Made by a program: the position numbers and the translations under genes. Below, one piece after another: positions 1 through 64,000 of a stretch of 64,000 bases of DNA; positions within the stretch are counted from its first letter, which is position 1, and the number at the start of each line of letters is the position of its first letter. Below the pieces are notes generated by a model. It ran no database searches, was not told the origin of the DNA, and was given only the letters and a program-made list of their open reading frames with translations. This DNA comes from Gordonia polyisoprenivorans (lineage in GTDB: Bacteria > Actinomycetota > Actinomycetes > Mycobacteriales > Mycobacteriaceae), in assembly GCF_017654315.1 (NCBI RefSeq), contig NZ_CP072203.1, forward strand, positions 3,968,001-4,032,000, in the 5' to 3' direction.

Positions 1-596
1 TCGGCGACGCGGGTATCCGATATGCCCTCGACACCCTCGCCGACACCCCGGCGACACCCACCGGCGTCCGGCACCGGATCGAGCACATCGAAACCCTGCC
101 CGACGATCTCGTGTCGCGGTTCGCTGCGACCGGCGTCGTCGCCAGCATGCAGCCCAACCACTGCACCCTCTACACGCGTGGCGATCAGAGCGACAACTGG
201 TCGGTCCGGCTCGGTACCGAGCGCGCGAACCGGGCGTTCCGCACCCGCGACATCCGCGACTCGGGGGCACTGTTGGCGCTCGGATCGGATTGGCCGGTGG
301 CACCGTTCGACCCGCGCAAGATCCTCGCCGACGCGCAGTTGCGGCGCCGCGCAGGCCATCTCGACGAGATTCCGGTGTGCCCGGAGCAGGGGCTGACCGC
401 CTCGATGGCCTTGGAGGGATACACCTCTCACGCCGCCCGCGCCCAGGGATCTGCCGACGCCGGCTGGATCGGGGTCGGCGCCCGCGCCGATTTCACCGCA
501 TTCGCCGTCGACCCGTTGACCGCCCCACCCGACGAGCTGGCCGACGCTCCCGTCGTCGCGACGATGGTCGACGGACGGTTCGTGTTCCGAGCATGA
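1..596 (+). CDS. Amidohydrolase family protein, 3' part only
   Basis: The reading frame is already open at base 3 and ends at a TGA at 594-596, so this is the C-terminal ~197 residues of a gene starting before the window. The fragment contains HRIEHIE, a run typical of the metal-site region of YtcJ-like amidohydrolase-3 enzymes, then DWPVAPFDP, and ends in GARADFTAFAVDP and a short beta-type tail (TMVDGRFVFRA), the usual end of this family. Members are metal-dependent hydrolases of amide or related bonds; the substrate cannot be told. The family call is good, the specificity unknown. Confidence 0.82.
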   Translation, partial: GDAGIRYALDTLADTPATPTGVRHRIEHIETLPDDLVSRFAATGVVASMQPNHCTLYTRGDQSDNWSVRLGTERANRAFRTRDIRDSGALLALGSDWPVAPFDPRKILADAQLRRRAGHLDEIPVCPEQGLTASMALEGYTSHAARAQGSADAGWIGVGARADFTAFAVDPLTAPPDELADAPVVATMVDGRFVFRA

Positions 597-634
597 TCGG
601 TTCGCGCCGGGCGACGATGTCCTAGGCTGACGTC

Positions 635-1246
635 GTGCCCCGACCGACCTCGCCGCTCCTCGACCGCGACTCGATCGCTCGCGCCGCGCTCGCCGAGCTC
701 GACGCGAAGGAGACCTTCACCATGCCCGGGCTGGCCAAACGGCTGGGCGTGGCGGTCTCCTCGCTTTATCACCACGTCTCCGGACGAGAAGAGGTACTCG
801 AGCTCGTGCGCGGCACCATCGCGGTGGCGATGGCCGACGACGTCGACTGGTCCGGCGGCTGGCGTGGAGCGGTCACCACGTGGGTACGGACCTACCGGGA
901 CGCCTTCGGAGCGCATCCGGCGCTGGTGCGAGCGCTCACCGGGCAGACGGTCGAAGCTCCGGCGATCCTGAACAGCTACGACCACCTCGCGCAGTGCCTC
1001 GTCGCCGCAGGATTCGCCGACACGGAAATCCTGCACCTCATCACGCTCCTCGACACCTTCGCGCTCGGCTCGGCACTCGACGCCGCGGCACCGGCGACGG
1101 TGTGGTCAGTCGAGTCCCTCGCCGCCGACAGTGCGCTCGCCAGAGCGGTCGCCGCCGCCCCGAGCGGACGCCAACGCGCCGATGCCGCCTTCGATTTCGG
1201 GCTCGGCCTGTTACTCGACGCGCTGGAACGCCGGCTGCTCCGGTAA
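635..1246 (+). CDS. TetR family transcriptional regulator
   Basis: 203 residues from a GTG start. Residues ~10-55 form the TetR helix-turn-helix (TMPGLAKRLGVAVSSLYHHVSGREEVLELV). The remainder is an all-helical ligand-binding domain resembling the TetR_C class. It lies 38 bp after the amidohydrolase gene on the same strand, so it may be co-transcribed with it and regulate it; this is inference only. No operator palindrome was identified nearby. Confidence 0.85.
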   Translation: MPRPTSPLLDRDSIARAALAELDAKETFTMPGLAKRLGVAVSSLYHHVSGREEVLELVRGTIAVAMADDVDWSGGWRGAVTTWVRTYRDAFGAHPALVRALTGQTVEAPAILNSYDHLAQCLVAAGFADTEILHLITLLDTFALGSALDAAAPATVWSVESLAADSALARAVAAAPSGRQRADAAFDFGLGLLLDALERRLLR

Positions 1247-1265
1247 ACGCCTCGACGCACCCATG

Positions 1266-1775
1266 TCACTCGACGCGTTGCTTGACCACGCACGATCCGG
1301 AGTCGAAGTGCGCGCAGACGTCTTCGGCGTCGGTGCGTGAGCTGGTGGGGCGGGCCACCACGTAGCGACTGCCCGATCCGAGCATCTCACCGGGCAGGAT
1401 CAACGAGCCGTAGTGGTTGTCGCGGGCTTGTTCGGCCCGCCGATAGCTGCCGAACGCGCCGAACTGCGCGTACCAGACGGTGTCGGCGACCGGTGGCACC
1501 GGTAGCGATGGGGTCGGGGCGTCGCTCGCCTCGCTGTCCGCCGGTGTGGTGTCGTCGGTGGTGGTCTCGGTCGGTGTGGCCGACTCGGTCGTCGTCTGTG
1601 TCACCACGACCGTCGGAGTCGTCGATGCGGCGGCCGTACCCGAACCCGTATTCCACTGTCCCCCGGACAGTTTGAGGCCCACGATGACCGCAGCGACGAC
1701 GATCAGGCCGACGACACAACCCACCACGACCGGAACCACCCACGGCGGTCGGGTCGGGCGTCGGTCGTCATGCAT
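1266..1775 (-). CDS. Membrane-anchored protein with SPOR-like domain
   Basis: 169 residues. There is a short cytoplasmic N-terminus, one transmembrane helix (about 12-35, VVPVVVGCVVGLIVVAAVIVGL), a Thr/Ser/Pro-rich periplasmic linker (about 45-95), and a C-terminal ~65-residue domain beginning WYAQFGAFGSYRRAEQARD that resembles a SPOR (peptidoglycan-binding) repeat. Two Cys residues near the end (DVCAHFDSGSCVV) could form a disulfide. It follows polA on the same strand after 64 bp. The topology fits a cell-envelope protein; the exact role is unknown. Confidence 0.7.
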   Translation of the reverse strand: MHDDRRPTRPPWVVPVVVGCVVGLIVVAAVIVGLKLSGGQWNTGSGTAAASTTPTVVVTQTTTESATPTETTTDDTTPADSEASDAPTPSLPVPPVADTVWYAQFGAFGSYRRAEQARDNHYGSLILPGEMLGSGSRYVVARPTSSRTDAEDVCAHFDSGSCVVKQRVE

Positions 1776-1786
1776 GCGCTACTCGT

Positions 1787-1829
1787 GATCGTCGGTTGCT
1801 CAGGATCGTCGGTTGCTCAGGATCGTCGG
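1787..1829. repeat. 17-bp tandem repeat between polA and the SPOR-like gene
   Basis: GATCGTCGGTTGCTCAG occurs at 1787-1803 and 1804-1820, followed by a partial third copy (GATCGTCGG) at 1821-1829. It fills most of the 64-bp gap after the polA stop. No function is apparent; it is a possible length-variable locus. Confidence 0.75.
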
Positions 1830-1839
1830 AGGGTGATCG

Positions 1840-4581
1840 TCAGTGCGCGGCGTCATCCCACGACCGGCCGTAGCCGACCGACACCTCCAACGGCACCGAC
1901 AGCGTGATGGCGTTGCCCATCTCCTCGCGGACCACGGTCTCGACCTGATCGCGTTCGCCGTCGGCGACCTCGATGACCAGTTCGTCGTGCACCTGCAGCA
2001 ACATCCGCGAGCGCAACTCCTCGGCGGTGAGCCGCTTGTGGACGTTGATCATCGCGACCTTGATGATGTCGGCGGCGGTGCCCTGGATGGGCGCGTTGAG
2101 CGCCATGCGTTCGGCTGCCTGTCGGCGCTGCCAGTTGTCGCTGTTCAGATCGGGGAGATAGCGTCGGCGGCCGAACAATGTTGCGGTGTACTCGTTTCGG
2201 CGCGCCTCGGCGACGACATTGTGCAGGTAGTCACGGACCCCACCGAACCGGGCGAAGTAGGCCTCCATCTGTTCCTTGGCCTCGTCGCGGCTGATCCGCA
2301 GCTGCGCTGCGAGCCCGAAAGCGCTGAGGCCGTAGGCAAGTCCGTACGACATGGCCTTGACGCGGTGGCGCATCTCGGTGGTCACCTCGTCGATCAGCAC
2401 GCCGAACGCGCGGGACCCGACGAAGTTGTGGAGATCCTCGCCGGTGTTGAACGCCTCGATCAGCCCCGCGTCCTCGGACAGGTGCGCCATGATGCGCATC
2501 TCGATCTGGCTGTAGTCGGCGGTCATCAGACAGTCGAACGGCGTCCCGTCCTCGGCGCGGCCGACGACGAAGCCGTGACGGATCTCGCGGCCGGCCTCGG
2601 TGCGCACCGGAATGTTCTGCAGATTCGGTTCGGTCGACGACAGTCGTCCGGTGGCCGCGACGGTCTGGTTGAAGGTTGTGTGGATCCGGCCGTCGTCGGC
2701 GACGGATTTCAGCAGCCCATCGACGGTCACCTTCAGCCGGGTGGCATCGCGATGCTCGAGCAGATGCGCGAGAAACGGATGCTCGGTCTTCTCGTACAAC
2801 GTCTGCAGGGCGTCGGCGTCGGTGGTGTAGCCGGTCTTGGTCTTCTTGGTCTTGGGCATTTCGAGCTTGTCGAACAGCACCGTCTGCAGCTGTTTGGGCG
2901 ACCCGAGATTGATCTGCTCCCCGATGACCTCGTAGGCCGCTTCTGCGGCGGCGCGGATGCGCTCGGAGAAGCCTTCCTCCAGGGTGCCGAAGTGATCGAC
3001 GTCGACCGCGATGCCTGCGGCCTCCAGATCCGACAGGACGAACAGCAGCGGCAGTTCCATGTCGGTCAGCAGGGGCCGCGAGTCGATGCGATCGAGTTCG
3101 GTGTCGAGGGTGTCGGCGAGTTCGGCGACCGCACGCGCCTCGAGCATGTGCTGCTCGGCCTGCTGGGCCAACCCACCGTCCTCGTCGAGCAGCGAGAGCT
3201 GATCGTTTCCTGCGCCGTCGTCGGCGCGCAGCTCTCGACGCAGGTAACGCAAGGCCAGATCGTCGAGGTTGAACGAGCGTTGGCCGGGGCGCACCAGATA
3301 GGCGGCCAGCGCGGTGTCGCTGGTGACGCCGCGCAGCGTCCAACCGCGGGAGCGCAGCGCGTGGATCGCCCACTTGGTCTCGTGCAGGGCCTTGGGCGTG
3401 TCCGGGTCGGCCAGCCAGCCACCGAGGGCCTTCTCGTCGGCCGGATCGAGCTGGGTGATGTCGACATATGCCGACACGCCGTCCGCGGCGGCCAGGGCGA
3501 TCCCGGTGATGTCGGCACCGACGACGGTATGTGGCGCGGTCACGGTCAGCCCGGTGCGCCCGGTGCGTGCGTGATCGTCGAGCCAGCCTGCGATCTGTCC
3601 GGCCGCCAGCACCGAACCGTCGAGATCGAAGCCCGCCTCCGCCTCCGGCTCGACCGAGCTGAGCGTGGAGAACAACCGATCCCTTAGCACCCGGAACTCG
3701 AGGTCGTCGAACAACTGGTGGATGCGGTCACGGTCCCAGCCGACCCGGGCCAGATCGTCAGGCCCGGCAGGCAGTTGCATGTCGCGAATGAGTTCGGTGA
3801 GTTGACGATTCGTCTGTACCGACGCGAGATTGGCCCGCAACGCGTCGCCGACCTTGCCCTTGACCTGATCGACGTGATCGACGAGAGAGGCCAGTGAACC
3901 GTATTCGCGAATCCACTTCGATGCCGTCTTCTCCCCCACGCCCGGGATACCCGGGAGGTTGTCGCTCGGATCGCCGCGCAGCGCCGCGTAGTCGGGGTAC
4001 TGCGACGGCGTCAGCCCGTACTTCTTCTCGACCTCTTCCGGGGTGAATCGGGTCAGGTCGGAGACACCCTTGCGCGGGTAGAGGACGGTCACCGAATCGT
4101 CGACCAGCTGCAGCGAGTCACGGTCACCGGTGACGACGAGGACCTTGAAGCCCTGTGCCTCGGCCTGGGTGGCGAGCGTGGCGATGATGTCATCGGCCTC
4201 GTAGCCGTCGATGGCGAACACCTGGATTCCGAGCGCATCGAGGACTTCCTTGGTGACGTCGACCTGACCGTTGAACTCGTCCGGCGACTTCGACCGCTGC
4301 GCCTTGTACTCCGGGTACATCTCCGAACGGAAAGTCCTCCGGGAGACGTCGAACGCTGCGGCGATATGCGTCGGCTCCTCGTCGCGCAGCAGGTTGATGA
4401 GCATCGAGGTGAAGCCGTACACCGCATTGGTGTGCTGACCGGTCTCGGTCTTGAAGTTCTCGGCCGGTAACGCGAAGAACGCCCGGTAGGCCAGAGAATG
4501 CCCGTCGAGGAGCATCAGCGTCGGCTGGGTGCTGGCCTTGGTCTTGCCGCGGGTGGCGGTCGAACTCTGTGCGGGACTCAC
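1840..4581 (-). CDS. polA: DNA polymerase I
   Basis: 913 residues from the GTG at 4581. The N-terminal 5'-nuclease domain (about 20-310) has LMLLDGHSLAYRAFFAL, DGYEADDIIATL and GIPGVGEKTASKW. The middle 3'-5' exonuclease-like domain lacks the usual DxE and NxxFD acidic residues, as is common in actinobacterial Pol I, so proofreading is probably absent. The polymerase domain has motif A (DYSQIEMRIMAHLS), motif B (RHRVKAMSYGLAYG) and motif C (QVHDELVIEV). Pol I fills gaps in repair and matures Okazaki fragments. The frame can be opened further upstream to 4632, but homology starts at the 4581 start, where a -10-like element sits at leaderless spacing. Confidence 0.97.
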   Translation of the reverse strand: MSPAQSSTATRGKTKASTQPTLMLLDGHSLAYRAFFALPAENFKTETGQHTNAVYGFTSMLINLLRDEEPTHIAAAFDVSRRTFRSEMYPEYKAQRSKSPDEFNGQVDVTKEVLDALGIQVFAIDGYEADDIIATLATQAEAQGFKVLVVTGDRDSLQLVDDSVTVLYPRKGVSDLTRFTPEEVEKKYGLTPSQYPDYAALRGDPSDNLPGIPGVGEKTASKWIREYGSLASLVDHVDQVKGKVGDALRANLASVQTNRQLTELIRDMQLPAGPDDLARVGWDRDRIHQLFDDLEFRVLRDRLFSTLSSVEPEAEAGFDLDGSVLAAGQIAGWLDDHARTGRTGLTVTAPHTVVGADITGIALAAADGVSAYVDITQLDPADEKALGGWLADPDTPKALHETKWAIHALRSRGWTLRGVTSDTALAAYLVRPGQRSFNLDDLALRYLRRELRADDGAGNDQLSLLDEDGGLAQQAEQHMLEARAVAELADTLDTELDRIDSRPLLTDMELPLLFVLSDLEAAGIAVDVDHFGTLEEGFSERIRAAAEAAYEVIGEQINLGSPKQLQTVLFDKLEMPKTKKTKTGYTTDADALQTLYEKTEHPFLAHLLEHRDATRLKVTVDGLLKSVADDGRIHTTFNQTVAATGRLSSTEPNLQNIPVRTEAGREIRHGFVVGRAEDGTPFDCLMTADYSQIEMRIMAHLSEDAGLIEAFNTGEDLHNFVGSRAFGVLIDEVTTEMRHRVKAMSYGLAYGLSAFGLAAQLRISRDEAKEQMEAYFARFGGVRDYLHNVVAEARRNEYTATLFGRRRYLPDLNSDNWQRRQAAERMALNAPIQGTAADIIKVAMINVHKRLTAEELRSRMLLQVHDELVIEVADGERDQVETVVREEMGNAITLSVPLEVSVGYGRSWDDAAH

Positions 4582-4600
4582 CCGGACGAGTCTAGTGGCG
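4582..4600 (-). promoter_or_regulatory. Possible leaderless polA promoter (-10 element)
   Basis: On the minus strand TAGACT (4594-4589) matches an actinobacterial -10 hexamer and ends 7 nt before the GTG at 4581, which would put the transcription start at the start codon itself. No Shine-Dalgarno sequence precedes this GTG. Leaderless mRNAs are common in Mycobacteriales, so this is plausible but inferred. Confidence 0.45.
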
Positions 4601-4653
4601 ACCCCTGACAGACCTTCGCCGCCCGCAACCACCGGCCGAACCCGTCGAGGCGG

Positions 4654-5220
4654 TCATCCCTTGCGGAACATCGGCCACACCGACGGGCCGCCGGGAAGCC
4701 GTACCTCGCGCACCACCTCGAACCCGAAGCGCTCGTACAGCGGGATGTTGGCGACGTTGGAACTCTCGAGGTACGCCGGTCCGTCGACGCGTGCGATCCC
4801 GGCCTCGAGCAGGGCGGTGCCGATGCCCTCACCATGCCGGATCGCGCCGAGCTGCCCGAGGTACCAGTGCGGTTCCTCGGGTCGCAGCCTCGCGAAGGTC
4901 GACTCGACCACCGCACCGCGGCGAATTCCCGTCCGTAGCGAGCGGACGAACCCGGGAAGCGCACGGATCTCGTCAAGACGCGACACCCGGTACCCGGGCG
5001 GATCCCACACCGCGACGCCGACCGGCTCCCCGGCACGTATCGCGAGGTCCGGTGCCACGCCGCTGCGGTGCGTCCACCGGACCAGGGTGCGGAACATCTG
5101 CACGTCGCCGCGCGGATCCGGCGTGATCCACCGTGTGACCGGATCATCGGCAAAAGCTTGCGCCAGAAGCGAACTGGTCACATCGAGATCGCGAGTGGGA
5201 ACAATCGTCGTGTCGGCCAT
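4654..5220 (-). CDS. GNAT family N-acetyltransferase
   Basis: 188 residues. The GNAT fold is visible in the C-terminal half: HWYLGQLGAIRHGEGIGTALLEAGIARVD is the beta4/acetyl-CoA-binding motif A region, with a Q/R-x-x-G-x-G/A-like loop (RHGEGIG), followed by YLESSNVANIPLYERFGFEVVREV, the usual motif B. It lies upstream of polA on the same strand, 72 bp before the polA start. The acetyl acceptor is unknown. Confidence 0.85.
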   Translation of the reverse strand: MADTTIVPTRDLDVTSSLLAQAFADDPVTRWITPDPRGDVQMFRTLVRWTHRSGVAPDLAIRAGEPVGVAVWDPPGYRVSRLDEIRALPGFVRSLRTGIRRGAVVESTFARLRPEEPHWYLGQLGAIRHGEGIGTALLEAGIARVDGPAYLESSNVANIPLYERFGFEVVREVRLPGGPSVWPMFRKG

Positions 5221-5259
5221 ATCCCCGACTCTACGTGCGAGGCCGAGAACGAACCGGCC

Positions 5260-6093
5260 TCAGGCGACGCCGAGGTAGGCCTCGCGCACGGCGTCGTCGA
5301 CGAGTAGATCCTTACCTGCCCCCTCCTTGGTGATCGACCCGGTTTCGAGGATGTAGCCGCGATCGGATCGGCTCAGTGCCTGCTGCGCATTCTGTTCGAC
5401 CAGCAGGATCGTCGTGCCCTCGCTGTTGATCTGTGCAATGATCCGGAAGATCTGCTGGATCACCATGGGCGCCAGCCCCATCGACGGCTCGTCGAGCAGG
5501 AGCAGCTTGGGTCGCGCCATCAGCGCACGCCCGATGGCCAGCATCTGCTGCTCACCACCGGACATCGTTCCGCCGAACTGTTTTCGGCGTTCACCGAGCC
5601 GGGGAAACACCTCGAACACATGCTCCAGGGCCTCGTTGTAGGCCGTCTTGTTCTCGAATTTCCGCCCGTAACAACCCATGTCGAGGTTCTCGAGGACCGT
5701 CATCCCCGGGAAGATGCGTCGACCCTCCGGCACCTGGATGATGCCGCGTTTGACCCGCTCATGCGGTGCGAGGCGGGTTATCGACTCTCCGTTGAAGCGG
5801 ATGTCGCCCCGCGTCAACTTGTTCAGCCCGGAGATCCCGCGCATCGTCGTCGACTTGCCCGCACCGTTGGCACCGAGCAGCGTCACCAGTTCGCCCGCCT
5901 CGACCCGCAGCGAGATGCCGTGCAGCGCCTGGATGCGTCCGTAGTGGATGACGACGTCGGTGAGTTCGAGAACCGGCGGTACCGACAACGATGTCCCTGA
6001 CGCCGACTGCTCCGACTCTCGCGGTTCCGACTCTCGCGGTTCCGACTCTCGTGCTGCTGACTCTCGTGCTGCAAACTCGTGCGGCTCAGACAT
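5260..6093 (-). CDS. livF: Branched-chain amino acid ABC transporter ATPase LivF
   Basis: 277 residues. The ATPase has Walker A GANGAGKST, the signature MSGGEQQ, Walker B LLLLDEPSMGL and the switch His in LLVEQN. The LLVEQNAQQAL end and the ~235-residue core are typical of LivF. The start at 6093 (MSEPHEF) overlaps the livG stop by 8 nt; an ATG at 6111 also exists but would overlap livG further. Odd feature: residues ~5-30 are a low-complexity RESEP-type repeat encoded by 15-bp tandem units, absent from typical LivF. It is the last gene of the leftward livKHMGF operon and energises uptake with LivG. Confidence 0.92.
   Translation of the reverse strand: MSEPHEFAARESAARESEPRESEPRESEQSASGTSLSVPPVLELTDVVIHYGRIQALHGISLRVEAGELVTLLGANGAGKSTTMRGISGLNKLTRGDIRFNGESITRLAPHERVKRGIIQVPEGRRIFPGMTVLENLDMGCYGRKFENKTAYNEALEHVFEVFPRLGERRKQFGGTMSGGEQQMLAIGRALMARPKLLLLDEPSMGLAPMVIQQIFRIIAQINSEGTTILLVEQNAQQALSRSDRGYILETGSITKEGAGKDLLVDDAVREAYLGVA
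6014..6088. repeat. 15-bp tandem repeats inside the livF 5' end
   Basis: Five consecutive 15-bp units begin at 6014, 6029, 6044, 6059 and 6074. The first two are GACTCTCGCGGTTCC, the next two GACTCTCGTGCTGC plus one base, and the last is degenerate. Because 15 is divisible by 3, copy-number change would lengthen or shorten the LivF N-terminus without a frameshift. Confidence 0.85.
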
Positions 6094-7063
6094 GTTCGTC
6101 GATCTGGTCATCGGGTACCCCCAGGTAGGCGGCGATCACCGCCGGATTGTCGCGGACGTCTTTGGGTGCCCCCTCGGCGATCTTGCGGCCGAACTCGAGC
6201 ACCACGATCCGGTCGGTGACGCCCATGACCAGTCGCATGTCGTGTTCGATGAGCAGGATGGTGTACCCGTCCTGTCGGATCTTTTCGATCAGGCCCATCA
6301 GTGCGGTCTTCTCGCTGGGGTTGAAGCCGGCGGCCGGTTCGTCGAGACACAGGAGTTTCGGTTCGGTGGCCAGTGCTCGCGCGATCTCGAGTCGACGCTG
6401 ATCGCCGTAGGGCAGGTTGGATGCCTTCTCCGCGGCACGCGGACCGATCCCGACGAACTCGAGCAGCGCCATCCCGCGATCCACGGCATCACGCTCTTCC
6501 CGGTAATGCCGGGGCGTCCGCAGGATGCCGCCGAACACCGAGGTCTTGTGGCGCGCATCGGTGCCCACGCAGACGTTCTCCAGTGCCGTCATCTCTCCCC
6601 AGAGCCGGACGTTCTGGAAGGTGCGGGCAATACCTCGGCGAGTGATCTTGTGCTGCTTGAGCTTTCCCAGCGGCGCATTGTCGAAGGTGACCGTCCCGCG
6701 GGTGGGTCGATACACCCCGGTGATCGCGTTGAAGCAGGTCGTCTTGCCCGCTCCGTTCGGTCCGATGAGGCCGAGGATCTCACCGCGGCGGATCTCGAAA
6801 CTGACGTCGTCCAGGGCGGCCAACCCGCCGAATTCGACGGTCAGTCCCTCCACCTTGAGCAGGGTTTCACCCTCGTCCACCGCGATGTCGCGTTGCGGTG
6901 CAACGGCTTCGGCGACCGCTGCGGGATCGGCCAGATCCGGGTCGATGTCGGCCGGATTGACCAGGGTGGTCGCCTCGGGGTCGGCGCGCACCTCGGCGAT
7001 CTGCTTGGTGAGGTCCGGTGCACCGGATGCCGGGTTCGGCTCGTCGGGCGTGCGGTGACTCAT
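6086..7063 (-). CDS. livG: Branched-chain amino acid ABC transporter ATPase LivG
   Basis: 325 residues from the ATG at 7063, which overlaps the livM TGA (ATGA). After a ~65-residue variable N-terminus comes the ABC domain: Walker A GPNGAGKTT, Q-loop in RTFQNVRLW, signature LPYGDQRR (LSGGQ-variant usual for LivG), Walker B LLCLDEPAAG and switch LLIEHDM. The FNPSEK loop after Walker B and the long insertion after the Q-loop distinguish LivG from LivF. It pairs with LivF under the LivH/LivM permease. Confidence 0.93.
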   Translation of the reverse strand: MSHRTPDEPNPASGAPDLTKQIAEVRADPEATTLVNPADIDPDLADPAAVAEAVAPQRDIAVDEGETLLKVEGLTVEFGGLAALDDVSFEIRRGEILGLIGPNGAGKTTCFNAITGVYRPTRGTVTFDNAPLGKLKQHKITRRGIARTFQNVRLWGEMTALENVCVGTDARHKTSVFGGILRTPRHYREERDAVDRGMALLEFVGIGPRAAEKASNLPYGDQRRLEIARALATEPKLLCLDEPAAGFNPSEKTALMGLIEKIRQDGYTILLIEHDMRLVMGVTDRIVVLEFGRKIAEGAPKDVRDNPAVIAAYLGVPDDQIDEHV

Positions 7064-8265
7064 GCGGCCGCCTCCTCGCTCGACGGCGCCGGTTTGGGGG
7101 TGCGTCGGATAGCGGCGTACACCTGGCGTCCGAACGTGATCAGTCGGGCGCGTGCCGGGAACAGACCCTGTGGACGGAAGATCATGAGCGTCACGAGGGC
7201 GATCCCGAAGAACAGATACTTGTACTCGCTCAACGCTTCTCCACCCACCGAGATGCCCTGCACGCGGGCGGGTAGGTAGATGATGATGAACGCACCGGCG
7301 ATCACGCCGAGCTTGTTGCCCTGGCCACCGAGGACCACAGCACACAGGAACAGCATCGAGTTGATGACGGTGAATGCCGTGGGGTCGACATACTGCACCT
7401 GCCCGGCGTAGAACGCCCCGGACAGACCGCCGATCCCGGCACCGATGACGAACGCCCACAGTTTGTACTTGAAGGTCGGTACGCCCATGATCTCGGCGGC
7501 GTCCTCGTCCTCGCGAATGGCCACCCAGGAGCGACCGACCCGGCTGCGTTCGAGGTTGCCGATGACGATGAGCACGATGATCACCGCGACGATGCCGAAC
7601 CAGTACCACCACACGCCGTAGTTGAGCGACGAGGTGTTGTTGGCGGTGGAGAACACACCGCCGGGGCTGTCGGCGGACCGGCCGATCTCCGGGTAGAGCA
7701 CGCTCTGCAAGCCGGTGGCGCCGTTGGTGACGTCGGTGAGGTTGTCGGCGAGCAACCGCACGATCTCACCGAAGCCGAGGGTCACGATCGCGAGGTAGTC
7801 GCCGCGCACGCGCAGCGTCGGGGTACCCAGGATGACACCGGTGATACCGGTGATGATGATCGCGAGCGGCACACACGCCAGCCATGCCCACGGGCCGGAG
7901 AAGAATCCGTGGTCGGTGCTGCCCCACAACGGGCTCGACGGGCTGGTCATCAAAGCGACGACGTAGGCGCCGACGGCGTAGAACCCGACGTAGCCGAGGT
8001 CGAGGAGACCGGTCTGCCCGACCACGACGTTGAGGCCGATGGCGATCAGGGCGGTCATCGCGAAGGTCGCCATCACCACCCCGAAGTTGGTGGCGGTTGT
8101 GGTGATCAGCGGTGGATTGATGACGGGAAGCAGCGCGATCAGGATGATCAGCGGAACCCCGACGAGCCACTGCATGACCCGCGGTAAGCCGTCCCACCAG
8201 GTGCGGATGGCATCGCCCAGTCCATGACGTTCCGGCGACGTGAGCAGTGTCGGTGCTGTCGTCAT
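7060..8265 (-). CDS. livM: Branched-chain amino acid ABC transporter permease LivM
   Basis: 401 residues from the ATG at 8265, overlapping the livH TGA by 4 nt. There are about ten hydrophobic segments, including GLNVVVGQTGLLDLGYVGFYAVGAY, the classic LivM sequence, and a cytoplasmic loop RSRVGRSWVAIREDEDAAEIMGV, the EAA-like ATPase contact. An Ala-rich tail follows. It forms the transmembrane pore with LivH. Confidence 0.94.
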   Translation of the reverse strand: MTTAPTLLTSPERHGLGDAIRTWWDGLPRVMQWLVGVPLIILIALLPVINPPLITTTATNFGVVMATFAMTALIAIGLNVVVGQTGLLDLGYVGFYAVGAYVVALMTSPSSPLWGSTDHGFFSGPWAWLACVPLAIIITGITGVILGTPTLRVRGDYLAIVTLGFGEIVRLLADNLTDVTNGATGLQSVLYPEIGRSADSPGGVFSTANNTSSLNYGVWWYWFGIVAVIIVLIVIGNLERSRVGRSWVAIREDEDAAEIMGVPTFKYKLWAFVIGAGIGGLSGAFYAGQVQYVDPTAFTVINSMLFLCAVVLGGQGNKLGVIAGAFIIIYLPARVQGISVGGEALSEYKYLFFGIALVTLMIFRPQGLFPARARLITFGRQVYAAIRRTPKPAPSSEEAAA

Positions 8266-9308
8266 ACCCTCGCCTTTCCGAGCTTCTCTCCCAGGATGCC
8301 CGTCGGACGGAACATGAGCACCAGGATCAGCAAGGCGAAGGCCACCACGTCCTTCCACTGGTTGCCGAACACCACCGACCCGTAGTTCTCCATCACCCCG
8401 AGCAGCAGGCCGCCGAGGAGTGCGCCGCGGACGTTGCCGATGCCACCGAGTACCGCGGCGCAGAACGCTTTGATGCCCAGGATGAATCCGCCGTTGAAGA
8501 TGATCCCGTTCGGCACACGCAGGGTGTAGAGCAATGCTGCGGCGCCGGCGAGCAGGCCGCCGATCAAGAACGTGATGAGGATGATTCGCTCACGTGAAAC
8601 CCCCATGAGCAGGGCCGCATCCGGGTCCTGGGCCACCGACCGGATACCGCGCCCCAACCGTGTCCGGTTGATCATGAAATCGGTGCCGAGCGCCAACACG
8701 ATCGCCGACAGGATGATCACCATCGTCAGATTGGTGACCGGCGCACCGAAGATGGTGAACTCCTCGACGGCCTGGGCCAACCGGATCGTCGGCTGTGCGC
8801 TGGAGCCGCCGAGCGGCGGGTCCACCGGCACCTTGGGCAGCACGTAATGCACGAACTCCTGGAGCACGAACGACATGCCGATGGCGGTGATGAGGAAAGC
8901 CAGCGGTTTGGCATTGCGGCGTCGCAGTGGTCGATAGGCGACGAACTCCAGCCCCACGGCGGCGCCGCCGGCCACGACCATGCCGCACAGTCCCGCGAGC
9001 GCGAGATACACCACAGTCATCAATGTGCCCTCGGCGTAGACGTTGCCCGACGGACTGAAACCCATGATGAGCAGGCCGATATAGGTGCCGAACATGCCGA
9101 GCATGAACACCTCGGAATGCGCGAAGTTGATCAGTCTCAATACGCCGTAGACCAGTGTGTAACCCACTGCGACAAGCGCATATACCGATCCGTAGGTCAA
9201 TCCCTCGATGGTCAGACCCCAGAAACCGTCAACGAGCGAGTGGACGTCGAAGCCGATCGTCGACGCCACGTCGGTGGTGGTCTGGGCCGCCGCGAAGAGT
9301 GTGCTCAC
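8262..9308 (-). CDS. livH: Branched-chain amino acid ABC transporter permease LivH
   Basis: 348 residues. The first transmembrane stretch GLTYGSVYALVAVGYTLVYGVLRLINFAHSEVFMLG is diagnostic of LivH. The ATPase contact loop is TRLGRGIRSVAQDPDAALLMGV. It ends FRPTGILGEKLGKARV, the typical LivH/LivM end. It is preceded by an 88-bp spacer containing a strong hairpin that separates it from livK. Confidence 0.94.
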   Translation of the reverse strand: MSTLFAAAQTTTDVASTIGFDVHSLVDGFWGLTIEGLTYGSVYALVAVGYTLVYGVLRLINFAHSEVFMLGMFGTYIGLLIMGFSPSGNVYAEGTLMTVVYLALAGLCGMVVAGGAAVGLEFVAYRPLRRRNAKPLAFLITAIGMSFVLQEFVHYVLPKVPVDPPLGGSSAQPTIRLAQAVEEFTIFGAPVTNLTMVIILSAIVLALGTDFMINRTRLGRGIRSVAQDPDAALLMGVSRERIILITFLIGGLLAGAAALLYTLRVPNGIIFNGGFILGIKAFCAAVLGGIGNVRGALLGGLLLGVMENYGSVVFGNQWKDVVAFALLILVLMFRPTGILGEKLGKARV

Positions 9309-9345
9309 GTTTCCTCCCCTTCAGCCGGATGAGAGCAGCAACATG

Positions 9346-9384
9346 CGGTGCGCCCGGACCACCGGACGGTGGCCGGGCGCACCG
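9346..9384 (-). terminator. Hairpin between livK and livH (attenuator-like)
   Basis: CGGTGCGCCCGG at 9346-9357 pairs perfectly with CCGGGCGCACCG at 9373-9384, and the 15-nt loop contains a further CCACC/GGTGG stem. No T-run follows. It probably stops or stabilises part of the livK transcript so the binding protein is made in excess over the membrane genes, a common arrangement; this is inferred. Confidence 0.7.
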
Positions 9385-9396
9385 GATATGTCGGAC

Positions 9397-10623
9397 TTAC
9401 TTGACCTCGTAGACCCAGATCAGCGACGAGGTGAGCTCGCCGTCCGGTGTCCACGAGTACGGGCCGGCCAGTCCCTGGCCCTTGTAGGTCCGGATGAACT
9501 CCAGCAGCTTCGGACGCGTCGTGTTGCCCTCTTCGATGCCCTTCATCATGATCGACGCGATGTCGTAGGCCTGCACCGAGTAGACGCCGGATGCCTGGTT
9601 GAACGCCGCCTGGTACTCCTTGGCCAGCGTCGCCGGTGCCGGACCACACGGGCACGACAGGTAGGCGCCCTTGGCCGAATCTCCGGCCTGGGCAACGAAC
9701 TGCGGATCGTTCGTGCCGTCACCGGAGGCGAAGGTCACGTTCGGCGCGGCCGACTTCAACTGCTGAGCCAGCGGAGCCGCCTCGGCGTAGTACCCGGCGT
9801 AGAACACGGCGTCGGGACTTGCCGCGGTCACCTTCGAGATGATCGCGGAGAAGTCGCGCTCACCGGTCTTGACGTTGCCCGAGCAGTCCGAGTCGGCAGC
9901 CGAGCCGAGCGACTTGGTGACCACCGATGCCAGACCGACGCCGTAGGCGCTGTCGTCCTCGATGACACAGACCTTCTTCTTGCCCAGGGTGTTGGTCAGG
10001 TACTTGCCGACCGCCGCGCCCTGCGCGTCGTCATTGGCCAGACCGCGGAAGAAGGTCTTCCAGCCGTTCTGCGTCAGTGCGGCATTGGTGGCCGAGGCGG
10101 TGACCGACACCAGACCGGCCTGATTGAAGATGCCGCCGGTGGCCTTGGTCTCACCCGAGAACGCCGGGCCGATCAGGCCGATGATGGAGCTGTCATTGGT
10201 GATCTGCGGGGCGACCTGGGTGGCCTTCTGCGGGTCTCCCTCGGTGTCGAAGCGCTTCAAGGTGATCTTGCAGTCGGGGTTCGCCTTGTTGTGCTGATCG
10301 ACGGCCAGCTGCGCACCGTTGACGATGTTGATACCGAGTGCCGCGTTGGCGCCGGTGAGGGCGCCGGCCATGGCGATGGTCGACGGATCGCACTTGGCGC
10401 CGCCGGGCTGGGCCGGGTTCAGTGCCGCCGACTCCGCGGCCGGCGGAACCTCTTTGCCCTCGGTGTTGATCTGATTGAGAGCCGAGATCGTCAAACCCGA
10501 ATTACTTGCCGACGAGCCACTCGCACCGGACCCAGAATCAGTGGACTTACTACTACACGCCGAGACTGCGAGGATTCCCGTCAGTGTCACCGCGATCGCT
10601 GCGGTCGCCATTCGACGTCGCAT
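9397..10623 (-). CDS. livK: Branched-chain amino acid ABC transporter substrate-binding lipoprotein
   Basis: 408 residues. The signal peptide ends in the lipobox LAVSAC (lipidated Cys near residue 23). A Ser/Gly linker follows, then a type I periplasmic-binding fold (CDPSTIAMAGALTGANAALGINIVNGAQLAVDQHN... IIGLIGPAFSGETKATGGIFNQAGL... KKKVCVIEDDSAYGVGLA). The family takes branched-chain amino acids or other small amides; the ligand is not readable. It heads the liv operon. A GAGAGG ribosome site lies 8 nt before the ATG. Confidence 0.93.
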   Translation of the reverse strand: MRRRMATAAIAVTLTGILAVSACSSKSTDSGSGASGSSASNSGLTISALNQINTEGKEVPPAAESAALNPAQPGGAKCDPSTIAMAGALTGANAALGINIVNGAQLAVDQHNKANPDCKITLKRFDTEGDPQKATQVAPQITNDSSIIGLIGPAFSGETKATGGIFNQAGLVSVTASATNAALTQNGWKTFFRGLANDDAQGAAVGKYLTNTLGKKKVCVIEDDSAYGVGLASVVTKSLGSAADSDCSGNVKTGERDFSAIISKVTAASPDAVFYAGYYAEAAPLAQQLKSAAPNVTFASGDGTNDPQFVAQAGDSAKGAYLSCPCGPAPATLAKEYQAAFNQASGVYSVQAYDIASIMMKGIEEGNTTRPKLLEFIRTYKGQGLAGPYSWTPDGELTSSLIWVYEVK

Positions 10624-10646
10624 ACTTGTTGCCTCTCATCCGCCCG

Positions 10647-10679
10647 CCCGGCGTCGCCGGGAGATCTACCCCGTAGATC
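10647..10679 (-). other. Two hairpins in the livK mRNA leader
   Basis: CCCGGCG/CGCCGGG (10647-10661) and GATCTAC/GTAGATC with a 3-nt CCC loop (10663-10679) lie 24-56 bp upstream of the livK ATG. They may be leader structures controlling livK or the stem of a mapped transcript end. No riboswitch class was recognised. Confidence 0.5.
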
Positions 10680-10708
10680 CTGAGAGGAACATAGACCCGA
10701 CGACCGAC

Positions 10709-10739
10709 CTGCGCGGGGTAACTGAGCGAAACCGCGCAG
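10709..10739 (-). terminator. Inverted repeat downstream of pdtaR
   Basis: CTGCGCGG (10709-10716) pairs with CCGCGCAG (10732-10739), about 48 bp after the pdtaR stop. It lacks a T-run, like many actinobacterial intrinsic terminators. It would separate pdtaR from the liv operon, which is read in the same direction. Confidence 0.5.
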
Positions 10740-10786
10740 ATCGGCATTGAGCTTGTTTCAGAGATTTAACGAACGACCCGTCGAGG

Positions 10787-11413
10787 TCACTCCTGCGAAC
10801 CGAGTGTCTCCACCACGACCTGCGCCACAGCCTTCATCGTGGTACGGCGATCCATCGCCGCGCGCTGAATCCACTTGAACGCCTCAGGTTCCGACAACGA
10901 CTGCTTCTCCATCAGCAAACCCTTGGCCCGCTCGACGAGTTTGCGGGTCTCGAGACGGTCGGTCATCGACGCGACCTCTTTCTCGAGTTCGCGAAGTTCC
11001 TGATACCGACTCACCGCCACCTCGATCGCGGGCACGAGATCGGCCTTGGTGAAGGGCTTCACCAGATAGGCCATCGCTCCGGCCTCGCGGGCCTTCTCGA
11101 TGAAGTCGCGCTGACTGAATGCGGTGAGCATGACCACCGGGGCCAGCCGCTTGCTCGCGATCTCGCCGGCCGCATCGATTCCGTCCCGGACGGGCATCTT
11201 GATGTCCATGATCACCAGATCGGGGGCGAGCTGTTCGGTCAGCTCGACGGCCGCCTGACCATTGGGTGCCTCACCGACGACGTCGTAGCCCTCTTCGCGC
11301 AACATCTCGATGAGGTCCATCCGGATCAGCGAGTCGTCTTCGGCCACGAGAACCTTGTGGCCTACCTGCGCTTCGTCCGGCGTCACCGGCGCACTGTCCG
11401 CCACCGTCACCAT
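10787..11413 (-). CDS. pdtaR: ANTAR-domain response regulator PdtaR
   Basis: 208 residues from the ATG at 11413, which has a GGAGG site just upstream. Residues ~18-135 are a receiver domain with the acidic pocket AEDD, the phospho-acceptor Asp in LVIMDIKMP, the switch Thr in MLTAFSQRD and the Lys in YLVKPF. A short coiled coil leads to an ANTAR RNA-binding domain (LETRKLVERAKGLLMEKQSLSEPEAFKWIQRAAMDRRTTM). The sequence closely resembles M. tuberculosis Rv1626. PdtaR is the target of the histidine kinase PdtaS and acts as a transcription antiterminator on dual-hexaloop RNAs. The kinase is not in the window. Confidence 0.96.
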   Translation of the reverse strand: MVTVADSAPVTPDEAQVGHKVLVAEDDSLIRMDLIEMLREEGYDVVGEAPNGQAAVELTEQLAPDLVIMDIKMPVRDGIDAAGEIASKRLAPVVMLTAFSQRDFIEKAREAGAMAYLVKPFTKADLVPAIEVAVSRYQELRELEKEVASMTDRLETRKLVERAKGLLMEKQSLSEPEAFKWIQRAAMDRRTTMKAVAQVVVETLGSQE

Positions 11414-11500
11414 CCCCTCCTCCACGTCGAGCGATCGACCTGCGCGAACACCCAGGCCACGCCCGTCGCGCACGACGGACGATGAGGGGAAGCGTACCGG

Positions 11501-11531
11501 TTGGATCGCTGCTCGGCCGATCTACTAGACT
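11501..11531 (+). promoter_or_regulatory. Candidate tRNA-Leu promoter
   Basis: TTGGAT (11501-11506) and TAGACT (11526-11531) are separated by 19 bp and lie 28 bp upstream of the tRNA. They fit a sigA-type -35/-10 pair. The 145-bp gap between pdtaR and the tRNA must also hold the divergent pdtaR promoter. Confidence 0.45.
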
Positions 11532-11559
11532 CGGCTCTCGCAGCTCGACGCAGTTGCAT

Positions 11560-11636
11560 GCCCTCGTAGCCCAATTGGCAGAGGCAACGGATTCAAAACC
11601 CGTCCAGTGTGAGTTCGAGTCTCACCGAGGGCACCA
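11560..11636 (+). tRNA. tRNA-Leu (anticodon CAA)
   Basis: The acceptor stem GCCCTCG pairs with CGAGGGC. The D arm is GCC..GGC, the anticodon loop TTCAAAA reads CAA (decoding UUG), the variable region is only CCAGT and the T arm is GTGAG-TTCGAGT-CTCAC. Discriminator A and an encoded CCA follow. A short variable arm is unusual for a leucine tRNA, which normally has a long one. The 3' 43 bases are duplicated at 24792-24834, showing that the gene is the integration site of the 13.2-kb element; the present 3' half came from the element. Confidence 0.9.
11592..11634 (+). repeat. attL core (43 bp, inside tRNA-Leu)
   Basis: Identical over 43 bp to 24792-24834, starting TTCAAAACCCGTCCAG and ending CCGAGGGCAC. 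It covers the anticodon loop to the acceptor stem. Flanking bases differ on both sides, so 43 bp is the whole core. Because the intact tRNA 5' half is here, this copy's 3' half is element-derived. Confidence 0.93.
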
Positions 11637-11638
11637 TG

Positions 11639-11662
11639 AACCCCCTGTTCAGCAGGGGTTTT
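11639..11662 (+). terminator. Rho-independent terminator after tRNA-Leu (element-supplied)
   Basis: CCCCTG (11642-11647) pairs with CAGGGG (11653-11658) around a 5-nt loop and is followed by TTTTCT. It lies inside the element and resembles the chromosomal terminator at 24839-24859, so the element carries its own copy of the tRNA terminator as well as of the tRNA 3' end. Confidence 0.75.
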
Positions 11663-11699
11663 CTGGTGTCTGGGTGTCGTCCAAACGGTGTCAATGTAG

Positions 11700-11718
11700 C
11701 CCCCGTGCTACCCACACG
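11700..11718 (+). repeat. Left arm-type repeat near attL
   Basis: A CCCCC run followed by GTGCTACCCACACG matches 24635-24653 near the other end in 18 of 19 positions and in the same orientation. Paired repeats just inside both att cores are what integrase arm-binding or excisionase sites look like. The function is inferred. Confidence 0.6.
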
Positions 11719-11796
11719 GCGTGGCGTGAATGGCCCGGTAAGCTCATCCGCCTAGAATCTGCGTCAATACAGACTCGCAAGACAAAGGCGACCTCA

Positions 11797-12393
11797 ATGA
11801 CCGAGAAGCAAGACCTTGACTCCGCGATCACGGCGATGGACCGGATCGCCGAGGCAGTCAAGAAGTTCGACGATGCAGAATTGCGCGCCCAGGCGTTCGG
11901 GATTCTCAGCTCGACAGTATTCGCAAACGGTCCGGCCCAAGTCTCTCGACAGACCCCACCACCGCCACGCGACTCAGGCGATGCTGTAGAACGAGAAGCT
12001 CCAGCGGAAAAGGTCAAGCCTGCGAAGAAGGCCACTAGCAGGAAGGCCGGGGCAAAGAAGGCGAATTTCGAGGTCCCAAAAGATATTAACTTCGCGCCGG
12101 ATGGGGAGAAGTCGTTCAAAGATTTTGCGGCCGAGAAGTCGCCCACCAGCAATAACGAGAAAGCGCTTGTCGCAGCATACTACCTGACTGATTACCTAAA
12201 AGAACAGGTCACCATAGGAAAAGTAATCGCCGCCTTCAGAGCTGCCGAATGGCGATCACCAGCCAATCCCGACAACAATCTACATCAGACGGGCAGCCGG
12301 GGTTGGCTCGACACTAAGGATATGTCCAACATTGAAGTGGTTTGGAGTGGACGCAACTTCGTAGAGCACGACCTTCCGAAGAAGAAACCGTAG
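11797..12393 (+). CDS. Unknown protein, first gene of a HEPN-linked cargo pair
   Basis: 198 residues. Residues 1-45 are a helical segment (LDSAITAMDRIAEAVKKFDDAELRAQ). Residues ~50-95 are a Pro/Lys/Ala-rich, histone-tail-like linker. The C-terminal ~95 residues (NNEKALVAAYYLTDYLKEQ ... GSRGWLDTKDM) form a compact domain I do not recognise. Base composition is visibly more AT-rich than the chromosome. The next gene starts 3 nt after its stop, so the two form an operon. The position between attL and the integrase is a usual cargo spot in satellites. The role is unknown; defence is a guess based on the partner. Confidence 0.7.
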   Translation: MTEKQDLDSAITAMDRIAEAVKKFDDAELRAQAFGILSSTVFANGPAQVSRQTPPPPRDSGDAVEREAPAEKVKPAKKATSRKAGAKKANFEVPKDINFAPDGEKSFKDFAAEKSPTSNNEKALVAAYYLTDYLKEQVTIGKVIAAFRAAEWRSPANPDNNLHQTGSRGWLDTKDMSNIEVVWSGRNFVEHDLPKKKP

Positions 12394-12396
12394 CGC

Positions 12397-13143
12397 GTGA
12401 TCAGTCGCGATCAGACACTCGGCCATCTTCCTGCTCCCCTTCGCATTGAATTGCTGGCCGAGTACGACAAGGTCACAACCAATTACCGTGAAAGCCGATG
12501 GGAAGCGAGCGAGCTGAACGGAGGGCGGTTCTGTGAAATCGTGTATTCGATCCTCGAAGGATATACAAGCGGTTCATACCCAAAGTCCGCATCCAAGCCG
12601 CGAAACTTCAAGCGCGCATGCGAATCTCTCGAGAACCAGTCCCAATTCTCCGACTCGGTACGGATGACGATTCCCCGCGTTCTCGTTGGGCTGTATGACA
12701 TCCGCAATCGCAGGGGCGTTGGGCACGTCGGTGGTGACGTCGACGCGAATCAAATGGACGCGGAGTACGTTCTCCACGCAGTCCAGTGGATCATGGCTGA
12801 ACTCGTCAGACTATTTCACAGTGTTTCGGTGAATGAAGCATCAGATACGATCACTGCAATAGTGGAGCGCACAAATCCACTGGTATGGGAGATAAACGGC
12901 AAACGTCGGATCTTGAAGCCAGGTATGAGCTTGTCGGACAGTACCTTACTTCTGATCTACTCGTCCACTGGTCCAGTTTCCGAAACAGATCTAGCAGACT
13001 GGCTCGAGCAAGACCGTTTGCCGAACTACCGTAGGGTTCTCACCCGACTGCATTCACAACGCATGATCGAGTACAGCGGCGGAGTCGCAATACTCTCACC
13101 TCTCGGCACAACGCAAGTTGAGGAGCATCTCTTAACTCCCTGA
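12397..13143 (+). CDS. HEPN-like protein with C-terminal winged helix; candidate defence gene
   Basis: 248 residues from a GTG. Residues ~85-145 contain LYDIRNRRGVGHVGGDVDANQMDAEYVLHAVQWIMAEL split over two helices; R103 and H110 form an R-x6-H arrangement resembling HEPN RNases and the C-terminal domain of abortive-infection proteins. Residues ~170-245 look like a winged helix ending in a classic wing (RVLTRLHSQRMIEYSGG). It is coupled to the upstream gene and overlaps the end of the convergent integrase gene by 12 nt. Composition is AT-rich relative to its neighbours. Anti-phage function is inferred, not shown. Confidence 0.72.
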   Translation: MISRDQTLGHLPAPLRIELLAEYDKVTTNYRESRWEASELNGGRFCEIVYSILEGYTSGSYPKSASKPRNFKRACESLENQSQFSDSVRMTIPRVLVGLYDIRNRRGVGHVGGDVDANQMDAEYVLHAVQWIMAELVRLFHSVSVNEASDTITAIVERTNPLVWEINGKRRILKPGMSLSDSTLLLIYSSTGPVSETDLADWLEQDRLPNYRRVLTRLHSQRMIEYSGGVAILSPLGTTQVEEHLLTP

Positions 13144-14541
13144 TCTCCGTCGGGATAACTGGATCACGTTTGACGGCTCAGACACTGTCGACGCGCGAGC
13201 TATGGTCGGTTCGGGCAGGTTGTTGAGCGCGCCGCCGTCTTCACTCGGTATCCAGTCGCCGTAGGTGTCCAGTGTCAGGCTGTAGTGCGCGTGGCCGAGC
13301 CATTGCGACACCTGCATGAAGTGGACCCCGGCCGATAGCTGCATGGTGGCGAACGTGTGGCGGCTGTAGTCGTGCAGGCGGACGCCTCGCTGGGCGGGCT
13401 GGCCGTCGCGGGCCGGGCAACTTACCGGCAAACCGCTCTCAACCAGCGCCGGAGCAAGAATCGTCTCGAACCACGTCCCCAACTCGGGCGGCTGCGACCA
13501 ATCCAGCTCGGCCACGGTGCGCTCACCCTTCACCCGGCGTCCGCCGTTCTTCCGCGACGGCCACAACGACGCTGTCGGCTCGTCGGCGCGGGGATGCTCC
13601 ACAACGTAGGCGCGCACCCGTTCGGCCAGCCACGGCGGCAAGGGCACCGACCGACGCGACTTGCGGCTCTTCGGGGTGCTCGTCACCCACTGCCCGCCCT
13701 TCCGATCCTTGGTGCGCCGGACATGCACCGTGCAGAGAGTGGTTCCGGACACGTCTGGGCCGGGGCGCGTGGTGAAATCCATGTCCTGAATCTCCAACCC
13801 GGCGCATTCGGCCTTGCGTAGTCCCGAGTACGGCAGGAAGTGCGCCAGCAACTCGTAGACCGGATACCGCTCCCCCACGATTCGGGCCACTGCGGCGATC
13901 TGCTCGGCGGTCAGCGGGTGATGCTGGAACGCTTCGCGGTCGCCCACGGCGTGCCCGGTGCTGAAATCCACCTGCTCGGTCGGGCTGACAGGGATAGCGC
14001 CGTGTCGCGTCGCGTACTTGAGGACTGCCCTCAGCGCGAGCCAGGCGTGCTTCACGGTTTTCGGGGCGAGGTTGCGCGCTGCCAGGTCAGCGAGGAAGTG
14101 CTCGCAGTCCCGAGGGCTGACACTGGCGACAGCCTGACCGCCGAATCGCTCTAGCGAGTAGCGCCGCAACACCTTCTCGTAATCGTCGAGGGTGCGCTGC
14201 TTCAACCGACCCTGAGCCACCTTGACCTGCTGGCTCTCGATCCACGCCTGCGCGTAGTACCCGAAAGGCAAGTCACCAGCCTTCCGCTGTTCGGCCAGGG
14301 CGCTTGTCTGTCCGGTGTGCCGAGCCAGATTCAGTTCGTCGCGACGGGCCTCGGCGTCCTCGCGGGTTCCAAACGATTCCTGTCGGTTGCGGGTGCGCTT
14401 GCGGCCGTCCGGCATCGCCGCGTCAAAAGGAACTGGCAGCCCGTAGGCGTCGCGCTCCACCTCCTTCCAGATGACGCGATACGTCTTGACCGGCTTCCCG
14501 CGCTTGCGGTCCTTGGTCTCGTAGGTCTTGATCCACGCCAT
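13132..14541 (-). CDS. int: Tyrosine recombinase (integrase)
   Basis: 469 residues. The N-terminus (1-70) is arm-binding-like. Residues ~95-180 are a SAM-like core-binding domain. The catalytic domain shows Arg I in LPYSGLRKAECAGLEI, HxxR in RLHDYSRHTFAT, and the His and nucleophilic Tyr in WLGHAHYSLTLDTYGDW. It begins at the ATG at 14541, sharing one base with the serine recombinase stop (TAATG), so the two are co-translated. It is expected to integrate the element at tRNA-Leu. Unlike many integrases it is ~1.5 kb from the nearer att core, with the cargo pair between. Confidence 0.95.
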   Translation of the reverse strand: MAWIKTYETKDRKRGKPVKTYRVIWKEVERDAYGLPVPFDAAMPDGRKRTRNRQESFGTREDAEARRDELNLARHTGQTSALAEQRKAGDLPFGYYAQAWIESQQVKVAQGRLKQRTLDDYEKVLRRYSLERFGGQAVASVSPRDCEHFLADLAARNLAPKTVKHAWLALRAVLKYATRHGAIPVSPTEQVDFSTGHAVGDREAFQHHPLTAEQIAAVARIVGERYPVYELLAHFLPYSGLRKAECAGLEIQDMDFTTRPGPDVSGTTLCTVHVRRTKDRKGGQWVTSTPKSRKSRRSVPLPPWLAERVRAYVVEHPRADEPTASLWPSRKNGGRRVKGERTVAELDWSQPPELGTWFETILAPALVESGLPVSCPARDGQPAQRGVRLHDYSRHTFATMQLSAGVHFMQVSQWLGHAHYSLTLDTYGDWIPSEDGGALNNLPEPTIARASTVSEPSNVIQLSRRRSGS

Positions 14542-15197
14542 TACGCGGCCTCTTTCGCTTGTTCGATGGACTTGCAGATACGGCGGACGGTGGTGGCCTG
14601 CCAGGTAGGACGACCCGCTGGGCTGAGTTCGCCTGCTGCGGTGAGTTCGGCGGCGATAGCACCGAAGCTGAGGCCCTCTTCTCGCATCCCGACGATGCGA
14701 CGAGCCACGACGGTGGACACGAGGCGCGGCCTGCCGAGCGTGACGCCTTGAGCCTTCTTCGCTGCGAGCGCTGCCTTGGTGCGCTCCCCGATGAGACGCC
14801 GCTCGAACTGGGCGAACGTCGCGAGCATGTTGGCCATCGCTTCGCCGCTGGCCGTGGTGGTGTCGACCTGGACGTCGAGCATGATCAGCGACCAACGCTG
14901 TGTGCGGGCGCGCTCCATGATCTCGGCGGCGTGGACAACGCTACGAGCGAGCCGGTCCAGCTTGGTCACCACGAGCCCGTCAGCAAGACCCGCCGACAAC
15001 TGGGCCAGAGCGCTACGTAAGCCGGGATTGACCTGCGAACCGGACAGCCCCTCGTCCCGAAGGATGGTCAGTTCCCAGCCTCGGCGCGCGGCTTCGGCGT
15101 GAAGCGCGGCCTCCTGAGCCTGAATGCCAAGGCGGCTGTCGGCCTGCTCTTCAGTGCTCACTCGCACGTACCCGATCATCACTTTCGCTTCGTTCAT
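14541..15197 (-). CDS. Serine recombinase (resolvase/invertase family)
   Basis: 218 residues. The catalytic domain (1-140) begins MIGYVRVSTEEQ with Ser14 as nucleophile, and contains DEGLSGS and VVTKLDRLARS, the Arg-rich active-site helix. The C-terminal ~50 residues are a helix-turn-helix (SFGAIAAELTAAG...WQATTVRRI). The length fits small resolvases rather than large serine integrases. Co-encoding with a tyrosine integrase is unusual; it may resolve multimers of a replicating form or invert a segment. No res site pair was identified. Confidence 0.93.
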   Translation of the reverse strand: MNEAKVMIGYVRVSTEEQADSRLGIQAQEAALHAEAARRGWELTILRDEGLSGSQVNPGLRSALAQLSAGLADGLVVTKLDRLARSVVHAAEIMERARTQRWSLIMLDVQVDTTTASGEAMANMLATFAQFERRLIGERTKAALAAKKAQGVTLGRPRLVSTVVARRIVGMREEGLSFGAIAAELTAAGELSPAGRPTWQATTVRRICKSIEQAKEAA

Positions 15198-15265
15198 TTC
15201 CTTTGTCTCCCTTGGTGGTTGAGGCTCTAACGTCCGTTTGCGCCTTACGCCTCAGCCTACTTTCG

Positions 15266-15281
15266 AGTGACATAGATCACA
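15266..15281. promoter_or_regulatory. CRP/GlxR-like operator upstream of the recombinase operon
   Basis: AGTGACATAGATCACA matches the actinobacterial cAMP-receptor consensus TGTGANNTANNTCACA at 11 of 12 fixed positions. It lies 68 bp upstream of the serine recombinase start, within an AT-rich stretch that must hold the promoter. Regulation by a host CRP/GlxR protein is inferred. The rest of the 240-bp gap 15198-15437 shows no other gene. Confidence 0.5.
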
Positions 15282-15437
15282 ATCTATTCGGAACTGGAAT
15301 AGCTTGTCCGACAGAGCAATTGACTCGTTTTGCCGTTGAGATGGGGCGTGAGGTGCGCGGGTGCCGCACCGGCGTCATTGGGCCGTCGGTGGCGACGCCA
15401 GAGGGCCGAGACACCCCTCGCCGTGGGTGGCGCTGGC

Positions 15438-15758
15438 CTACGGCGCGGGCGGGCGTTGGTCCGCAGCACGCAACTGTTCGAGGGCGTCTTCCATCGGCAA
15501 CAGCTTCCTCGGCACGCGAGGCCCGACCACCGGAGGGGACGACGACTCAGCCGACGCGGACACCGGCTCGGCGTCGTCTTCCTCGTCGCGCACTTCCGCA
15601 GCCAGGGCGCGGTCGTCGAGGCGCTTCACCGCGACAATCTCGTCGTACACCCATCGCGGGTATACCTTTGGCACGTAAGGCTTTCCGTAGTCGCCAGTGA
15701 ATCTTTCGTGCCGTCCCGAATCCGTTCTGCCCGAACGCTTTCCACGCTTACTCGTCAT
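15438..15758 (-). CDS. Small hypothetical protein of the element
   Basis: 106 residues from the ATG at 15758, with an AAGGGA site upstream. The N-terminus is very basic (MTSKRGKRSGRTDSGRHERF). A middle motif KPYVPKVYPRWVYDEIVAVKRLDDRALAAEV is followed by an acidic stretch (DEEDDAEP) and a Pro-rich linker. No family was recognised. Its site between the recombinases and the Rep gene suggests a DNA-related or accessory replication role, without proof. Confidence 0.6.
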   Translation of the reverse strand: MTSKRGKRSGRTDSGRHERFTGDYGKPYVPKVYPRWVYDEIVAVKRLDDRALAAEVRDEEDDAEPVSASAESSSPPVVGPRVPRKLLPMEDALEQLRAADQRPPAP

Positions 15759-15794
15759 CGTCCCAATTCCCTTCTGCTCGAACGCTTTCCACGC
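15725..15794. repeat. 23-bp direct repeat across the start of the small basic gene
   Basis: TTCTGCCCGAACGCTTTCC plus ACGC at 15725-15747 recurs at 15772-15794 with one change (22 of 23). One copy is inside the coding sequence and the other in the leader. It looks like a local duplication. Confidence 0.7.
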
Positions 15795-16031
15795 CCAACT
15801 TTGTAGTGATCCGTCTCGCGCGGAGCTTGTGTCTCTCTCCACGATGTGCTCCAAATCAGGCCGTTTGGCCGCTGGTTTGTACCAACCTTTGCCTCAACGA
15901 CAATTCCCTGTTGTCGGAGGACTCGTTGTTGCTGTCGGTTCGAACACGGTCGGCCTGCACTCTGGTGAGTGCGGAGTCCGTGCGCCCCTCTCGATTCCTG
16001 CGGCCCGTATCCGGGATCGTGATGTGCGTTG

Positions 16032-16189
16032 ACCCATGCACCCATGCTGGGCATAGGTAGCGCCCACCACCCCGGCCCGGCACCCGTGCCACCCCACCAC
16101 CCATGCGCCCCCTACGGGGGCTGGCATGGGTGGGTTGGGGTGTGGCCCTGCACCCATGCGGCATGGGTCCAGCATGGGTCGGCATGGGT
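16032..16189. other. Iteron-like repeat cluster, candidate replication origin
   Basis: The 8-mer ACCCATGC occurs at 16032, 16040, 16099 and 16152, and its complement GCATGGGT at 16124, 16161, 16172 and 16182. Degenerate copies lie at 16051 and 16082. A perfect hairpin GCCCCC-TAC-GGGGGC (16107-16121) sits in the middle. The cluster lies between the small basic gene and the 3' end of the Rep gene (24 bp away). Clustered short repeats beside a replication gene are typical of iteron origins; the function is inferred. In the remaining part of the gap (15759-16031) I see no gene. Confidence 0.65.
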
Positions 16190-16213
16190 ATGGTTTTCGG
16201 GCCTCTCGACGCG

Positions 16214-18556
16214 TCATCTCTCCCCATCCTCGACTGTCTCAACAAAGCCTTTCGGGCGAGTTCGGCCACGGCGAATCTTGTCGGGCTTGCCTGCAGAGCC
16301 GGGCTCAAGGACCAGATAGCCCCGAGCCACACACCGGTCGATCGCCTTGATCGTGTTCGCGTGCCCGATCCCGGTGTCGGCCTCTTTCAGCTTCTGCTTC
16401 GACACCCATGCGTCAGCACTGTCCTTGCCTGCGAGCATCTTCCAGGCGGCGCAAGCGATCTTCAGATCGTCGTGGACTTGCCGGTCGGCCACCTTGCCGC
16501 CGCTGTTCTCATCTACTCGCAGCGTTCGGGTGGCACGGTCGTAGGTCAGGTTCAGCCGGTCCACCACGTCGATACGTCCCACTCCCGACAGATAGCGTCG
16601 GTCGTCGGGCGGGAAGTCGCCCGGTTTGCCGCCATGCTCGTAGGACAAGATCACTTCGGGATCACCCTCGATGGCCGACGATCCACGCGCCCGTGCCCTC
16701 ATCCCTTCCACGCCATGACCGGCGTGATGGATAACGAACGCCGCACGACATCCGGCCTCTTTCATAATCTCTCGCAGCGCCGCCCAAAACGGATTGACGT
16801 CCTCGGCCTTGTCCTCGTTTCCGCGAATGATCTTTGAGAACGGGTCAAGAACCCAGAACTTCACGTCGTTGTCGCGCAGCCAAGTGATCGCCCACTCTCG
16901 CCACACGGGGACTTCGATATCGACGTGATCGCCTACGCAGTGATAGAAGTGCACCCGCGCGGCGTCAGCCTCATCGTCGAATACGCCGTGCTCGCGGCAC
17001 CAATGCTCATAGGTCGCGGTGGACACCTCCGCGTTCCAAATGCCGACGTTGCCGGTGTCGAGGTGTGTAGTCAGTTTCCCGAAGAGTGGCTGGCCCGAGA
17101 CGACAGCTTTCACGATATTCACGCCGACGGTGGACTTACCGGTCTTGTTCTGCGCAGACAGCAACGTCACGCCCTCGCCAATCACCAACCCTTCGACCAA
17201 GTGCGGCGGCTCCACAGCCGGATCGTTGATCGCCGTCAGCCCACTACGAGTAATCGGCGCTCGCCACTCCCGGACCGCTCGGTTCCGGCGGGCGATCTCC
17301 TGGGCCTCCATTCGCATCTCGGCCTCGACCGCCAGCTGCGCGACACGATGCTCGCGGGTGTCGGCCTCCGACCGCAACGGATCGGCGAAACCCTTCTTCA
17401 CCAGATCGCTTGCCGCAGCTTCCATGTCACCGTCGAAGTTCAGCTGCGCGTACGCACCGAACTTGCTGTACGTCTCGTCATCGCCGGTCTCGAACACCGT
17501 GGACGACGAGAACACGTACAGCAGGCCACTACCGTCGAAGTTGGTGGTCGCGCTCGTCCCTGAAGCCTTACCGGGGCGTGTCCACCGATCGCTCTCAGCG
17601 GTGCTGTGATCGCGCCGCCACCCATGCGGACACAGAATCTCGTCCCAGGTAGTCACCGCCGCCCACGCATCACCCGGACGCGCACCTGGCACGCCCTGTC
17701 CAACACGAGAGCTCAGCTCGGACCGACGCTCGCTCTTCGCAGCTTTCGGAACCCGCTGATCCTGCAGACGCGCCATCGAAAACATCGTGTCTCGCAGGTC
17801 GGCCGACACCTCATGCAACCGGTCAGGAGCCGGCGACAACAGACCACCGACGTAACCGCCGCCGCGACGCCGCTCAGCCAGCGCACGATCTAACAACACC
17901 ACGCCCTTATCGGGATCGAGCCGCCAATTCCGCAGAGGCTCGGCCACCAAGTACTCCGGCAGACTGGATCGCTCGTAAGGGCGACCGGTGGCGTGAACAG
18001 CAGGATCACCACCGGCCACCACCGCAAACCCGCCCACCCCGCGCGTCTCAATCAGCACCATCGAGGTTTTGGCCGCGCCATGCTCAAAGCCTTTGAACAC
18101 CGCGCTGTCCTCGTTGGACTTATCGACGCAGGCCAACCGGGTATTTCTCCCCGGCTCGGGGGTCCGGTAGATCAGATGCCATCCACCGCCACCGCTGCGA
18201 GCCAAATAACCGTCGCAAATCTTGCGGAGGTCGTCGGCATGTCCTTCGGCCACCATGTCGCGGACCCACCGCACGAACACCGGCTCGGTCTCAAACTCCA
18301 ACAGCTCAATCCCACCGACACCGGTAACAATCCCCAGCCCGCGATGCAGGCCGAACCACGTCTCGATCTGCGCCTCGCTGGGTTGTTCGGATTGATACCG
18401 CTTCCATTCCGTCGCGGGAGCCTTGCTGCCATCAACCCGCATAGGAATCGGGGCGGAACCGAGTTCTCGCCAACGCTGCGCTGTCGCCTTAATTCGGTTC
18501 TGGCCCTGCCTATTACGGTCTAGCTTCGGATTGTGGGCAGGAGTATCGTTGCTCAC
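16214..18556 (-). CDS. Bifunctional primase-polymerase / RepA-like helicase of the element
   Basis: 780 residues from the GTG at 18556 (AAAGG site 7 nt upstream). Residues ~20-210 resemble a bifunctional primase/polymerase domain: GLGIVTGVGGIELLEFE carries acidic residues of the metal site and SGGGGWHLIYR is the conserved His-containing strand. Residues ~295-395 (WDEILCPHGW...) look like the linker found in such proteins. Residues ~450-650 are a RecA-like ATPase with Walker A AQNKTGKST (467-475) and Walker B VKFWVLDP. The C-terminus has a winged-helix-like region (WVSKQKLKEADTGIGHANTIKAI). It would unwind and prime the element's origin, probably the adjacent repeats. Confidence 0.85.
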   Translation of the reverse strand: MSNDTPAHNPKLDRNRQGQNRIKATAQRWRELGSAPIPMRVDGSKAPATEWKRYQSEQPSEAQIETWFGLHRGLGIVTGVGGIELLEFETEPVFVRWVRDMVAEGHADDLRKICDGYLARSGGGGWHLIYRTPEPGRNTRLACVDKSNEDSAVFKGFEHGAAKTSMVLIETRGVGGFAVVAGGDPAVHATGRPYERSSLPEYLVAEPLRNWRLDPDKGVVLLDRALAERRRGGGYVGGLLSPAPDRLHEVSADLRDTMFSMARLQDQRVPKAAKSERRSELSSRVGQGVPGARPGDAWAAVTTWDEILCPHGWRRDHSTAESDRWTRPGKASGTSATTNFDGSGLLYVFSSSTVFETGDDETYSKFGAYAQLNFDGDMEAAASDLVKKGFADPLRSEADTREHRVAQLAVEAEMRMEAQEIARRNRAVREWRAPITRSGLTAINDPAVEPPHLVEGLVIGEGVTLLSAQNKTGKSTVGVNIVKAVVSGQPLFGKLTTHLDTGNVGIWNAEVSTATYEHWCREHGVFDDEADAARVHFYHCVGDHVDIEVPVWREWAITWLRDNDVKFWVLDPFSKIIRGNEDKAEDVNPFWAALREIMKEAGCRAAFVIHHAGHGVEGMRARARGSSAIEGDPEVILSYEHGGKPGDFPPDDRRYLSGVGRIDVVDRLNLTYDRATRTLRVDENSGGKVADRQVHDDLKIACAAWKMLAGKDSADAWVSKQKLKEADTGIGHANTIKAIDRCVARGYLVLEPGSAGKPDKIRRGRTRPKGFVETVEDGER

Positions 18557-18675
18557 GTCTGGCCTTTCAGATGTGTGTAGAGGTGCGGAGACCGCCGACC
18601 GTCCTGCCCAACAAGACCGGTCGGCTATCGCCGCGTCAGAGTTAGACTCCGTTGCGCCACAACGGAGGTAAGCTG

Positions 18676-19068
18676 TTAGTGATCGGTAGCGCTGGTCACA
18701 GGAGAAGTCCCCGCTCTCCACGAGGCCCGCTCTTCGCCCAGCGTTGAGCGGGCCTCACCCGTTGAGAAGCCCTGCGGGGTGCCGCTACGGCCTACCGCCA
18801 CCGCCAGCCCGCCACGCGACCTGTCAGACGCCGGGGACAGCCGTCGCAAGGGCCGCACTACCGGCGCGGGCACGCCGCACACGACCTCGTCAACGATCTC
18901 GAACGCCTCCACCAGACGGACGCCGCGCCTCCGGGACACCAGCCACTCCCGACCCCGCTCGTCTACCGCGATCCTCACGCCCCACCGCCACACGATCTTC
19001 TTCACGAAGCCCAACAGAAGGTCCGGATTCTTCGGACACGCCGCCCCCGCCACGATCGCCGTCTTCAT
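18676..19068 (-). CDS. Hypothetical protein of the element
   Basis: 130 residues from the ATG at 19068, which overlaps the upstream stop (TGATG) and has a GGAGG site. Residues 1-60 (KTAIVAGAACPKNPDLLLGFVKKIVWRWGVRIAVDERGREWLVSRR, here joined across segments) look protein-like. The last ~60 residues are Arg/Ser/Gly-rich and could be weakly constrained. It is not recognised. It is part of the leftward operon leading to Rep, which starts 119 bp further on. Confidence 0.5.
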   Translation of the reverse strand: MKTAIVAGAACPKNPDLLLGFVKKIVWRWGVRIAVDERGREWLVSRRRGVRLVEAFEIVDEVVCGVPAPVVRPLRRLSPASDRSRGGLAVAVGRSGTPQGFSTGEARSTLGEERASWRAGTSPVTSATDH

Positions 19069-19766
19069 CACAGCCTCCGCTCATCAGGGAATCCGGCCAG
19101 AAACAGCCAGTCGTCCCAGCCACGGAGCCACGTCAGGCCGACGGGCATGTCGTTGCGGAACCGCGACTCGCAGCGGTCGCAGCACGCCATGATCCTGGTG
19201 ACGCCACCGCAGCCGAGCAACAGATAGGTGTCCAGGCGGACCTTTGACTTTGTGTCACAGAAGAAGCAGTCGTGAACGTAGAGAGCACGGCACACGAGTT
19301 CGGCCACTCGCTTCGGCGTCCAGTACGCGCTAACCAGAAACTCCAGGTTCCCGGCGTCCTTCACGCCGTAGACGACCACCGTCTCAATGGGACTGCCGCC
19401 GTACGCCGCAATGTCCGCAGCCTCGTCGTGTTCGTACTCGCAACGCAGAAACTCCGTGACGCCACCGCTCTCTCGTTTGGCCTGCTCCACCGACAGCCGC
19501 CGCAACTCGGTCTCGGATCGGCGGCGCAGAGGCAGGATTCTCCGCCCGCAGTTTGCCAAGGTGTACGAAGCCACCGGACCACGAGCCGGAACCACCGGCA
19601 TCTGCTGCGCCCGAATCATCGCCTGAGCGGTCGGCAGGTAGTTCGCCGCCTCCGGCGAGAACCAGACCTCCGGGTCGTGCGCGTTGCGGGGGTGGTTCAC
19701 GCGGTCTACAGCGTCGGCAATCGGGTCGGCACCCGGTTCAAACTCTCCGAAGGCAGGAAATCTCAC
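19068..19766 (-). CDS. Hypothetical protein with Cys-pair (zinc-ribbon-like) C-terminus
   Basis: 232 residues from a GTG that overlaps the upstream TGA (GTGA), with a GGAGG site. The C-terminal ~70 residues carry two CxxC pairs, CFFC and CDRC about 35 residues apart, with an extra CC just before the second, suggesting a zinc ribbon. The rest (DPEVWFSPEAANYLPTAQA..., GNLEFLVSAYWTPKRVAELV) is not recognised. It is co-transcribed with the excisionase-like gene and with Rep. A nucleic-acid-binding role is possible. Confidence 0.65.
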   Translation of the reverse strand: MRFPAFGEFEPGADPIADAVDRVNHPRNAHDPEVWFSPEAANYLPTAQAMIRAQQMPVVPARGPVASYTLANCGRRILPLRRRSETELRRLSVEQAKRESGGVTEFLRCEYEHDEAADIAAYGGSPIETVVVYGVKDAGNLEFLVSAYWTPKRVAELVCRALYVHDCFFCDTKSKVRLDTYLLLGCGGVTRIMACCDRCESRFRNDMPVGLTWLRGWDDWLFLAGFPDERRL

Positions 19767-20071
19767 TGGTCCTCCCCGGCGACAGGCCGAGCCAGCGACT
19801 CGATGAAGCGGACCACGCCCGCCGGACTGTAGGCGTTCTTGGCCGATAGCTTGAACACCTGGATACGACGCGCTTCGGTAGCCCGCCTGACGAGGCTCCG
19901 TGTTAGGTCGACGCCCAACTCTTCACGGGCAAAACGGATTACAGCTTCCACGCCGACAAGCATCGGTTGTTCGGACCACACCCGATTCGCGGGCTGCCGA
20001 TACGGGTCTCGGGGCGGTTGCTGAGGAGCGCCTGCCGGTCGGGCCGGGGCGACTCGTGCTGCTTGGGACAT
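19763..20071 (-). CDS. Excisionase-like winged helix-turn-helix protein
   Basis: 102 residues. After a Pro-rich N-terminus, residues ~38-95 read AVIRFAREELGVDLTRSLVRRA and RIQVFKLSAKNAYSPAGVVRFIESL, the pattern of MerR-like excisionase/AlpA wHTH domains (helix, wing, then YSxxxVxxFI helix). An AAAGG site precedes the ATG. It is the first gene of the leftward replication operon. It could be the recombination directionality factor or an activator of replication; both are inferred. Confidence 0.6.
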   Translation of the reverse strand: MSQAARVAPARPAGAPQQPPRDPYRQPANRVWSEQPMLVGVEAVIRFAREELGVDLTRSLVRRATEARRIQVFKLSAKNAYSPAGVVRFIESLARPVAGEDQ

Positions 20072-20494
20072 GATTGAGCCTTTCAGGATCTGACGAGGGC
20101 TCTGCTCGGTTGGTGAGGCGGCTATCGCTTGCCGCCGTACGTCACGTGCGCAGATATCTCTGGGTCAAATCCGGAGCCAATCTGTCCAAGTAGTCGTCCT
20201 GTCGTGCTCCGCCTAAAGCGGCTGTCCCTGGGACGCCTCAGCTATTCCGGTAAACTACACCGCTTGGCCGGTGCACCACCTACCCTACAGCATTGCGCAC
20301 CTATTGCCAAGCGCAGCGTACCCCATAGTCGTTGGTGCGCAACAGAATCCGAGCGTACAAGGTAGGTTCGGCTCTCATTTGGTCGCTGAGACATTTTCGG
20401 GGCCCGCCCCGCCACTCAGGCACCCCAACGGCGCGGCAAAAAAGTGATGAGAGTGGTTCGCGTGAAGGACGTAGCTCTGCAGATTGCTATTGCG
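20072..20494. promoter_or_regulatory. 423-bp regulatory gap before the replication operon
   Basis: No convincing gene is present. A 9-bp inverted repeat TTGCGCACC (20293-20301) / GGTGCGCAA (20334-20342) with a 32-bp spacer is a candidate operator for the XRE protein. The gap must also hold the leftward promoter for the excisionase-like gene and the 3' end of the lipoprotein transcript. A GC-rich palindrome GGGGCCCGCCCCG near 20399 could end the lipoprotein transcript. Confidence 0.4.
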
Positions 20495-20983
20495 CTACTG
20501 AGTGAGAGTGCCGCCGATCGTCTCCTGAGCAGCCTTGCAGGCGATGTCGCCCGGTCCGCCGCTATCGCCATCCGGGCACTCAACAATCCAGTTTGCGTCA
20601 GAGACGTATGCGGACTTGGTCGGACCCCGACGAATGCTGTTCCCGGCCGTCTTGGTCTGCAGAGCGCTCTGAGCTTGCGCGGGCTCACCGAACGTGAACG
20701 CGTAGACGTAGATACCTCCGCCGTTCTCCGGTCCGGTCTTGCATTTCGCTGCCGACTCAATGAACTCGGTCTGCGCGGGCATGACCTGTTCGTCAGTGCA
20801 TACAAACCCCTTGCCCGTCAGGTCTGCGATCAAGTCCAGGGCGATCGGCCATTCGGCGCTACCGACGGACGGCGCAGCCGCAACCGACGACGAGCCTGCC
20901 GACGGCTGCTGGTCGTCACTGCATCCAGCACTCGCCAGCACCAGGAGTCCAACACCGACGGTGGTAAGTAATGCGCGCTTCAT
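20495..20983 (-). CDS. Small secreted lipoprotein of the element
   Basis: 162 residues with a GGGAGA site before the ATG. The signal peptide MKRALLTTVGVGLLVLASAGC ends in the lipobox LASAGC (split for length). A Ser/Ala-rich linker follows, then a ~115-residue domain with four Cys (VCTDE, AKCKT, VECPD, IACKAA), so probably two disulfides. Similar-looking lipoproteins on prophages often block superinfection at the cell surface; that role is inferred. It faces the XRE gene across a divergent promoter region, as expected for a gene expressed in the integrated state. Confidence 0.8.
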   Translation of the reverse strand: MKRALLTTVGVGLLVLASAGCSDDQQPSAGSSSVAAAPSVGSAEWPIALDLIADLTGKGFVCTDEQVMPAQTEFIESAAKCKTGPENGGGIYVYAFTFGEPAQAQSALQTKTAGNSIRRGPTKSAYVSDANWIVECPDGDSGGPGDIACKAAQETIGGTLTQ

Positions 20984-21092
20984 GGATCTCCCTTTTGTTC
21001 ACTTGGTTGGTTCGACAGATATCTAACACCACCAGCCGATACGATGATTACACTCTGGACGGTTACAGTCGGGACGTATGGAGTAGGGCTCC
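20984..21092. promoter_or_regulatory. Divergent promoter region between the lipoprotein and XRE genes
   Basis: 109 bp, AT-richer than its surroundings, contains both start regions. TACAGT (21065-21070) could be a -10 for the XRE gene. The position is typical of a lysogeny-type control region where the repressor regulates itself. No clear palindrome was found. Confidence 0.35.
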
Positions 21093-21338
21093 GTGCCCGC
21101 CGACGTCAAACCTCCCCACAACGCCACCCTCGCGGCGTTCGGTGAGCGCGTGCGCGCACGTCGGCATGAGCTCGGTTGGAGTCAGGAAGTCGCCGCCGAT
21201 CACATCGGCATTCACTGGACACACCTCGGCCAGGTAGAGCGCGGCCAACGTAGTTCCCGCATCGAGAACGTCTTGAAGATCGCGGCCGGTCTGGATACGA
21301 CGCCAGGGCGCTTGCTGGACGGCCTACCGTCCGAATAG
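21093..21338 (+). CDS. XRE-family helix-turn-helix regulator
   Basis: 81 residues from a GTG with GGAGTAGGG upstream. Almost the whole protein is one Cro/C1-type HTH: FGERVRARRHELGWSQEVAADHIGIHW, then LGQVERGQRSSRIENVLKIAAGL. The length fits a compact repressor. As the only clear XRE regulator in the element it is the best candidate for its master repressor. It lies 54 bp upstream of the RNxxxH gene on the same strand, so an antitoxin-like role is the alternative. Confidence 0.88.
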   Translation: MPADVKPPHNATLAAFGERVRARRHELGWSQEVAADHIGIHWTHLGQVERGQRSSRIENVLKIAAGLDTTPGRLLDGLPSE

Positions 21339-21392
21339 ACGAACCGTCTTATGCCCCCTCGGAGTGTCCGGGGCCGACGCTATCGTCAGGGG

Positions 21393-22346
21393 ATGACCAA
21401 CGATCCAGACGACGACGTTACTGTCGAGGAAGTCTACAAATCTCCGTTCGGTATCGAGATGGAGCGGCGCAAGGCGCACATCGAAGCCTTGCCAGGCGCA
21501 CGATTCAAGGAAGACCTGGAAGCACTGAATCGTGCCTCCTATGTGTTCGGTACTAACGGTCAGGAGCTTGCCGCGCACGTCTGGAGATTCGTTAACTCGC
21601 AGATGAACGTGCAGAATCTCGACGACCAGTACGTGAACGAACTGGTGCGTCTTCTTCACAACTACCTAACGTCTGTCTCATCGCTCATCGACGCGCAACG
21701 CGTCGTCGTGCGGCATTGCTGGCCGGACGAGAAAGACCCCGAAAGGGTTGCTTTCCAAGCAGAATATGACAAACAACGCACGGGCACGTTCGAGACTGAC
21801 GAAGCCGCCTTTGTAACCAAGCTGCGGAACTATTGCACTCACTACGCGATCCCCCTCCCTGGCCTCGGCACGAGTATCAGCCACTCCTGGGGTGGCCCTG
21901 TAATTCAGGTGAATACGCTCCAACTTGATCGGGATAGACTCCTTCGATGGAGCGGATGGGGAGGATCCGCAAAGAGCTATCTCGGAGCCCAGCCTGACAA
22001 GTTCGACCTCGCCCCGATCATCGAGCGCTATATGGCCGCAACTCGTACGTTCTACGAGTGGTTCTGGAACGAGGTAAACGAACGCAACCGCTCAATCCGC
22101 GACGAGTTGCAAGAGAAAGCAAAAGAGCTGTTCCTCTGGCATCAAGAATGCAATTACATGCCCGATTGGTTCCACGAGGGTCGGGAATCTGGCCCACCAG
22201 GCTGGAGTGCCGCCCGAGACCTCGCGCATCTACGAGCTGAGCGTTTCGCCTACGGAACTCGCGGGTACGTCGCGCATATCGTGACGCGGGATGGTGTGAT
22301 CGAAATGCGAGAGGACCCCTGGTGGCCATTCCCGGATCGCGTGTAG
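21393..22346 (+). CDS. HEPN-like (RNxxxH) hypothetical protein
   Basis: 317 residues from the ATG at 21393. Two helices, VNELVRLLHNYLTSVSSLID (81-100) and AAFVTKLRNYCTHYAI (138-153), frame R145-N146-x3-H150, an exact RNxxxH motif as in HEPN ribonucleases. Residues ~190-260 are a long helical region (YMAATRTFYEWFWNEVNERN). The C-terminal third is not recognised. Codon use and AT content are atypical of the chromosome. A toxin or abortive-infection RNase is a reasonable hypothesis, but a short motif can occur by chance. Confidence 0.65.
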   Translation: MTNDPDDDVTVEEVYKSPFGIEMERRKAHIEALPGARFKEDLEALNRASYVFGTNGQELAAHVWRFVNSQMNVQNLDDQYVNELVRLLHNYLTSVSSLIDAQRVVVRHCWPDEKDPERVAFQAEYDKQRTGTFETDEAAFVTKLRNYCTHYAIPLPGLGTSISHSWGGPVIQVNTLQLDRDRLLRWSGWGGSAKSYLGAQPDKFDLAPIIERYMAATRTFYEWFWNEVNERNRSIRDELQEKAKELFLWHQECNYMPDWFHEGRESGPPGWSAARDLAHLRAERFAYGTRGYVAHIVTRDGVIEMREDPWWPFPDRV

Positions 22347-22649
22347 CGAGCGAGAACCCCGCCTCGCCGGTCCAGGACAGGTCGGTGAGGCGGGGTCTCG
22401 TGAGGACGCCCCCGGCTTGGGGTTCGGGGACGTCCTCGGCACGGGCGGGACAAGTCGACCGCGGTGCCAGGAGACGGACAAGTCGACGTCTCCTTCTAGC
22501 GAGAGAACCGAGGCTCCCGCTAGTTCTCGGCGGGTTGGGCGTTCAACCCGCCCGCTTGGTGGCCGCGCTGCGGCCCGTCTGGGGCGGCTGAGCTCTCGGT
22601 AGGCCGCTCTGCGGGGTGCGCCGGGTGCCCGTGGGTAGGTAGCGGCACC
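22347..22649. other. Hairpin-dense gap between convergent transcripts, with 12-bp direct repeats
   Basis: No gene is seen. Inverted repeats: ACCCCGCCTC/GAGGCGGGGT (22356-22365 / 22387-22396); GAGGACG/CGTCCTC (22402-22408 / 22431-22437) with inner CCCCG/CGGGG; GGAGAC/GTCTCC (22470-22475 / 22488-22493); GAGAAC/GTTCTC (22503-22508 / 22523-22528); GGCGGGTT/AACCCGCC (22529-22536 / 22545-22552). A 12-bp direct repeat GGACAAGTCGAC lies at 22448 and 22476. The first two hairpins can terminate the RNxxxH and capsid transcripts. The rest may be a protein-binding or packaging site. Confidence 0.6.
22351..22400. terminator. Strong bidirectional terminator-like hairpin
   Basis: CGAG-A-ACCCCGCCTC pairs with GAGGCGGGGT-CTCG around a 21-nt loop, starting 5 bp after the RNxxxH stop codon. 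It is the strongest of the stacked hairpins in this gap. Confidence 0.6.
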
Positions 22650-23012
22650 TCAACGCTTCAACCGGGTTCCGGCCGGCGATCGGTACCGAATTTTCATGGT
22701 GCCGAGGAGCTTGCCGACCTTGTAGCCAGCTGTGGTGGTGGCGGCGACATAGGCCGCCGACGCTGGAATGGTGTGCGGCACCGCTCGCGGTGCTGGAGCC
22801 AGAAACCCGACAGCCGCGCCCGCGAGAGCAGCCCGACGAACCGTGCGCTTGCGGCGCGCCTTGGCCGACCGGTGAGCCGCCGCGATCTCGGTGACGCCGT
22901 CTTCCGCGCGTCGTAGCGCGGCCTCGGCCTCGTCCAGCGCACTCAGCACCCGCTTACCGGGGGTCGCAGCGAAGCGGCCCCGGCTGTCGCGGATGTAGTT
23001 GCGCGCCTTCAT
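22650..23012 (-). CDS. Hypothetical protein, third gene of the capsid operon
   Basis: 120 residues from an ATG overlapping the upstream TGA (ATGA). It starts MKARNYIRDSRGRFA, a basic DxRGRFA-type sequence frequently seen in phage head proteins, then a helical segment (LDEAEAALRRAEDGVTEIAAAH), a basic stretch and an Ala/Val-rich, possibly membrane-associated region (~60-100). The end is basic. No family is assigned. Its place behind the capsid gene suggests an assembly or DNA-binding role. Confidence 0.6.
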   Translation of the reverse strand: MKARNYIRDSRGRFAATPGKRVLSALDEAEAALRRAEDGVTEIAAAHRSAKARRKRTVRRAALAGAAVGFLAPAPRAVPHTIPASAAYVAATTTAGYKVGKLLGTMKIRYRSPAGTRLKR

Positions 23013-23212
23013 GACGAACTCGGACGATTGCGCAACGCTCGGCGCTGTGTCAGTTCATCGGACATTGCTGCAATCGCCTCGGCGGTCTCCGCATTGACCT
23101 TGGGAGCCTTGCTCTGATAGCGACCGCCCTCGCTCGGCGGCGCGTCTTCGAGGCCCGGCGGGGTTAAACCGTCCCAGGAGAACTCGGAGGGAAACTCGGA
23201 TTTGGCCGACAT
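23009..23212 (-). CDS. Small hypothetical protein after the capsid gene
   Basis: 67 residues, starting 7 bp after the capsid stop and ending in an ATGA overlap with the next gene. It is hydrophilic, with a Pro/Glu-rich N-terminal half and a helix (NAETAEAIAAMSDELTQRR). The size and position are compatible with a small scaffold, decoration or head-accessory protein. No family was recognised. Confidence 0.6.
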   Translation of the reverse strand: MSAKSEFPSEFSWDGLTPPGLEDAPPSEGGRYQSKAPKVNAETAEAIAAMSDELTQRRALRNRPSSS

Positions 23213-23219
23213 GTCGGCG

Positions 23220-24377
23220 CTACTTCCAGTTCCAGGTAGGAGCTTCGTACGCGCCCGAAGCTTTGACCTGCACGATGCACGCTGCGCCTCGGTACCGGAC
23301 GCCCGTCCCGAACGAACGCTGGAAGAAGCTGTCCTGCAGCGGGTAGCGTTGATCTCTCCCTGGAATCATGCGCAAACCCCGGTACGCGGCGTTGGCGTGT
23401 TGCCGGAACGCAACCGGGTTGACGCCGCTGTTCACGCCACCGGTCGCCACGACGGCAACGTAGCCCTGCGGCAGGAAGTGCGACAGGACAACCCACGCCG
23501 GACCGTACGAACCGCTGACTTCCAGGCCGGACCACTCGGCGGGCGCGATCTGCCCGACGACGGTCTCGCTCGTGAGGTACGGGATGGAGCTGTTCGACGG
23601 GATGAAGTCATATTTGGAGACAATTCCGTTGGTGGTCTGCCCCGCCCTGAACTGCGCGATAACCTCGGACTCTCGGGGGTGGCACAGCACGATCAGCCGC
23701 GAAGCGCCGTCGATGCCGAAGCCCTTGGACGTGACCTGATTGATCGCGTCGGTGAGGTCGCCGGGATCGAGCGCGGTATTGCCGGACACGAGGTAGTGCG
23801 ACGTGTTCGACGGAAAGTCTTGGCCCGCGAACGACGGTGGGGTGATCCCGTCCGTCCCGGTGTAGAGGCCATAGGCAGTCTGCCCGACGTCGTTGAGGAC
23901 GGGAGCCGGATCGAACAGCCGCCGCAACAGCGTCCCGGTGATGAGTCGATTATCGGATTCCATGGCCCGATTGACGAGGTCGTAGACTTGTTCGGCGGTG
24001 GCGCTACGGAGGAATTTCCAGGTCGCCCGCGTGGCCAGGTCGTAGTCCTTGAAGGTATAGCCGACGATCAGCGCGTCCGGAGCGGTCGCGATACTCTGCG
24101 GCTCGCCGAATTCCGAGGCTTCCTCGAAGTGGTCCCCGCCGATGGTCTGCGGGATAGCGTCACCGACGGCGATGGTCGGGTAGCTGATCAACGCGGCCAA
24201 GGCGGTGCGCTTCCGATTCCAGGCCGACATGACCTGATTCGCCTCGTCCCAAATGACGTTGAGATCAACGCCGTCGGCCGTCTTGTTGACGAGGACGTCG
24301 CCTTGCGTGCTGTAGCCGCGAGCGTTGTCGCCGCCGAACGCGAAGAACTGCGCCGGGGCGGGTTGGATGGTGGACAT
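23220..24377 (-). CDS. HK97-fold-type major capsid protein
   Basis: 385 residues from the ATG at 24377. The features fit actinophage major capsid proteins: an N-terminal helical region without an obvious protease/scaffold domain, an A-domain-like segment (GVNPVAFRQHANAAYRGLRM) and the C-terminal pattern RYPLQDSFFQRSFGTGVRYRG followed by AACIVQVKASGAY, as I recall from this protein type. It is much longer than encapsulins (~270) and has no cargo-enzyme neighbour. It heads a three-gene leftward operon. No portal, protease or terminase is adjacent, so its shell would need helper parts. The assignment is from pattern recognition; a profile search is needed. Confidence 0.75.
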   Translation of the reverse strand: MSTIQPAPAQFFAFGGDNARGYSTQGDVLVNKTADGVDLNVIWDEANQVMSAWNRKRTALAALISYPTIAVGDAIPQTIGGDHFEEASEFGEPQSIATAPDALIVGYTFKDYDLATRATWKFLRSATAEQVYDLVNRAMESDNRLITGTLLRRLFDPAPVLNDVGQTAYGLYTGTDGITPPSFAGQDFPSNTSHYLVSGNTALDPGDLTDAINQVTSKGFGIDGASRLIVLCHPRESEVIAQFRAGQTTNGIVSKYDFIPSNSSIPYLTSETVVGQIAPAEWSGLEVSGSYGPAWVVLSHFLPQGYVAVVATGGVNSGVNPVAFRQHANAAYRGLRMIPGRDQRYPLQDSFFQRSFGTGVRYRGAACIVQVKASGAYEAPTWNWK

Positions 24378-24791
24378 GCTGCGAAACTCCGATTCGGTAG
24401 TAGATGAAAGCGAGAAATCCGCGACGTCTGGTCGACGGAAGCTCGGCCCTACCGAACTGGATGTGAAGTTGTCGGCGGAAACCCTCACGCCGTAGAACTT
24501 GCGGACGCTCACCAAACGAACCGCGAGCCGGTGCCGGGTACTGCCCAGCGATGCCGTACTGCCCGCCACCCTATGCCCCGCCCACGGCTCATCGCTAGCC
24601 TCAGCGCACCGAGTGACGCGCCGCTGCCATGCCACCCCCGTACTACCCACACGCGCCATCTCAACGGTGATCTAGCGGTAGCCGCTACTGAGCAATAGGT
24701 AGCGATTCATGCGGCCCTACCTGCGTCGATTCCTGCTGGTCGGCCTCGTTCGCGCTGGTCACCACGTCACCCAAATCGCACACCGCAGGTT
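24378..24791. other. Right-end region: capsid leader and repeated integrase-type sites
   Basis: No gene is seen. GTACTGCCC occurs at 24538-24546 and 24556-24564, and GTACTACCC at 24640-24648; the left end has GTGCTACCC at 11705-11713. These look like arm-type recombinase sites. The region must also include the leftward promoter of the capsid operon, which I could not place. Confidence 0.5.
24635..24653 (+). repeat. Right arm-type repeat near attR
   Basis: A CCCCC run followed by GTACTACCCACACG matches 11700-11718 in 18 of 19 positions, in the same orientation, 138 bp inside the attR core. Confidence 0.6.
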
Positions 24792-24834
24792 TTCAAAACC
24801 CGTCCAGTGTGAGTTCGAGTCTCACCGAGGGCAC
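24792..24834 (+). repeat. attR core (43 bp, orphan tRNA-Leu 3' end)
   Basis: Exact copy of 11592-11634. It lacks the tRNA 5' half and is followed by GCG instead of CCA, so it is the original chromosomal 3' end displaced by insertion. Confidence 0.93.
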
Positions 24835-24838
24835 GCGA

Positions 24839-24859
24839 AACCCCTGTTCATCAGGGGTT
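24839..24859 (+). terminator. Original chromosomal tRNA-Leu terminator
   Basis: AACCCCTG (24839-24846) and CAGGGGTT (24852-24859) form a perfect 8-bp stem with a TTCAT loop, 4 bp after the attR core. It was separated from its tRNA by the insertion. Confidence 0.7.
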
Positions 24860-24966
24860 CGACTTCTCATCATCGGGTACGCCCCTATCGAGCAAGTCAT
24901 CCTGACTTCCACTGTCCGCGAGGACACAACAACATCAGCGAACCCAAATCTGTGAGACTCGCAACC

Positions 24967-25404
24967 GTGAGTACGAATCGCACAGGACCATTCTGGGACG
25001 TCATCAACGGGTCTGCACCGCCGGCTCCGGCGGCCGCCCTGCTCGGCTGGACGCTGCGCGCGATCGATCCCGAAGCGGGCACCACCGAGGTCGGGTTCTC
25101 GGTGGATGAGCGTTTCACGAACCCCGCCGGCCATGTGCAGGGCGGATTCCTGGCCGCTATGCTCGATGACACGCTCGGACCTGCTCTTGTCGCCACGCTC
25201 GGGCCAGATCAGTGGGCACCGACAGCCTCATTGCACGTCCAATTCCTCGCACCTGCACAACCTGGCCAGTTCGTCGGTCACGGCCGCATCGTTCGTAAGG
25301 GCAACACCATCGCGTTCCTTGCCGGCGAACTGCTCACTCCGAGCGGAACGATCGTGGCCACGGCCAATGCCACGACAACGATCCGCTCGGCACGAGCACG
25401 TTAG
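24967..25404 (+). CDS. PaaI-family (hotdog-fold) thioesterase
   Basis: 145 residues from a GTG at 24967. The frame extends upstream through attR, but that part is not protein-like. Hotdog features: DERFTNPAGHVQGGFLAAMLDDTLGPAL, carrying the N-x2-G-x2-GG helix and the Asp expected at the active site, then ASLHVQFLAPAQPGQF. The family hydrolyses acyl- or aryl-CoA thioesters; the substrate is unknown. It is the first chromosomal gene after the element. Confidence 0.85.
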   Translation: MSTNRTGPFWDVINGSAPPAPAAALLGWTLRAIDPEAGTTEVGFSVDERFTNPAGHVQGGFLAAMLDDTLGPALVATLGPDQWAPTASLHVQFLAPAQPGQFVGHGRIVRKGNTIAFLAGELLTPSGTIVATANATTTIRSARAR

Positions 25405-25411
25405 CGCCGAC

Positions 25412-26074
25412 CTACTCGGTTGTCTCCGAAGACATTCCGCTCTTGATTCGTAGCGTGCCGTGAGCGAGGCCGAGCTCGTTCTCCAGGGCGCGGCATACGA
25501 GGCGCCCGCGGTCGGGCGTGCCGGCGTAGTGCACCAGGGCGTGCGCATTGACACCGTCGACCATGCCGAGGAATTGCCATGCCACATCCGCCGGCTCATC
25601 GGTGGTGAACTCCCCCGACGCGACGCCCTCCTCGATCACCCCGACCACCAGCGTCTGCCAGGTGTCCATCACTGCGCGCACCGCGGCGGCGAGTGAGTCG
25701 TTGGTGCGGCCAAGACTGAAGGCGTCGGCCCACACCGTGGTCACGTCGTCGCGCGAGGGTTCCAGCAGTGTCGCGACGAGTCGACGGAGTTTGTCGGTGG
25801 CGGACGGCGCCTCGGCAAGTAATTCGGCGATCTCGTCGACCTCGGCGTTGGTCACGGTGGTGAAGGTGGCGGCGACGAGTTCGTCCATACTCGGCTCGTA
25901 GTGGGCCACGAGCGCCGGGGCGACACCGATCCGGGCGGCCACCGACCGTAGGGTCAGCACGGGGAGTCCGTCCCTGCGGGCGAGTTCACATGCAGCCGAA
26001 CGGATCTCCTCCGCGCGCTCCTCGGGCGATTTGCGCGCGGCGCGCGGTCGGACCGCACTCGACGACCTGCTCAT
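25412..26074 (-). CDS. TetR family regulator of the adjacent permease/agmatine genes
   Basis: 220 residues from the ATG at 26074, overlapping the permease TGA. The HTH is at ~20-65 (TLRSVAARIGVAPALVAHYEPSMDELVAATF). The C-terminal domain resembles BetI-like TetR proteins (VAWQFLGMVDGVNAHALVHY). Its co-transcription with the permease and three TetR-type palindromes in the shared promoter (27644-27756) make local autoregulated control likely. Confidence 0.88.
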   Translation of the reverse strand: MSRSSSAVRPRAARKSPEERAEEIRSAACELARRDGLPVLTLRSVAARIGVAPALVAHYEPSMDELVAATFTTVTNAEVDEIAELLAEAPSATDKLRRLVATLLEPSRDDVTTVWADAFSLGRTNDSLAAAVRAVMDTWQTLVVGVIEEGVASGEFTTDEPADVAWQFLGMVDGVNAHALVHYAGTPDRGRLVCRALENELGLAHGTLRIKSGMSSETTE

Positions 26075-27576
26075 GCGGGCTCCGGTCCGGCCGGAGTCGC
26101 CAGGGCGGGGGCGTCGAGAACCTCCATACGCTGTCGCGACATCATCACCAGTCCAAGGTAGATGATCGCGGCCACCACGCCCGACCCGATCGCGCTGGGG
26201 TCGATGCCCCCGAAGATGTCGGCGAGGGGCCCCGAGTACAGGTCCGTCTGCACGCTCAGCAGTCCGAAGGCCGAACCTCCGACCCACGCCGCGACGGCTG
26301 CCGGATTCCAGCCGCGGACGAACCAGTACCGTCCGCCACGGCGTCCTTGAGCGAATGCTTGCAGGTCGTAGGGGTCATAGGTGCGGGTGCGCAGCGCGCC
26401 GACGACCATGACGACAGCCCAAGGTGTGGCCACCGCGTTGACCACCACCGTCGCGGCGGTGATCGCATCGACGGCGTCGAGGACGAACACACCGACGTAG
26501 AGCAGGGCGACCGCCACCGCGGCTGCGAGCGCCGTGGTGTGGACCCGCTTGAGCCGGGGGAAGAAGGTCTCCAGGTCGAGTCCCGTCGCGTAGATGCACA
26601 TCACGCCCTGACCGAAACCACCCGCAATCGACACGATCAGGATGGGGATCAGGAACCAGAACGGCGACGACGACACCAGGTCGGCCATGAACTCCCCCGA
26701 GTTCACCGTCATCGCCGATCCCGCGAAGGCGCCCAGGACCGCGGGCAGCAGGGTGCCGAACATCAAGCCGGCGAACAATGCCCACCGGATCGACGAATCA
26801 CTGTGGCGTTTGATCGAGATCCGCCTGGTGTAGTCGCCGATGATCGGCGCGTAGGAGATCGGTCCGGCGGTGGCGAGCACCGTCGAGAGGACCATCGTCG
26901 ACCAGTAGCCGCCGACCGCGAAATGTCCGGTGGCGCTGTGCACATCGAAGGTCGGCGCGAAGGCCACGAACCCGAGTAGAAGGACCGCCGCGGCCACGGT
27001 TACGAGGAACTTCTGCATGGCCACGATGGTGGCGTGGCCGAACAGCGCGACGGCCACGATCACGACCGAGACCACCGCGTACCCCACCCCCAGCATGACG
27101 GGGTTCTGCGGCAGACCCACCAGACGATGCGCCGCTGCCACGAGAGCGTCGCCGCTGGTCCATACCGTGATGGCGGCGAAGACGATGGCGATCACCAGCG
27201 AGAGCGCCGATCCGATGAGCCGGCCCCGGATGCCGAAGAAGGCCCCGCTGGAAACGGTCATGTTGGTTCCGGTCCGCGGCGAGACGCCGGCCAGCGGCAG
27301 CACGACGACGGTCCCGATGAGCGTGCCGACGACGGTCGAGATCACCGCTCCCCAGAAGTCGAGTCCGAGTTGGATCGAGACCCAGCCGAACACGGCGATC
27401 GTCCAGCCCAGGTTGCCTCCGGCGAAGACGGCGAACACGTTGCGGGGGTTGGAGTCTCGCTGGCTCTCCGGCAGGTGGTCGACGCCGGACTCCTCGATCC
27501 GCCCGACCCGGTCGGTCGGGTCCGCGATCACCTCGGCGCCGTCGGGTTGGTCGGGCTCGGATGGTGCAGGTGTCAT
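26071..27576 (-). CDS. NCS1-family permease
   Basis: 501 residues with about 12 hydrophobic segments. Recognisable NCS1 features are NVFAVFAGGNLGWTIAVFGWVSIQLGL near the N-terminus, LAGVSPRTGTNMTVSSGAFFGIRG in TM2-3 and ISYAPIIGDYTRR. NCS1 proteins import purines, pyrimidines, hydantoins, allantoin or related nitrogen compounds. Being controlled with agmatine deiminase and an amidase, it probably imports their nitrogen-rich substrate. The exact ligand is unknown. Confidence 0.87.
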   Translation of the reverse strand: MTPAPSEPDQPDGAEVIADPTDRVGRIEESGVDHLPESQRDSNPRNVFAVFAGGNLGWTIAVFGWVSIQLGLDFWGAVISTVVGTLIGTVVVLPLAGVSPRTGTNMTVSSGAFFGIRGRLIGSALSLVIAIVFAAITVWTSGDALVAAAHRLVGLPQNPVMLGVGYAVVSVVIVAVALFGHATIVAMQKFLVTVAAAVLLLGFVAFAPTFDVHSATGHFAVGGYWSTMVLSTVLATAGPISYAPIIGDYTRRISIKRHSDSSIRWALFAGLMFGTLLPAVLGAFAGSAMTVNSGEFMADLVSSSPFWFLIPILIVSIAGGFGQGVMCIYATGLDLETFFPRLKRVHTTALAAAVAVALLYVGVFVLDAVDAITAATVVVNAVATPWAVVMVVGALRTRTYDPYDLQAFAQGRRGGRYWFVRGWNPAAVAAWVGGSAFGLLSVQTDLYSGPLADIFGGIDPSAIGSGVVAAIIYLGLVMMSRQRMEVLDAPALATPAGPEPA

Positions 27577-27643
27577 GGCGGCGCTCCTCGGCTGGTTCGA
27601 TCCGCGACCCGACGGGTCGGGGTGTGACAGCGATCATGGAACT

Positions 27644-27756
27644 TGTTGATCACACAGTCAATAGCTATTGATCATCCCATCAATATTTCCCGGAAACCCT
27701 TGACGCACGCAGCGAGCACCGCCTACTCTCGACAGTTATTGACCATTAGATCAATA
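27644..27756. promoter_or_regulatory. Three 20-bp palindromic operators in the divergent promoter
   Basis: TGTTGATCACACAGTCAATA (27644-27663), TATTGATCATCCCATCAATA (27666-27685) and TATTGACCATTAGATCAATA (27737-27756) share the pattern TATTGA-N8-TCAATA, the first with TG in place of TA. The first two centres are 22 bp (two helical turns) apart; the third is 25 bp before the agmatine deiminase start. They are almost certainly sites for the TetR protein encoded at the far end of the permease transcript. Confidence 0.8.
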
Positions 27757-27780
27757 CCGGACCAGCAAGGGGAACATCAA

Positions 27781-28812
27781 GTGTCGTGGACCATGCCTGC
27801 CGAGACCGCTCGGCATGACCGTGTGTGGATGGCCTTCCCGAGGCCCAACACCACCCTCGCCGAGAGCGCCGCCGACGCCGAAACCGCTTATACCGCTTGG
27901 AGTACGGTGGCCAATACGGTCTCCGATTTCGAGCCGGTGACGGTGGTCGTGGACCCTACGGAGGTGGCCCGCGCACGCACGATGCTCACCGCATCCATCG
28001 ACATCATCGAGGCCGAACTCGACGACGCCTGGATGCGTGACATCGGCCCGACCTTCGTCACCGACGGTGCGGGACACCTCGCCGCCGTGGACTGGACCTT
28101 CAACGGCTGGGGCGCCCAGGAGTGGGCCGAATGGGACAACGACCGCCGCATCGGCCGCGTCGTCGCCGAAGCCGCGGGCGTGCCGGTCATCAGCTCGATG
28201 CTCGTCCAGGAAGGCGGTGCGATCCACGTCGACGGCGAAGGCACCGTCCTGGTCACCGAGACCGTCCAGCTCGATCCCGGCCGAAACCCCTACGCGACCA
28301 CAGAGTCCGTCGAAGCCGAACTCGCCCGCACGATCGGCGCACAGAAGGTGATCTGGCTGCCACGCGGTCTGACCCGCGACTACGAGCGCTTCGGCACCCG
28401 CGGGCACGTCGACATGGTGGCGACCATCCCCTCCCCCGGCACGCTGCTCCTGCACGAGCAGCCCAACCCCGAGCACCCCGACAACGTCGTGATGCACGAG
28501 CTCCGGGACTTCCTCGCCGGGACCACCGACGCCGCGGGACGCCGATGGGACATCGTCGACCTGCCCGCCCCCGACGCGATTCGCGACGAGACCGGATTCG
28601 TCGACTACAGCTACATCAACCATCTCGTCGTCAATGACGGCGTGATCGCCTGCGGCTATGGCGAACCCGCCGCCGACGAGCGCGCCGCCGAGATCCTCGC
28701 CTCCGTGTACCCCGGGCGACGAGTGGTGACCATCGACGCGCGGGAGATCCTGGCGCGTGGCGGCGGAATCCACTGCATCACCCAGCAGCAGCCGGCCGTC
28801 GGGGACCTGTGA
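27781..28812 (+). CDS. aguA: Agmatine deiminase family protein
   Basis: 343 residues from a GTG with AAGGGG upstream. Catalytic landmarks of the guanidine-modifying fold: DDAWMRDIGPTFV (substrate Asp), QEGGAIHVDGEGT, GHVDMVATI (catalytic His/Asp) and the nucleophilic Cys in GGGIHCITQQQP. The family converts agmatine to N-carbamoylputrescine and ammonia. It overlaps the amidase start by one base (TGATG). Other guanidino substrates are possible. Confidence 0.9.
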   Translation: MSWTMPAETARHDRVWMAFPRPNTTLAESAADAETAYTAWSTVANTVSDFEPVTVVVDPTEVARARTMLTASIDIIEAELDDAWMRDIGPTFVTDGAGHLAAVDWTFNGWGAQEWAEWDNDRRIGRVVAEAAGVPVISSMLVQEGGAIHVDGEGTVLVTETVQLDPGRNPYATTESVEAELARTIGAQKVIWLPRGLTRDYERFGTRGHVDMVATIPSPGTLLLHEQPNPEHPDNVVMHELRDFLAGTTDAAGRRWDIVDLPAPDAIRDETGFVDYSYINHLVVNDGVIACGYGEPAADERAAEILASVYPGRRVVTIDAREILARGGGIHCITQQQPAVGDL

Positions 28813-30845
28813 TGACCAGCCATCCGGAGAACACTCCCCGTACACAGACCCCGCCGTTGGTGGAGTCGTCCATCGCCGAGCTGAGTGCGGCACTCGCGCA
28901 GGGCCGGGTGACCGCCGTCGAGCTCGTCGCCGCCTACCTCAACCGCATCGCATACTACGATCGCCACGGCACCGCACTCAACGCGATCCCCGTGCTCAAT
29001 CCGAACATGTTCGCCGAGGCCCGCGCCTCCGACGAACGACGTTCTCGCGGTGAGACGCTCGGGCCGTTCGACGGGATTCCCTACACCGCCAAGGACAGCT
29101 ACCGCGTTGCGGGATTGTCGGTGGCGGCGGGTTCTCCGGCGTTCGAAAACCTGATCGCCGGTGACGACGCCTTCACCATCGAGCGACTGCGCGCGGCCGG
29201 AGCAATCTGTGTGGGTCTGACCAACATGCCGCCGATGGCCAACGGAGGCATGCAGCGCGGCGTCTACGGCCGGGCCGAAAGTCCCTACAACGGTGACTAT
29301 CTCGCGGCGGCGTACCTGTCGGGGTCGTCGAACGGATCGGGCGTGTCGACCGCGGCGAGTATGGCCACTTTCGGCCTCGGCGAGGAAACCTGGTCGAGCG
29401 GACGATCTCCGGCGTCCAACAACGCGCTGGCCGCCTATACCCCCTCCCGGGGTGTCATCTCGGTGCGCGGTAACTGGCCGTTGACACCGACCATGGACGT
29501 GGTGGTCCCGCATACCCGCACGATGGACGACATGCTGGCGCTGCTCGACGTCTTGGTCGACGACGATCCGCAGACCCGCGGTGACTTCTGGCGGACCCAG
29601 CCGTGGGTGAGCCTACCCGCCGCCTCCGAGGTTCGGCCTGCCTCCTACCTCGACCTGCGAGACGGGGATGCGTTGCGCGGCAGACATTTCGGTGTGCCAC
29701 GCATCATTCTCGGCCAGGACGATCAGGCCGGGTGGCCGATCACGCCGCGGCCGTCGGTGCTGCAGCTGTGGGAGCGCGCCCGCGCAGACCTCGAGGCCGC
29801 CGGCGCCACGGTGGTCGACGTCGACTTCCCGGCGCTGACCAATTACGAACTCGACCGTCCCGGTGCACAGGACGGCTATGCACGGGGCATCCTGCCTGCC
29901 GGCTTCTTCGATGCCGAGATGTGGGATCTCACCACCTGGGCGTGGGATGACTTCTTGCAGACCACCGGTGATCCGGCCCTGCACCGCCTCCAAGATGTCG
30001 AGGGCGAGCTGATCTTCCCGCTACCCAACGGCGCGATCCCCGACCCGCTCGACGGCTACTATGCGCGCTACAACCTCGACATCAGCGAGTACCCGCACCG
30101 CGCAGCGCAGGGCATCACACCTCTGACCGAGATCCCCGACCTCGCCGACGGCGTGCGAGGCCTGGAAGAACTGCGCCGCATCGACTTCGAGGACTGGCTC
30201 GACGAGCTGGAGCTCGATGCACTGGTGTTCCCGTCCGCTCTCGACGTCGGGGCCGCCAACGCCGACACCGACCCGCAGGCCCACGATCGCGCCATGGCCA
30301 ACGGGGTGTGGGTGTCGACGGGCAACACCATGATCAGGCACTACGGCATCCCGACGGTCAACGTCACCATGGGGACGATGAGCGACATCGGCATGCCGGT
30401 GAACCTGACGTTCGCCGGCCGCGCCTACACCGACAACGCGCTGCTCGCCTACGGGTGGGCCTTCGAGCACCGGACCCGTCGGCGCACGGCGCCACCGCGA
30501 ACCCCCGAACTGCCCGCCCTCACCCGACCGGGAACCGTCGCCACCGGTGCCGCCCCCGAACTCACGGTGACGGCCACGGCTCGCGGCGATGACGACGTCA
30601 CCGTCATCGAGGTCACCGGCAGCACCGATGCCCCGATGCTGCAGGTGTTCGTCGACGGCTCGGCGGTCGCGGTCGACCGCGACGACCAGTCATTCACGGC
30701 GACAACGCATGTGCCGACCGCCGAGCTGCGCCGAACCCACTCGTCATGGCGTGACTCCTATGGCGCGCTGGTCCTGGCGGTCGCGACGGCCGAGCACGGG
30801 GCAGCAGTGGCCGACTACCGGATTGTCGACGAACCGGCCGGCTGA
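28812..30845 (+). CDS. Amidase-signature enzyme with extra C-terminal domain
   Basis: 677 residues. The amidase-signature core (30-560) shows the catalytic Lys in GIPYTAKDS, the cis-Ser in SGSSNGSGVSTAAS and the nucleophile Ser in WSSGRSPAS. It ends with VNVTMGTMSDIGMPVNLTFAGRAYTD. Residues ~575-677 form an additional beta-rich domain (ELTVTATARGDDDVTVIEVTGSTDAPMLQ, split here) that most amidases lack. Coupled to agmatine deiminase, it could hydrolyse N-carbamoylputrescine or a related amide; this is inferred, as the known AguB belongs to the nitrilase superfamily. Confidence 0.85.
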   Translation: MTSHPENTPRTQTPPLVESSIAELSAALAQGRVTAVELVAAYLNRIAYYDRHGTALNAIPVLNPNMFAEARASDERRSRGETLGPFDGIPYTAKDSYRVAGLSVAAGSPAFENLIAGDDAFTIERLRAAGAICVGLTNMPPMANGGMQRGVYGRAESPYNGDYLAAAYLSGSSNGSGVSTAASMATFGLGEETWSSGRSPASNNALAAYTPSRGVISVRGNWPLTPTMDVVVPHTRTMDDMLALLDVLVDDDPQTRGDFWRTQPWVSLPAASEVRPASYLDLRDGDALRGRHFGVPRIILGQDDQAGWPITPRPSVLQLWERARADLEAAGATVVDVDFPALTNYELDRPGAQDGYARGILPAGFFDAEMWDLTTWAWDDFLQTTGDPALHRLQDVEGELIFPLPNGAIPDPLDGYYARYNLDISEYPHRAAQGITPLTEIPDLADGVRGLEELRRIDFEDWLDELELDALVFPSALDVGAANADTDPQAHDRAMANGVWVSTGNTMIRHYGIPTVNVTMGTMSDIGMPVNLTFAGRAYTDNALLAYGWAFEHRTRRRTAPPRTPELPALTRPGTVATGAAPELTVTATARGDDDVTVIEVTGSTDAPMLQVFVDGSAVAVDRDDQSFTATTHVPTAELRRTHSSWRDSYGALVLAVATAEHGAAVADYRIVDEPAG

Positions 30846-30861
30846 CGACGGGCAACCGCGG

Positions 30862-31080
30862 TCAGTAGGCCGGCGGTTCTCCTTCGGCCGCCGGCCCCTT
30901 CTCCACGGGCGTGTTCTCGATGATCGACTTGTACGCGTGATTCTCGTGACGCACCATGCGGACGAAGAACGCGACGAACAGGAGCACCGCGAGCACGAAG
31001 ACGATCCACACCCCGATGGAGAACCCGCCGAAGGTGAACACGACCGAGGCTCCGTCGTAGGAATCGATGGGATTGAACAT
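30862..31080 (-). CDS. Small single-pass membrane protein linked to Amt
   Basis: 72 residues. One transmembrane helix spans ~19-42 (FSIGVWIVFVLAVLLFVAFFVRMV), followed by a basic, hydrophilic tail ending EGEPPAY. Its ATG directly abuts the amt stop codon (TAAATG), so it is co-translated. It may be an accessory subunit of the ammonium transporter. No family was recognised. Confidence 0.75.
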   Translation of the reverse strand: MFNPIDSYDGASVVFTFGGFSIGVWIVFVLAVLLFVAFFVRMVRHENHAYKSIIENTPVEKGPAAEGEPPAY

Positions 31081-32412
31081 TTACTTGACCTCCTCGGTGG
31101 CGACGAGCAACTCGTCGGTGGTGCGCATGACGGTGACCGGAATGCCCTCGGGATACGGCGTGGCGGGAACCTCGGTGAGGTCGAGACCCTGCTCCTCCAC
31201 CTCGGGTGGAATACGCAGCATCCCCAGTTTTTTCAGGGCAAGGGACACGAGATAGGCGGGGACGAATCCTAGCGCGACAAAGGTCAGCGCGCCCACGACC
31301 TGTCCCCAGAACGAGATCGAGGGGTTGCCGTCGGTGTTGGGATAGCCGGCCAGAAACACCCCGGCCATGAGCACCGAATACAACCCGATACCGCCGTGGA
31401 CCGACACCGCACCGACGACGTCGTCGATCTTGAACTTCTCCAACAGTTTTCCGATGAACGGGATCAACGCTCCTGCACCCAGGGCGATGATGAACGCCAG
31501 TGCCGGGTGATAGAGATCCATGCCCGACGCGACGCCGATCACCCCGGCCAGCCCGCCGGAGATCGTCCAGAACGGCTCGCCGCGTGAGGTCAGATAGGCG
31601 CCGATGATGCCACCGGCCAGACCCATCAACGTGTTGAAGGCGAACGCGGACAACGTGGTCGGGCTTCCGTAGATCGTCGCGTAACCGCCGGGCCCGTAGA
31701 TGACACAGCCCATCAGGAAGCCGAAGAATCCGGTGAAGATCAACATCAGGCCGAGCATCGTCAGAGGCAGATTGTGGGGCCGGATGGTGACCGCCGACCC
31801 GTCGGTGCGAAACTTGCCGATGCGTGGACCGAGGTTGAGAAGTATTCCGAGAGTGGCGAATCCGGCGATCATGTGCACACAACCCGCGGCTCCGACGTCA
31901 TGGAACCCCAGCTTCGTCAGCATCCACCCGGCGCCATGCCAACCCCACGCCGCGCCGATGATCCACACCACCGAACCAACGAGCACGGTGAGAACGAGAA
32001 AAGCGCTGGTGCGGATTCGCTCCAACACCGCTCCGGACATGATCGAGCCGGTCGTCGCGGCGAACAGGGCGAACGCACCCCAGAAGATGCCGCTGGCCGA
32101 GTCCTCAACGTTGGGTCCCATGTTGTCGCTCCACGGAAGCGCGGCCTTGGCGGCATCGCTGAACTCGATGAAACCGCTGGGCATCGCGTTGTAGAGGAAC
32201 CACCCGACAAAGTAGAACGACGCCACGATGGTGGCGAAGGCGAGCAGATTCTTCATGGCGGTGGCCAGCACATTCTTCGACCGCGAGGCGCCCACCTCGT
32301 ACGCCAGGAACCCGGCGTGGATCAACATCATCAATGCTATGGACACCCAGTAGAAGAACTCGTTGTTGACCGACCCCATCGTGGTGATGGCGTCGGTGAC
32401 CTCGGTGGACAA
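31081..32412 (-). CDS. amt: Ammonium transporter (Amt family)
   Basis: 443 residues, about 11 transmembrane helices. The conserved pore histidines lie in DVGAAGCVHMIAGFATLG and GAVSVHGGIGLYSVLMAG, and the Phe gate region in GIFWGAFALFAATTGSI. It belongs to a divergent actinobacterial Amt branch: helix 1 reads NNEFFYWVSIALMMLIHAGFLAYEVGASRSKN. It conducts ammonium into the cell. No PII gene is adjacent. It reads towards the amidase gene and may recapture ammonia released by the deiminase and amidase. Confidence 0.9.
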   Translation of the reverse strand: MSTEVTDAITTMGSVNNEFFYWVSIALMMLIHAGFLAYEVGASRSKNVLATAMKNLLAFATIVASFYFVGWFLYNAMPSGFIEFSDAAKAALPWSDNMGPNVEDSASGIFWGAFALFAATTGSIMSGAVLERIRTSAFLVLTVLVGSVVWIIGAAWGWHGAGWMLTKLGFHDVGAAGCVHMIAGFATLGILLNLGPRIGKFRTDGSAVTIRPHNLPLTMLGLMLIFTGFFGFLMGCVIYGPGGYATIYGSPTTLSAFAFNTLMGLAGGIIGAYLTSRGEPFWTISGGLAGVIGVASGMDLYHPALAFIIALGAGALIPFIGKLLEKFKIDDVVGAVSVHGGIGLYSVLMAGVFLAGYPNTDGNPSISFWGQVVGALTFVALGFVPAYLVSLALKKLGMLRIPPEVEEQGLDLTEVPATPYPEGIPVTVMRTTDELLVATEEVK

Positions 32413-32509
32413 ATCGAACCTCCCGGCACGCGAACTGTTTCATCTCACTGAACAAGGCGTACCGACGGTGTACGCAGTGGTGAGACTAGGCCGGTGATGG
32501 GTCGACGAT

Positions 32510-32525
32510 GTCACCGAAAGTAAAC
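32510..32525. promoter_or_regulatory. Possible GlnR half-site upstream of amt
   Basis: GTCAC-N6-TAAAC resembles one a/b unit of the actinobacterial GlnR box (GTNAC-N6-GAAAC); the following unit is poor. It lies ~100 bp upstream of the amt start, where nitrogen control would be expected. Weak evidence. Confidence 0.25.
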
Positions 32526-32594
32526 GAGTCGTAAAGTACGCTTTCCCGGCATCACCGACGTGACCACGCCCGGGACCGACGCTCTATGAGGGTG

Positions 32595-32834
32595 TCAGCC
32601 CCGTCGCTTACGCCGCCGCCGATAGGCCTGCAGAAGCGGCCGACCCACTGTCGTCAGGTAGAACGCGCCGAAGCCCACCCCGACCGCGATGAGCAATCCG
32701 CCGAACACCCGGTTCGTTCTCGCCTCGTGATTCCGGTCGGTCACATTGGAGGCGTGCGGCGGGAACGGATCGCCCTTGTCGATGAGTTCCTCACCGTCCC
32801 GGCCGAAGTGCACACACTCCTCGGTGGCGGTCAT
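32595..32834 (-). CDS. Small single-pass membrane protein (second of a coupled pair)
   Basis: 79 residues from the ATG at 32834, which overlaps the stop of the upstream small gene (ATGA). The N-terminal half is hydrophilic (MTATEECVHFGRDGEELIDKGDP). One transmembrane helix (VFGGLLIAVGVGFGAFYL) is followed by a strongly basic tail (RRRRKRR), giving a predicted N-out topology. No family was recognised. Confidence 0.6.
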   Translation of the reverse strand: MTATEECVHFGRDGEELIDKGDPFPPHASNVTDRNHEARTNRVFGGLLIAVGVGFGAFYLTTVGRPLLQAYRRRRKRRG

Positions 32835-33010
32835 CGCCACTCCGGCGCACGTCGTCGCCGCGGTGACCATACTGATTCCCCGGCGATCAGACATCCCGTC
32901 ACGATCACCGGGATCATCAGGCCGACGACAATCGTCACCGGACCTCGACGGCCGCGGGTCCGGCCACCGCGACCCGGTCGGACACGCCGTGCGTCGCCCG
33001 CGTCGTTCAT
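32831..33010 (-). CDS. Tiny membrane protein (first of a coupled pair)
   Basis: 59 residues from the ATG at 33010. An Arg/Gly-rich N-terminus (RRVRPGRGGRTRGRRG) is followed by one helix (VTIVVGLMIPVIVTGCLIAG) and a basic end (SPRRRRAPEWR). Its TGA overlaps the ATG of the next small gene, the usual mark of translational coupling. Another frame through this DNA is open but not protein-like. No family was recognised. Confidence 0.5.
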   Translation of the reverse strand: MNDAGDARRVRPGRGGRTRGRRGPVTIVVGLMIPVIVTGCLIAGESVWSPRRRRAPEWR

Positions 33011-33214
33011 CGTCCGATCGTCTCACAACCGCCGGCGCCCGAGGTCGATCGGACATCCTGACGACGATGACGAAAAAGCATTCACCCTAACCCTTTTCGA
33101 GTTTTTTGTCCGTATCGCACACCTTCTCGTCGGCCGGGCCGGCACTCGACAACCATGTGCACGACAGTAGTGTCGATGGCGGTCCCACCAGCTTTCCGAT
33201 CATCGGAGGTCGCC

Positions 33215-33865
33215 GTGCTCCTCACCAAGCACACCCACGCCACCATCACGTTGACCGATCACGGTTCGACGCTTCTCGTCGATCCCGGCGCCTTCACGCC
33301 GAACACGGCGGAGTTGTTGGCCGACGCCGACGCCGTCATGATCACCCACGAGCACTTCGACCATTTCGATGCCGAGAAAATCCTTGCGGCCCTGCGTGAT
33401 CGCCTCGAACTGCACCTCTACGGCCCCGCCTCGATCGCCGAATCCCTCTCGGTGGTCGCCGACCGGGTACATATGATCTCGACGAATCAGACACTCGACG
33501 TCGGCGGATTCACGGTCGAGGCGTTCGTCACCGATCACGCGGTGATCCATCCCGAGATCCCCTCGGTGGACAACATCGGTTTCTTGATCGACGGTACGGT
33601 CTTCCATCCCGGTGACGCCTATCTGAATCCGGGACGACCGATCACCACCCTGCTTCTACCGGTGAGTGGTCCGTGGATCTCCACCGAGCAGGCCATCGAC
33701 TATGTGCGGGCGGTGAAACCGCAGCGCAGCATCGCCATTCACGACCTGATGCTCAGCGCTGCGGGCAAATCGACGACCGCGATGTTCTTGGGTGAGAACT
33801 CACTGACCGCGACACCGCTCGAGACGATGGAACTCGGCGAGTCACGCGAACTCGCCGGAATCTGA
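33215..33865 (+). CDS. UlaG-like metallo-beta-lactamase-fold hydrolase
   Basis: 216 residues from a GTG with GGAGG 5 nt upstream. Metal motif THEHFDHFD, a later His in VTDHAVIHP, and FHPGDAYL as the third metal-binding region. The short, YtnP/UlaG-type architecture (L-ascorbate lactonase-like, TKHTHATITLTDHGSTLLVDPGA, split) indicates a metal-dependent hydrolase of unknown substrate. It converges on, and overlaps by 24 nt, the sucrase/ferredoxin-like gene. Confidence 0.85.
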   Translation: MLLTKHTHATITLTDHGSTLLVDPGAFTPNTAELLADADAVMITHEHFDHFDAEKILAALRDRLELHLYGPASIAESLSVVADRVHMISTNQTLDVGGFTVEAFVTDHAVIHPEIPSVDNIGFLIDGTVFHPGDAYLNPGRPITTLLLPVSGPWISTEQAIDYVRAVKPQRSIAIHDLMLSAAGKSTTAMFLGENSLTATPLETMELGESRELAGI

Positions 33866-34762
33866 ACGGTCCGACGATGCCGACCCCGCGATCGACACCA
33901 GGACGAACTGGCGCACCCGCCCCGCCGCGCGCGCAGAACAATTGGAGTAGAGCGGATCGGTCAGTTGTTCGGCGAGCACGACCTCGATCGGCCCGTGCGG
34001 ACCGGTCAGGGTCACCGTGATCCGGTGATCGTCGTGCCGGACGTCGAGCGGATCGAGCGCGTCGATCCGATCCTCTCCGGTCCGATCACGCACGAAATGC
34101 TGTGCCGCCTGCACCGCGTGCGGCAGCGATGTGCGACCACGAAGCAGTGAGTCGACCAGCCGTCCCTCGGAGTGGCGCCGGATCACCATCGCGGGATCGG
34201 GTGCCGTGTCGACCCGTCCGTAACTCAATCCGTGCGGGAACACGAGCATCGTCGCAGCGAACCGATCACCACCCAGATGCGAACATTCCCATGTCCATTC
34301 GGGATACGCCTCGGCGATCGCGGCGGTGGCCGCGCGACCGCGCACCGCACAGCACTGATCGTGTTTGCCATGGGCGCAGACCGCGACGACGGGATCTCCG
34401 GAGATCTCACCGGCCGATCCGTCGAGCGCCAGGTCCAGGTAACCGGTCGGATCCGATACCTCGCCGCGGCGCACCGATTCGTGTCCGGGACGCGCATCGA
34501 CGACGAACCACCGCCAGCGCGGTGTCGGTGGTCGTCGGCCCGGCCTGCGGATCGCCACAATCCGCATTCCCGCCGACTCGGCGCGGCGCACGATGGCACG
34601 CCCCAGGTCGGGATCGAGCACCGACGGCGAGGTGAGGAACGCCGACGGCCCCCACGGACCGGAGAGTTCGAGCAGCAGCCACGAGGAGCCCGCCGACGCC
34701 GTGCCGTACATCGGGTCGTTGCGCGCGAGGGACTGGTCGCTGCACGGGCGGAGGTCGGTCAT
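33842..34762 (-). CDS. Sucrase/ferredoxin-like family protein
   Basis: 306 residues. Residues ~125-180 carry VCAHGKHDQCCAVRG and WECSHLGGDRFAATMLVFPHG, the Cys/His pattern of the sucrase/ferredoxin-like family, which has a thioredoxin-like [2Fe-2S] ferredoxin domain. It starts inside the stop of the cupin gene (ATGA), so it is expressed with the hydroxylase and repeat peptide. It may supply electrons or assist that enzyme; this is inferred from linkage only. Confidence 0.8.
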   Translation of the reverse strand: MTDLRPCSDQSLARNDPMYGTASAGSSWLLLELSGPWGPSAFLTSPSVLDPDLGRAIVRRAESAGMRIVAIRRPGRRPPTPRWRWFVVDARPGHESVRRGEVSDPTGYLDLALDGSAGEISGDPVVAVCAHGKHDQCCAVRGRAATAAIAEAYPEWTWECSHLGGDRFAATMLVFPHGLSYGRVDTAPDPAMVIRRHSEGRLVDSLLRGRTSLPHAVQAAQHFVRDRTGEDRIDALDPLDVRHDDHRITVTLTGPHGPIEVVLAEQLTDPLYSNCSARAAGRVRQFVLVSIAGSASSDRSDSGEFA

Positions 34763-35994
34763 GACTCCCGTTCTGTCTCAGGACTTCTGGGTACCGGTAC
34801 GACGACGGCTTCGCGAAGCAGTCGGCGCAGCAGGACCTCTCCGTCGGCGGCGTCGAGTCCCGGTAGCCGGTCGCTGCGCACCACACCCCCGCGACGCACC
34901 TCGGTGAGCGCGTCGGCGCAGAATCCGGGGAAACTCACGGTCCGATCCGGTAGGCGGAGTTCAACGCGGCCGGCCACCTCGGTCACCGCTCCCGCGAGCC
35001 CCTGTCTCCACCGCGCCGTCCCCACCGATGCCGGATGTGACAGCGCCTCCAACGTCGCGAGGGGACGTACGGGTGCCGGCCGGGTGCGATCGGCGTACCT
35101 GCGGGCGAGCACGCCGGCGGCCCCCACCTCGATCTCCGAGGAGCGGTCCCGCACGATCTCGAGTGCTGCGGCCAGTGTCTTGGAGACCAGCGTTGCGGTG
35201 GCGTCGGGATCGGTGAGATCTATTCCCATGGGCAAGGATTCGCGCAGCTCGCGTACCTCCGTGAGCTCATCGACAACTGCTCCGAGGACGTCGAGCGCGG
35301 TCAGTGCGGCGGTGCCGATGGTGAGATGAATCGACGTGGACTCCAGTGCTCGGGCCGAATGGACCCAGCCCCGGGGTAGATAGAGCGCATCGCCGCTGCG
35401 CAAGACGGTGTCGATGACGGGCGGGTCATCCGTCCGTCGTTCGATGTCGTCGCGATGATCGGTCCATGGTTGCGAGTCCACCGGATCGAGGTGCACCGGC
35501 GCGTGCACGGTCCACCGTTTCTCGCCGGAGATCTGGAGAACGAACACATCGTGGACGTCATAGTGGGGATCGAAGCCACGATTGCTGGGCGGAGTCACAT
35601 AGGCGTTGGCCTGCACCGGGTGACCGAGATCGTCGACGAGGCCGCTCACGAGGTCGATGACCGGGGGCCACAGGCGGTGCAACCCCTGCAGGACGATGGT
35701 GGCTCCGTCGGCGAACTGCGCCAACACCTTTGCCGAGTCCACCTGGTCGGGCATCTCGGCACCGAAGCCCGCCGGACCCACATAGTTCTCGCGGGCGAGC
35801 AGCGTGCCTTCCTTGGCCATGCGGATGAATGGCGTGCGGACGCCGCGCTCGGCGACGAGTTCATCGACGGCGCCCGGCGAGAGTAGGTCGGCGAAGTCGC
35901 GCGGTAGGTTCTCGGCGCGACTGAGCAACGGCGATCGACCCCAATGCTCGCGAGCGAAGACATCGGGATCGATCGCGATGCAGCGTTCCAACAT
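34759..35994 (-). CDS. JmjC/cupin-type Fe(II), 2-oxoglutarate-dependent hydroxylase
   Basis: 411 residues from the ATG at 35994 (a GTG just before is an alternative). Residues ~90-230 form a cupin_4/JmjC barrel with HYDVHDVFVLQISGEKRW (first metal His and Asp), the later metal His in YLPRGWVHSA, and the typical GTRWTV-like strand as GEKRWTV. The family includes ribosomal-protein hydroxylases YcfD, MINA53 and NO66, which hydroxylate Arg or His side chains. It starts 9 nt after the repeat-peptide stop codon, so the peptide, rather than a ribosomal protein, is a likely substrate. Confidence 0.88.
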   Translation of the reverse strand: MLERCIAIDPDVFAREHWGRSPLLSRAENLPRDFADLLSPGAVDELVAERGVRTPFIRMAKEGTLLARENYVGPAGFGAEMPDQVDSAKVLAQFADGATIVLQGLHRLWPPVIDLVSGLVDDLGHPVQANAYVTPPSNRGFDPHYDVHDVFVLQISGEKRWTVHAPVHLDPVDSQPWTDHRDDIERRTDDPPVIDTVLRSGDALYLPRGWVHSARALESTSIHLTIGTAALTALDVLGAVVDELTEVRELRESLPMGIDLTDPDATATLVSKTLAAALEIVRDRSSEIEVGAAGVLARRYADRTRPAPVRPLATLEALSHPASVGTARWRQGLAGAVTEVAGRVELRLPDRTVSFPGFCADALTEVRRGGVVRSDRLPGLDAADGEVLLRRLLREAVVVPVPRSPETERES

Positions 35995-36003
35995 CACTGT
36001 CGT

Positions 36004-36255
36004 TCAGGCAGTTCCGTCAGCTCCACCGTCGTGACCACCGGGGTTGGAGCCGCCGTCGGCCGGACCTTCACCGTCGGCGGTGCCATCGGCGCCACCGTCA
36101 TGGCCGTCCGGGTTGGAGCCGCCGTCGGCAGGCCCCTCGCCGCCACCGGCGGTGCCGTCCGCTCCGCCGTCATGGCCATCCGGGTTGGAGCCGCCGTCAG
36201 CCGGTCCCTCACCGCCGGGGCCGGAGGTGGTGATGTCGTCGTCATCGAGTGCCAT
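36004..36255 (-). CDS. 83-residue triple-repeat Gly/Asp-rich peptide, candidate modified-peptide precursor
   Basis: Starts ATG at 36255 with AAGGA 8 nt upstream. A short acidic leader (MALDDDDITTSGPGG) is followed by three near-identical 21-residue repeats at 16-36, 40-60 and 63-83, each containing GPADGGSNPDGHDGGADG (third copy GG for DG). Each repeat has one His, one Asn, four to five Asp and no Lys, Arg, Cys or aromatic residue. It has no signal peptide. The hydroxylase gene follows 9 nt later. The leader plus repeated-core design is that of a ribosomally made, modified peptide; this function is inferred. Confidence 0.75.
   Translation of the reverse strand: MALDDDDITTSGPGGEGPADGGSNPDGHDGGADGTAGGGEGPADGGSNPDGHDGGADGTADGEGPADGGSNPGGHDGGADGTA
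36007..36210. repeat. Three tandem ~69-72-bp repeats in the peptide gene
   Basis: Units encoding peptide residues 16-36, 40-60 and 63-83, with periods of 72 and 69 bp. DNA identity between units is high, so recent copy-number expansion is likely. Confidence 0.85.
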
Positions 36256-36488
36256 CGGTGATCCTTCCTCGAATGGGGCATGCCCGAACGGCACAGCCCT
36301 CACCTCCACTATGAGCACATCTTTCGACCCATGGGGCCGTCCCACCCGAAACGCCGACGGTCCGGCTCCTCGTCGCGACACCGCCCACCAGCACGAATGC
36401 CGCTCTCCGGGCACCTCGGAATTCGCTGGTCCAACCCGCGGGTAACCCCTAGGCTGTGGCGATTCATCGATACAGCGGAAGGCAGAAC

Positions 36489-37802
36489 ATGAGTTCCACG
36501 ATCAGCGATGACCCCACACCGCCACCACCGCACACCCGGGATTTCCACCCGGGAGACATCGACGGGATCGTCGATCTGTGGGAGAGGACCGTGACGCGGC
36601 CCGCCGACGCCGTCTACTCACTCTCGGAGGTGCTCGCCTCCTGCCGTGAGGACCATGCTCTGGTGGCTGTCGACGACAACGAAACGGTCGTCGGCGCAAT
36701 CGTCGGCCGGGCCGCGCACGCTCAGGGGTGGATCGTGTTCTTCGGCGTGACACCGAGTCGTCACGATTCCACGGTGGCAAGTGCTCTGGTGAATCATCTG
36801 GCTCGCAAGATGGGGCCGCTCGGACTCGACCGTCTCTCGGCGATCGTGTCCAGCGACGAGGCACGATTCGACGACTACGTGCGGGAGGGCTTCTCCGCGC
36901 GGGAGAACCTGCGATACCTGGAGCGGATGGTTACCGTCAGTGCGCACGAGCTCGCCGTGCTCCGTGAGCTGGGCGGCCACACTCTTCCACCGGATCTGTG
37001 GACTGCCGTCGGCGGCATGCACCGGGAAAAGGAACTGCTCGAACTGCGGCTGATCACCCCACTCGACCGGCCCGATCTCGCCGTGCGGTTCGGTGTCGTG
37101 CCGCCCCGGGCGGTGATCCTGTTCGGGCCACCGGGAACCGGGAAGACCACCTTCGCCAAGGCGGTCGCCGCACGGCTCGGCTGGTCGTTCGTCGAGGTCT
37201 TCCCCTCTCGGCTGGCCGGGGACGGAGGTGGCCTCGCATCAGGACTACGAGACACCTTCGGTCGAATCGCCGAGATCAACCGGGTGGTCGTGTTCATCGA
37301 CGAGGTCGAGGAGATCGCGTCCCGGCGCACCGGCGAACCTGCCCATGCCGGACAGGGCGTGACCAATGAATTGCTCAAGCTCATTCCCGAGTTTCGTTCC
37401 AGTCCAGGACGATTGCTGATCTGCGCGACGAATTTCATCCGTGCCCTCGACACCGCGTTCCTGCGGCACGGACGCTTCGACTACGTCATCCCGATCGGTC
37501 TGCCCGACCGGGAGGCGAGGACGGCCATCTGGAGTAGGTATCTGCCGCCCGCCGCTCGAGGGGTCGACGTGGAACGCCTCGTGGTGGCCAGCGACGGTCT
37601 GACACCTGCCGATATCGAGTACGCTGCCCGGCGAGCAGCGCAGGACGCCCTCGAACGGGCTCTGCGCGACGACGCGCCGGAGGACTCCGACGGCCCGTCC
37701 ACCGCGGACTACCTCAACGCCCTCTCGGCGACGCGGGCGACCGTCGCCTCCGATGTGGTCGCGGACTTCCTCGACGACATCGACCAGCTCGCACGACTGT
37801 GA
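36489..37802 (+). CDS. GNAT-AAA+ fusion ATPase
   Basis: 437 residues from the ATG at 36489 with GGAAGG upstream. Residues ~20-165 are GNAT-like (GDIDGIVDLWERTV..., ALVAVDDNETVVGAIVG, YVREGFSARENLRYLERM). Residues ~200-400 are an AAA+ module of the classic clade: Walker A GPPGTGKTT, pore-loop region FVEVFPSRLAGDGG, Walker B VVVFIDEVEEIA, sensor 1 ATN and a second-region Arg in FLRHGRFD. This resembles proteasomal/FtsH-type unfoldases. It diverges from the repeat-peptide operon across 233 bp, so it may regulate or process its products. Confidence 0.85.
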   Translation: MSSTISDDPTPPPPHTRDFHPGDIDGIVDLWERTVTRPADAVYSLSEVLASCREDHALVAVDDNETVVGAIVGRAAHAQGWIVFFGVTPSRHDSTVASALVNHLARKMGPLGLDRLSAIVSSDEARFDDYVREGFSARENLRYLERMVTVSAHELAVLRELGGHTLPPDLWTAVGGMHREKELLELRLITPLDRPDLAVRFGVVPPRAVILFGPPGTGKTTFAKAVAARLGWSFVEVFPSRLAGDGGGLASGLRDTFGRIAEINRVVVFIDEVEEIASRRTGEPAHAGQGVTNELLKLIPEFRSSPGRLLICATNFIRALDTAFLRHGRFDYVIPIGLPDREARTAIWSRYLPPAARGVDVERLVVASDGLTPADIEYAARRAAQDALERALRDDAPEDSDGPSTADYLNALSATRATVASDVVADFLDDIDQLARL

Positions 37803-37838
37803 CCATCGGGCTCCGGGTCGGCGTCCTAAGCTGACGTC

Positions 37839-38471
37839 ATGGGCTTCACAGGTTTTCCCGAGGCTGCGTTGGACTTCTACGACGATCTCGAGATCGACAA
37901 CACGAAGGCGTTCTGGGCGGCGCACAAGGCCACGTACGCCTCGGCCGTGGCCGAGCCGATGGCTGCGCTGACCGCAGACCTCGCCGACGAGTTCGGCGAG
38001 GCCAAACTGTTCCGGCCGTATCGGGACGTGCGATTCGCCAAGGACAAGTCGCCCTACAAGACCCATCAGGGCGCATACGTCGCGGTCGCCCCGGCCACCG
38101 GGTACTACGTGCAGATCGGGGCGCCCGGGGTCCGGGTCGGCGGGGGTATCTACGACACCTCGGCCGATCGGCTCACCGCCATACGCGCCGCGATCGTCAA
38201 CGAGCGCAGTGGAACCGAGCTGGAGCGGATCGTCGATGAGTTGTCCGACGCCGGTTGGGAAGTCGGCGGCGACAAGCTCAAGACCGCGCCGCGGGGATTC
38301 GACCGGGATCATCCGCGGATCGATCTCCTGCGCCATAAGACGATCACGGTCATGCGGGATTACGGATTCGATCCGGTCATCCACACCGCCGATCTCGTCG
38401 ACCGCATTCGGGTCGACTGGCGGACCACCACACCGTTGATCGAATGGATTCTGCGACACGGCAATGCGTGA
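37839..38471 (+). CDS. DUF2461 family protein
   Basis: 210 residues. The pattern GFPEAALDFYDDLEIDNTKAFWAAHK, LFRPYRDVRFAKDKSPYKTHQGAYV and GGGIYDTSADRLTAIRAAI is characteristic of DUF2461 (TIGR02453). The molecular function is not known. It follows the AAA+ gene after 36 bp on the same strand. Confidence 0.88.
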   Translation: MGFTGFPEAALDFYDDLEIDNTKAFWAAHKATYASAVAEPMAALTADLADEFGEAKLFRPYRDVRFAKDKSPYKTHQGAYVAVAPATGYYVQIGAPGVRVGGGIYDTSADRLTAIRAAIVNERSGTELERIVDELSDAGWEVGGDKLKTAPRGFDRDHPRIDLLRHKTITVMRDYGFDPVIHTADLVDRIRVDWRTTTPLIEWILRHGNA

Positions 38472-38528
38472 GGACACCCTGGGTGTGTCCGCAGCGCCGC
38501 CACACTGCGACCGCGGCTCGTGCCGCGA

Positions 38529-39281
38529 TCACAGGTGCCGCCCGATACCACTGGCAGCGACCTGCAGAGCCGCCAGCAGCCGATTGCGGTCTCGTTTGAG
38601 CGTGGGTACCACGACCCCGATGGCCGCGACCACCGACGCCGGATCGCTGACCGGCATCACCGGCACTGCCAACGAGCAGGCTCCCGGCGACATCTCCTCG
38701 CTGGTGGTGGCGTATCCGCGTACCCGGATGTCCTCGAGTTGACGTGCAAGGACCTCCGGTGAGGTGATCGTGTGCGGGGTGATCCGCACCAGTGTCGACA
38801 TCGATTCTGCGACAACATCATCCGGCGCATGCGCCAATAGCACCTTGCCGACGCCGGTACAGTGCAACGGAAGTCGACTGCCGACGGTGCTGACGATCGG
38901 CACCGAGGCGCGCCCGGCCATCCGCTCCACGTAGAGCACCTGGGCTCCGTCACGGACGGCGAGGTGCACGGTCGCCAGCGTCGCCGCATAGACGTCGTGC
39001 AGGAACGGCTCCGCGACCTGCTTGAGTCGGCCGGAGACCGGTGCCCGCAGGCCGGCCTCCCACAGGAGTCGACCGACCACGAACCGGCCGTCGGGACGAC
39101 GTGCCAGCGCGTCCCCGACGACGAGTTCGGCCGCGAGTCGGTGCGTGGTCGCCACCGGCAGCCCCGATCGCCGGGCGAGCTCGCTGAGCGTGAGCACCCG
39201 ATGGCGCTCGTCGAATGCCCCGATGATCGCCAGGACCCGCGAGGTGACGGTGGCCCCGGCGACGGACGTGTTGCCGGCCAT
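38529..39281 (-). CDS. pcaR: IclR family regulator of the protocatechuate genes
   Basis: 250 residues with a GGAAGGAG site. N-terminal winged HTH (LTLSELARRSGLPVATTHRLAAELV, split) and a C-terminal effector-binding IclR domain (LPLHCTGVGKVLLAHAP..., EEMSPGACSLAVPVM). It is divergent from pcaHGBC, the usual place for PcaR. It probably responds to protocatechuate or a pathway intermediate. Confidence 0.88.
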   Translation of the reverse strand: MAGNTSVAGATVTSRVLAIIGAFDERHRVLTLSELARRSGLPVATTHRLAAELVVGDALARRPDGRFVVGRLLWEAGLRAPVSGRLKQVAEPFLHDVYAATLATVHLAVRDGAQVLYVERMAGRASVPIVSTVGSRLPLHCTGVGKVLLAHAPDDVVAESMSTLVRITPHTITSPEVLARQLEDIRVRGYATTSEEMSPGACSLAVPVMPVSDPASVVAAIGVVVPTLKRDRNRLLAALQVAASGIGRHL

Positions 39282-39305
39282 GGGGAGCTCCTTCCGACAG
39301 AGGCT

Positions 39306-39320
39306 TTCCGCTCAGCGGAA
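39306..39320. promoter_or_regulatory. Candidate IclR/PcaR operator
   Basis: TTCCGCTCAGCGGAA is a perfect 6-bp inverted repeat with a 3-bp centre, extended by AGGCT/AGCCT on its flanks. It is the only palindrome in the 84-bp pcaR-pcaH gap and the right size for an IclR site. Confidence 0.65.
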
Positions 39321-39365
39321 GCCTACCCTTTCCCGGATCACCTCGGCCGACCTACTGTGATCCAC

Positions 39366-40148
39366 ATGACAGCCCTCAACACCAACCCCGACAGCGCGTC
39401 GGCGAGCCAGCGGGAGATCAGTGGTGAGATCACCGCGATCGAGACCGCGTATCAGCACGCCGGCGTCGAGGAGACCCAGCCGCGTCTGGACTATCCGCCG
39501 TATCGCAGCAGCCTGCTGCGCCATCCGACCAAGGACCCGCACCACGCCGATCCGGAGACCCTCGAACTGTGCTCGCCGGTGTTCGGGGAACGTGATGTCC
39601 ACAAGCTCGAAGCCGACCTCACGATCGCGCATCGCGGCGAGCCGATCGGCGAGCGCATCGTGGTGACCGGTCGTGTACTCGACGGTCAGGGCCGGCCGGT
39701 GCGTCGCCAACTCGTGGAGATCTGGCAGGCGAACTCGGCCGGGCGCTACATCCACAAACGGGACCAGCACCACGCGCCGATCGACCCCAACTTCACCGGC
39801 GTCGGGCGATGCCTGACCGACGAGGACGGCAACTACCGCTTCACCACGATCAAACCCGGCCCCTATCCGTGGAAGAACCACCACAACGCGTGGCGGCCCG
39901 CGCACATCCACTTCTCGCTGTTCGGAACCGATTTCACGCAGCGGATGATCACCCAGATGTACTTCCCGGGCGACCCGCTGTTCCCCTTCGACCCGATCTA
40001 CCAGTCGATCGTCGACGCGAAGGCACGCGAGCGACTCGTCGCCGCCTACGATCACGACGTCACCAGTCACGAATGGTCCACCGGTTACCGTTGGGACATC
40101 GTGCTCGCCGGCAGCAATCGCACCCCGCTCGACGACGAGGAGAACTGA
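39366..40148 (+). CDS. pcaH: Protocatechuate 3,4-dioxygenase beta subunit
   Basis: 260 residues. Iron ligands of intradiol dioxygenases are visible: the first Tyr in NSAGRYIHKRDQH, the second Tyr in PGPYPWKNHHNAWRPAHIHFSLFG (split), and the HxH pair in the same segment. The insertion before the barrel (YPPYRSSLLRHPTKDPHH) is typical of PcaH. It opens the ring of protocatechuate to 3-carboxy-cis,cis-muconate with PcaG. Confidence 0.95.
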   Translation: MTALNTNPDSASASQREISGEITAIETAYQHAGVEETQPRLDYPPYRSSLLRHPTKDPHHADPETLELCSPVFGERDVHKLEADLTIAHRGEPIGERIVVTGRVLDGQGRPVRRQLVEIWQANSAGRYIHKRDQHHAPIDPNFTGVGRCLTDEDGNYRFTTIKPGPYPWKNHHNAWRPAHIHFSLFGTDFTQRMITQMYFPGDPLFPFDPIYQSIVDAKARERLVAAYDHDVTSHEWSTGYRWDIVLAGSNRTPLDDEEN

Positions 40149-40699
40149 TGACCGCCCTGCTGCCGCCCACACCCGCTCAGACCATCGGGCCGTTCTACGG
40201 GTACGCACTGCCGTTCGAGGGTGACAACGAGCTGGTGCCGCCACGCTCCCCCGGCTCGATCCGCCTGCACGGACTCGTCACCGACGGCGACGGCCAACCC
40301 ATCCCGGATGTACTGCTCGAACTCTGGCAGGCCGACGCCGACGGGACCGTCGTGCAGCGAGCCGGATCGCTACGCCGAGACGGGTGGACCTTCACCGGCT
40401 GGGGACGCTGCGCCACCGATGACGCCGGCGAATACTCGTTCAGCACAGTCCAACCCGGACCGATCGACGGCGCGGCACCCTACTTCCTGATCACCGTGTT
40501 CGGTCGCGGCCTGCTGCACCGGCTGTTCACCCGCGCCTACCTGCCAGGTCCACTCGCCGAGGCCGACCCCTTCCTCGCCGGCGTGCCCACGGACCGGCGC
40601 GCCACCCTGATCGCCGCGGCCGACACCGACGGATTCCGTTTCGACCTGCGCCTACAGGGCGCCGACGAGACCGTCTTTCTCCACTACCCGGGGCAATAG
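40148..40699 (+). CDS. pcaG: Protocatechuate 3,4-dioxygenase alpha subunit
   Basis: 183 residues starting in the pcaH stop (TGATG). The start TPAQTIGPFYGYALPF and RLHGLVTDGDGQPIPDVLLELWQAD match PcaG, and GWGRCATDDAGEYSFSTVQPGP is the conserved turn. The subunit lacks the iron-binding residues, as known for alpha subunits, and forms the active site with PcaH. Confidence 0.95.
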   Translation: MTALLPPTPAQTIGPFYGYALPFEGDNELVPPRSPGSIRLHGLVTDGDGQPIPDVLLELWQADADGTVVQRAGSLRRDGWTFTGWGRCATDDAGEYSFSTVQPGPIDGAAPYFLITVFGRGLLHRLFTRAYLPGPLAEADPFLAGVPTDRRATLIAAADTDGFRFDLRLQGADETVFLHYPGQ

Positions 40700-40702
40700 A
40701 CG

Positions 40703-41908
40703 TTGAGCGATCTGTTCTGGCCGGGTGATCACCGCGCAGGCGACCTGATGAGCGACGAAGCGCTCTTGCGTGCCCTCGTCGAGGTCGAGAATGCTTGGCT
40801 GGCAGCACTTGTCGGCAACGGTGCGGCGCCGGCGGAGGCGGCAGCAGACCTCCGTCCGCTCGTCGGGGCGGACGATCTCACGACCATCGCCGTCGGTGCC
40901 GAGGCCGACGGCAATCCCGTCAGCGGGCTGGTGTCGCTGCTGCGGTCGCGCACCGACGGCGCCGCTTCGGCGTGGCTGCATCGGGGACTGACCAGTCAGG
41001 ACACCCTCGACACGGCACTCATGATGAGTGTGCGTGACGTCCTGCACCGCATCGAGCAGCAGGTGCGGTCGCAGGTGCGGGCGCTGCTGGCACTGATCGA
41101 CGCGCACCGTGACGCTCCCCTGCTCACCCGCACCCTGACCCAGCCCGCACTGCCGGGCACCGCGGGCCGCAAGTTCGGCGTCTGGCTCACCGCCATCCTC
41201 GACGCCGCCGACACCCTGGCCGCTCTCCCTCCGATTCCCGTCCAGATCGGCGGCGCCGCAGGCACTCTCGCGGCGCAGGTCGAATTGGCCGGTTCGGTGC
41301 AGGCCGCGCGTGCGCTGGTGTCCGCAGCGGCCGACACCGTCGGTCTGGCCGATTCGCCGCCGTGGCACACCACGCGCGCCCCCGTCACCCGCATCGGCGA
41401 CGCCCTGGCGACCTGCTGCGACGCATGGGGCCACCTCGCAGGCGACCTGGCGGTCGCCGGACGTCCCGAGATCGGCGAGTTCACCGAGGGCGGCGGTGGC
41501 GGGTCGTCGACGATGCCGCACAAGAACAATCCCGTCCTCACGGTGTTGCTCCGACGGGCCGCGCTGGTCGCACCGGGCCTCGCCGCGACCCTGCATGCCG
41601 CGTCGGCGTCGAGCATCGACGAACGCTCCGACGGAGGGTGGCACGCCGAGTGGTCGACGCTGCGCACCCTGAGCCGTCACACCGTCACCGCCGGCGCCCA
41701 GGCCGCGCAGTTGCTGACCGGTTTACAGTTCCATCCCGACCGCGCCGACGCCAATCTCGTCTCGGCCCAAGGCATTCTGACCGAGCAGGAGACGATGTCG
41801 CGTCTGGCCGGGCACGCGGCGTCGCCGGACTATCTCGGCGCCACCGCCGCCCTGGTCGACGACGTCGTGGCGCGCGCACACCGCTACCTCGAAGGAGTCA
41901 GCCCGTGA
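40703..41908 (+). CDS. pcaB: 3-carboxy-cis,cis-muconate cycloisomerase
   Basis: 401 residues from a TTG start 3 nt after pcaG. Fumarase/aspartase-superfamily features: TSQDTLDTALMM and the signature GGGGGSSTMPHKNNPV with the catalytic loop Ser. It converts 3-carboxymuconate to 4-carboxymuconolactone. Confidence 0.93.
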   Translation: MSDLFWPGDHRAGDLMSDEALLRALVEVENAWLAALVGNGAAPAEAAADLRPLVGADDLTTIAVGAEADGNPVSGLVSLLRSRTDGAASAWLHRGLTSQDTLDTALMMSVRDVLHRIEQQVRSQVRALLALIDAHRDAPLLTRTLTQPALPGTAGRKFGVWLTAILDAADTLAALPPIPVQIGGAAGTLAAQVELAGSVQAARALVSAAADTVGLADSPPWHTTRAPVTRIGDALATCCDAWGHLAGDLAVAGRPEIGEFTEGGGGGSSTMPHKNNPVLTVLLRRAALVAPGLAATLHAASASSIDERSDGGWHAEWSTLRTLSRHTVTAGAQAAQLLTGLQFHPDRADANLVSAQGILTEQETMSRLAGHAASPDYLGATAALVDDVVARAHRYLEGVSP

Positions 41909-42288
41909 CCGATCCGTACACCGATCCCTACGACGCCGGAATGGCGTTCCGCCGTGAGGTTCTCGGCGATGCCCATGTCGATCGGGCGAACGCCGCCAGC
42001 ACCGGCCTCACCGAGGAATTCCAGCAGTTCATCACCCGCTATGCCTGGGGAACGGTCTGGACGCGGCCCGGACTGGACCGACGCAGCCGGTCGATGATCA
42101 CGCTCACCGCGTTGATCGCGCGCGGCCATCACGAAGAACTCGCCATGCACATCCGCGCCGCCCGCCGCAACGGACTCACGGTCGATGAGATCAAGGAGGT
42201 CATCCTGCAGAGCGCCATCTATTGCGGGGTGCCCGATGCCAATTCGGCTTTCCGCATCGCGTCATCCGTGCTGGCCGAGGAGATCTGA
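41905..42288 (+). CDS. pcaC: 4-carboxymuconolactone decarboxylase
   Basis: 127 residues from a GTG overlapping the pcaB stop, with GAAGGAG 7 nt upstream. The CMD-family motif WGTVWTRPGLDRRSRSMITL is followed by a helix with HHEELAMHIRAARRNGLTVDEI. It decarboxylates to 3-oxoadipate enol-lactone. Here it is a stand-alone protein; many relatives have a PcaD-PcaC fusion (PcaL), and no pcaD follows. Confidence 0.93.
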   Translation: MTDPYTDPYDAGMAFRREVLGDAHVDRANAASTGLTEEFQQFITRYAWGTVWTRPGLDRRSRSMITLTALIARGHHEELAMHIRAARRNGLTVDEIKEVILQSAIYCGVPDANSAFRIASSVLAEEI

Positions 42289-42319
42289 ATCTTCGCCGCG
42301 GCCGTCGCGACCGATCACC

Positions 42320-42712
42320 TCACGCCAGCGCATCGACGTAGTACCAGCGGCCGTTCTCTCGGACGAAGCGACTGTGTTCGGACATCGTCCGGCGCGCTCC
42401 GTCGATTCGGTGGTGGGCGACGAAGGCCACCTCTCCAACGTCGTCGAACGGGCCACCACCGGAGGTCTCGGTGACGTCGAGGCGATACCAGTCGATCTCG
42501 TCGTCGAGCTCGAGATCGTCTGGGCGGGTGCGTCGATGCCACGTGGCGAGCAGGTACTCCCGATCACCGACGGCGAACGCGGTGAATCGTGACCGCATCA
42601 ATGCCTGTGCGGTCGGTGCGCGCCGCCGACCCTCGAGAAGCGGTCCGCAGCACTCGCCGAAAGTCAGCCCGGAGGTACACGGGCACCGCCCATCGGATGA
42701 CACCACACGCAT
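42320..42712 (-). CDS. YchJ-like (UPF0225) protein with SEC-C-type zinc motif
   Basis: 130 residues from the ATG at 42712. N-terminal CPCTSGLTFGECC is the metal-binding CxC...CC motif, then APTAQALMRSRFTAFAVGDREYLLATWH and an NTF2-like C-terminal domain ending FVRENGRWYYVDA. ATGs at 42778, 42793 and 42808 are in frame in a short GGCGGGGATGTCA repeat and are alternative starts. The function is unknown. Confidence 0.85.
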   Translation of the reverse strand: MRVVSSDGRCPCTSGLTFGECCGPLLEGRRRAPTAQALMRSRFTAFAVGDREYLLATWHRRTRPDDLELDDEIDWYRLDVTETSGGGPFDDVGEVAFVAHHRIDGARRTMSEHSRFVRENGRWYYVDALA

Positions 42713-42890
42713 GAGTGCCAGCGTATCCGCCCGGTCGCACCGTCCCGGGGTCGCAGCAAGGTCCACGGTCGGTGACATTCCGTCCCCAGACATGCCGCCC
42801 CTTGACATCCCCGCCTCTTGACATCCCCGCCGGGGGCCGGAAGATTCGGCAACACCAGGTGATCTGAAGTCAACGGTGAGAGGGTCTGCA

Positions 42891-43708
42891 ATGAGCCGCA
42901 GTGTCGTGGTCGTCGTCGGAACCGGGGGCATGGGTGTGGCCATCGCGCGCCGACAGGGTGGCGGACGACGGGTGGTGCTCGCCGATGCCGATACGACCGC
43001 TCTCGACGCGCAGGTCGACACTCTCGACGGCGAAGGGTTCGACGTCTCCGGCCATCCGGTCGATGTGGCGTCGGCGGATTCGTTGGGGCGCTGGCCGAGC
43101 ACGCATCCGGGCTCGGCGCGGTGGAACAGGTCGTCCACACGGCCGGGTTGTCGCCGGTGCAGGCGAGCGCGGAGGCGATCCTGCGAGTCGATCTCCTCGG
43201 GGTCGCCCTGTCGCTGGACATCTTCGGCAAGGTCATCACCCACGGCGGTGCGGGTGTGGTGATCGCGAGCATGGCCGGGCACATGTTCGGGCCGCTGCCG
43301 GCCGATCAGGCCGCAGCATTGGCCACCACCGCCGCAGAAGATCTGCTCGGATTGGGATTCCTGCAGGGTGACGTCGCCTCGAATCCGGCGCTCGCCTATG
43401 GAATCGCCAAGCAGGCCAACCACGTTCACGTGCGCGCGGCTGCCCGAACCTGGGGTGCCCGCGGCGCCCGGATCAACAGCATCTCTCCCGGCGTGATCGC
43501 CACGGCGATGGGTCGCCAGGAACTCGCCGGCGCCAGCGGCGAGACGATGCGAGCGATGATCGAGGGCTCGGGCACCGGACGGGTGGGCACCGCGTCCGAC
43601 ATCGCCGCCGCGGCCGCCTTCCTCCTGGGCCCCGAATCGTCGTTCGTCACCGGCACCGACCTGCTCGTGGACGGCGGCGTGGTCGCTTCCCTGACCGCCC
43701 AGAGCTGA
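42891..43708 (+). pseudogene. Short-chain dehydrogenase/reductase, frameshifted
   Basis: The first ~66 codons (MSRSVVVVVGTGGMGVAIARR..., HPVDVASADSLG) and the remainder (43121 onward: VEQVVHTAGLSPVQ, VIASMAG, YGIAKQANHVHVRAAARTWGARGARINSISPG, TGTDLLVDGGV) belong to one SDR of ~272 residues but lie in different frames. Adding one G to the GGGG run near 43085-43088 restores the sequence DSLGALAEHASGLGAVEQ. The catalytic Tyr-Lys is present in YGIAK. It is either a real 1-nt deletion or an assembly error. Confidence 0.8.
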
Positions 43709-43711
43709 AAA

Positions 43712-44656
43712 ATGTACAGTGTCACCGCTTTCGGTGCGGTCGATGTACTGACGGCGGACAACGGCGGCGTCCTACCGTACGGCAACACCGTCGTGGTTCG
43801 CGGATCGGACGCTGTTCTGGTGATCGATCCGTCACTCGCCCTCGACGACGACCCCGTCGGCGCCGACGCGGTGATGATCAGTCACGCACACGAGGACCAC
43901 ATCGCCGGACTGCGACACTTCACCGCCGACACCTTCGCCCACCGTCACGACGCTGCCGCGGTCGGCTCCCTCGACACGCTGATCGCCGGCTACGGACTCG
44001 ACCCGGAGGTCGTCGACGCGATGACCGCGGAGTTGACCGACGAGTACCACCTGCCGGCCGTTCGTGACGGCGTCGTCGGCGTGACCGATGGCCACACCTT
44101 CGATCTCGGCGACCAGACCGCGACGGTGATCCATCTGCCCGGACACACCGCCGGGCACTGCGGTGTGCTGATCGAGCCGGCCGGGTTTCTCTACGTCGCC
44201 GACATCGACCTTACCTCGTTCGGGCCGATGTACGGCGATCTCGGGTCGAGTCTCGAGGACTACCTCGCCTCCATCGACCGGGTCGCCGAGATCGACGCCC
44301 GCTGGTACGGGACCTTCCACCACAAAGGGGTGGTGACCGGACGCCCCGAGTTCGGTACGCGCCTCGCGGCCTACCGCGACCGGATCCTCGAGCGCGAGGA
44401 TCGGTTACTCGAATTCCTGCGACAGCCACGGACTTTCGACGAGATCGTGACACACCGGCTGGTGTATCGGCCACATGTCGAGGCCCCGTGGGTGCGATCG
44501 GTGGAGCGTCGGACCGCCCAGTTGCACCTCGAGCGCCTCCACGCCGCGGGCGCGGTGATCGCGATCGGCGACGGGCAGACCGGGCTTCATACGGGCGTCG
44601 ATCAGACGCAGACCCGGTCCGGTGCGGTATCGACCATGTCGTGGGTCATCGCGTAG
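43712..44656 (+). CDS. Metallo-beta-lactamase fold hydrolase
   Basis: 314 residues. The metal motif is SHAHEDHIAGL (HxHxDH), then LPGHTAGHCG and YVADIDLTS with the bridging Asp. The C-terminal ~70 residues form a winged-helix-like tail (RTFDEIVTHRLVYRP..., RTAQLHLERLHAAGAV), as in many actinobacterial MBL proteins. The substrate is unknown. It begins 3 nt after the SDR stop and overlaps the convergent oxygenase gene by 55 nt. Confidence 0.87.
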   Translation: MYSVTAFGAVDVLTADNGGVLPYGNTVVVRGSDAVLVIDPSLALDDDPVGADAVMISHAHEDHIAGLRHFTADTFAHRHDAAAVGSLDTLIAGYGLDPEVVDAMTAELTDEYHLPAVRDGVVGVTDGHTFDLGDQTATVIHLPGHTAGHCGVLIEPAGFLYVADIDLTSFGPMYGDLGSSLEDYLASIDRVAEIDARWYGTFHHKGVVTGRPEFGTRLAAYRDRILEREDRLLEFLRQPRTFDEIVTHRLVYRPHVEAPWVRSVERRTAQLHLERLHAAGAVIAIGDGQTGLHTGVDQTQTRSGAVSTMSWVIA

Positions 44657-45777
44657 GCGGCACGCATGCGCGCCATCTCGGTGTCCCGGTCGGTATAGGC
44701 GCGTCGGGTGAACTCCTCGAGTCCACCGGCGCGGCGGATCTGTGCACGGGTCATGAGGTGCATGATCCCGGACAAGCGGGGTAGCAGCCGGGCGATCCGG
44801 CGACGACGGATGCCGAGCGCGTCGGCGTCGGCATCACCGAGGAAGACCCGCTCGTATCCCTCCATGACGGCCGTGGCGACCGGCACCCGCCACCGCTGCG
44901 GCAACGACATGGTGTTGGCGAACTCGGGAATCAGATAGTCGGCGTTGAGCGCGGTGACGAATTCGCGGTCGTAGGCATCGGGGCCGGGCGAGGTCAATCG
45001 GTACAGTTCCTCGATCCGCCGGTGATCGGCCTCGTTTCGGGGATTCAGGTCGTCGTCCATGCCGATCACATGACCCACGTAACGCCACAGGTGATAGATG
45101 TCGTCGAGTTCGTCTGCGGTGAAACGTAGCCCGAGCGTGCCCATCGCCTCGATCGCGATGTGCCCGAACTCGGCGAGCGTGAATGCCATGTACGGCTGCG
45201 GAATCGGGACGCCCCACGCCTCATGCTCCCACGAACCAGTGCGCAGCAGATGCGCCCGGACGTGCGCGTGGATCATCCGCACCCGCACCGTGTAGGCGAA
45301 ACCCTCACCGCCGCGCCGCATCCCACCCGGCGTCAGCACCCGGCGCAACCATTCGCCGACCTCCACCGAACGCACGCCCGGCATCGTCGAGTACCGCCCG
45401 GTCAGCGCCAACGGTTTGCCCGCGATACTGTTGCCCGCGCCGCGCAGCAACGAGGCCGCCCCCAGCACGATAGCCATGGCCGGGAAGTGCCGCACGAGGG
45501 CGTCGGCGGCGCGGTCGCAACGATCGTGGTCGAGCCAGTCGGGCTCGCGCTCGAGCGAATCGAACAGCGCGACCAGTGCCGGTGGCGCGCCGGTCAGCGA
45601 GCCGATGCCGTCGGCGAGAGCCGGGTGGATCAGAGCGGCGGACCCCCGTTCGGCGACGACGGCGTCGGCGAGATCATCGGCACGCCACATGGCGGCGATC
45701 CAGGTGTCTCCCGCGTGTCCGTACAACGTGCGGGCTTGGTCGGTGTTCACGAGCTCGGTGGGCGGCACAAGAGTCAT
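44602..45777 (-). CDS. MpaB-like oxygenase (DUF2236)
   Basis: 391 residues from the ATG at 45777. The DUF2236 pattern is seen in MRRGGEGFAYTVRVRMIHAHVRAHLL (split), WGVPIPQPYMAFTLAEFGHIAIEAM and LWRYVGHVIGMDDDLNPRN. The conserved Arg/His set suggests a b-type haem protein related to latex-clearing protein and mycophenolic acid MpaB'. The reaction is unknown. A start at 45813 is possible. It is divergent from a TetR gene. Confidence 0.85.
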   Translation of the reverse strand: MTLVPPTELVNTDQARTLYGHAGDTWIAAMWRADDLADAVVAERGSAALIHPALADGIGSLTGAPPALVALFDSLEREPDWLDHDRCDRAADALVRHFPAMAIVLGAASLLRGAGNSIAGKPLALTGRYSTMPGVRSVEVGEWLRRVLTPGGMRRGGEGFAYTVRVRMIHAHVRAHLLRTGSWEHEAWGVPIPQPYMAFTLAEFGHIAIEAMGTLGLRFTADELDDIYHLWRYVGHVIGMDDDLNPRNEADHRRIEELYRLTSPGPDAYDREFVTALNADYLIPEFANTMSLPQRWRVPVATAVMEGYERVFLGDADADALGIRRRRIARLLPRLSGIMHLMTRAQIRRAGGLEEFTRRAYTDRDTEMARMRAAYAMTHDMVDTAPDRVCV

Positions 45778-45894
45778 GACACCAGGCAAACACGAGGAAT
45801 CCTCACTTACCATTCATTTCATGGCCCGAACCCCTGCCCGCTCCGCCGCGGGCGCCGCACGCGCGTCGCGCCGCGTCAGCCGCGTGCCATCGCG

Positions 45895-46452
45895 ATGCGC
45901 AGGCGCCTGTTGGACGCGACCACGACGTTGCTCGCCGAGCGGCCCGACAGTCTCCCGACAACCCAGGACATCGCAGATCACTGCGATGTCAGCATCGGGA
46001 CGGTGTATCGCTACTTCGCCGACGTCGGCGACATCCTGTTCGATCTCCGGCAGGAAGCGATCCAGCAGATCAGCACGGACCTCGCCGTCGGCATCGGGCA
46101 GGCGATCGACGCCGAACCATTCGCCGCGATCACCACCGTGGTCGATGCCCTCACTTCTTCGTTCGAGCGGCACGCGCCGGTGATCGCGGCCTCGCTGGCA
46201 GGTGACAGCGCAGAGTTCGGGTCGGCATGGGCGCAGATCGAGGCGCCGCTGATCCCGCTGGGACGCATCCTCCCGACGCGCTTGCGCCCGGATCTGTCGC
46301 CCGCGGAGCTCGACGATCTGGTGTTCCTCACCATGGGTGCCACCGCGAGCCTGTGTCTCCGCGTGGCCCTGGCTCGCCCGGCAACCGCCGATCGCCGGCG
46401 ACTGGTCGACACCTGTGCACGAATGCTGTTGGCGGCCTTCGCGATTCCCTGA
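45895..46452 (+). CDS. TetR family regulator with suspect 5' end
   Basis: 185 residues from the ATG at 45895. The HTH is at ~18-50 (TTQDIADHCDVSIGTVYRYFADVGDILFDL, split). The C-terminal domain is helical. An ATG at 45821, nicely placed after the divergent promoter, opens MARTPARSAAGAARASRR, which looks like the natural N-terminus but is in another frame, with a switch needed near 45870-45885. So the gene may be frameshifted, or 45895 is the real start. It probably controls the divergent oxygenase. Confidence 0.75.
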   Translation: MRRRLLDATTTLLAERPDSLPTTQDIADHCDVSIGTVYRYFADVGDILFDLRQEAIQQISTDLAVGIGQAIDAEPFAAITTVVDALTSSFERHAPVIAASLAGDSAEFGSAWAQIEAPLIPLGRILPTRLRPDLSPAELDDLVFLTMGATASLCLRVALARPATADRRRLVDTCARMLLAAFAIP

Positions 46453-46550
46453 TCGTTGATCACCCCGTTGTACCGCCACGGCGACCCACCACGCGACGTC
46501 CAGCCAACTGCCAGCGTGATCGCGGTGCCGTCCCAGCTGCGCGCAGTGTG

Positions 46551-46880
46551 ATGATCGGTATGCACACCACGAAGCACTCCTACACCGACACCGTCCTCGT
46601 CGTCACCGACGGCTCGCTGCGGTCTCGCGCAGTCATCGACCAGGTCCTGCGCTCGGGCCGCAACGCCGTGGTCGCCGGACGCCACACCCGCGACCTCGTC
46701 TCCTATGTGGACGCCGCCGTCCACGACCGGGTCTGGGCGGTCGTCTGCGATCCGGCCGATCCGACGCAGATCGACGAGCTGATCGAACGCGCCACCGACA
46801 CGATGGGCCCGGTGATCATGGTCGTCGACCCGGCCGGACAACTGCACGACGTCCACTCCGCCGACCGGCAGGTCGCCTGA
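46551..46880 (+). CDS. Small Rossmann-like hypothetical protein
   Basis: 109 residues from the ATG at 46551 (46560 is an alternative). The pattern TVLVVTDGSLRSRAVIDQVLRSGRNAVVAGR and WAVVCDPADPTQIDELIERATDTMGPVIMVVDPAG resembles the first half of an SDR, but the GxxxGxG loop is not intact (TDGSLRSR) and no catalytic Tyr-x3-Lys follows. It may be a divergent NAD-fold remnant or a small regulatory protein. The downstream 170 bp (46881-47050) contain no gene. Confidence 0.6.
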   Translation: MIGMHTTKHSYTDTVLVVTDGSLRSRAVIDQVLRSGRNAVVAGRHTRDLVSYVDAAVHDRVWAVVCDPADPTQIDELIERATDTMGPVIMVVDPAGQLHDVHSADRQVA

Positions 46881-47050
46881 CTCCCGGGGAGCGCGTGCCA
46901 GCCTTCAGTGACGTGAGATCTCCCGCACCGTACGCACCGTCGCCATCGTGGCCGGATTCGCATGCTGGTTCGGGGCGGACGTCGATACGGCATGCGACCG
47001 GCGAACGTGGCGTCGACAGTGGGTGAACACCGATGGCATAACCTGACGAG

Positions 47051-47755
47051 GTGCTGTCTGTCCGGGAGCTGTCGCCGCGCCTGATCGTCGTCGGCATCCT
47101 CATCGCCGCCGCAGGCGTCTGTTATTCGTCGTGGGTGCTGGAGTTCTTCTGGGCCTCGCCTCTGGATCCGCTCCGCAGCTTCATGAGTGAACTCGACGCG
47201 GAGCACCGCCCGCATCGCCTGGTCTACGTGTACGGCGACGTCATCACCGCGGTATGCGCCATGCTTGCCGGGGTGCTGGCGTTCGTTCCTCGTCCCGCAG
47301 TGGCCGGCGGCTTCGCCCGCGGTGCGCTCGTCTCGCTCGTGGTATTCGGGGTGTCCACCATCACCGACGCGTTGTCGCCCATCGAGTGCATTCCGCACGT
47401 CGACCCGAATTGCCCGTCAGAGCCGAGTGGGCTGTTGCCCCAACTGCATCACATCCACGCCTTCACCAGCAGTGCGGCGGTGTTCGCGATCTTCATCGCG
47501 ATGATCCTCGGCGTGGTCGCGGCCTGGCGGACACCGATCTGGCCGGTGCTGCGCCTGCTCGGCCTGGCGATCCTGGTGGTCATCTCTGTCGCGACGGTAT
47601 GGATGTTGGCCGCCGACAACCTGTCCGGCGACTGGCTGCTGGGGCTCGCACAACGCATTCAGATCGGCGGCATGACGCTGTATCTGGTGGTGTGGGGCGC
47701 TGCCGTGGCCGTTCAGCGAAGGTCGATCACGCCCTCACCGGCGTCGGCGGCGTAG
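47051..47755 (+). CDS. DUF998 family integral membrane protein
   Basis: 234 residues from a GTG, six predicted transmembrane helices. LDPLRSFMSELDAEHRPHRLVYVYGDVITA and FGVSTITDALSPIECIP are DUF998-type sequences, with HHIHAFTSSAAVFAIF later. Function unknown. It overlaps the end of the convergent acyl-CoA ligase gene by 43 nt. Confidence 0.82.
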   Translation: MLSVRELSPRLIVVGILIAAAGVCYSSWVLEFFWASPLDPLRSFMSELDAEHRPHRLVYVYGDVITAVCAMLAGVLAFVPRPAVAGGFARGALVSLVVFGVSTITDALSPIECIPHVDPNCPSEPSGLLPQLHHIHAFTSSAAVFAIFIAMILGVVAAWRTPIWPVLRLLGLAILVVISVATVWMLAADNLSGDWLLGLAQRIQIGGMTLYLVVWGAAVAVQRRSITPSPASAA

Positions 47756-49545
47756 AGCAACTCGATGTGCTCGGCGTACTTGTCGGCGATGGGCTTGCGC
47801 CGCAACTTCATCGTGGGGGTGAGTTCGGTGCCGCCGGGCTCCCACGCCTCGGGCACGATGGTGAATCGTTTGACCTGTTCGACACGGGAGAGTCGACCGT
47901 TGCCGAGTCGGACCGCGCCGATGACCTCCTCGACAACCTGCGGATGCCCGGTGAGGGCTGCGACGTCGGCGTCGGGCATGTTCAGCGCTTTCGCACGGGC
48001 GGCCGCGGCGTCGGGATCGAGTACGAGCAGCGCCGACACGAACGGTTTGGCGTCGCCGATCGCGACGACCTGCCCGATCAACGAGGACGCCGCTTTCAGT
48101 GCGTTCTCGATGTTGGTGGGCGACATGTTCTTTCCGGACTCGTTGATGATGAGTTCCTTCTTGCGGTCGACGATCCGCACGTTGCCGTCCGCGTCGATCT
48201 CGGCGATGTCACCGGTGGCCAGCCACCCGTCGGAGTCGATCGTCTCGGCCGTCTTGTCGGGCTGTTTGCGATAGCCGCGCATGACCACCGGCCCCCGGAT
48301 CAACAGTTCCCCGTCGTCGGCGAGGGTGACCTCGACACCCGATACCGGCTTGCCGACGGTTCCGATCCTCATGTTCTCCGGCGTGGTCATCGTCGAGACG
48401 CCTGTGGTCTCCGACATGCCCCACACCTCCAGCACCGGTATCCCCAGTCCGAGGAAGAACTGCAGCACCTCCGGCGGTATCGCGGCAGCACCCGACCCGG
48501 CGAAGGTGAGCTGGTCCATGCCGATCGCCGACCGCACCTTCTGCAGGACGAGCTTGTCGGCGAGGGCGTGCAGGGCGCCGGCGATCGCGTTCGGCGAGCG
48601 GCCGTCGAGCTGCGCTTGCGCTGCTGTAGCACCGGTTTTCATCGCCCAGGCACCCAGCTTCTTCTTGACCGGGCTGGTTTCCTCGGCGAGTTTGGCCTCG
48701 ATGCCGGCCCGGATCTTCTGCCAGACGCGGGGCACCCCGAAGAAGAACGTCGGTCGCACCTCGGGGAGCGCGGCAGCGATCTCCCGCGGATCGGGGACGG
48801 TGGTGACCTGGATACCGCGCACCATGTTGGCCGCATGCGAGGAGACCCGGTCGGCGATGTGTGCGGCGGGCAGATAGGAGATGACGCGGTCGTCGAAGCC
48901 GACGTCGACGACCTCGGCCAGTGAGGCCAACTCGGAGATGATGTTGCGGTGGGTGATCTCGACACCCTTGGGCGGACCGGTGGTGCCCGAGGTGTAGATG
49001 ATGGTGGCCAGATCATCGGGCCGTACCGTCTGCCATGCGGCCGCGAAATCGAAATCCGTTGCGCCCGATTGCTCTACGTCGTCCAGCGTGATCGCGCCGG
49101 TGGCCGGCCCGTCCACCACGATCGTGGTGGTCACCGCGGTGGATGCGGCGCGGACCGCCGGGACGAACATCTGCTCGGTGACGACGACGGCGTTGCCGGC
49201 ATTGCCGAACAGGTACTCGATCTGTTGCGGGGAGCTGGTGTTGTAGATCGAGAACGGCACCGCACCGAGGTGCAGCGCTGCGGTGTCGACGAGATGAAAC
49301 TCGGGCCGGTTGGTCAGCATGATGCCCACGGTGTCGCCGGGGCCGACACCGAGTGCGGCCAGACCGCGGGCGATCGCCTCGACCCGGCGTCCGTACTCGG
49401 CCCAGGAGATCTCCCGGATGCCGCCGACGGTGCGCAGCGCGATCGCGGTCGGACGCATACCGACCGTCGCCTGGAACGCCTCGGGCAGGGTGGCCACCTC
49501 GCGGCCACTCTCGTGTGGGAAGAAAATCGGATCGGATTCGGACAT
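47713..49545 (-). CDS. Long-chain fatty-acid-CoA ligase
   Basis: 610 residues from the ATG at 49545. AMP-binding motifs: P-loop YTSGTTGPPKGVEITHRN, A5 VWGMSETTG, A7-A8 YRKQPDKTAETIDSDGWLATGDIAEID (split) and the A10 Lys in MKLRRKPI. The overall form resembles mycobacterial FadD15. It activates fatty acids with ATP for lipid synthesis or oxidation. It is the leftmost gene of the leftward core-metabolism block. Confidence 0.93.
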   Translation of the reverse strand: MSESDPIFFPHESGREVATLPEAFQATVGMRPTAIALRTVGGIREISWAEYGRRVEAIARGLAALGVGPGDTVGIMLTNRPEFHLVDTAALHLGAVPFSIYNTSSPQQIEYLFGNAGNAVVVTEQMFVPAVRAASTAVTTTIVVDGPATGAITLDDVEQSGATDFDFAAAWQTVRPDDLATIIYTSGTTGPPKGVEITHRNIISELASLAEVVDVGFDDRVISYLPAAHIADRVSSHAANMVRGIQVTTVPDPREIAAALPEVRPTFFFGVPRVWQKIRAGIEAKLAEETSPVKKKLGAWAMKTGATAAQAQLDGRSPNAIAGALHALADKLVLQKVRSAIGMDQLTFAGSGAAAIPPEVLQFFLGLGIPVLEVWGMSETTGVSTMTTPENMRIGTVGKPVSGVEVTLADDGELLIRGPVVMRGYRKQPDKTAETIDSDGWLATGDIAEIDADGNVRIVDRKKELIINESGKNMSPTNIENALKAASSLIGQVVAIGDAKPFVSALLVLDPDAAAARAKALNMPDADVAALTGHPQVVEEVIGAVRLGNGRLSRVEQVKRFTIVPEAWEPGGTELTPTMKLRRKPIADKYAEHIELLYAADAGEGVIDLR

Positions 49546-49697
49546 GGATGACCCCCGACGAGACTGGTGTGGGTGATGACGCACATCACACTAGCCGCGG
49601 GCGTCGGAGCGCACAGCCGATCGGCGGAAAAGGTAATGAGAAGGTAAAGTCGGCAGCTCGGCCGGGGTTTCACGCCGGTGCAGTGGGGCGGCGCAGG

Positions 49698-50576
49698 CTA
49701 CTTCTTGGGCGGGAAGTACTTGATGAGCGCTTCCTGCACGACGGAGGTGGCCAGCGTTCCGTCCCTCATCCAGAACCGTCCCGAGCCCATCCCGCGCGAT
49801 CCGGTTGCCACCGGAGACCGGGTCGCGTAGAGCATCCACTCGTCGAAGCGGAAGTCGCGGTGGAACCACATCGAGTGGTTCACGGTGGCCGCGAAGAGTC
49901 GATCGATTCCCCACGACAAGCCGTGTGTGGTGATGATCGAGTCGAGGACGGTGGTGTCGGAGGCGTAGCACATGGCGGCCACATGCATGATCGGGTCGTC
50001 GGGCATCTGGCCGTCGGTCTTCATCCACACGCGGTTGTCGCGCAGCTTCTCCCCCGCCTCACGCATCTTCCACGACGGATCGTTGGCGAATCGGATGTCA
50101 ATCGGGTGCAGTGCGTCGACGAACGTCGCGATCCGGTCCTCGAAACCCTTGAAATGCTCGCCGAGGGGCGGCAATTCCTCCGGATAGGGCACCTGCGGGA
50201 TCTCCACCGCGTGCTCGAGACCGGCCGAATTGTCCTGGAACGCCACCAGCATGGTGAAGATCTCTTCACCCTTCTGTTTGGCGGTGACCTGCCGATTCGC
50301 GAAAGACTTGCCGTCCCGGAACCGGTCGACGTGGTACTCCATCGGCTCGTTGACGTTGCCGCCGCGGATGAAGTGCGCGTGCAGGGCGTGGACCGGCGGA
50401 GTGCCGCGGGTCAGGGTGCGTGCTGCCGCCACAACACCCTGACCGAGCATCTGCCCACCGAAGGTCCGCGCCGTCTTCTGTTCGGGGTGTTGCCCGATGA
50501 ACAGGTCGGCGTCGCGCTGCTCGACGTCGAGCAGTTCGAGCAGCTTGCCGAGGTCGCTGGTGGGGTCCGCAGTCAT
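49698..50576 (-). CDS. tesB: Acyl-CoA thioesterase II
   Basis: 292 residues: double hotdog fold with RTFGGQMLGQGVVAAARTL near residue 40 and, in the second half, TTHGLSWGIDRLFAATVNHSMWFHRDFR followed by DEWMLY, the TesB region with the catalytic Asp/Gln/Thr set. It hydrolyses medium- to long-chain acyl-CoA. It lies between pyk and the acyl-CoA ligase, as pykA-tesB are adjacent in mycobacteria. Confidence 0.94.
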   Translation of the reverse strand: MTADPTSDLGKLLELLDVEQRDADLFIGQHPEQKTARTFGGQMLGQGVVAAARTLTRGTPPVHALHAHFIRGGNVNEPMEYHVDRFRDGKSFANRQVTAKQKGEEIFTMLVAFQDNSAGLEHAVEIPQVPYPEELPPLGEHFKGFEDRIATFVDALHPIDIRFANDPSWKMREAGEKLRDNRVWMKTDGQMPDDPIMHVAAMCYASDTTVLDSIITTHGLSWGIDRLFAATVNHSMWFHRDFRFDEWMLYATRSPVATGSRGMGSGRFWMRDGTLATSVVQEALIKYFPPKK

Positions 50577-50706
50577 GCGAACAGACTAGGGACCCCCGCG
50601 TGTCCGGCGGTCACCGGGACCGCGGCGCGCACGGCCCACCGCTCACCGGGCGTGCCCGTGCGACAGGGGGTGGGCCCGCGTCAGCGGCTCACCCCCCGCT
50701 CACCGG

Positions 50707-50794
50707 GCGCGCCACGCCTGCACGATGAAGAGCGCGCCCGTGTGCACCCAACCCACTGCCCGGCGAGCGCGCCGTGCCTGCACGACGAAGAGCG
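50707..50794. repeat. 28-bp direct repeat, 60-bp period
   Basis: 50707-50734 and 50767-50794 share 25 of 28 bases, including CCTGCACGA and GAAGAGCG. It may be part of a dispersed extragenic repeat family; only a genome scan can tell. Confidence 0.7.
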
Positions 50795-50853
50795 AGGAGC
50801 GAAGCGACAATGCGATGAGGAGGAAGGCGCGGTGCCTCCAGCTCGCAGGGCAC

Positions 50854-50872
50854 GCGCGGACGGAGTCCGCGC
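50854..50872 (-). terminator. pyk terminator hairpin
   Basis: GCGCGGAC-GGA-GTCCGCGC is a perfect 8-bp stem starting 7 nt after the pyk stop codon. There is no T-run, consistent with the U-less terminators common in actinobacteria. Confidence 0.7.
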
Positions 50873-50879
50873 AAATAGC

Positions 50880-52322
50880 TCAGTGGTCTTGTTCGCCGAT
50901 CCGGTGGACGTGGATCATGTTGGTCGATCCGACGGTACCGGGCGGCGCGCCGGCGACGATGACGACGACGTCGCCGTCCTTGAGCCGACCGATGCGCAGG
51001 AGCTGGTGGTCGACCTGGTCGATCATGTGGTCGGTGGTGTCGACGTGATCGACGATGAAGGTCTCGGTTCCCCAGCTCAGGGCGAGTTGGCTGCGTACGG
51101 CCTGGGTGGGTGTGAACGCGAGCAGCGGCAGACGGGAGTGCAGCCGTGCCAGTCGGCGGACGGTGTCGCCGGACTGGGTGAAGGCCACCATGGCCTTGAC
51201 CTCGAGGCGTTCTCCGATGTCGCGTGCGGCGTAGGAGATGATGCCGCGTTTGGTGCGGGGGACGTGGGAGAGCGGCGGCACGTCACGTGAGCCGGTTTCG
51301 ACGGCCACGCAGATGCGGGTCATGGTCTGCACGGTCTCGATCGGCCATTTGCCGACGGAGGTCTCGCCGGAGAGCATCACGGCGTCGGCACCGTCGAGGA
51401 CGGCGTTGGCGACGTCGGAGGCCTCGGCGCGGGTGGGCCGGGAGTTCTCGATCATCGAGTCCAGCATCTGGGTGGCCACGATCACCGGTTTGGCGTTCTC
51501 GCGAGCCATCTGGATGGCTTTCTTCTGCACCAGGGGAACCTGCTCGAGCGGCAGTTCGACGCCCAGGTCACCGCGGGCGACCATGACGCCGTCGAAGGCC
51601 AGCACGATGGCTTCGAGGTTGTCGACGGCTTCGGGCTTTTCCAGTTTGGCGATCACCGGAACGCGTCGGCCGACGCGGTCCATCACTTCGTGGACGAGTT
51701 CGATGTCGGCCGGGCTGCGCACGAAGGAAAGGGCGACGAGGTCGACGCCGAGTTCCAGCGCGAACTCGAGGTCGGCGATGTCCTTGTCGCTCAGGGCGGG
51801 GATCGAGGTCTTGACGCCCGGCAGGTTCAGGCCTTTGTTGTTGCTGACCGGACCGCCTTCGGTGACCACGCAGACGACGTCGTTGCCGTCGATGGCGGTG
51901 ACCTTCAGTCCGACCTTGCCGTCGTCGACGAGGAGGCGGTCTCCGGCTTCGGCGTCTTCGGCGAGTTGTTTGTAGGTCGTCGAGACGCGATCGTGGGTGC
52001 CGACGACGTCGTCGACGGTGATGCGGACCTCTTCTCCGGTGGCCCACATGACCTGTCCGTTGAGTGCGCCGTCGTCGACGAACTTGCCGAGTCGGATCTT
52101 GGGTCCTTGTAGGTCGGCGAGAATGCCCACGGCCTTCTCCGCGGCATCGCCCGCGCGACGCACACGTTCGTAGACGGTGCGATGGTCCTCATGGCTGCCA
52201 TGGCTGAAGTTGAGTCGAGCAACATCCATGCCCGCCTCGACGAGCTCTTTGAGACGCTCCTCGGAGTTGGTGGCGGGACCCAGGGTGCAGACGATCTTGG
52301 TACGACGTGTCACGGTGCTCAC
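50880..52322 (-). CDS. pyk: Pyruvate kinase
   Basis: 480 residues. The start RRTKIVCTLGPATNSEERL, GMDVARLNFSHGSHEDH, the active-site segment VPVIAKLEKPEAVDNL (catalytic Lys) and MVARGDLGVEL, then VIVATQMLDSMI and RAEASDVANAVLDGADAVMLSGETS (split) leave no doubt. The C-terminal domain ends MIHVHRIG. It catalyses PEP plus ADP to pyruvate plus ATP. The 191-bp gap to gltD (52323-52513) holds its promoter and no gene. Confidence 0.97.
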   Translation of the reverse strand: MSTVTRRTKIVCTLGPATNSEERLKELVEAGMDVARLNFSHGSHEDHRTVYERVRRAGDAAEKAVGILADLQGPKIRLGKFVDDGALNGQVMWATGEEVRITVDDVVGTHDRVSTTYKQLAEDAEAGDRLLVDDGKVGLKVTAIDGNDVVCVVTEGGPVSNNKGLNLPGVKTSIPALSDKDIADLEFALELGVDLVALSFVRSPADIELVHEVMDRVGRRVPVIAKLEKPEAVDNLEAIVLAFDGVMVARGDLGVELPLEQVPLVQKKAIQMARENAKPVIVATQMLDSMIENSRPTRAEASDVANAVLDGADAVMLSGETSVGKWPIETVQTMTRICVAVETGSRDVPPLSHVPRTKRGIISYAARDIGERLEVKAMVAFTQSGDTVRRLARLHSRLPLLAFTPTQAVRSQLALSWGTETFIVDHVDTTDHMIDQVDHQLLRIGRLKDGDVVVIVAGAPPGTVGSTNMIHVHRIGEQDH

Positions 52323-52513
52323 CTTAGTCGTGTCGGATCAGCATCTCTATCGGTGGCGACCACTGGTCATCACCCGGCCACACCGCGTTCGTCCACTCCC
52401 CCGAGGTCAGTGGCGGCGCCACCGTTTCATTCTGTTCAGCCCGATCGGGGTCACACTCCGGGCGCGCCGCCCGACGGCTGTGTCGCGATCGCGACGGCGG
52501 ACCCGGCCAATTG

Positions 52514-54011
52514 TCAACGCACCGAAAGTGGTAGCGCCGCCGGGCGGACCGGTGACGGGAGATCGGAAGCACCCATCAGGTATTCGTCGACCGACCTTGC
52601 CGCCGAACGACCTTCGGCGATCGCCCACACCACCAACGACGCACCGCGGTGCGCATCGCCGCAGACGAATACCCCGTCGGCGTCGGTTTGCCAGTCGCTG
52701 CCGCAGGACAACGCGCCGCGTCCGTTGGGTGCGAGTTCGAGCCCGTCGAGTAGCGGTCCTCGTTCGACACCTTCGAATCCGATCGCGAAAAGCGCCAGTT
52801 CGCAGGGGATCTCGAACTCTTCACTGACCGGCGTGATCACCCGTCGGCCGTCGGATTCGCGGATGACGGCGACTTCGGCGAGAACCATCGTGGTGACGTT
52901 GCCGTGTTCGTCACCGACGAATCGTTGCACTGCCACCTGATATTTGCGTTCGCCGCCTTCGGCGTGCGCGCTGGAGGTGCGCATCACCAGCGGCCAGGTC
53001 GGCCACGGGGATCGGGTGTCGTCGCGATCGGAGGGCAGTTCGGGGTTGTAGTCGAGTTGGACCACCGAGGCCGCTCCCTGCCGATGCGCGGTGCCGAGGC
53101 AGTCGGCACCGGTGTCGCCGCCACCGATGATGACGACGTGTTTGCCCTTGGCGGTGATCGGTGATTCTCCGTCGCCCTCGCATTCCCGGTTCGCCGGAAC
53201 CAGATGCTCCATGGCGAGGTGCACACCGTTGAGGTCGCGGCCGGGTACCGGGTTGTCGCGGGCGGCCATCGCACCGATCGCGAGGACGACGGCGTCGTGG
53301 CGCTCGCGAAGCTCCGCCACCGACAGGTCGGTGCCGACGTTGCAACTGGTGACGAATTCTGTTCCCTCGGCGCGCATCTGGGCGATACGGCGGTCGATGT
53401 CGGACTTCTGCAGCTTGTATTCGGGGATGCCGTAGCGCAGCAGTCCACCCAGCCGGTCGTCACGCTCGTAGACGGTGACGTCGTGTCCGGCGCGGGTCAG
53501 CTGCTGTGCGGCGGCGAGGCCGCCCGGTCCGGAGCCGACCACGGCAACCGACTTACCGGTCTTGAGGGCGGGCGGCTCGGGCCCGATGATCCCCTCGGCC
53601 CAGGACTCGTGGGCAATCGTCTTCTCGATCCGCTTGATGGTGACGCTGCCGCCGGTGGTGTTCTCCGAGATCGACAGCACGCATGCCGCCTCGCAGGGTG
53701 CCGGGCACACCATTCCGGTGAACTCCGGGAAATTGTTGGTCGCGTGCAGGCGTTCGCTTGCCGCGTCCCATCGTCCGCGTCGGACGAGGTCGTTCCATTC
53801 CGGGATGAGATTGCCCAGCGGGCAGCCTGCGGTTCCGGAGTGGCAGAACGGAATACCGCAATCCATGCATCGGCGGGCCTGATCGCTCACCTCGGAGAGC
53901 ACCTTGATCGGGTTGTCGGCGTGCTCATAGACATCGCCCCAGTCCCGGATGCGCTCGGCCACCGGCCGGTATCGGGCCTCCTTCTTCGAGACCTCCAGGA
54001 ATCCGCGCGGA

Positions 54012-54019
<8 letters not shown>
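52514..54019 (-). CDS. gltD: Glutamate synthase (NADPH) small subunit
   Basis: 501 residues from a GTG overlapping the gltB stop by 8 nt. N-terminal iron-sulfur Cys clusters lie in [27 protein letters not shown] and [16 protein letters not shown] site [17 protein letters not shown] and NADPH site [15 protein letters not shown], and the C-terminal [22 protein letters not shown]. It passes electrons from NADPH to GltB. Confidence 0.97.
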
Positions 54020-58583
<4,564 letters not shown>

Positions 58584-58768
58584 CAATACCTCCACCGGAT
58601 TCGTGACGAATCGCATGCATGATGTCCTGGGACAGCGCTGGCCCGTGGAGCACTACGTCGGTCGCGGGTATGGGCTGCCGCAAACCGTGAAATCCCACTG
58701 TAACCGACCACCCAGCGGGGTGCCCGCGATGGCGAGGTGATCCTCGCCGGCTCGACCCCCGAAGCCGG

Positions 58769-60388
58769 TCAGCGGGTGGGTGGGGTGTCTTTGGCGGAGT
58801 CGGGGGCGGTGGGAGCGCTGTCCTCGTCGGGGGAAGCGCCGTCGGCATCAGGTTGAGCGCTGTCGGCGGTATCGGGAGCGCTGTCGGCATCAGGCTGAGC
58901 GCTGTGGGCGTCGGGCTCGGCACTCTCGGCCTCGGGGGGAGCGCTGTCAGCGTCGGGCTGGGCGCTGTCGGCATCCGAGGGAGCGCTGTCGGCATCAGGC
59001 TGAGCGCTGTCGGCGTCGGGCTCGGCGCTGTCGGCGTCGGTGAGAGCGCTGTCGGCGGTCTCCGAAGCGCTGTCGGCATCAGGCTGGGCGCTGTCGGCAG
59101 TATCGGGGGCGCTGTCGGCATCAGGCTGAGCGCTGTCGGGGGTATCGGGGGCGCTGTCGGCATCAGGCTGAGCGCTGTCGGGGGTATCGGGGGCGCTGTC
59201 GGGGGTGGCGTCGGCGGCAGGGTCGGGGGACGTCCACGGGGACGGGGCCGCAGTGGCCGGTGCGACGACGTCTTCGTCGAGTTCCGGGTCGACGGCGGCT
59301 TCCTCGTCGTGTTCGGCGATGCCCTTGTCGATGACCTCGGTCGCGGTGCTGTCGTCGCCTGCGTCGGTCATCTCGCCGTCGGAGTCGAACGGCTCGTCCT
59401 CGTCCGGCTCGTCGTCGGGCTCGCGTTCGGCGTCGAGTTCGTGGTCCGGGTAACGGTCGTCGACGTAGCCGACGACGCCAAGGGCTTCGAGTTCCTCGGC
59501 ACGGTCGGGGTAGTACATCTCCAGACCGCGCTCGCGGCCCTTGGTGGCGACGACGAAGTAGATCGCCGCGCACACGAACAGCAGGGCGGAGGTGAAGACG
59601 TTGATGCGAATGCCGGCGATGAAGGTGTACGCGGTATCCGAGCGCAGGAGTTCGACGACGAATCGGCCGACGCAGTATCCGGCCACGTACAGCGCGAAGA
59701 GTCGTCCGTGGCCGATGCGGAATCGTCGGTCGAGCACCACGAGCGCGATAACGACCAGGACATTCCACACCAACTCGTACAAGAAGGTCGGGTGGACGAT
59801 CTCGTACACCTGGCCGGTCGAGGTTCCGTTGATCAGATTGGGGCCGGTCTGGATGCCGTTGGTGCGCTCGTAGATCTCCAACCCCCACGGCACCGTTGTC
59901 GGCCGGCCGTAGAGCTCCTGGTTGAAATAGTTGCCGAGCCGCCCGATCGCCTGGGCGAGCAGGATCGCGGGCGCGATGGCATCGCCGAACGCGGGCAACC
60001 GGATGCCGTGACGGCGCGCACCGATCCAGGCGCCGAGGGCACCGAGGATCACCGCGCCCCAGATTCCGAGACCACCGTCCCAGATCTTGAAGACGTCGAT
60101 CGGGGACTTGCCACCGCCGCCGAAGTAGATCGACCAGTCGGTGAGGACGTGATAGATGCGGCCGCCGATCAGACCGAAGGGCACTGCCCAGATGGCGATG
60201 TCGAGGACCTCGCCGGGCTGGCCGCCGCGTGCGATCCAGCGGCGATCACCCCACCAGACCGCGACGATGATGCCGACGATGATGCACAGCGCGTACGCCC
60301 GCAGCGGGACCGGCCCGAGATGCCAGACCCCCTGCGGCGGACTGGGGATATAGGCGAGCAACGTCGTCGTCGGCGCGATCACGGTCAC
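58769..60388 (-). CDS. lgt: Prolipoprotein diacylglyceryl transferase with long acidic repeat tail
   Basis: 539 residues from a GTG. Residues 1-285 are Lgt with seven transmembrane helices and the signature GRLGNYFNQELYG (149-161); IWDGGLGIWG is the conserved loop. It transfers diacylglycerol to the lipobox Cys, acting on lipoproteins such as LivK and the element's lipoprotein. Residues ~285-395 are acidic, and ~396-535 are repeats of DSAQPDADSAPDTP-type units. Lgt of E. coli has no such tail; mycobacterial forms have shorter extensions. The tail is predicted to be disordered and cytoplasmic. Confidence 0.95.
   Translation of the reverse strand: MTVIAPTTTLLAYIPSPPQGVWHLGPVPLRAYALCIIVGIIVAVWWGDRRWIARGGQPGEVLDIAIWAVPFGLIGGRIYHVLTDWSIYFGGGGKSPIDVFKIWDGGLGIWGAVILGALGAWIGARRHGIRLPAFGDAIAPAILLAQAIGRLGNYFNQELYGRPTTVPWGLEIYERTNGIQTGPNLINGTSTGQVYEIVHPTFLYELVWNVLVVIALVVLDRRFRIGHGRLFALYVAGYCVGRFVVELLRSDTAYTFIAGIRINVFTSALLFVCAAIYFVVATKGRERGLEMYYPDRAEELEALGVVGYVDDRYPDHELDAEREPDDEPDEDEPFDSDGEMTDAGDDSTATEVIDKGIAEHDEEAAVDPELDEDVVAPATAAPSPWTSPDPAADATPDSAPDTPDSAQPDADSAPDTPDSAQPDADSAPDTADSAQPDADSASETADSALTDADSAEPDADSAQPDADSAPSDADSAQPDADSAPPEAESAEPDAHSAQPDADSAPDTADSAQPDADGASPDEDSAPTAPDSAKDTPPTR
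58784..59200. repeat. Short in-frame repeats encoding the Lgt tail
   Basis: About fourteen 30-bp (sometimes 15-bp offset) units based on GCGCTGTCGGCATCAGGCTG on the plus strand. They encode alternating DSA-Q/P-PDA blocks. Length variation is expected to be frequent and in frame. Confidence 0.85.
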
Positions 60389-60462
60389 ACCCTAACCGAC
60401 CGTCGGAGGCACACGATCGCACCACCCGGTCGGTTCGTCCGATCGGACCTCACCCGCGCGGG

Positions 60463-61284
60463 TCACCTCGGCGGGTTCGGATGGGCGACGCCGTCGGCGA
60501 GTTCGCGAACCAGATCTCGCAACTGAGCCTGACCGGCCTGCGCCGCGGTCAACAGGGCCGAACCCACGATGACACCGTCGGCATAGGAGGCGATCTCCGC
60601 GGCCTGCTCGCCGCTGCGGACACCGAGACCGACCCCGATCGGGATGTCGGAGTACTCACGGATCCGCGCACAGAGTTCGGGGGCGGCGTTCGACACCGCG
60701 GTACGAGCACCGGTCACTCCCATGGTGGAGGCCGCGTAGACGAAACCGCGGCACGCATCGATGGTGTAGGCCAGCCGTTCCGGGGTCGACGACGGTGCGA
60801 CCAGATAGATGCGGTCCAACCCGTGGGCATCGGAGGCCTCATGCCACGCATGCCCCTCCTCGGGGATGAGGTTGGGGGTGATCAGTCCGGCTCCTCCGGC
60901 TTCGGCGAGATCGGCGGAGAACCGCTCGACACCGTAGGCGAGGATGGGATTCCAGTAACTCATCACGACGGCCTGCCCACCGGCCTCGGTGATCGCCCGG
61001 ACTGCGGTGAACACGTCGCGCACCCGCACCCCGTTGGTCAGTGCCAGATCGGCGGCTTCCTGGATCGTCGGCCCGTCCATCACCGGATCCGAGTAGGGCA
61101 CCCCGACCTCGATGATGTCGCACCCGGCCTCGACCATGGTGGTGAACGACTCCACCGAGCCGGCCACCGTCGGGTAGCCCACGGGCAGATAGCCGATCAG
61201 CGCGGCGCGGCCCTGCTCACGGCAGCGGGTGAAGACCGGTGAGAGCTTGGAGGCTCCCGCGTGTCGGACGGTCGGCGCGGTCAT
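60463..61284 (-). CDS. trpA: Tryptophan synthase alpha chain
   Basis: 273 residues from the ATG overlapping the trpB stop (ATGA). The catalytic Glu and Asp lie in [18 protein letters not shown], and the loop 6 region is [13 protein letters not shown]. It ends [30 protein letters not shown], split here for length. It cleaves indole-3-glycerol phosphate to indole for TrpB. Confidence 0.97.
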
Positions 61285-62675
61285 CGACTCTCCCCCGGAT
61301 CTGATTGGGCCGCTTCGGATTCGGACGACGTATGCGAGCCGGCCTGGGCGTCGGATTCCGAGGGTGGCGGATCGAACAGATGGAACCATTCCGCGGCGGT
61401 GTCGACGTCCTTGTCACCGCGGCCGGACAGGCTGACGACGATGATCGGTGCACCCTCGGTACCGGCCTGCGCCCCGCGCGGTGAGGTACGCGCGAGTTCG
61501 TGGCCGAGTTTCAACGCACCGGCCACCGCGTGCGCCGACTCGATCGCCGGGATGATCCCTTCCCGCCGGCTCAGCAGCGCCAGCGCGTTCATCGCCTCGG
61601 TATCGGTGATCGGCCGGTACTCGGCCCGGCCGATGTCCTTGAGGTAGGCGTGCTCGGGACCGACCCCGGGGTAGTCCAAACCCGCCGAGATGGAGTGGGA
61701 TTCGATGGTTTGGCCGTCCTCGTCCTGCAGGAGGTAGGAGAAGGCACCCTGGAAGGCGCCCGGTGTACCGCCGGTGAAGGTCGCCGCGTGCCGGCCGGTC
61801 TCGACACCGTCACCGGCGGCCTCGTATCCGACGAGCCGTACGTCGGCGTCGTCGATGAACGGGTGGAACACCCCGATCGCGTTCGATCCGCCGCCGACGC
61901 AGGCCACCACCGCATCGGGCAGCCGTCCGGCGTGCGAGAGGATCTGCGCCCGGGCCTCGAGTCCGACGATGCGCTGCAGATCTCGTACCAGCATCGGGAA
62001 CGGATGCGGCCCCGCGGCGGTACCGAAACAGTAATAGGTGTTGTGCGCGTTGGTAACCCAGTCGCGGAGCGCCTCGTTGATCGCGTCCTTGAGGGTCGCC
62101 GAGCCGGTCTCCACCGCGATCACCGTCGCGCCGAGCAGACGCATCCGTGCCACGTTCAACGCCTGACGCTCGGTGTCGACGCGACCCATGTAGACGATGC
62201 ATTCCATGCCGAACAGGGCACAGCCGGTGGCGGTGGCGACCCCGTGCTGACCGGCACCGGTCTCGGCGATGATGCGCGACTTGCCCATCCGGCGGGCCAG
62301 CAACAACTGACCGAGCACGTTGTTGATCTTGTGGGAACCGGTGTGGTTCAGGTCTTCCCGCTTGAGGAACACCCGCGCCCCGCCGGCATCGTCGGACAGC
62401 CGCGTCGCCTCGTACAGCGGCGAGGGGCGACCGACGTAGTCACGTTGCAGCCGGTCGAGTTCGGCAAGGTAGTCGTCGTCGGTGCGCATCTTCTCGTAGG
62501 CGGTGGTCACCTCGTCGATGACCGCCATCAACGCCTCGGGGACGTGCCGCCCACCGTAGACACCGAAGTGGCCGCCGGCGTCGGGCTCGAGGGAGGTGCG
62601 GGTCGCCACTCCCTGACTGGCCGTGGGCAGGACGGTCGGGGCGGCGTCGGTGCCGCTGCTCTGATGGGTCGTCAC
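61281..62675 (-). CDS. trpB: Tryptophan synthase beta chain
   Basis: 464 residues from the GTG at 62675 with GAGGTG upstream. The PLP Lys lies in [14 protein letters not shown], the catalytic Glu in [13 protein letters not shown], the phosphate site in [10 protein letters not shown] ~40-residue N-terminal and a ~35-residue Ser/Glu-rich C-terminal extension ([18 protein letters not shown]) exceed the usual ~400-residue length. It joins indole with serine. Confidence 0.97.
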
Positions 62676-62734
62676 AGGACACCTCACTGCTTCACATACG
62701 CGTCAGCGGCTTCGGCCGAAGCCGAATGCCATTG

Positions 62735-63553
62735 TCAGCGAACGGGTTTCGGACAGGACGGGTGGGTGCCGGCGGTTACCAGCTCCGCCACCGCGGTACG
62801 GGGGTCGCCACTGGTGACCAGCCCCTCACCCACCAGGACCGCGTCGGCGCCGGCGCCGGCGAACGCCAGCAGGTCGGCGGTGCCGCGCACACCCGACTCG
62901 GCGACCCGAATCACCTTGGTGGGCAGGCCCGGAGCGATCCGGGAGAAGTTGTCGCGATCGACCTCGAGGGTCTTGAGATTGCGGTTGTTGACGCCGACCA
63001 CGGAGGCTCCCGCCTCCAACGCGCGATTGGCCTCTTCCTCGGTGTGCACCTCGACGAGAGCGGTCATGCCCAGACTCTCGGTGCGGTCGAGCAACGAGGC
63101 CAGCACGTTCTGTTCCAGAGCGGCGACGATCAGCAAGATCATGTCGGCACCATGTGCGCGCGCTTCATGGATCTGGTACGGCCCGACGATGAAATCCTTG
63201 CGCAGCACCGGGATGTTCACGGCCGCGCGGACGGCGTCGAGATCGGCGAGCGACCCGCGGAACCGCCGCTCCTCGGTGAGCACACTGATGATCCGTGCAC
63301 CACCGTCCTCGTAGGCACGCGCAAGTTCGGCGGGGTCGGCGATGGTGGCGAGCTCACCCTTCGACGGGCTGGCACGCTTGCACTCGGCGATCACCCCGAT
63401 GCCGGGCTGCTGGAACGCGGCCATCACGTCCTTGGGGTCGGGCGCCTGGACCGAGGCCGCCTTGACGGCCGCGTAATCGACGACCGCTTCGCGCGCGGCG
63501 ACGTCGGCCTTGACTCCCTCGATGATCGAATCGAGGACGTTCGGCGTGCTCAC
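62735..63553 (-). CDS. trpC: Indole-3-glycerol phosphate synthase
   Basis: 272 residues from a GTG. Motifs [12 protein letters not shown] (catalytic Lys and Glu), [50 protein letters not shown] and VIRVAESGV are those of TrpC. It closes the indole ring from CdRP. The gene precedes trpB by 59 bp. Confidence 0.97.
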
Positions 63554-63663
63554 GACAGCTGGTTCCCTTTCGACGCTCCTTGCCCTCACCAGGGTAGACC
63601 GGGGTTCCCAACGGCCCGTGCGCGGGTCCGTCGAGACCCACGTCACGCCGAGCACCGCAGAGA

Positions 63664-64000
63664 TCAGCGCTGTTCGGTCGGGTCGATCCCGGTGTCGAGG
63701 GCATCCCACATCATGCGTTCGTTCACGTGCGGCGGTTCTGTGCGCGCGGCGTCGCCGCCGGCGTCCGCCGCGTCCGGACCCTTCTGGCCGGTGGGAGCCC
63801 CGGCCGGATCGGTCCCCGCATCGCCGGCCGCCTTGCGACGCTCGTGCTCGGCGAAGATCTCACGTTCGAGCTCGTCACGGCGCGCGGCAGGCGTCCGATA
63901 CTTGCTCGACATCCCCGCACCCGACGCCGACCGCAGCAACAGCACACCGGCCGCGACACAACACACCGTCCCCGCGAACACGATGGCCGACACCCAGCCG
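63664..64000 (-). CDS. Trp-region membrane protein (TIGR02234-like), 3' part
   Basis: The frame is open to the window edge. The visible part is one transmembrane helix ([20 protein letters not shown]), then a cytoplasmic tail with [15 protein letters not shown] and the end [16 protein letters not shown]. The end and the position upstream of trpC match the Trp-associated conserved membrane protein between trpE and trpC in mycobacteria (Rv1610). A GTG at 63993 is in frame but probably internal. The 110-bp gap to trpC contains no gene. Confidence 0.8.

Follow-up and report, generated by a model that had tools for sequence, protein, structure and literature searches.

In the part of PMC10690885 on which we draw, cf-PICIs are described as encoding their own major capsid protein (MCP), protease, portal, connectors, large and small terminases and HNH, SaPIs as redirecting the shells of their helpers with scaffold proteins, and the Streptomyces satellites MulchRoom and MiniFlayer, the helpers of which are virulent, as encoding terminase, portal, MCP, scaffold and adaptor and as having no primase that is known. 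The candidate PICIs of Mycobacterium are regions with an integrase and an MCP; the part of PMC10654092 used here reports diverse capsids among them, with 62% of the regions also called by SatelliteFinder. An integrase-plus-MCP layout has thus already been published for Mycobacterium, and the general kind of element considered below is known.

Here we describe an element of 13,243 bp within a 64,000-nucleotide stretch of the Gordonia polyisoprenivorans genome (the window). It has its own integrase and regulation and lacks a full particle gene set, which is the general mark of a satellite. We regard it, with a probability of roughly 0.72, as a satellite of invading Patience-like phages which brings its own MCP, and in most relatives a small terminase (TerS), and borrows the portal, large terminase (TerL), protease, scaffold and tail. 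As in a cf-PICI, an own MCP sits in a small integrated satellite, but the family of the window element has the MCP and usually TerS only; an own protease, portal, connectors and TerL were not found in the window, nor in the pooled elements among the families listed. With SaPI-type PICIs it shares an integrase, a repressor and its own Rep and origin, and its relatives an own TerS, whereas it brings an MCP and not, as the source describes for SaPIs, a scaffold that redirects helper shells. MulchRoom and MiniFlayer are likewise actinobacterial satellites with capsid genes, but their terminase, portal, scaffold and adaptor genes, as given in that source, go beyond the MCP. The PICMIs of Vibrio, in the portion of their description used here, are also small, with integration and replication genes and a helper that is possibly virulent and non-resident; unlike the window element they have no capsid-remodelling gene and are packaged as concatemers, and the MCP of the window conflicts with their lack of a capsid gene. 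The gene set therefore fits neither the definition of a cf-PICI nor that of a PICMI, and to that extent the claim of a preliminary description that the gene content differs from known satellites was correct. On the definition in the part of PMC10654092 cited above, the window element is a candidate PICI (integration machinery and an MCP gene, not a prophage), and the two share a tyrosine integrase in a tRNA gene and the want of a full phage. Some of those regions carry replication, terminase or scaffold genes; the present elements are set apart from them, as far as that description goes, by one MCP lineage together with TerS, a serine recombinase and two further genes, w08 and w14.

Integration site

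The boundaries are defined by the following features:

11560..11636, + strand, intact tRNA-Leu(CAA) at attL (ARAGORN)
11592..11634, + strand, attL core, 43 bp, identical to 24792-24834
24792..24834, + strand, attR core, 43 bp, identical to 11592-11634

The direct repeats are identical over 43 of 43 bp, as the preliminary description had stated along with the 13.2-kb extent, and the attL core falls within the intact tRNA gene. That description also expected occupied and empty forms of the site, and occupied and nearly empty sites are indeed present within the genus. Elements of the window type lie at tRNA-Leu(CAA) in genomes G011 and G037 (the G037 copy is split over two contigs), the same tRNA in G047 is occupied by a quite different satellite, and a cf-PICI-like element, L211, lies at this tRNA in a genome other than that of the window. 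The search for an empty site succeeded in part: in G027 the left flank is 94% identical and the right flank (from window position 25410) starts some 390 bp past the tRNA without an intervening element, but the site is not clean, as the 43-bp core is 79% identical and the thioesterase gene adjoining attR is missing. At the same tRNA, locus L025 is decaying, with a stop in the MCP, a stop in the integrase and a Rep cut short.

Gene content and replication

All 15 genes of the element were scanned against PHROGs and part of them against Pfam; the gene list omits a further called ORF of 42 aa (24367-24495).

11797..12393, + strand, w01, cargo, 198 aa, no convincing family match (gene call)
12397..13143, + strand, w02, cargo, 248 aa, R-N-x5-H stretch at residue 103, no convincing family match
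13132..14541, - strand, tyrosine integrase, 469 aa (phrog_1, E 6.8e-45; PF00589)
14541..15197, - strand, small serine recombinase, resolvase/invertase type (PF00239, Resolvase, E 1.5e-39; phrog_125)
15438..15758, - strand, w05, 106 aa, at the TerS position of relatives, only the C-terminal tail resembling TerS
16032..16189, no strand, iteron cluster with eight copies of ACCCATGC/GCATGGGT, probable origin of replication (exact-copy count)
16214..18721, - strand, replication protein, polymerase/primase-like N-terminal part and AAA_25 (Pfam, PHROGs); start at 18556 or 18721
18676..19068, - strand, w07, 130 aa, no assigned function (gene call)
19068..19766, - strand, w08, CxxC-CxxC protein, recurrent family gene (CxxC-CxxC columns; HMM family)
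19763..20071, - strand, w09, small putative HTH/excisionase-like protein (homologues in several satellites)
20495..20983, - strand, lipoprotein, 162 aa (lipobox by eye; homologues in L024 and L025)
21093..21338, + strand, XRE-type repressor (PHROGs scan)
21393..22346, + strand, w12, cargo, 317 aa, HEPN-like (R-N-x3-H motif)
22650..23012, - strand, w13, 120 aa, RD..GRFA at its start, the second gene after the MCP (homologues compared)
23009..23212, - strand, w14, 67 aa, SEFSW...GGRY motif, directly behind the MCP (homologues compared)
23220..24377, - strand, MCP, 385 aa, Patience/Adjutor family (phrog_3990, E 1.2e-100; PDB 8saj, 8giu); start moved to 24377

The integrase, the repressor (of XRE type), the Rep (AAA_25; DNA polymerase/primase PHROGs) and the capsid gene had all been named from the sequence and were confirmed by these searches, as was the absence of terminase (TerL), portal, tail and lysis genes: no TerL, portal, protease, tail or lysis family was matched in the window by either scan. 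No scaffold gene was recognised, and no capsid-remodelling scaffold family was matched; w08, w13 and w14 have no assigned function. Two assignments held in part. The putative excisionase w09 has homologues in several satellites but no convincing match in PHROGs or Pfam, and the signal and A-S-A-G-C of the lipoprotein are visible by eye while a lipobox pattern search gave no match. The serine recombinase, the stop of which overlaps the integrase start by one base, was absent from the preliminary description, as were the CxxC-CxxC protein w08, the small genes w13 and w14 that follow the MCP, and the HEPN-like cargo gene w12. The R-N-x3-H of w12, invariant across 18 aligned rows (the window and 17 homologues), is taken by us as a HEPN-like motif, and the stretch in w02 resembles one as well.

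The iteron-like origin of the preliminary description also stood up to counting: eight exact ACCCATGC/GCATGGGT copies were found against 0.54 expected, and none of 5000 Markov-1 sequences reached eight. A cluster of eight likewise occurs in L025, which has the same Rep end as the window, whereas L024 and L212 have different Reps and no such cluster beside them. The cluster at 16032..16189 is thus probably the replication origin. Probed against viral contigs, the Rep had no relative, and its best kin in phage records (24 records) match half of its length at about 31% identity.

A family of related elements

Scanning of genomes yielded 74 loci with relatives; the satellite MCP lineage occurs in loci of more than 20 genera named in record titles, with similar layouts in many actinobacteria. 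In seventeen elements (the window element and 16 of the 74 loci) repeats of 21-56 bp mark the two ends, the sites being tRNA-Leu, Gly, Arg, Lys and Val genes; these elements measure 8.6-13.7 kb, with a median of 12.5 kb. The att survey extended no more than 10 kb from the MCP in each direction and would miss elements above about 20 kb. The shorter of two possible ends (10.2 and 13.6 kb) was used for L035, and the att cores of L041, L061, L078 and L085 are short (21-28 bp). The recurrent genes are a tyrosine integrase beside a small serine recombinase, a primase/AAA replication protein, TerS, the MCP and the CxxC-CxxC protein. The preliminary description knew of no standard family with this exact set; the window element is in fact a member of a family, and its set is not unique. 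The same description had named a longer prophage with these genes as the finding that would overturn it. None turned up, the close relatives being equally small elements, and a long-prophage reading was rejected.

In 38 pairs the integrase is preceded by the serine recombinase, and 24 of these pairs are separated by -4 to 3 bases. Homologues of w08 were listed as hits in 58 of 77 loci and of w14 in 29 of 77, the w14 HMM having been built from 19 of the 29 loci matched. The w08 family, gathered in eight HMM rounds without convergence, may hold drift; across 40 aligned members its CxxC-CxxC columns vary little or not at all, and a structure model (pLDDT 75) matched nothing in the PDB at E values of 0.001 or below. 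Distances correlate with those of the MCP at r 0.68 for TerS (54 loci), 0.46 for the serine recombinase (55), 0.35 for w08 (54) and 0.33 for the integrase (39).

The 164 pooled proteins of the elements are those other than integrase, serine recombinase and MCP. When 150 of the 164 of at least 60 aa were compared with PHROGs, neither TerL nor portal appeared among the best 25 of 96 families, and 20 large proteins (every one above 300 aa, leaving aside TerS and the clustered replication proteins) gave neither among the best 25 of 26. The same search detects TerL and portal in L211, which served as positive control; HMMs for TerL and portal from two phages and their kin missed both in L211, and on their own are no proof of absence.

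Some copies of the family are evidently dead or remnants, because L025 decays and six of 75 loci (some of them short contigs) show no TerS, serine recombinase or integrase. It could be argued from this decay, from the phage derivation of MCP and integrase and from L067, which looks like a lone MCP, that the window element is itself a defective prophage that has lost its other structural genes. We consider this highly improbable, since a similar reduced set is found in the 17 closed elements and most of the 74 loci, and since the MCP is under purifying selection and the satellite MCPs are a lineage apart.

The capsid protein

The closest solved structures to the window MCP (Foldseek) are two phage capsids, 8saj and 8giu, at 38-39% identity. 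Its HK97 fold, and the presence of encapsulins lower in the same Foldseek list, would allow an encapsulin-like compartment on an integrative element in place of a DNA-packaging shell; this is scarcely credible, given that the phage capsids are far ahead of the encapsulins and that most relatives carry a TerS homologue. The capsid gene is under purifying selection, with dN/dS of 0.09-0.16 against three relatives.

In the MCP tree (a quick search with SH-aLRT support only; 150 rows kept, 140 different; rows below 330 aa left out, as were loci L001-L006 and L010-L022 as duplicates; L062 identical to L063, and L007 and L036 from one contig), 68 satellite MCPs share one side of a branch with SH-aLRT 100, and the window MCP lies on the satellite side. 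Three satellites (L086, L087 and L090) were placed among phages in the free tree; a single clade of all 71 satellite MCPs has a higher likelihood and is not rejected (AU p 0.70). Compared with phage MCPs, those of the satellites are shorter in the N-terminal region, show gaps of 3 residues in the G-loop region and of 2 residues near 271, and diverge at residues of the E-loop region, the discriminating positions being chosen post hoc and without comparison to chance; together these features would fit a different shell geometry. Loss of the Patience metal site was rejected as a satellite mark: H200 is invariant in 150 of 150 MCPs, and H198 and H224 are kept in many satellites (39/71 against 68/79 phages, and 40/71 against 69/79).

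An own capsid lineage also bears on the idea of an interference island, in which the satellite MCP and a TerS-like protein would sabotage or misdirect the assembly of the helper and shield the host population, with spread in particles secondary. The HEPN-like cargo would suit such a role, as would single proteins among the 150 pooled that match restriction, AbiTii, TIR and GmrSD families, and an MCP unaccompanied by scaffold or portal might be a dominant-negative subunit. However, a pure poison should track helper MCPs closely, whereas the satellite MCPs are a lineage of their own across many genera; recurrent partner genes (w08 and w14) and the retained replication genes and origin also speak against it, and we think it unlikely.

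Small terminase and candidate helper phages

TerS is present in 57 of 75 loci, and the relatives' TerS is homologous to Patience gp3 and to a gene upstream of TerL in Papyrus, both phages of the same MCP family as the satellites. A full TerS was not found in the window, where a six-frame search gave weak matches only. In w05 just the 17 residues of the tail resemble TerS (score 23.3 and probability 11.5% in hhalign, the best of 30 shuffles reaching 15.9), and its dN/dS of 0.40-0.49 indicates weaker constraint. A role for w14 similar to that of the Patience gp4 accessory protein is a guess; its HMM showed no homology to gp4 (E 2.2) and a PDB search with w14 was empty.

Patience and Adjutor have the same MCP family (8giu, 8saj), and are, unlike the satellites, full phages of 70.5 and 64.5 kb by published account; Patience has terminase, portal, protease, a minor capsid protein and gp4. 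An MCP of this type occurs in 152 phage records, all of 56-72 kb among the 60 listed and by name mostly of Mycobacterium (63), Gordonia (46) and Microbacterium (38); if the own-shell reading is right, this would point to a helper group. A resident helper prophage was sought with three TerL models and not found: PF03237, PF03354 and phrog_2 detect nothing in the whole host genome, and induction of resident prophages would therefore probably fail to mobilise the element.

We infer that the window element is mobilised by phage. Infection by a Patience-like phage would lift repression of the satellite, the integrase would excise it at the tRNA site and Rep would copy it from the iterons. The satellite MCP would assemble on the portal and scaffold of the helper into a shell taking satellite DNA, which the helper's TerL would move in; the DNA would be chosen by the satellite TerS in most relatives and by w05 or the helper TerS in the Gordonia sublineage of the window. 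The particle would then receive the helper's tail, and the serine recombinase would probably resolve multimers from replication or packaging into monomers. HK97-type MCPs normally need a scaffold. The lack of a recognised scaffold and of a full TerS in the window, and the weaker constraint on w05, count against the reading of an own shell, as do the decay of L025 and the six loci that show neither TerS nor either recombinase.

The serine recombinase upstream of the integrase in the 38 pairs could resolve concatemers, and five 13.2-kb copies add up to 66 kb, a length between the Adjutor and Patience genome sizes given above. Head-to-tail DNA might then be packed in full-size helper capsids as in PICMIs, with the MCP otherwise used; PICMIs, in the description available, have no capsid-remodelling genes, a conserved own MCP would be pointless in that case, and we consider this very unlikely. 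Under the more tentative idea of a third mode of capsid piracy (see Implications), volume scaling from T=7 gives about 24-30 kb for T=4, room for roughly two of the largest elements (13.7 kb); the satellite might then move as a dimer, to be resolved by the adjoining serine recombinase.

Implications

The cargo of the window provides candidate defence genes. More tentatively, the family could represent a third mode of capsid piracy between SaPI and cf-PICI, in which an old lineage swaps only the shell subunit (with TerS in most members) and uses the portal and scaffold of the helper, a proposal that we put forward as possible and somewhat short of an even chance. If the own-shell reading is right, the shell subunit would be exchangeable alone, portal, motor and tail remaining the helper's, and what sets capsid size would become directly testable, because the shells of Patience and Adjutor, 38-39% identical to the window MCP, have been solved.

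Insertion site and gene content

The 43-bp att cores of the preliminary description, of which the left one lies within tRNA-Leu(CAA), match each other with zero mismatches, and the element which they close is 13,243 bp in length. The features located by position are as follows:

11560-11636, tRNA-Leu(CAA), complete on the left side
11592-11634 and 24792-24834, the two identical copies of the 43-bp core
12397-13143, w02, the second cargo gene
20495-20983, gene with a lipoprotein signal
21393-22346, w12, cargo gene

With gene calling based on codon usage in the collected loci as training set, 15 genes were called, with a 42-aa ORF left out of the list. The tyrosine integrase, replication protein (Rep), repressor and capsid gene expected from the earlier reading were all identified by Pfam and PHROGs, the repressor being of the XRE type and Rep matching AAA_25 and polymerase/primase families; a resolvase-type serine recombinase is also present according to both resources. 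Neither resource matched any large terminase subunit (TerL), portal, protease, tail or lysis family in the element, in keeping with the reported absence of terminase, portal, tail and lysis genes.

The same type of element occupies tRNA-Leu(CAA) in two other Gordonia genomes, G011 and G037, the latter copy being spread over two contigs. The site is nearly empty in another genome: G027 lacks the element and its flanks lie ~390 bp apart, but its core is only 79% identical and the thioesterase gene is missing. In the nearest relative by flank (G031, 97%), the tRNA is followed by genes of phage type, among them a head-tail adaptor (Ad1), and in G047 the site holds a cf-PICI-like satellite of ~10.3 kb (locus L211, 1428-11793) with HNH, TerL, portal and scaffold genes and another type of major capsid protein (MCP). 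In G034 a second tRNA-Leu 3' part was observed ~52 kb from the tRNA (G034:C1:3431691-3484409); the interval may represent a prophage integrated there.

A family of related elements

The preliminary description knew of no standard family with such a gene set; this no longer stands, as a similar layout was found in most of 74 genome loci. These came from a collection scan in which 144 pattern stretches gave 75 confirmed cases, and they are distributed, by record title, over Gordonia, Tsukamurella, Williamsia, Rhodococcus, Nocardia, Mycobacterium and its kin, Dietzia, Micromonospora, Nocardioides, Demequina and others. Within the genus, the MCP was matched in 10 of 59 genomes, counting the element's own genome and two fragments. 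Judged by gene labels, the common layout comprises an integrase, a serine recombinase, a gene at the position of the small terminase subunit (TerS), a replication protein and small regulators; the MCP is accompanied by one or two small genes. With the window added (75 loci), the serine recombinase was labelled in 60 and the tyrosine integrase in 46, and six loci show neither of these nor TerS. In 38 pairs the integrase is preceded, on its own strand and no more than two genes away, by a serine recombinase; the gap is -4 to 3 bases in 24 of them.

Each locus was searched for a tRNA whose 3' part recurs beyond the MCP, and 16 of the 74 were closed by repeats in this way, a lower bound because many of the others have no tRNA inside the available stretch. 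Together with the window element, the 17 closed elements measure 8,590-13,699 bp (median 12,471); their att cores are 21-56 bp long and belong to tRNA-Leu, Gly, Arg, Lys and Val.

The elements L024 and L212 carry MCPs 92-93% identical to that of the window, yet the Rep, integrase or serine recombinase found at a given position differs between them and the window, which makes the element a mosaic. An MCP of this type also lies near tRNA-Leu(CAA) in Rhodococcus erythropolis (L067), a locus without integrase, recombinase or TerS labels which is probably a remnant.

Missing morphogenesis genes and the terminase small subunit

HMMs derived from Suzy, Papyrus and related phages in a group of 80 viral contigs detected TerL in 39 viral loci, portal in 47, scaffold in 75 and the minor capsid protein in 78. 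Neither the window nor any of the 74 genome loci gave a match to TerL, portal, scaffold, protease or tail models; the only matches were three loose ones from two small models (L040, L052, L056). As TerL and portal models of this kind missed those genes in L211, PHROGs was used as well, and this recovered from L211 TerL (3.2e-82), portal (4.1e-100), scaffold (9.2e-5) and an MCP of another type. For 150 of 164 pooled element proteins, primases, excisionase-like regulators and the small terminase subunit are among the 25 commonest of 96 PHROGs families, TerL and portal are not; for 20 large proteins, both were likewise absent among 25 of 26 families. TerL was also absent from the host genome by three models, and a helper phage would therefore probably come from outside the host.

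In many elements rep and the serine recombinase flank a gene with matches to small terminase subunit families (phrog_10899, best 5.5e-10; phrog_2538). An HMM from 13 satellite copies gathered 73 proteins at E <=0.01, Papyrus gp1 and viral-contig genes upstream of TerL being among them, and also matches Patience gp3 (5.5e-11). By this HMM, TerS is present in 57 of 75 loci and has no match in the window element, where its place is taken by w05 (106 aa), which is open in four Gordonia elements with dN/dS of 0.40-0.49. The 17-residue tail of w05 scored 23.3 against the TerS tail, with at most 15.9 in 30 column shuffles, at a low match probability (11.5%), and w05 may, with some doubt, be a shortened or replaced TerS. 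In L028 (17522-19426), the TerS gene was seen by eye to be split by two opposite-strand genes resembling an insertion sequence.

The capsid protein and its partners

In a tree of 150 MCP rows, 140 of them different (genome loci and the window supplied 69, viral contigs and two phages the other 81), a branch with support of 100 sets apart 66 genome rows together with L097 and L098, which were counted as satellites because they lack every morphogenesis gene sought, though they derive from viral contigs. Three satellite MCPs (L086, L087 and L090; by title two from Nocardioides, one from Intrasporangiaceae) fell among phage MCPs in the free tree, and a second capture is possible for these. Placing all 71 satellites together was not rejected (AU p 0.70, likelihood higher by 24.8), so that a single origin is possible, though not proven. 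Within Gordonia, MCP dN/dS is 0.09-0.16. Distances correlate with those of the MCP at 0.68 for TerS (54 loci), 0.46 for the serine recombinase (55), 0.35 for w08 (54) and 0.33 for the integrase (39), each matched by 0 of 500 shuffles.

The predicted MCP structure (mean pLDDT 71.5; poor in the N-terminal 37 residues and at 88-126) matches Adjutor 8saj (39% identity, E 1e-32, TM 0.64) and Patience 8giu (38%, 1e-30, TM 0.62), both with large rmsd; the next structural match is at 1e-7, and these two were the sole matches by sequence. According to the available text of the 8saj/8giu structure paper, the two shells, compared there with other T=7 phages, both measure 63 nm across on the inside and contain 64.5 and 70.5 kb; their hexamers are split, and the accessory protein gp4, which is small, bridges them. 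E78 of Patience stabilises the stretched E-loop; 71 of 79 phages have E at that position, while of 71 satellites 49 have D and 17 have E. Satellite MCPs further differ from those of phages in a shorter N-terminal region, gaps at window residues 162 (three residues) and 271 (two), and one additional residue at 81; Patience G-loop residue Q171 corresponds to window residue 164. The differing regions serve as contacts in Patience, so the satellite proteins could plausibly form a shell of different geometry.

Of 77 satellite loci (the window and L023-L098), 58 have a relative of w08, a protein with two CxxC pairs, against 0 of 80 phage loci, in a family search which had not converged. In elements of the Nocardioides and Demequina types, w08 lies between MCP and TerS. 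The window's own w08 gave four matches only in a protein search, actinobacterial wherever named. Directly behind the MCP lies w14 (motif SEFSW.G.L.PP....PP..GGRY), present in 29 of 77 satellite loci, as counted from the match list with duplicates L001-L005 omitted; at E 0.001, none of the phage loci has it. By tblastn, one relative each of w14 and w08 had no match in 50,697 phage records.

Replication origin and cargo

The iteron-like origin was recovered as a 158-bp stretch between w05 and rep in which ACCCATGC, as such or as its complement, occurs eight times without a mismatch. The expected number is 0.54, and 0 of 5000 Markov-1 sequences contained as many. An element with the same Rep end (L025; 98.6% over 142 codons) likewise has an eight-copy cluster, which is absent at the corresponding place in L024 and L212, both with other Reps. 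As the iterons track Rep type across these four elements, the comparison supports an origin that would be read by the window-type Rep.

The cargo protein w12 has 119 homologues, including the window's own, with several actinobacterial genera represented; R145, N146 and H150 are invariant in 18 aligned rows, and we take this R-N-x3-H pattern to resemble the HEPN ribonuclease motif. From its sequence, w12 is a candidate defence gene; no PADLOC model matches w01, w02 or w12. An HEPN-like R-N-x5-H stretch was also observed in w02. Other elements encode proteins matching restriction, AbiTii, TIR and GmrSD families. The lipoprotein-signal gene adjoins the XRE repressor in L029, L030, L032, L051 and the window (the last by eye); superinfection-exclusion genes hold such a place beside the repressor in some prophages.

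Relation to known satellites

As described in the available text of PMC10654092, candidate PICIs in Mycobacterium combine an integrase and a capsid gene and include the phiRv elements; 62% of the regions were also called by SatelliteFinder, the four drawn examples not being among these. Actinobacterial prophage elements <15 kb have been suggested as possible satellites (PMC10023795, in the part available). No description of the MCP lineage with its TerS, w08 and w14 was found in the literature searched, which covered few subscription papers or preprints. PMC10654092 covers the same ground, and we judge the elements to be a new form of a known satellite type: integrase-plus-capsid candidate PICIs were already known, and what is new, within the literature searched, is the MCP lineage accompanied by TerS, w08 and w14.
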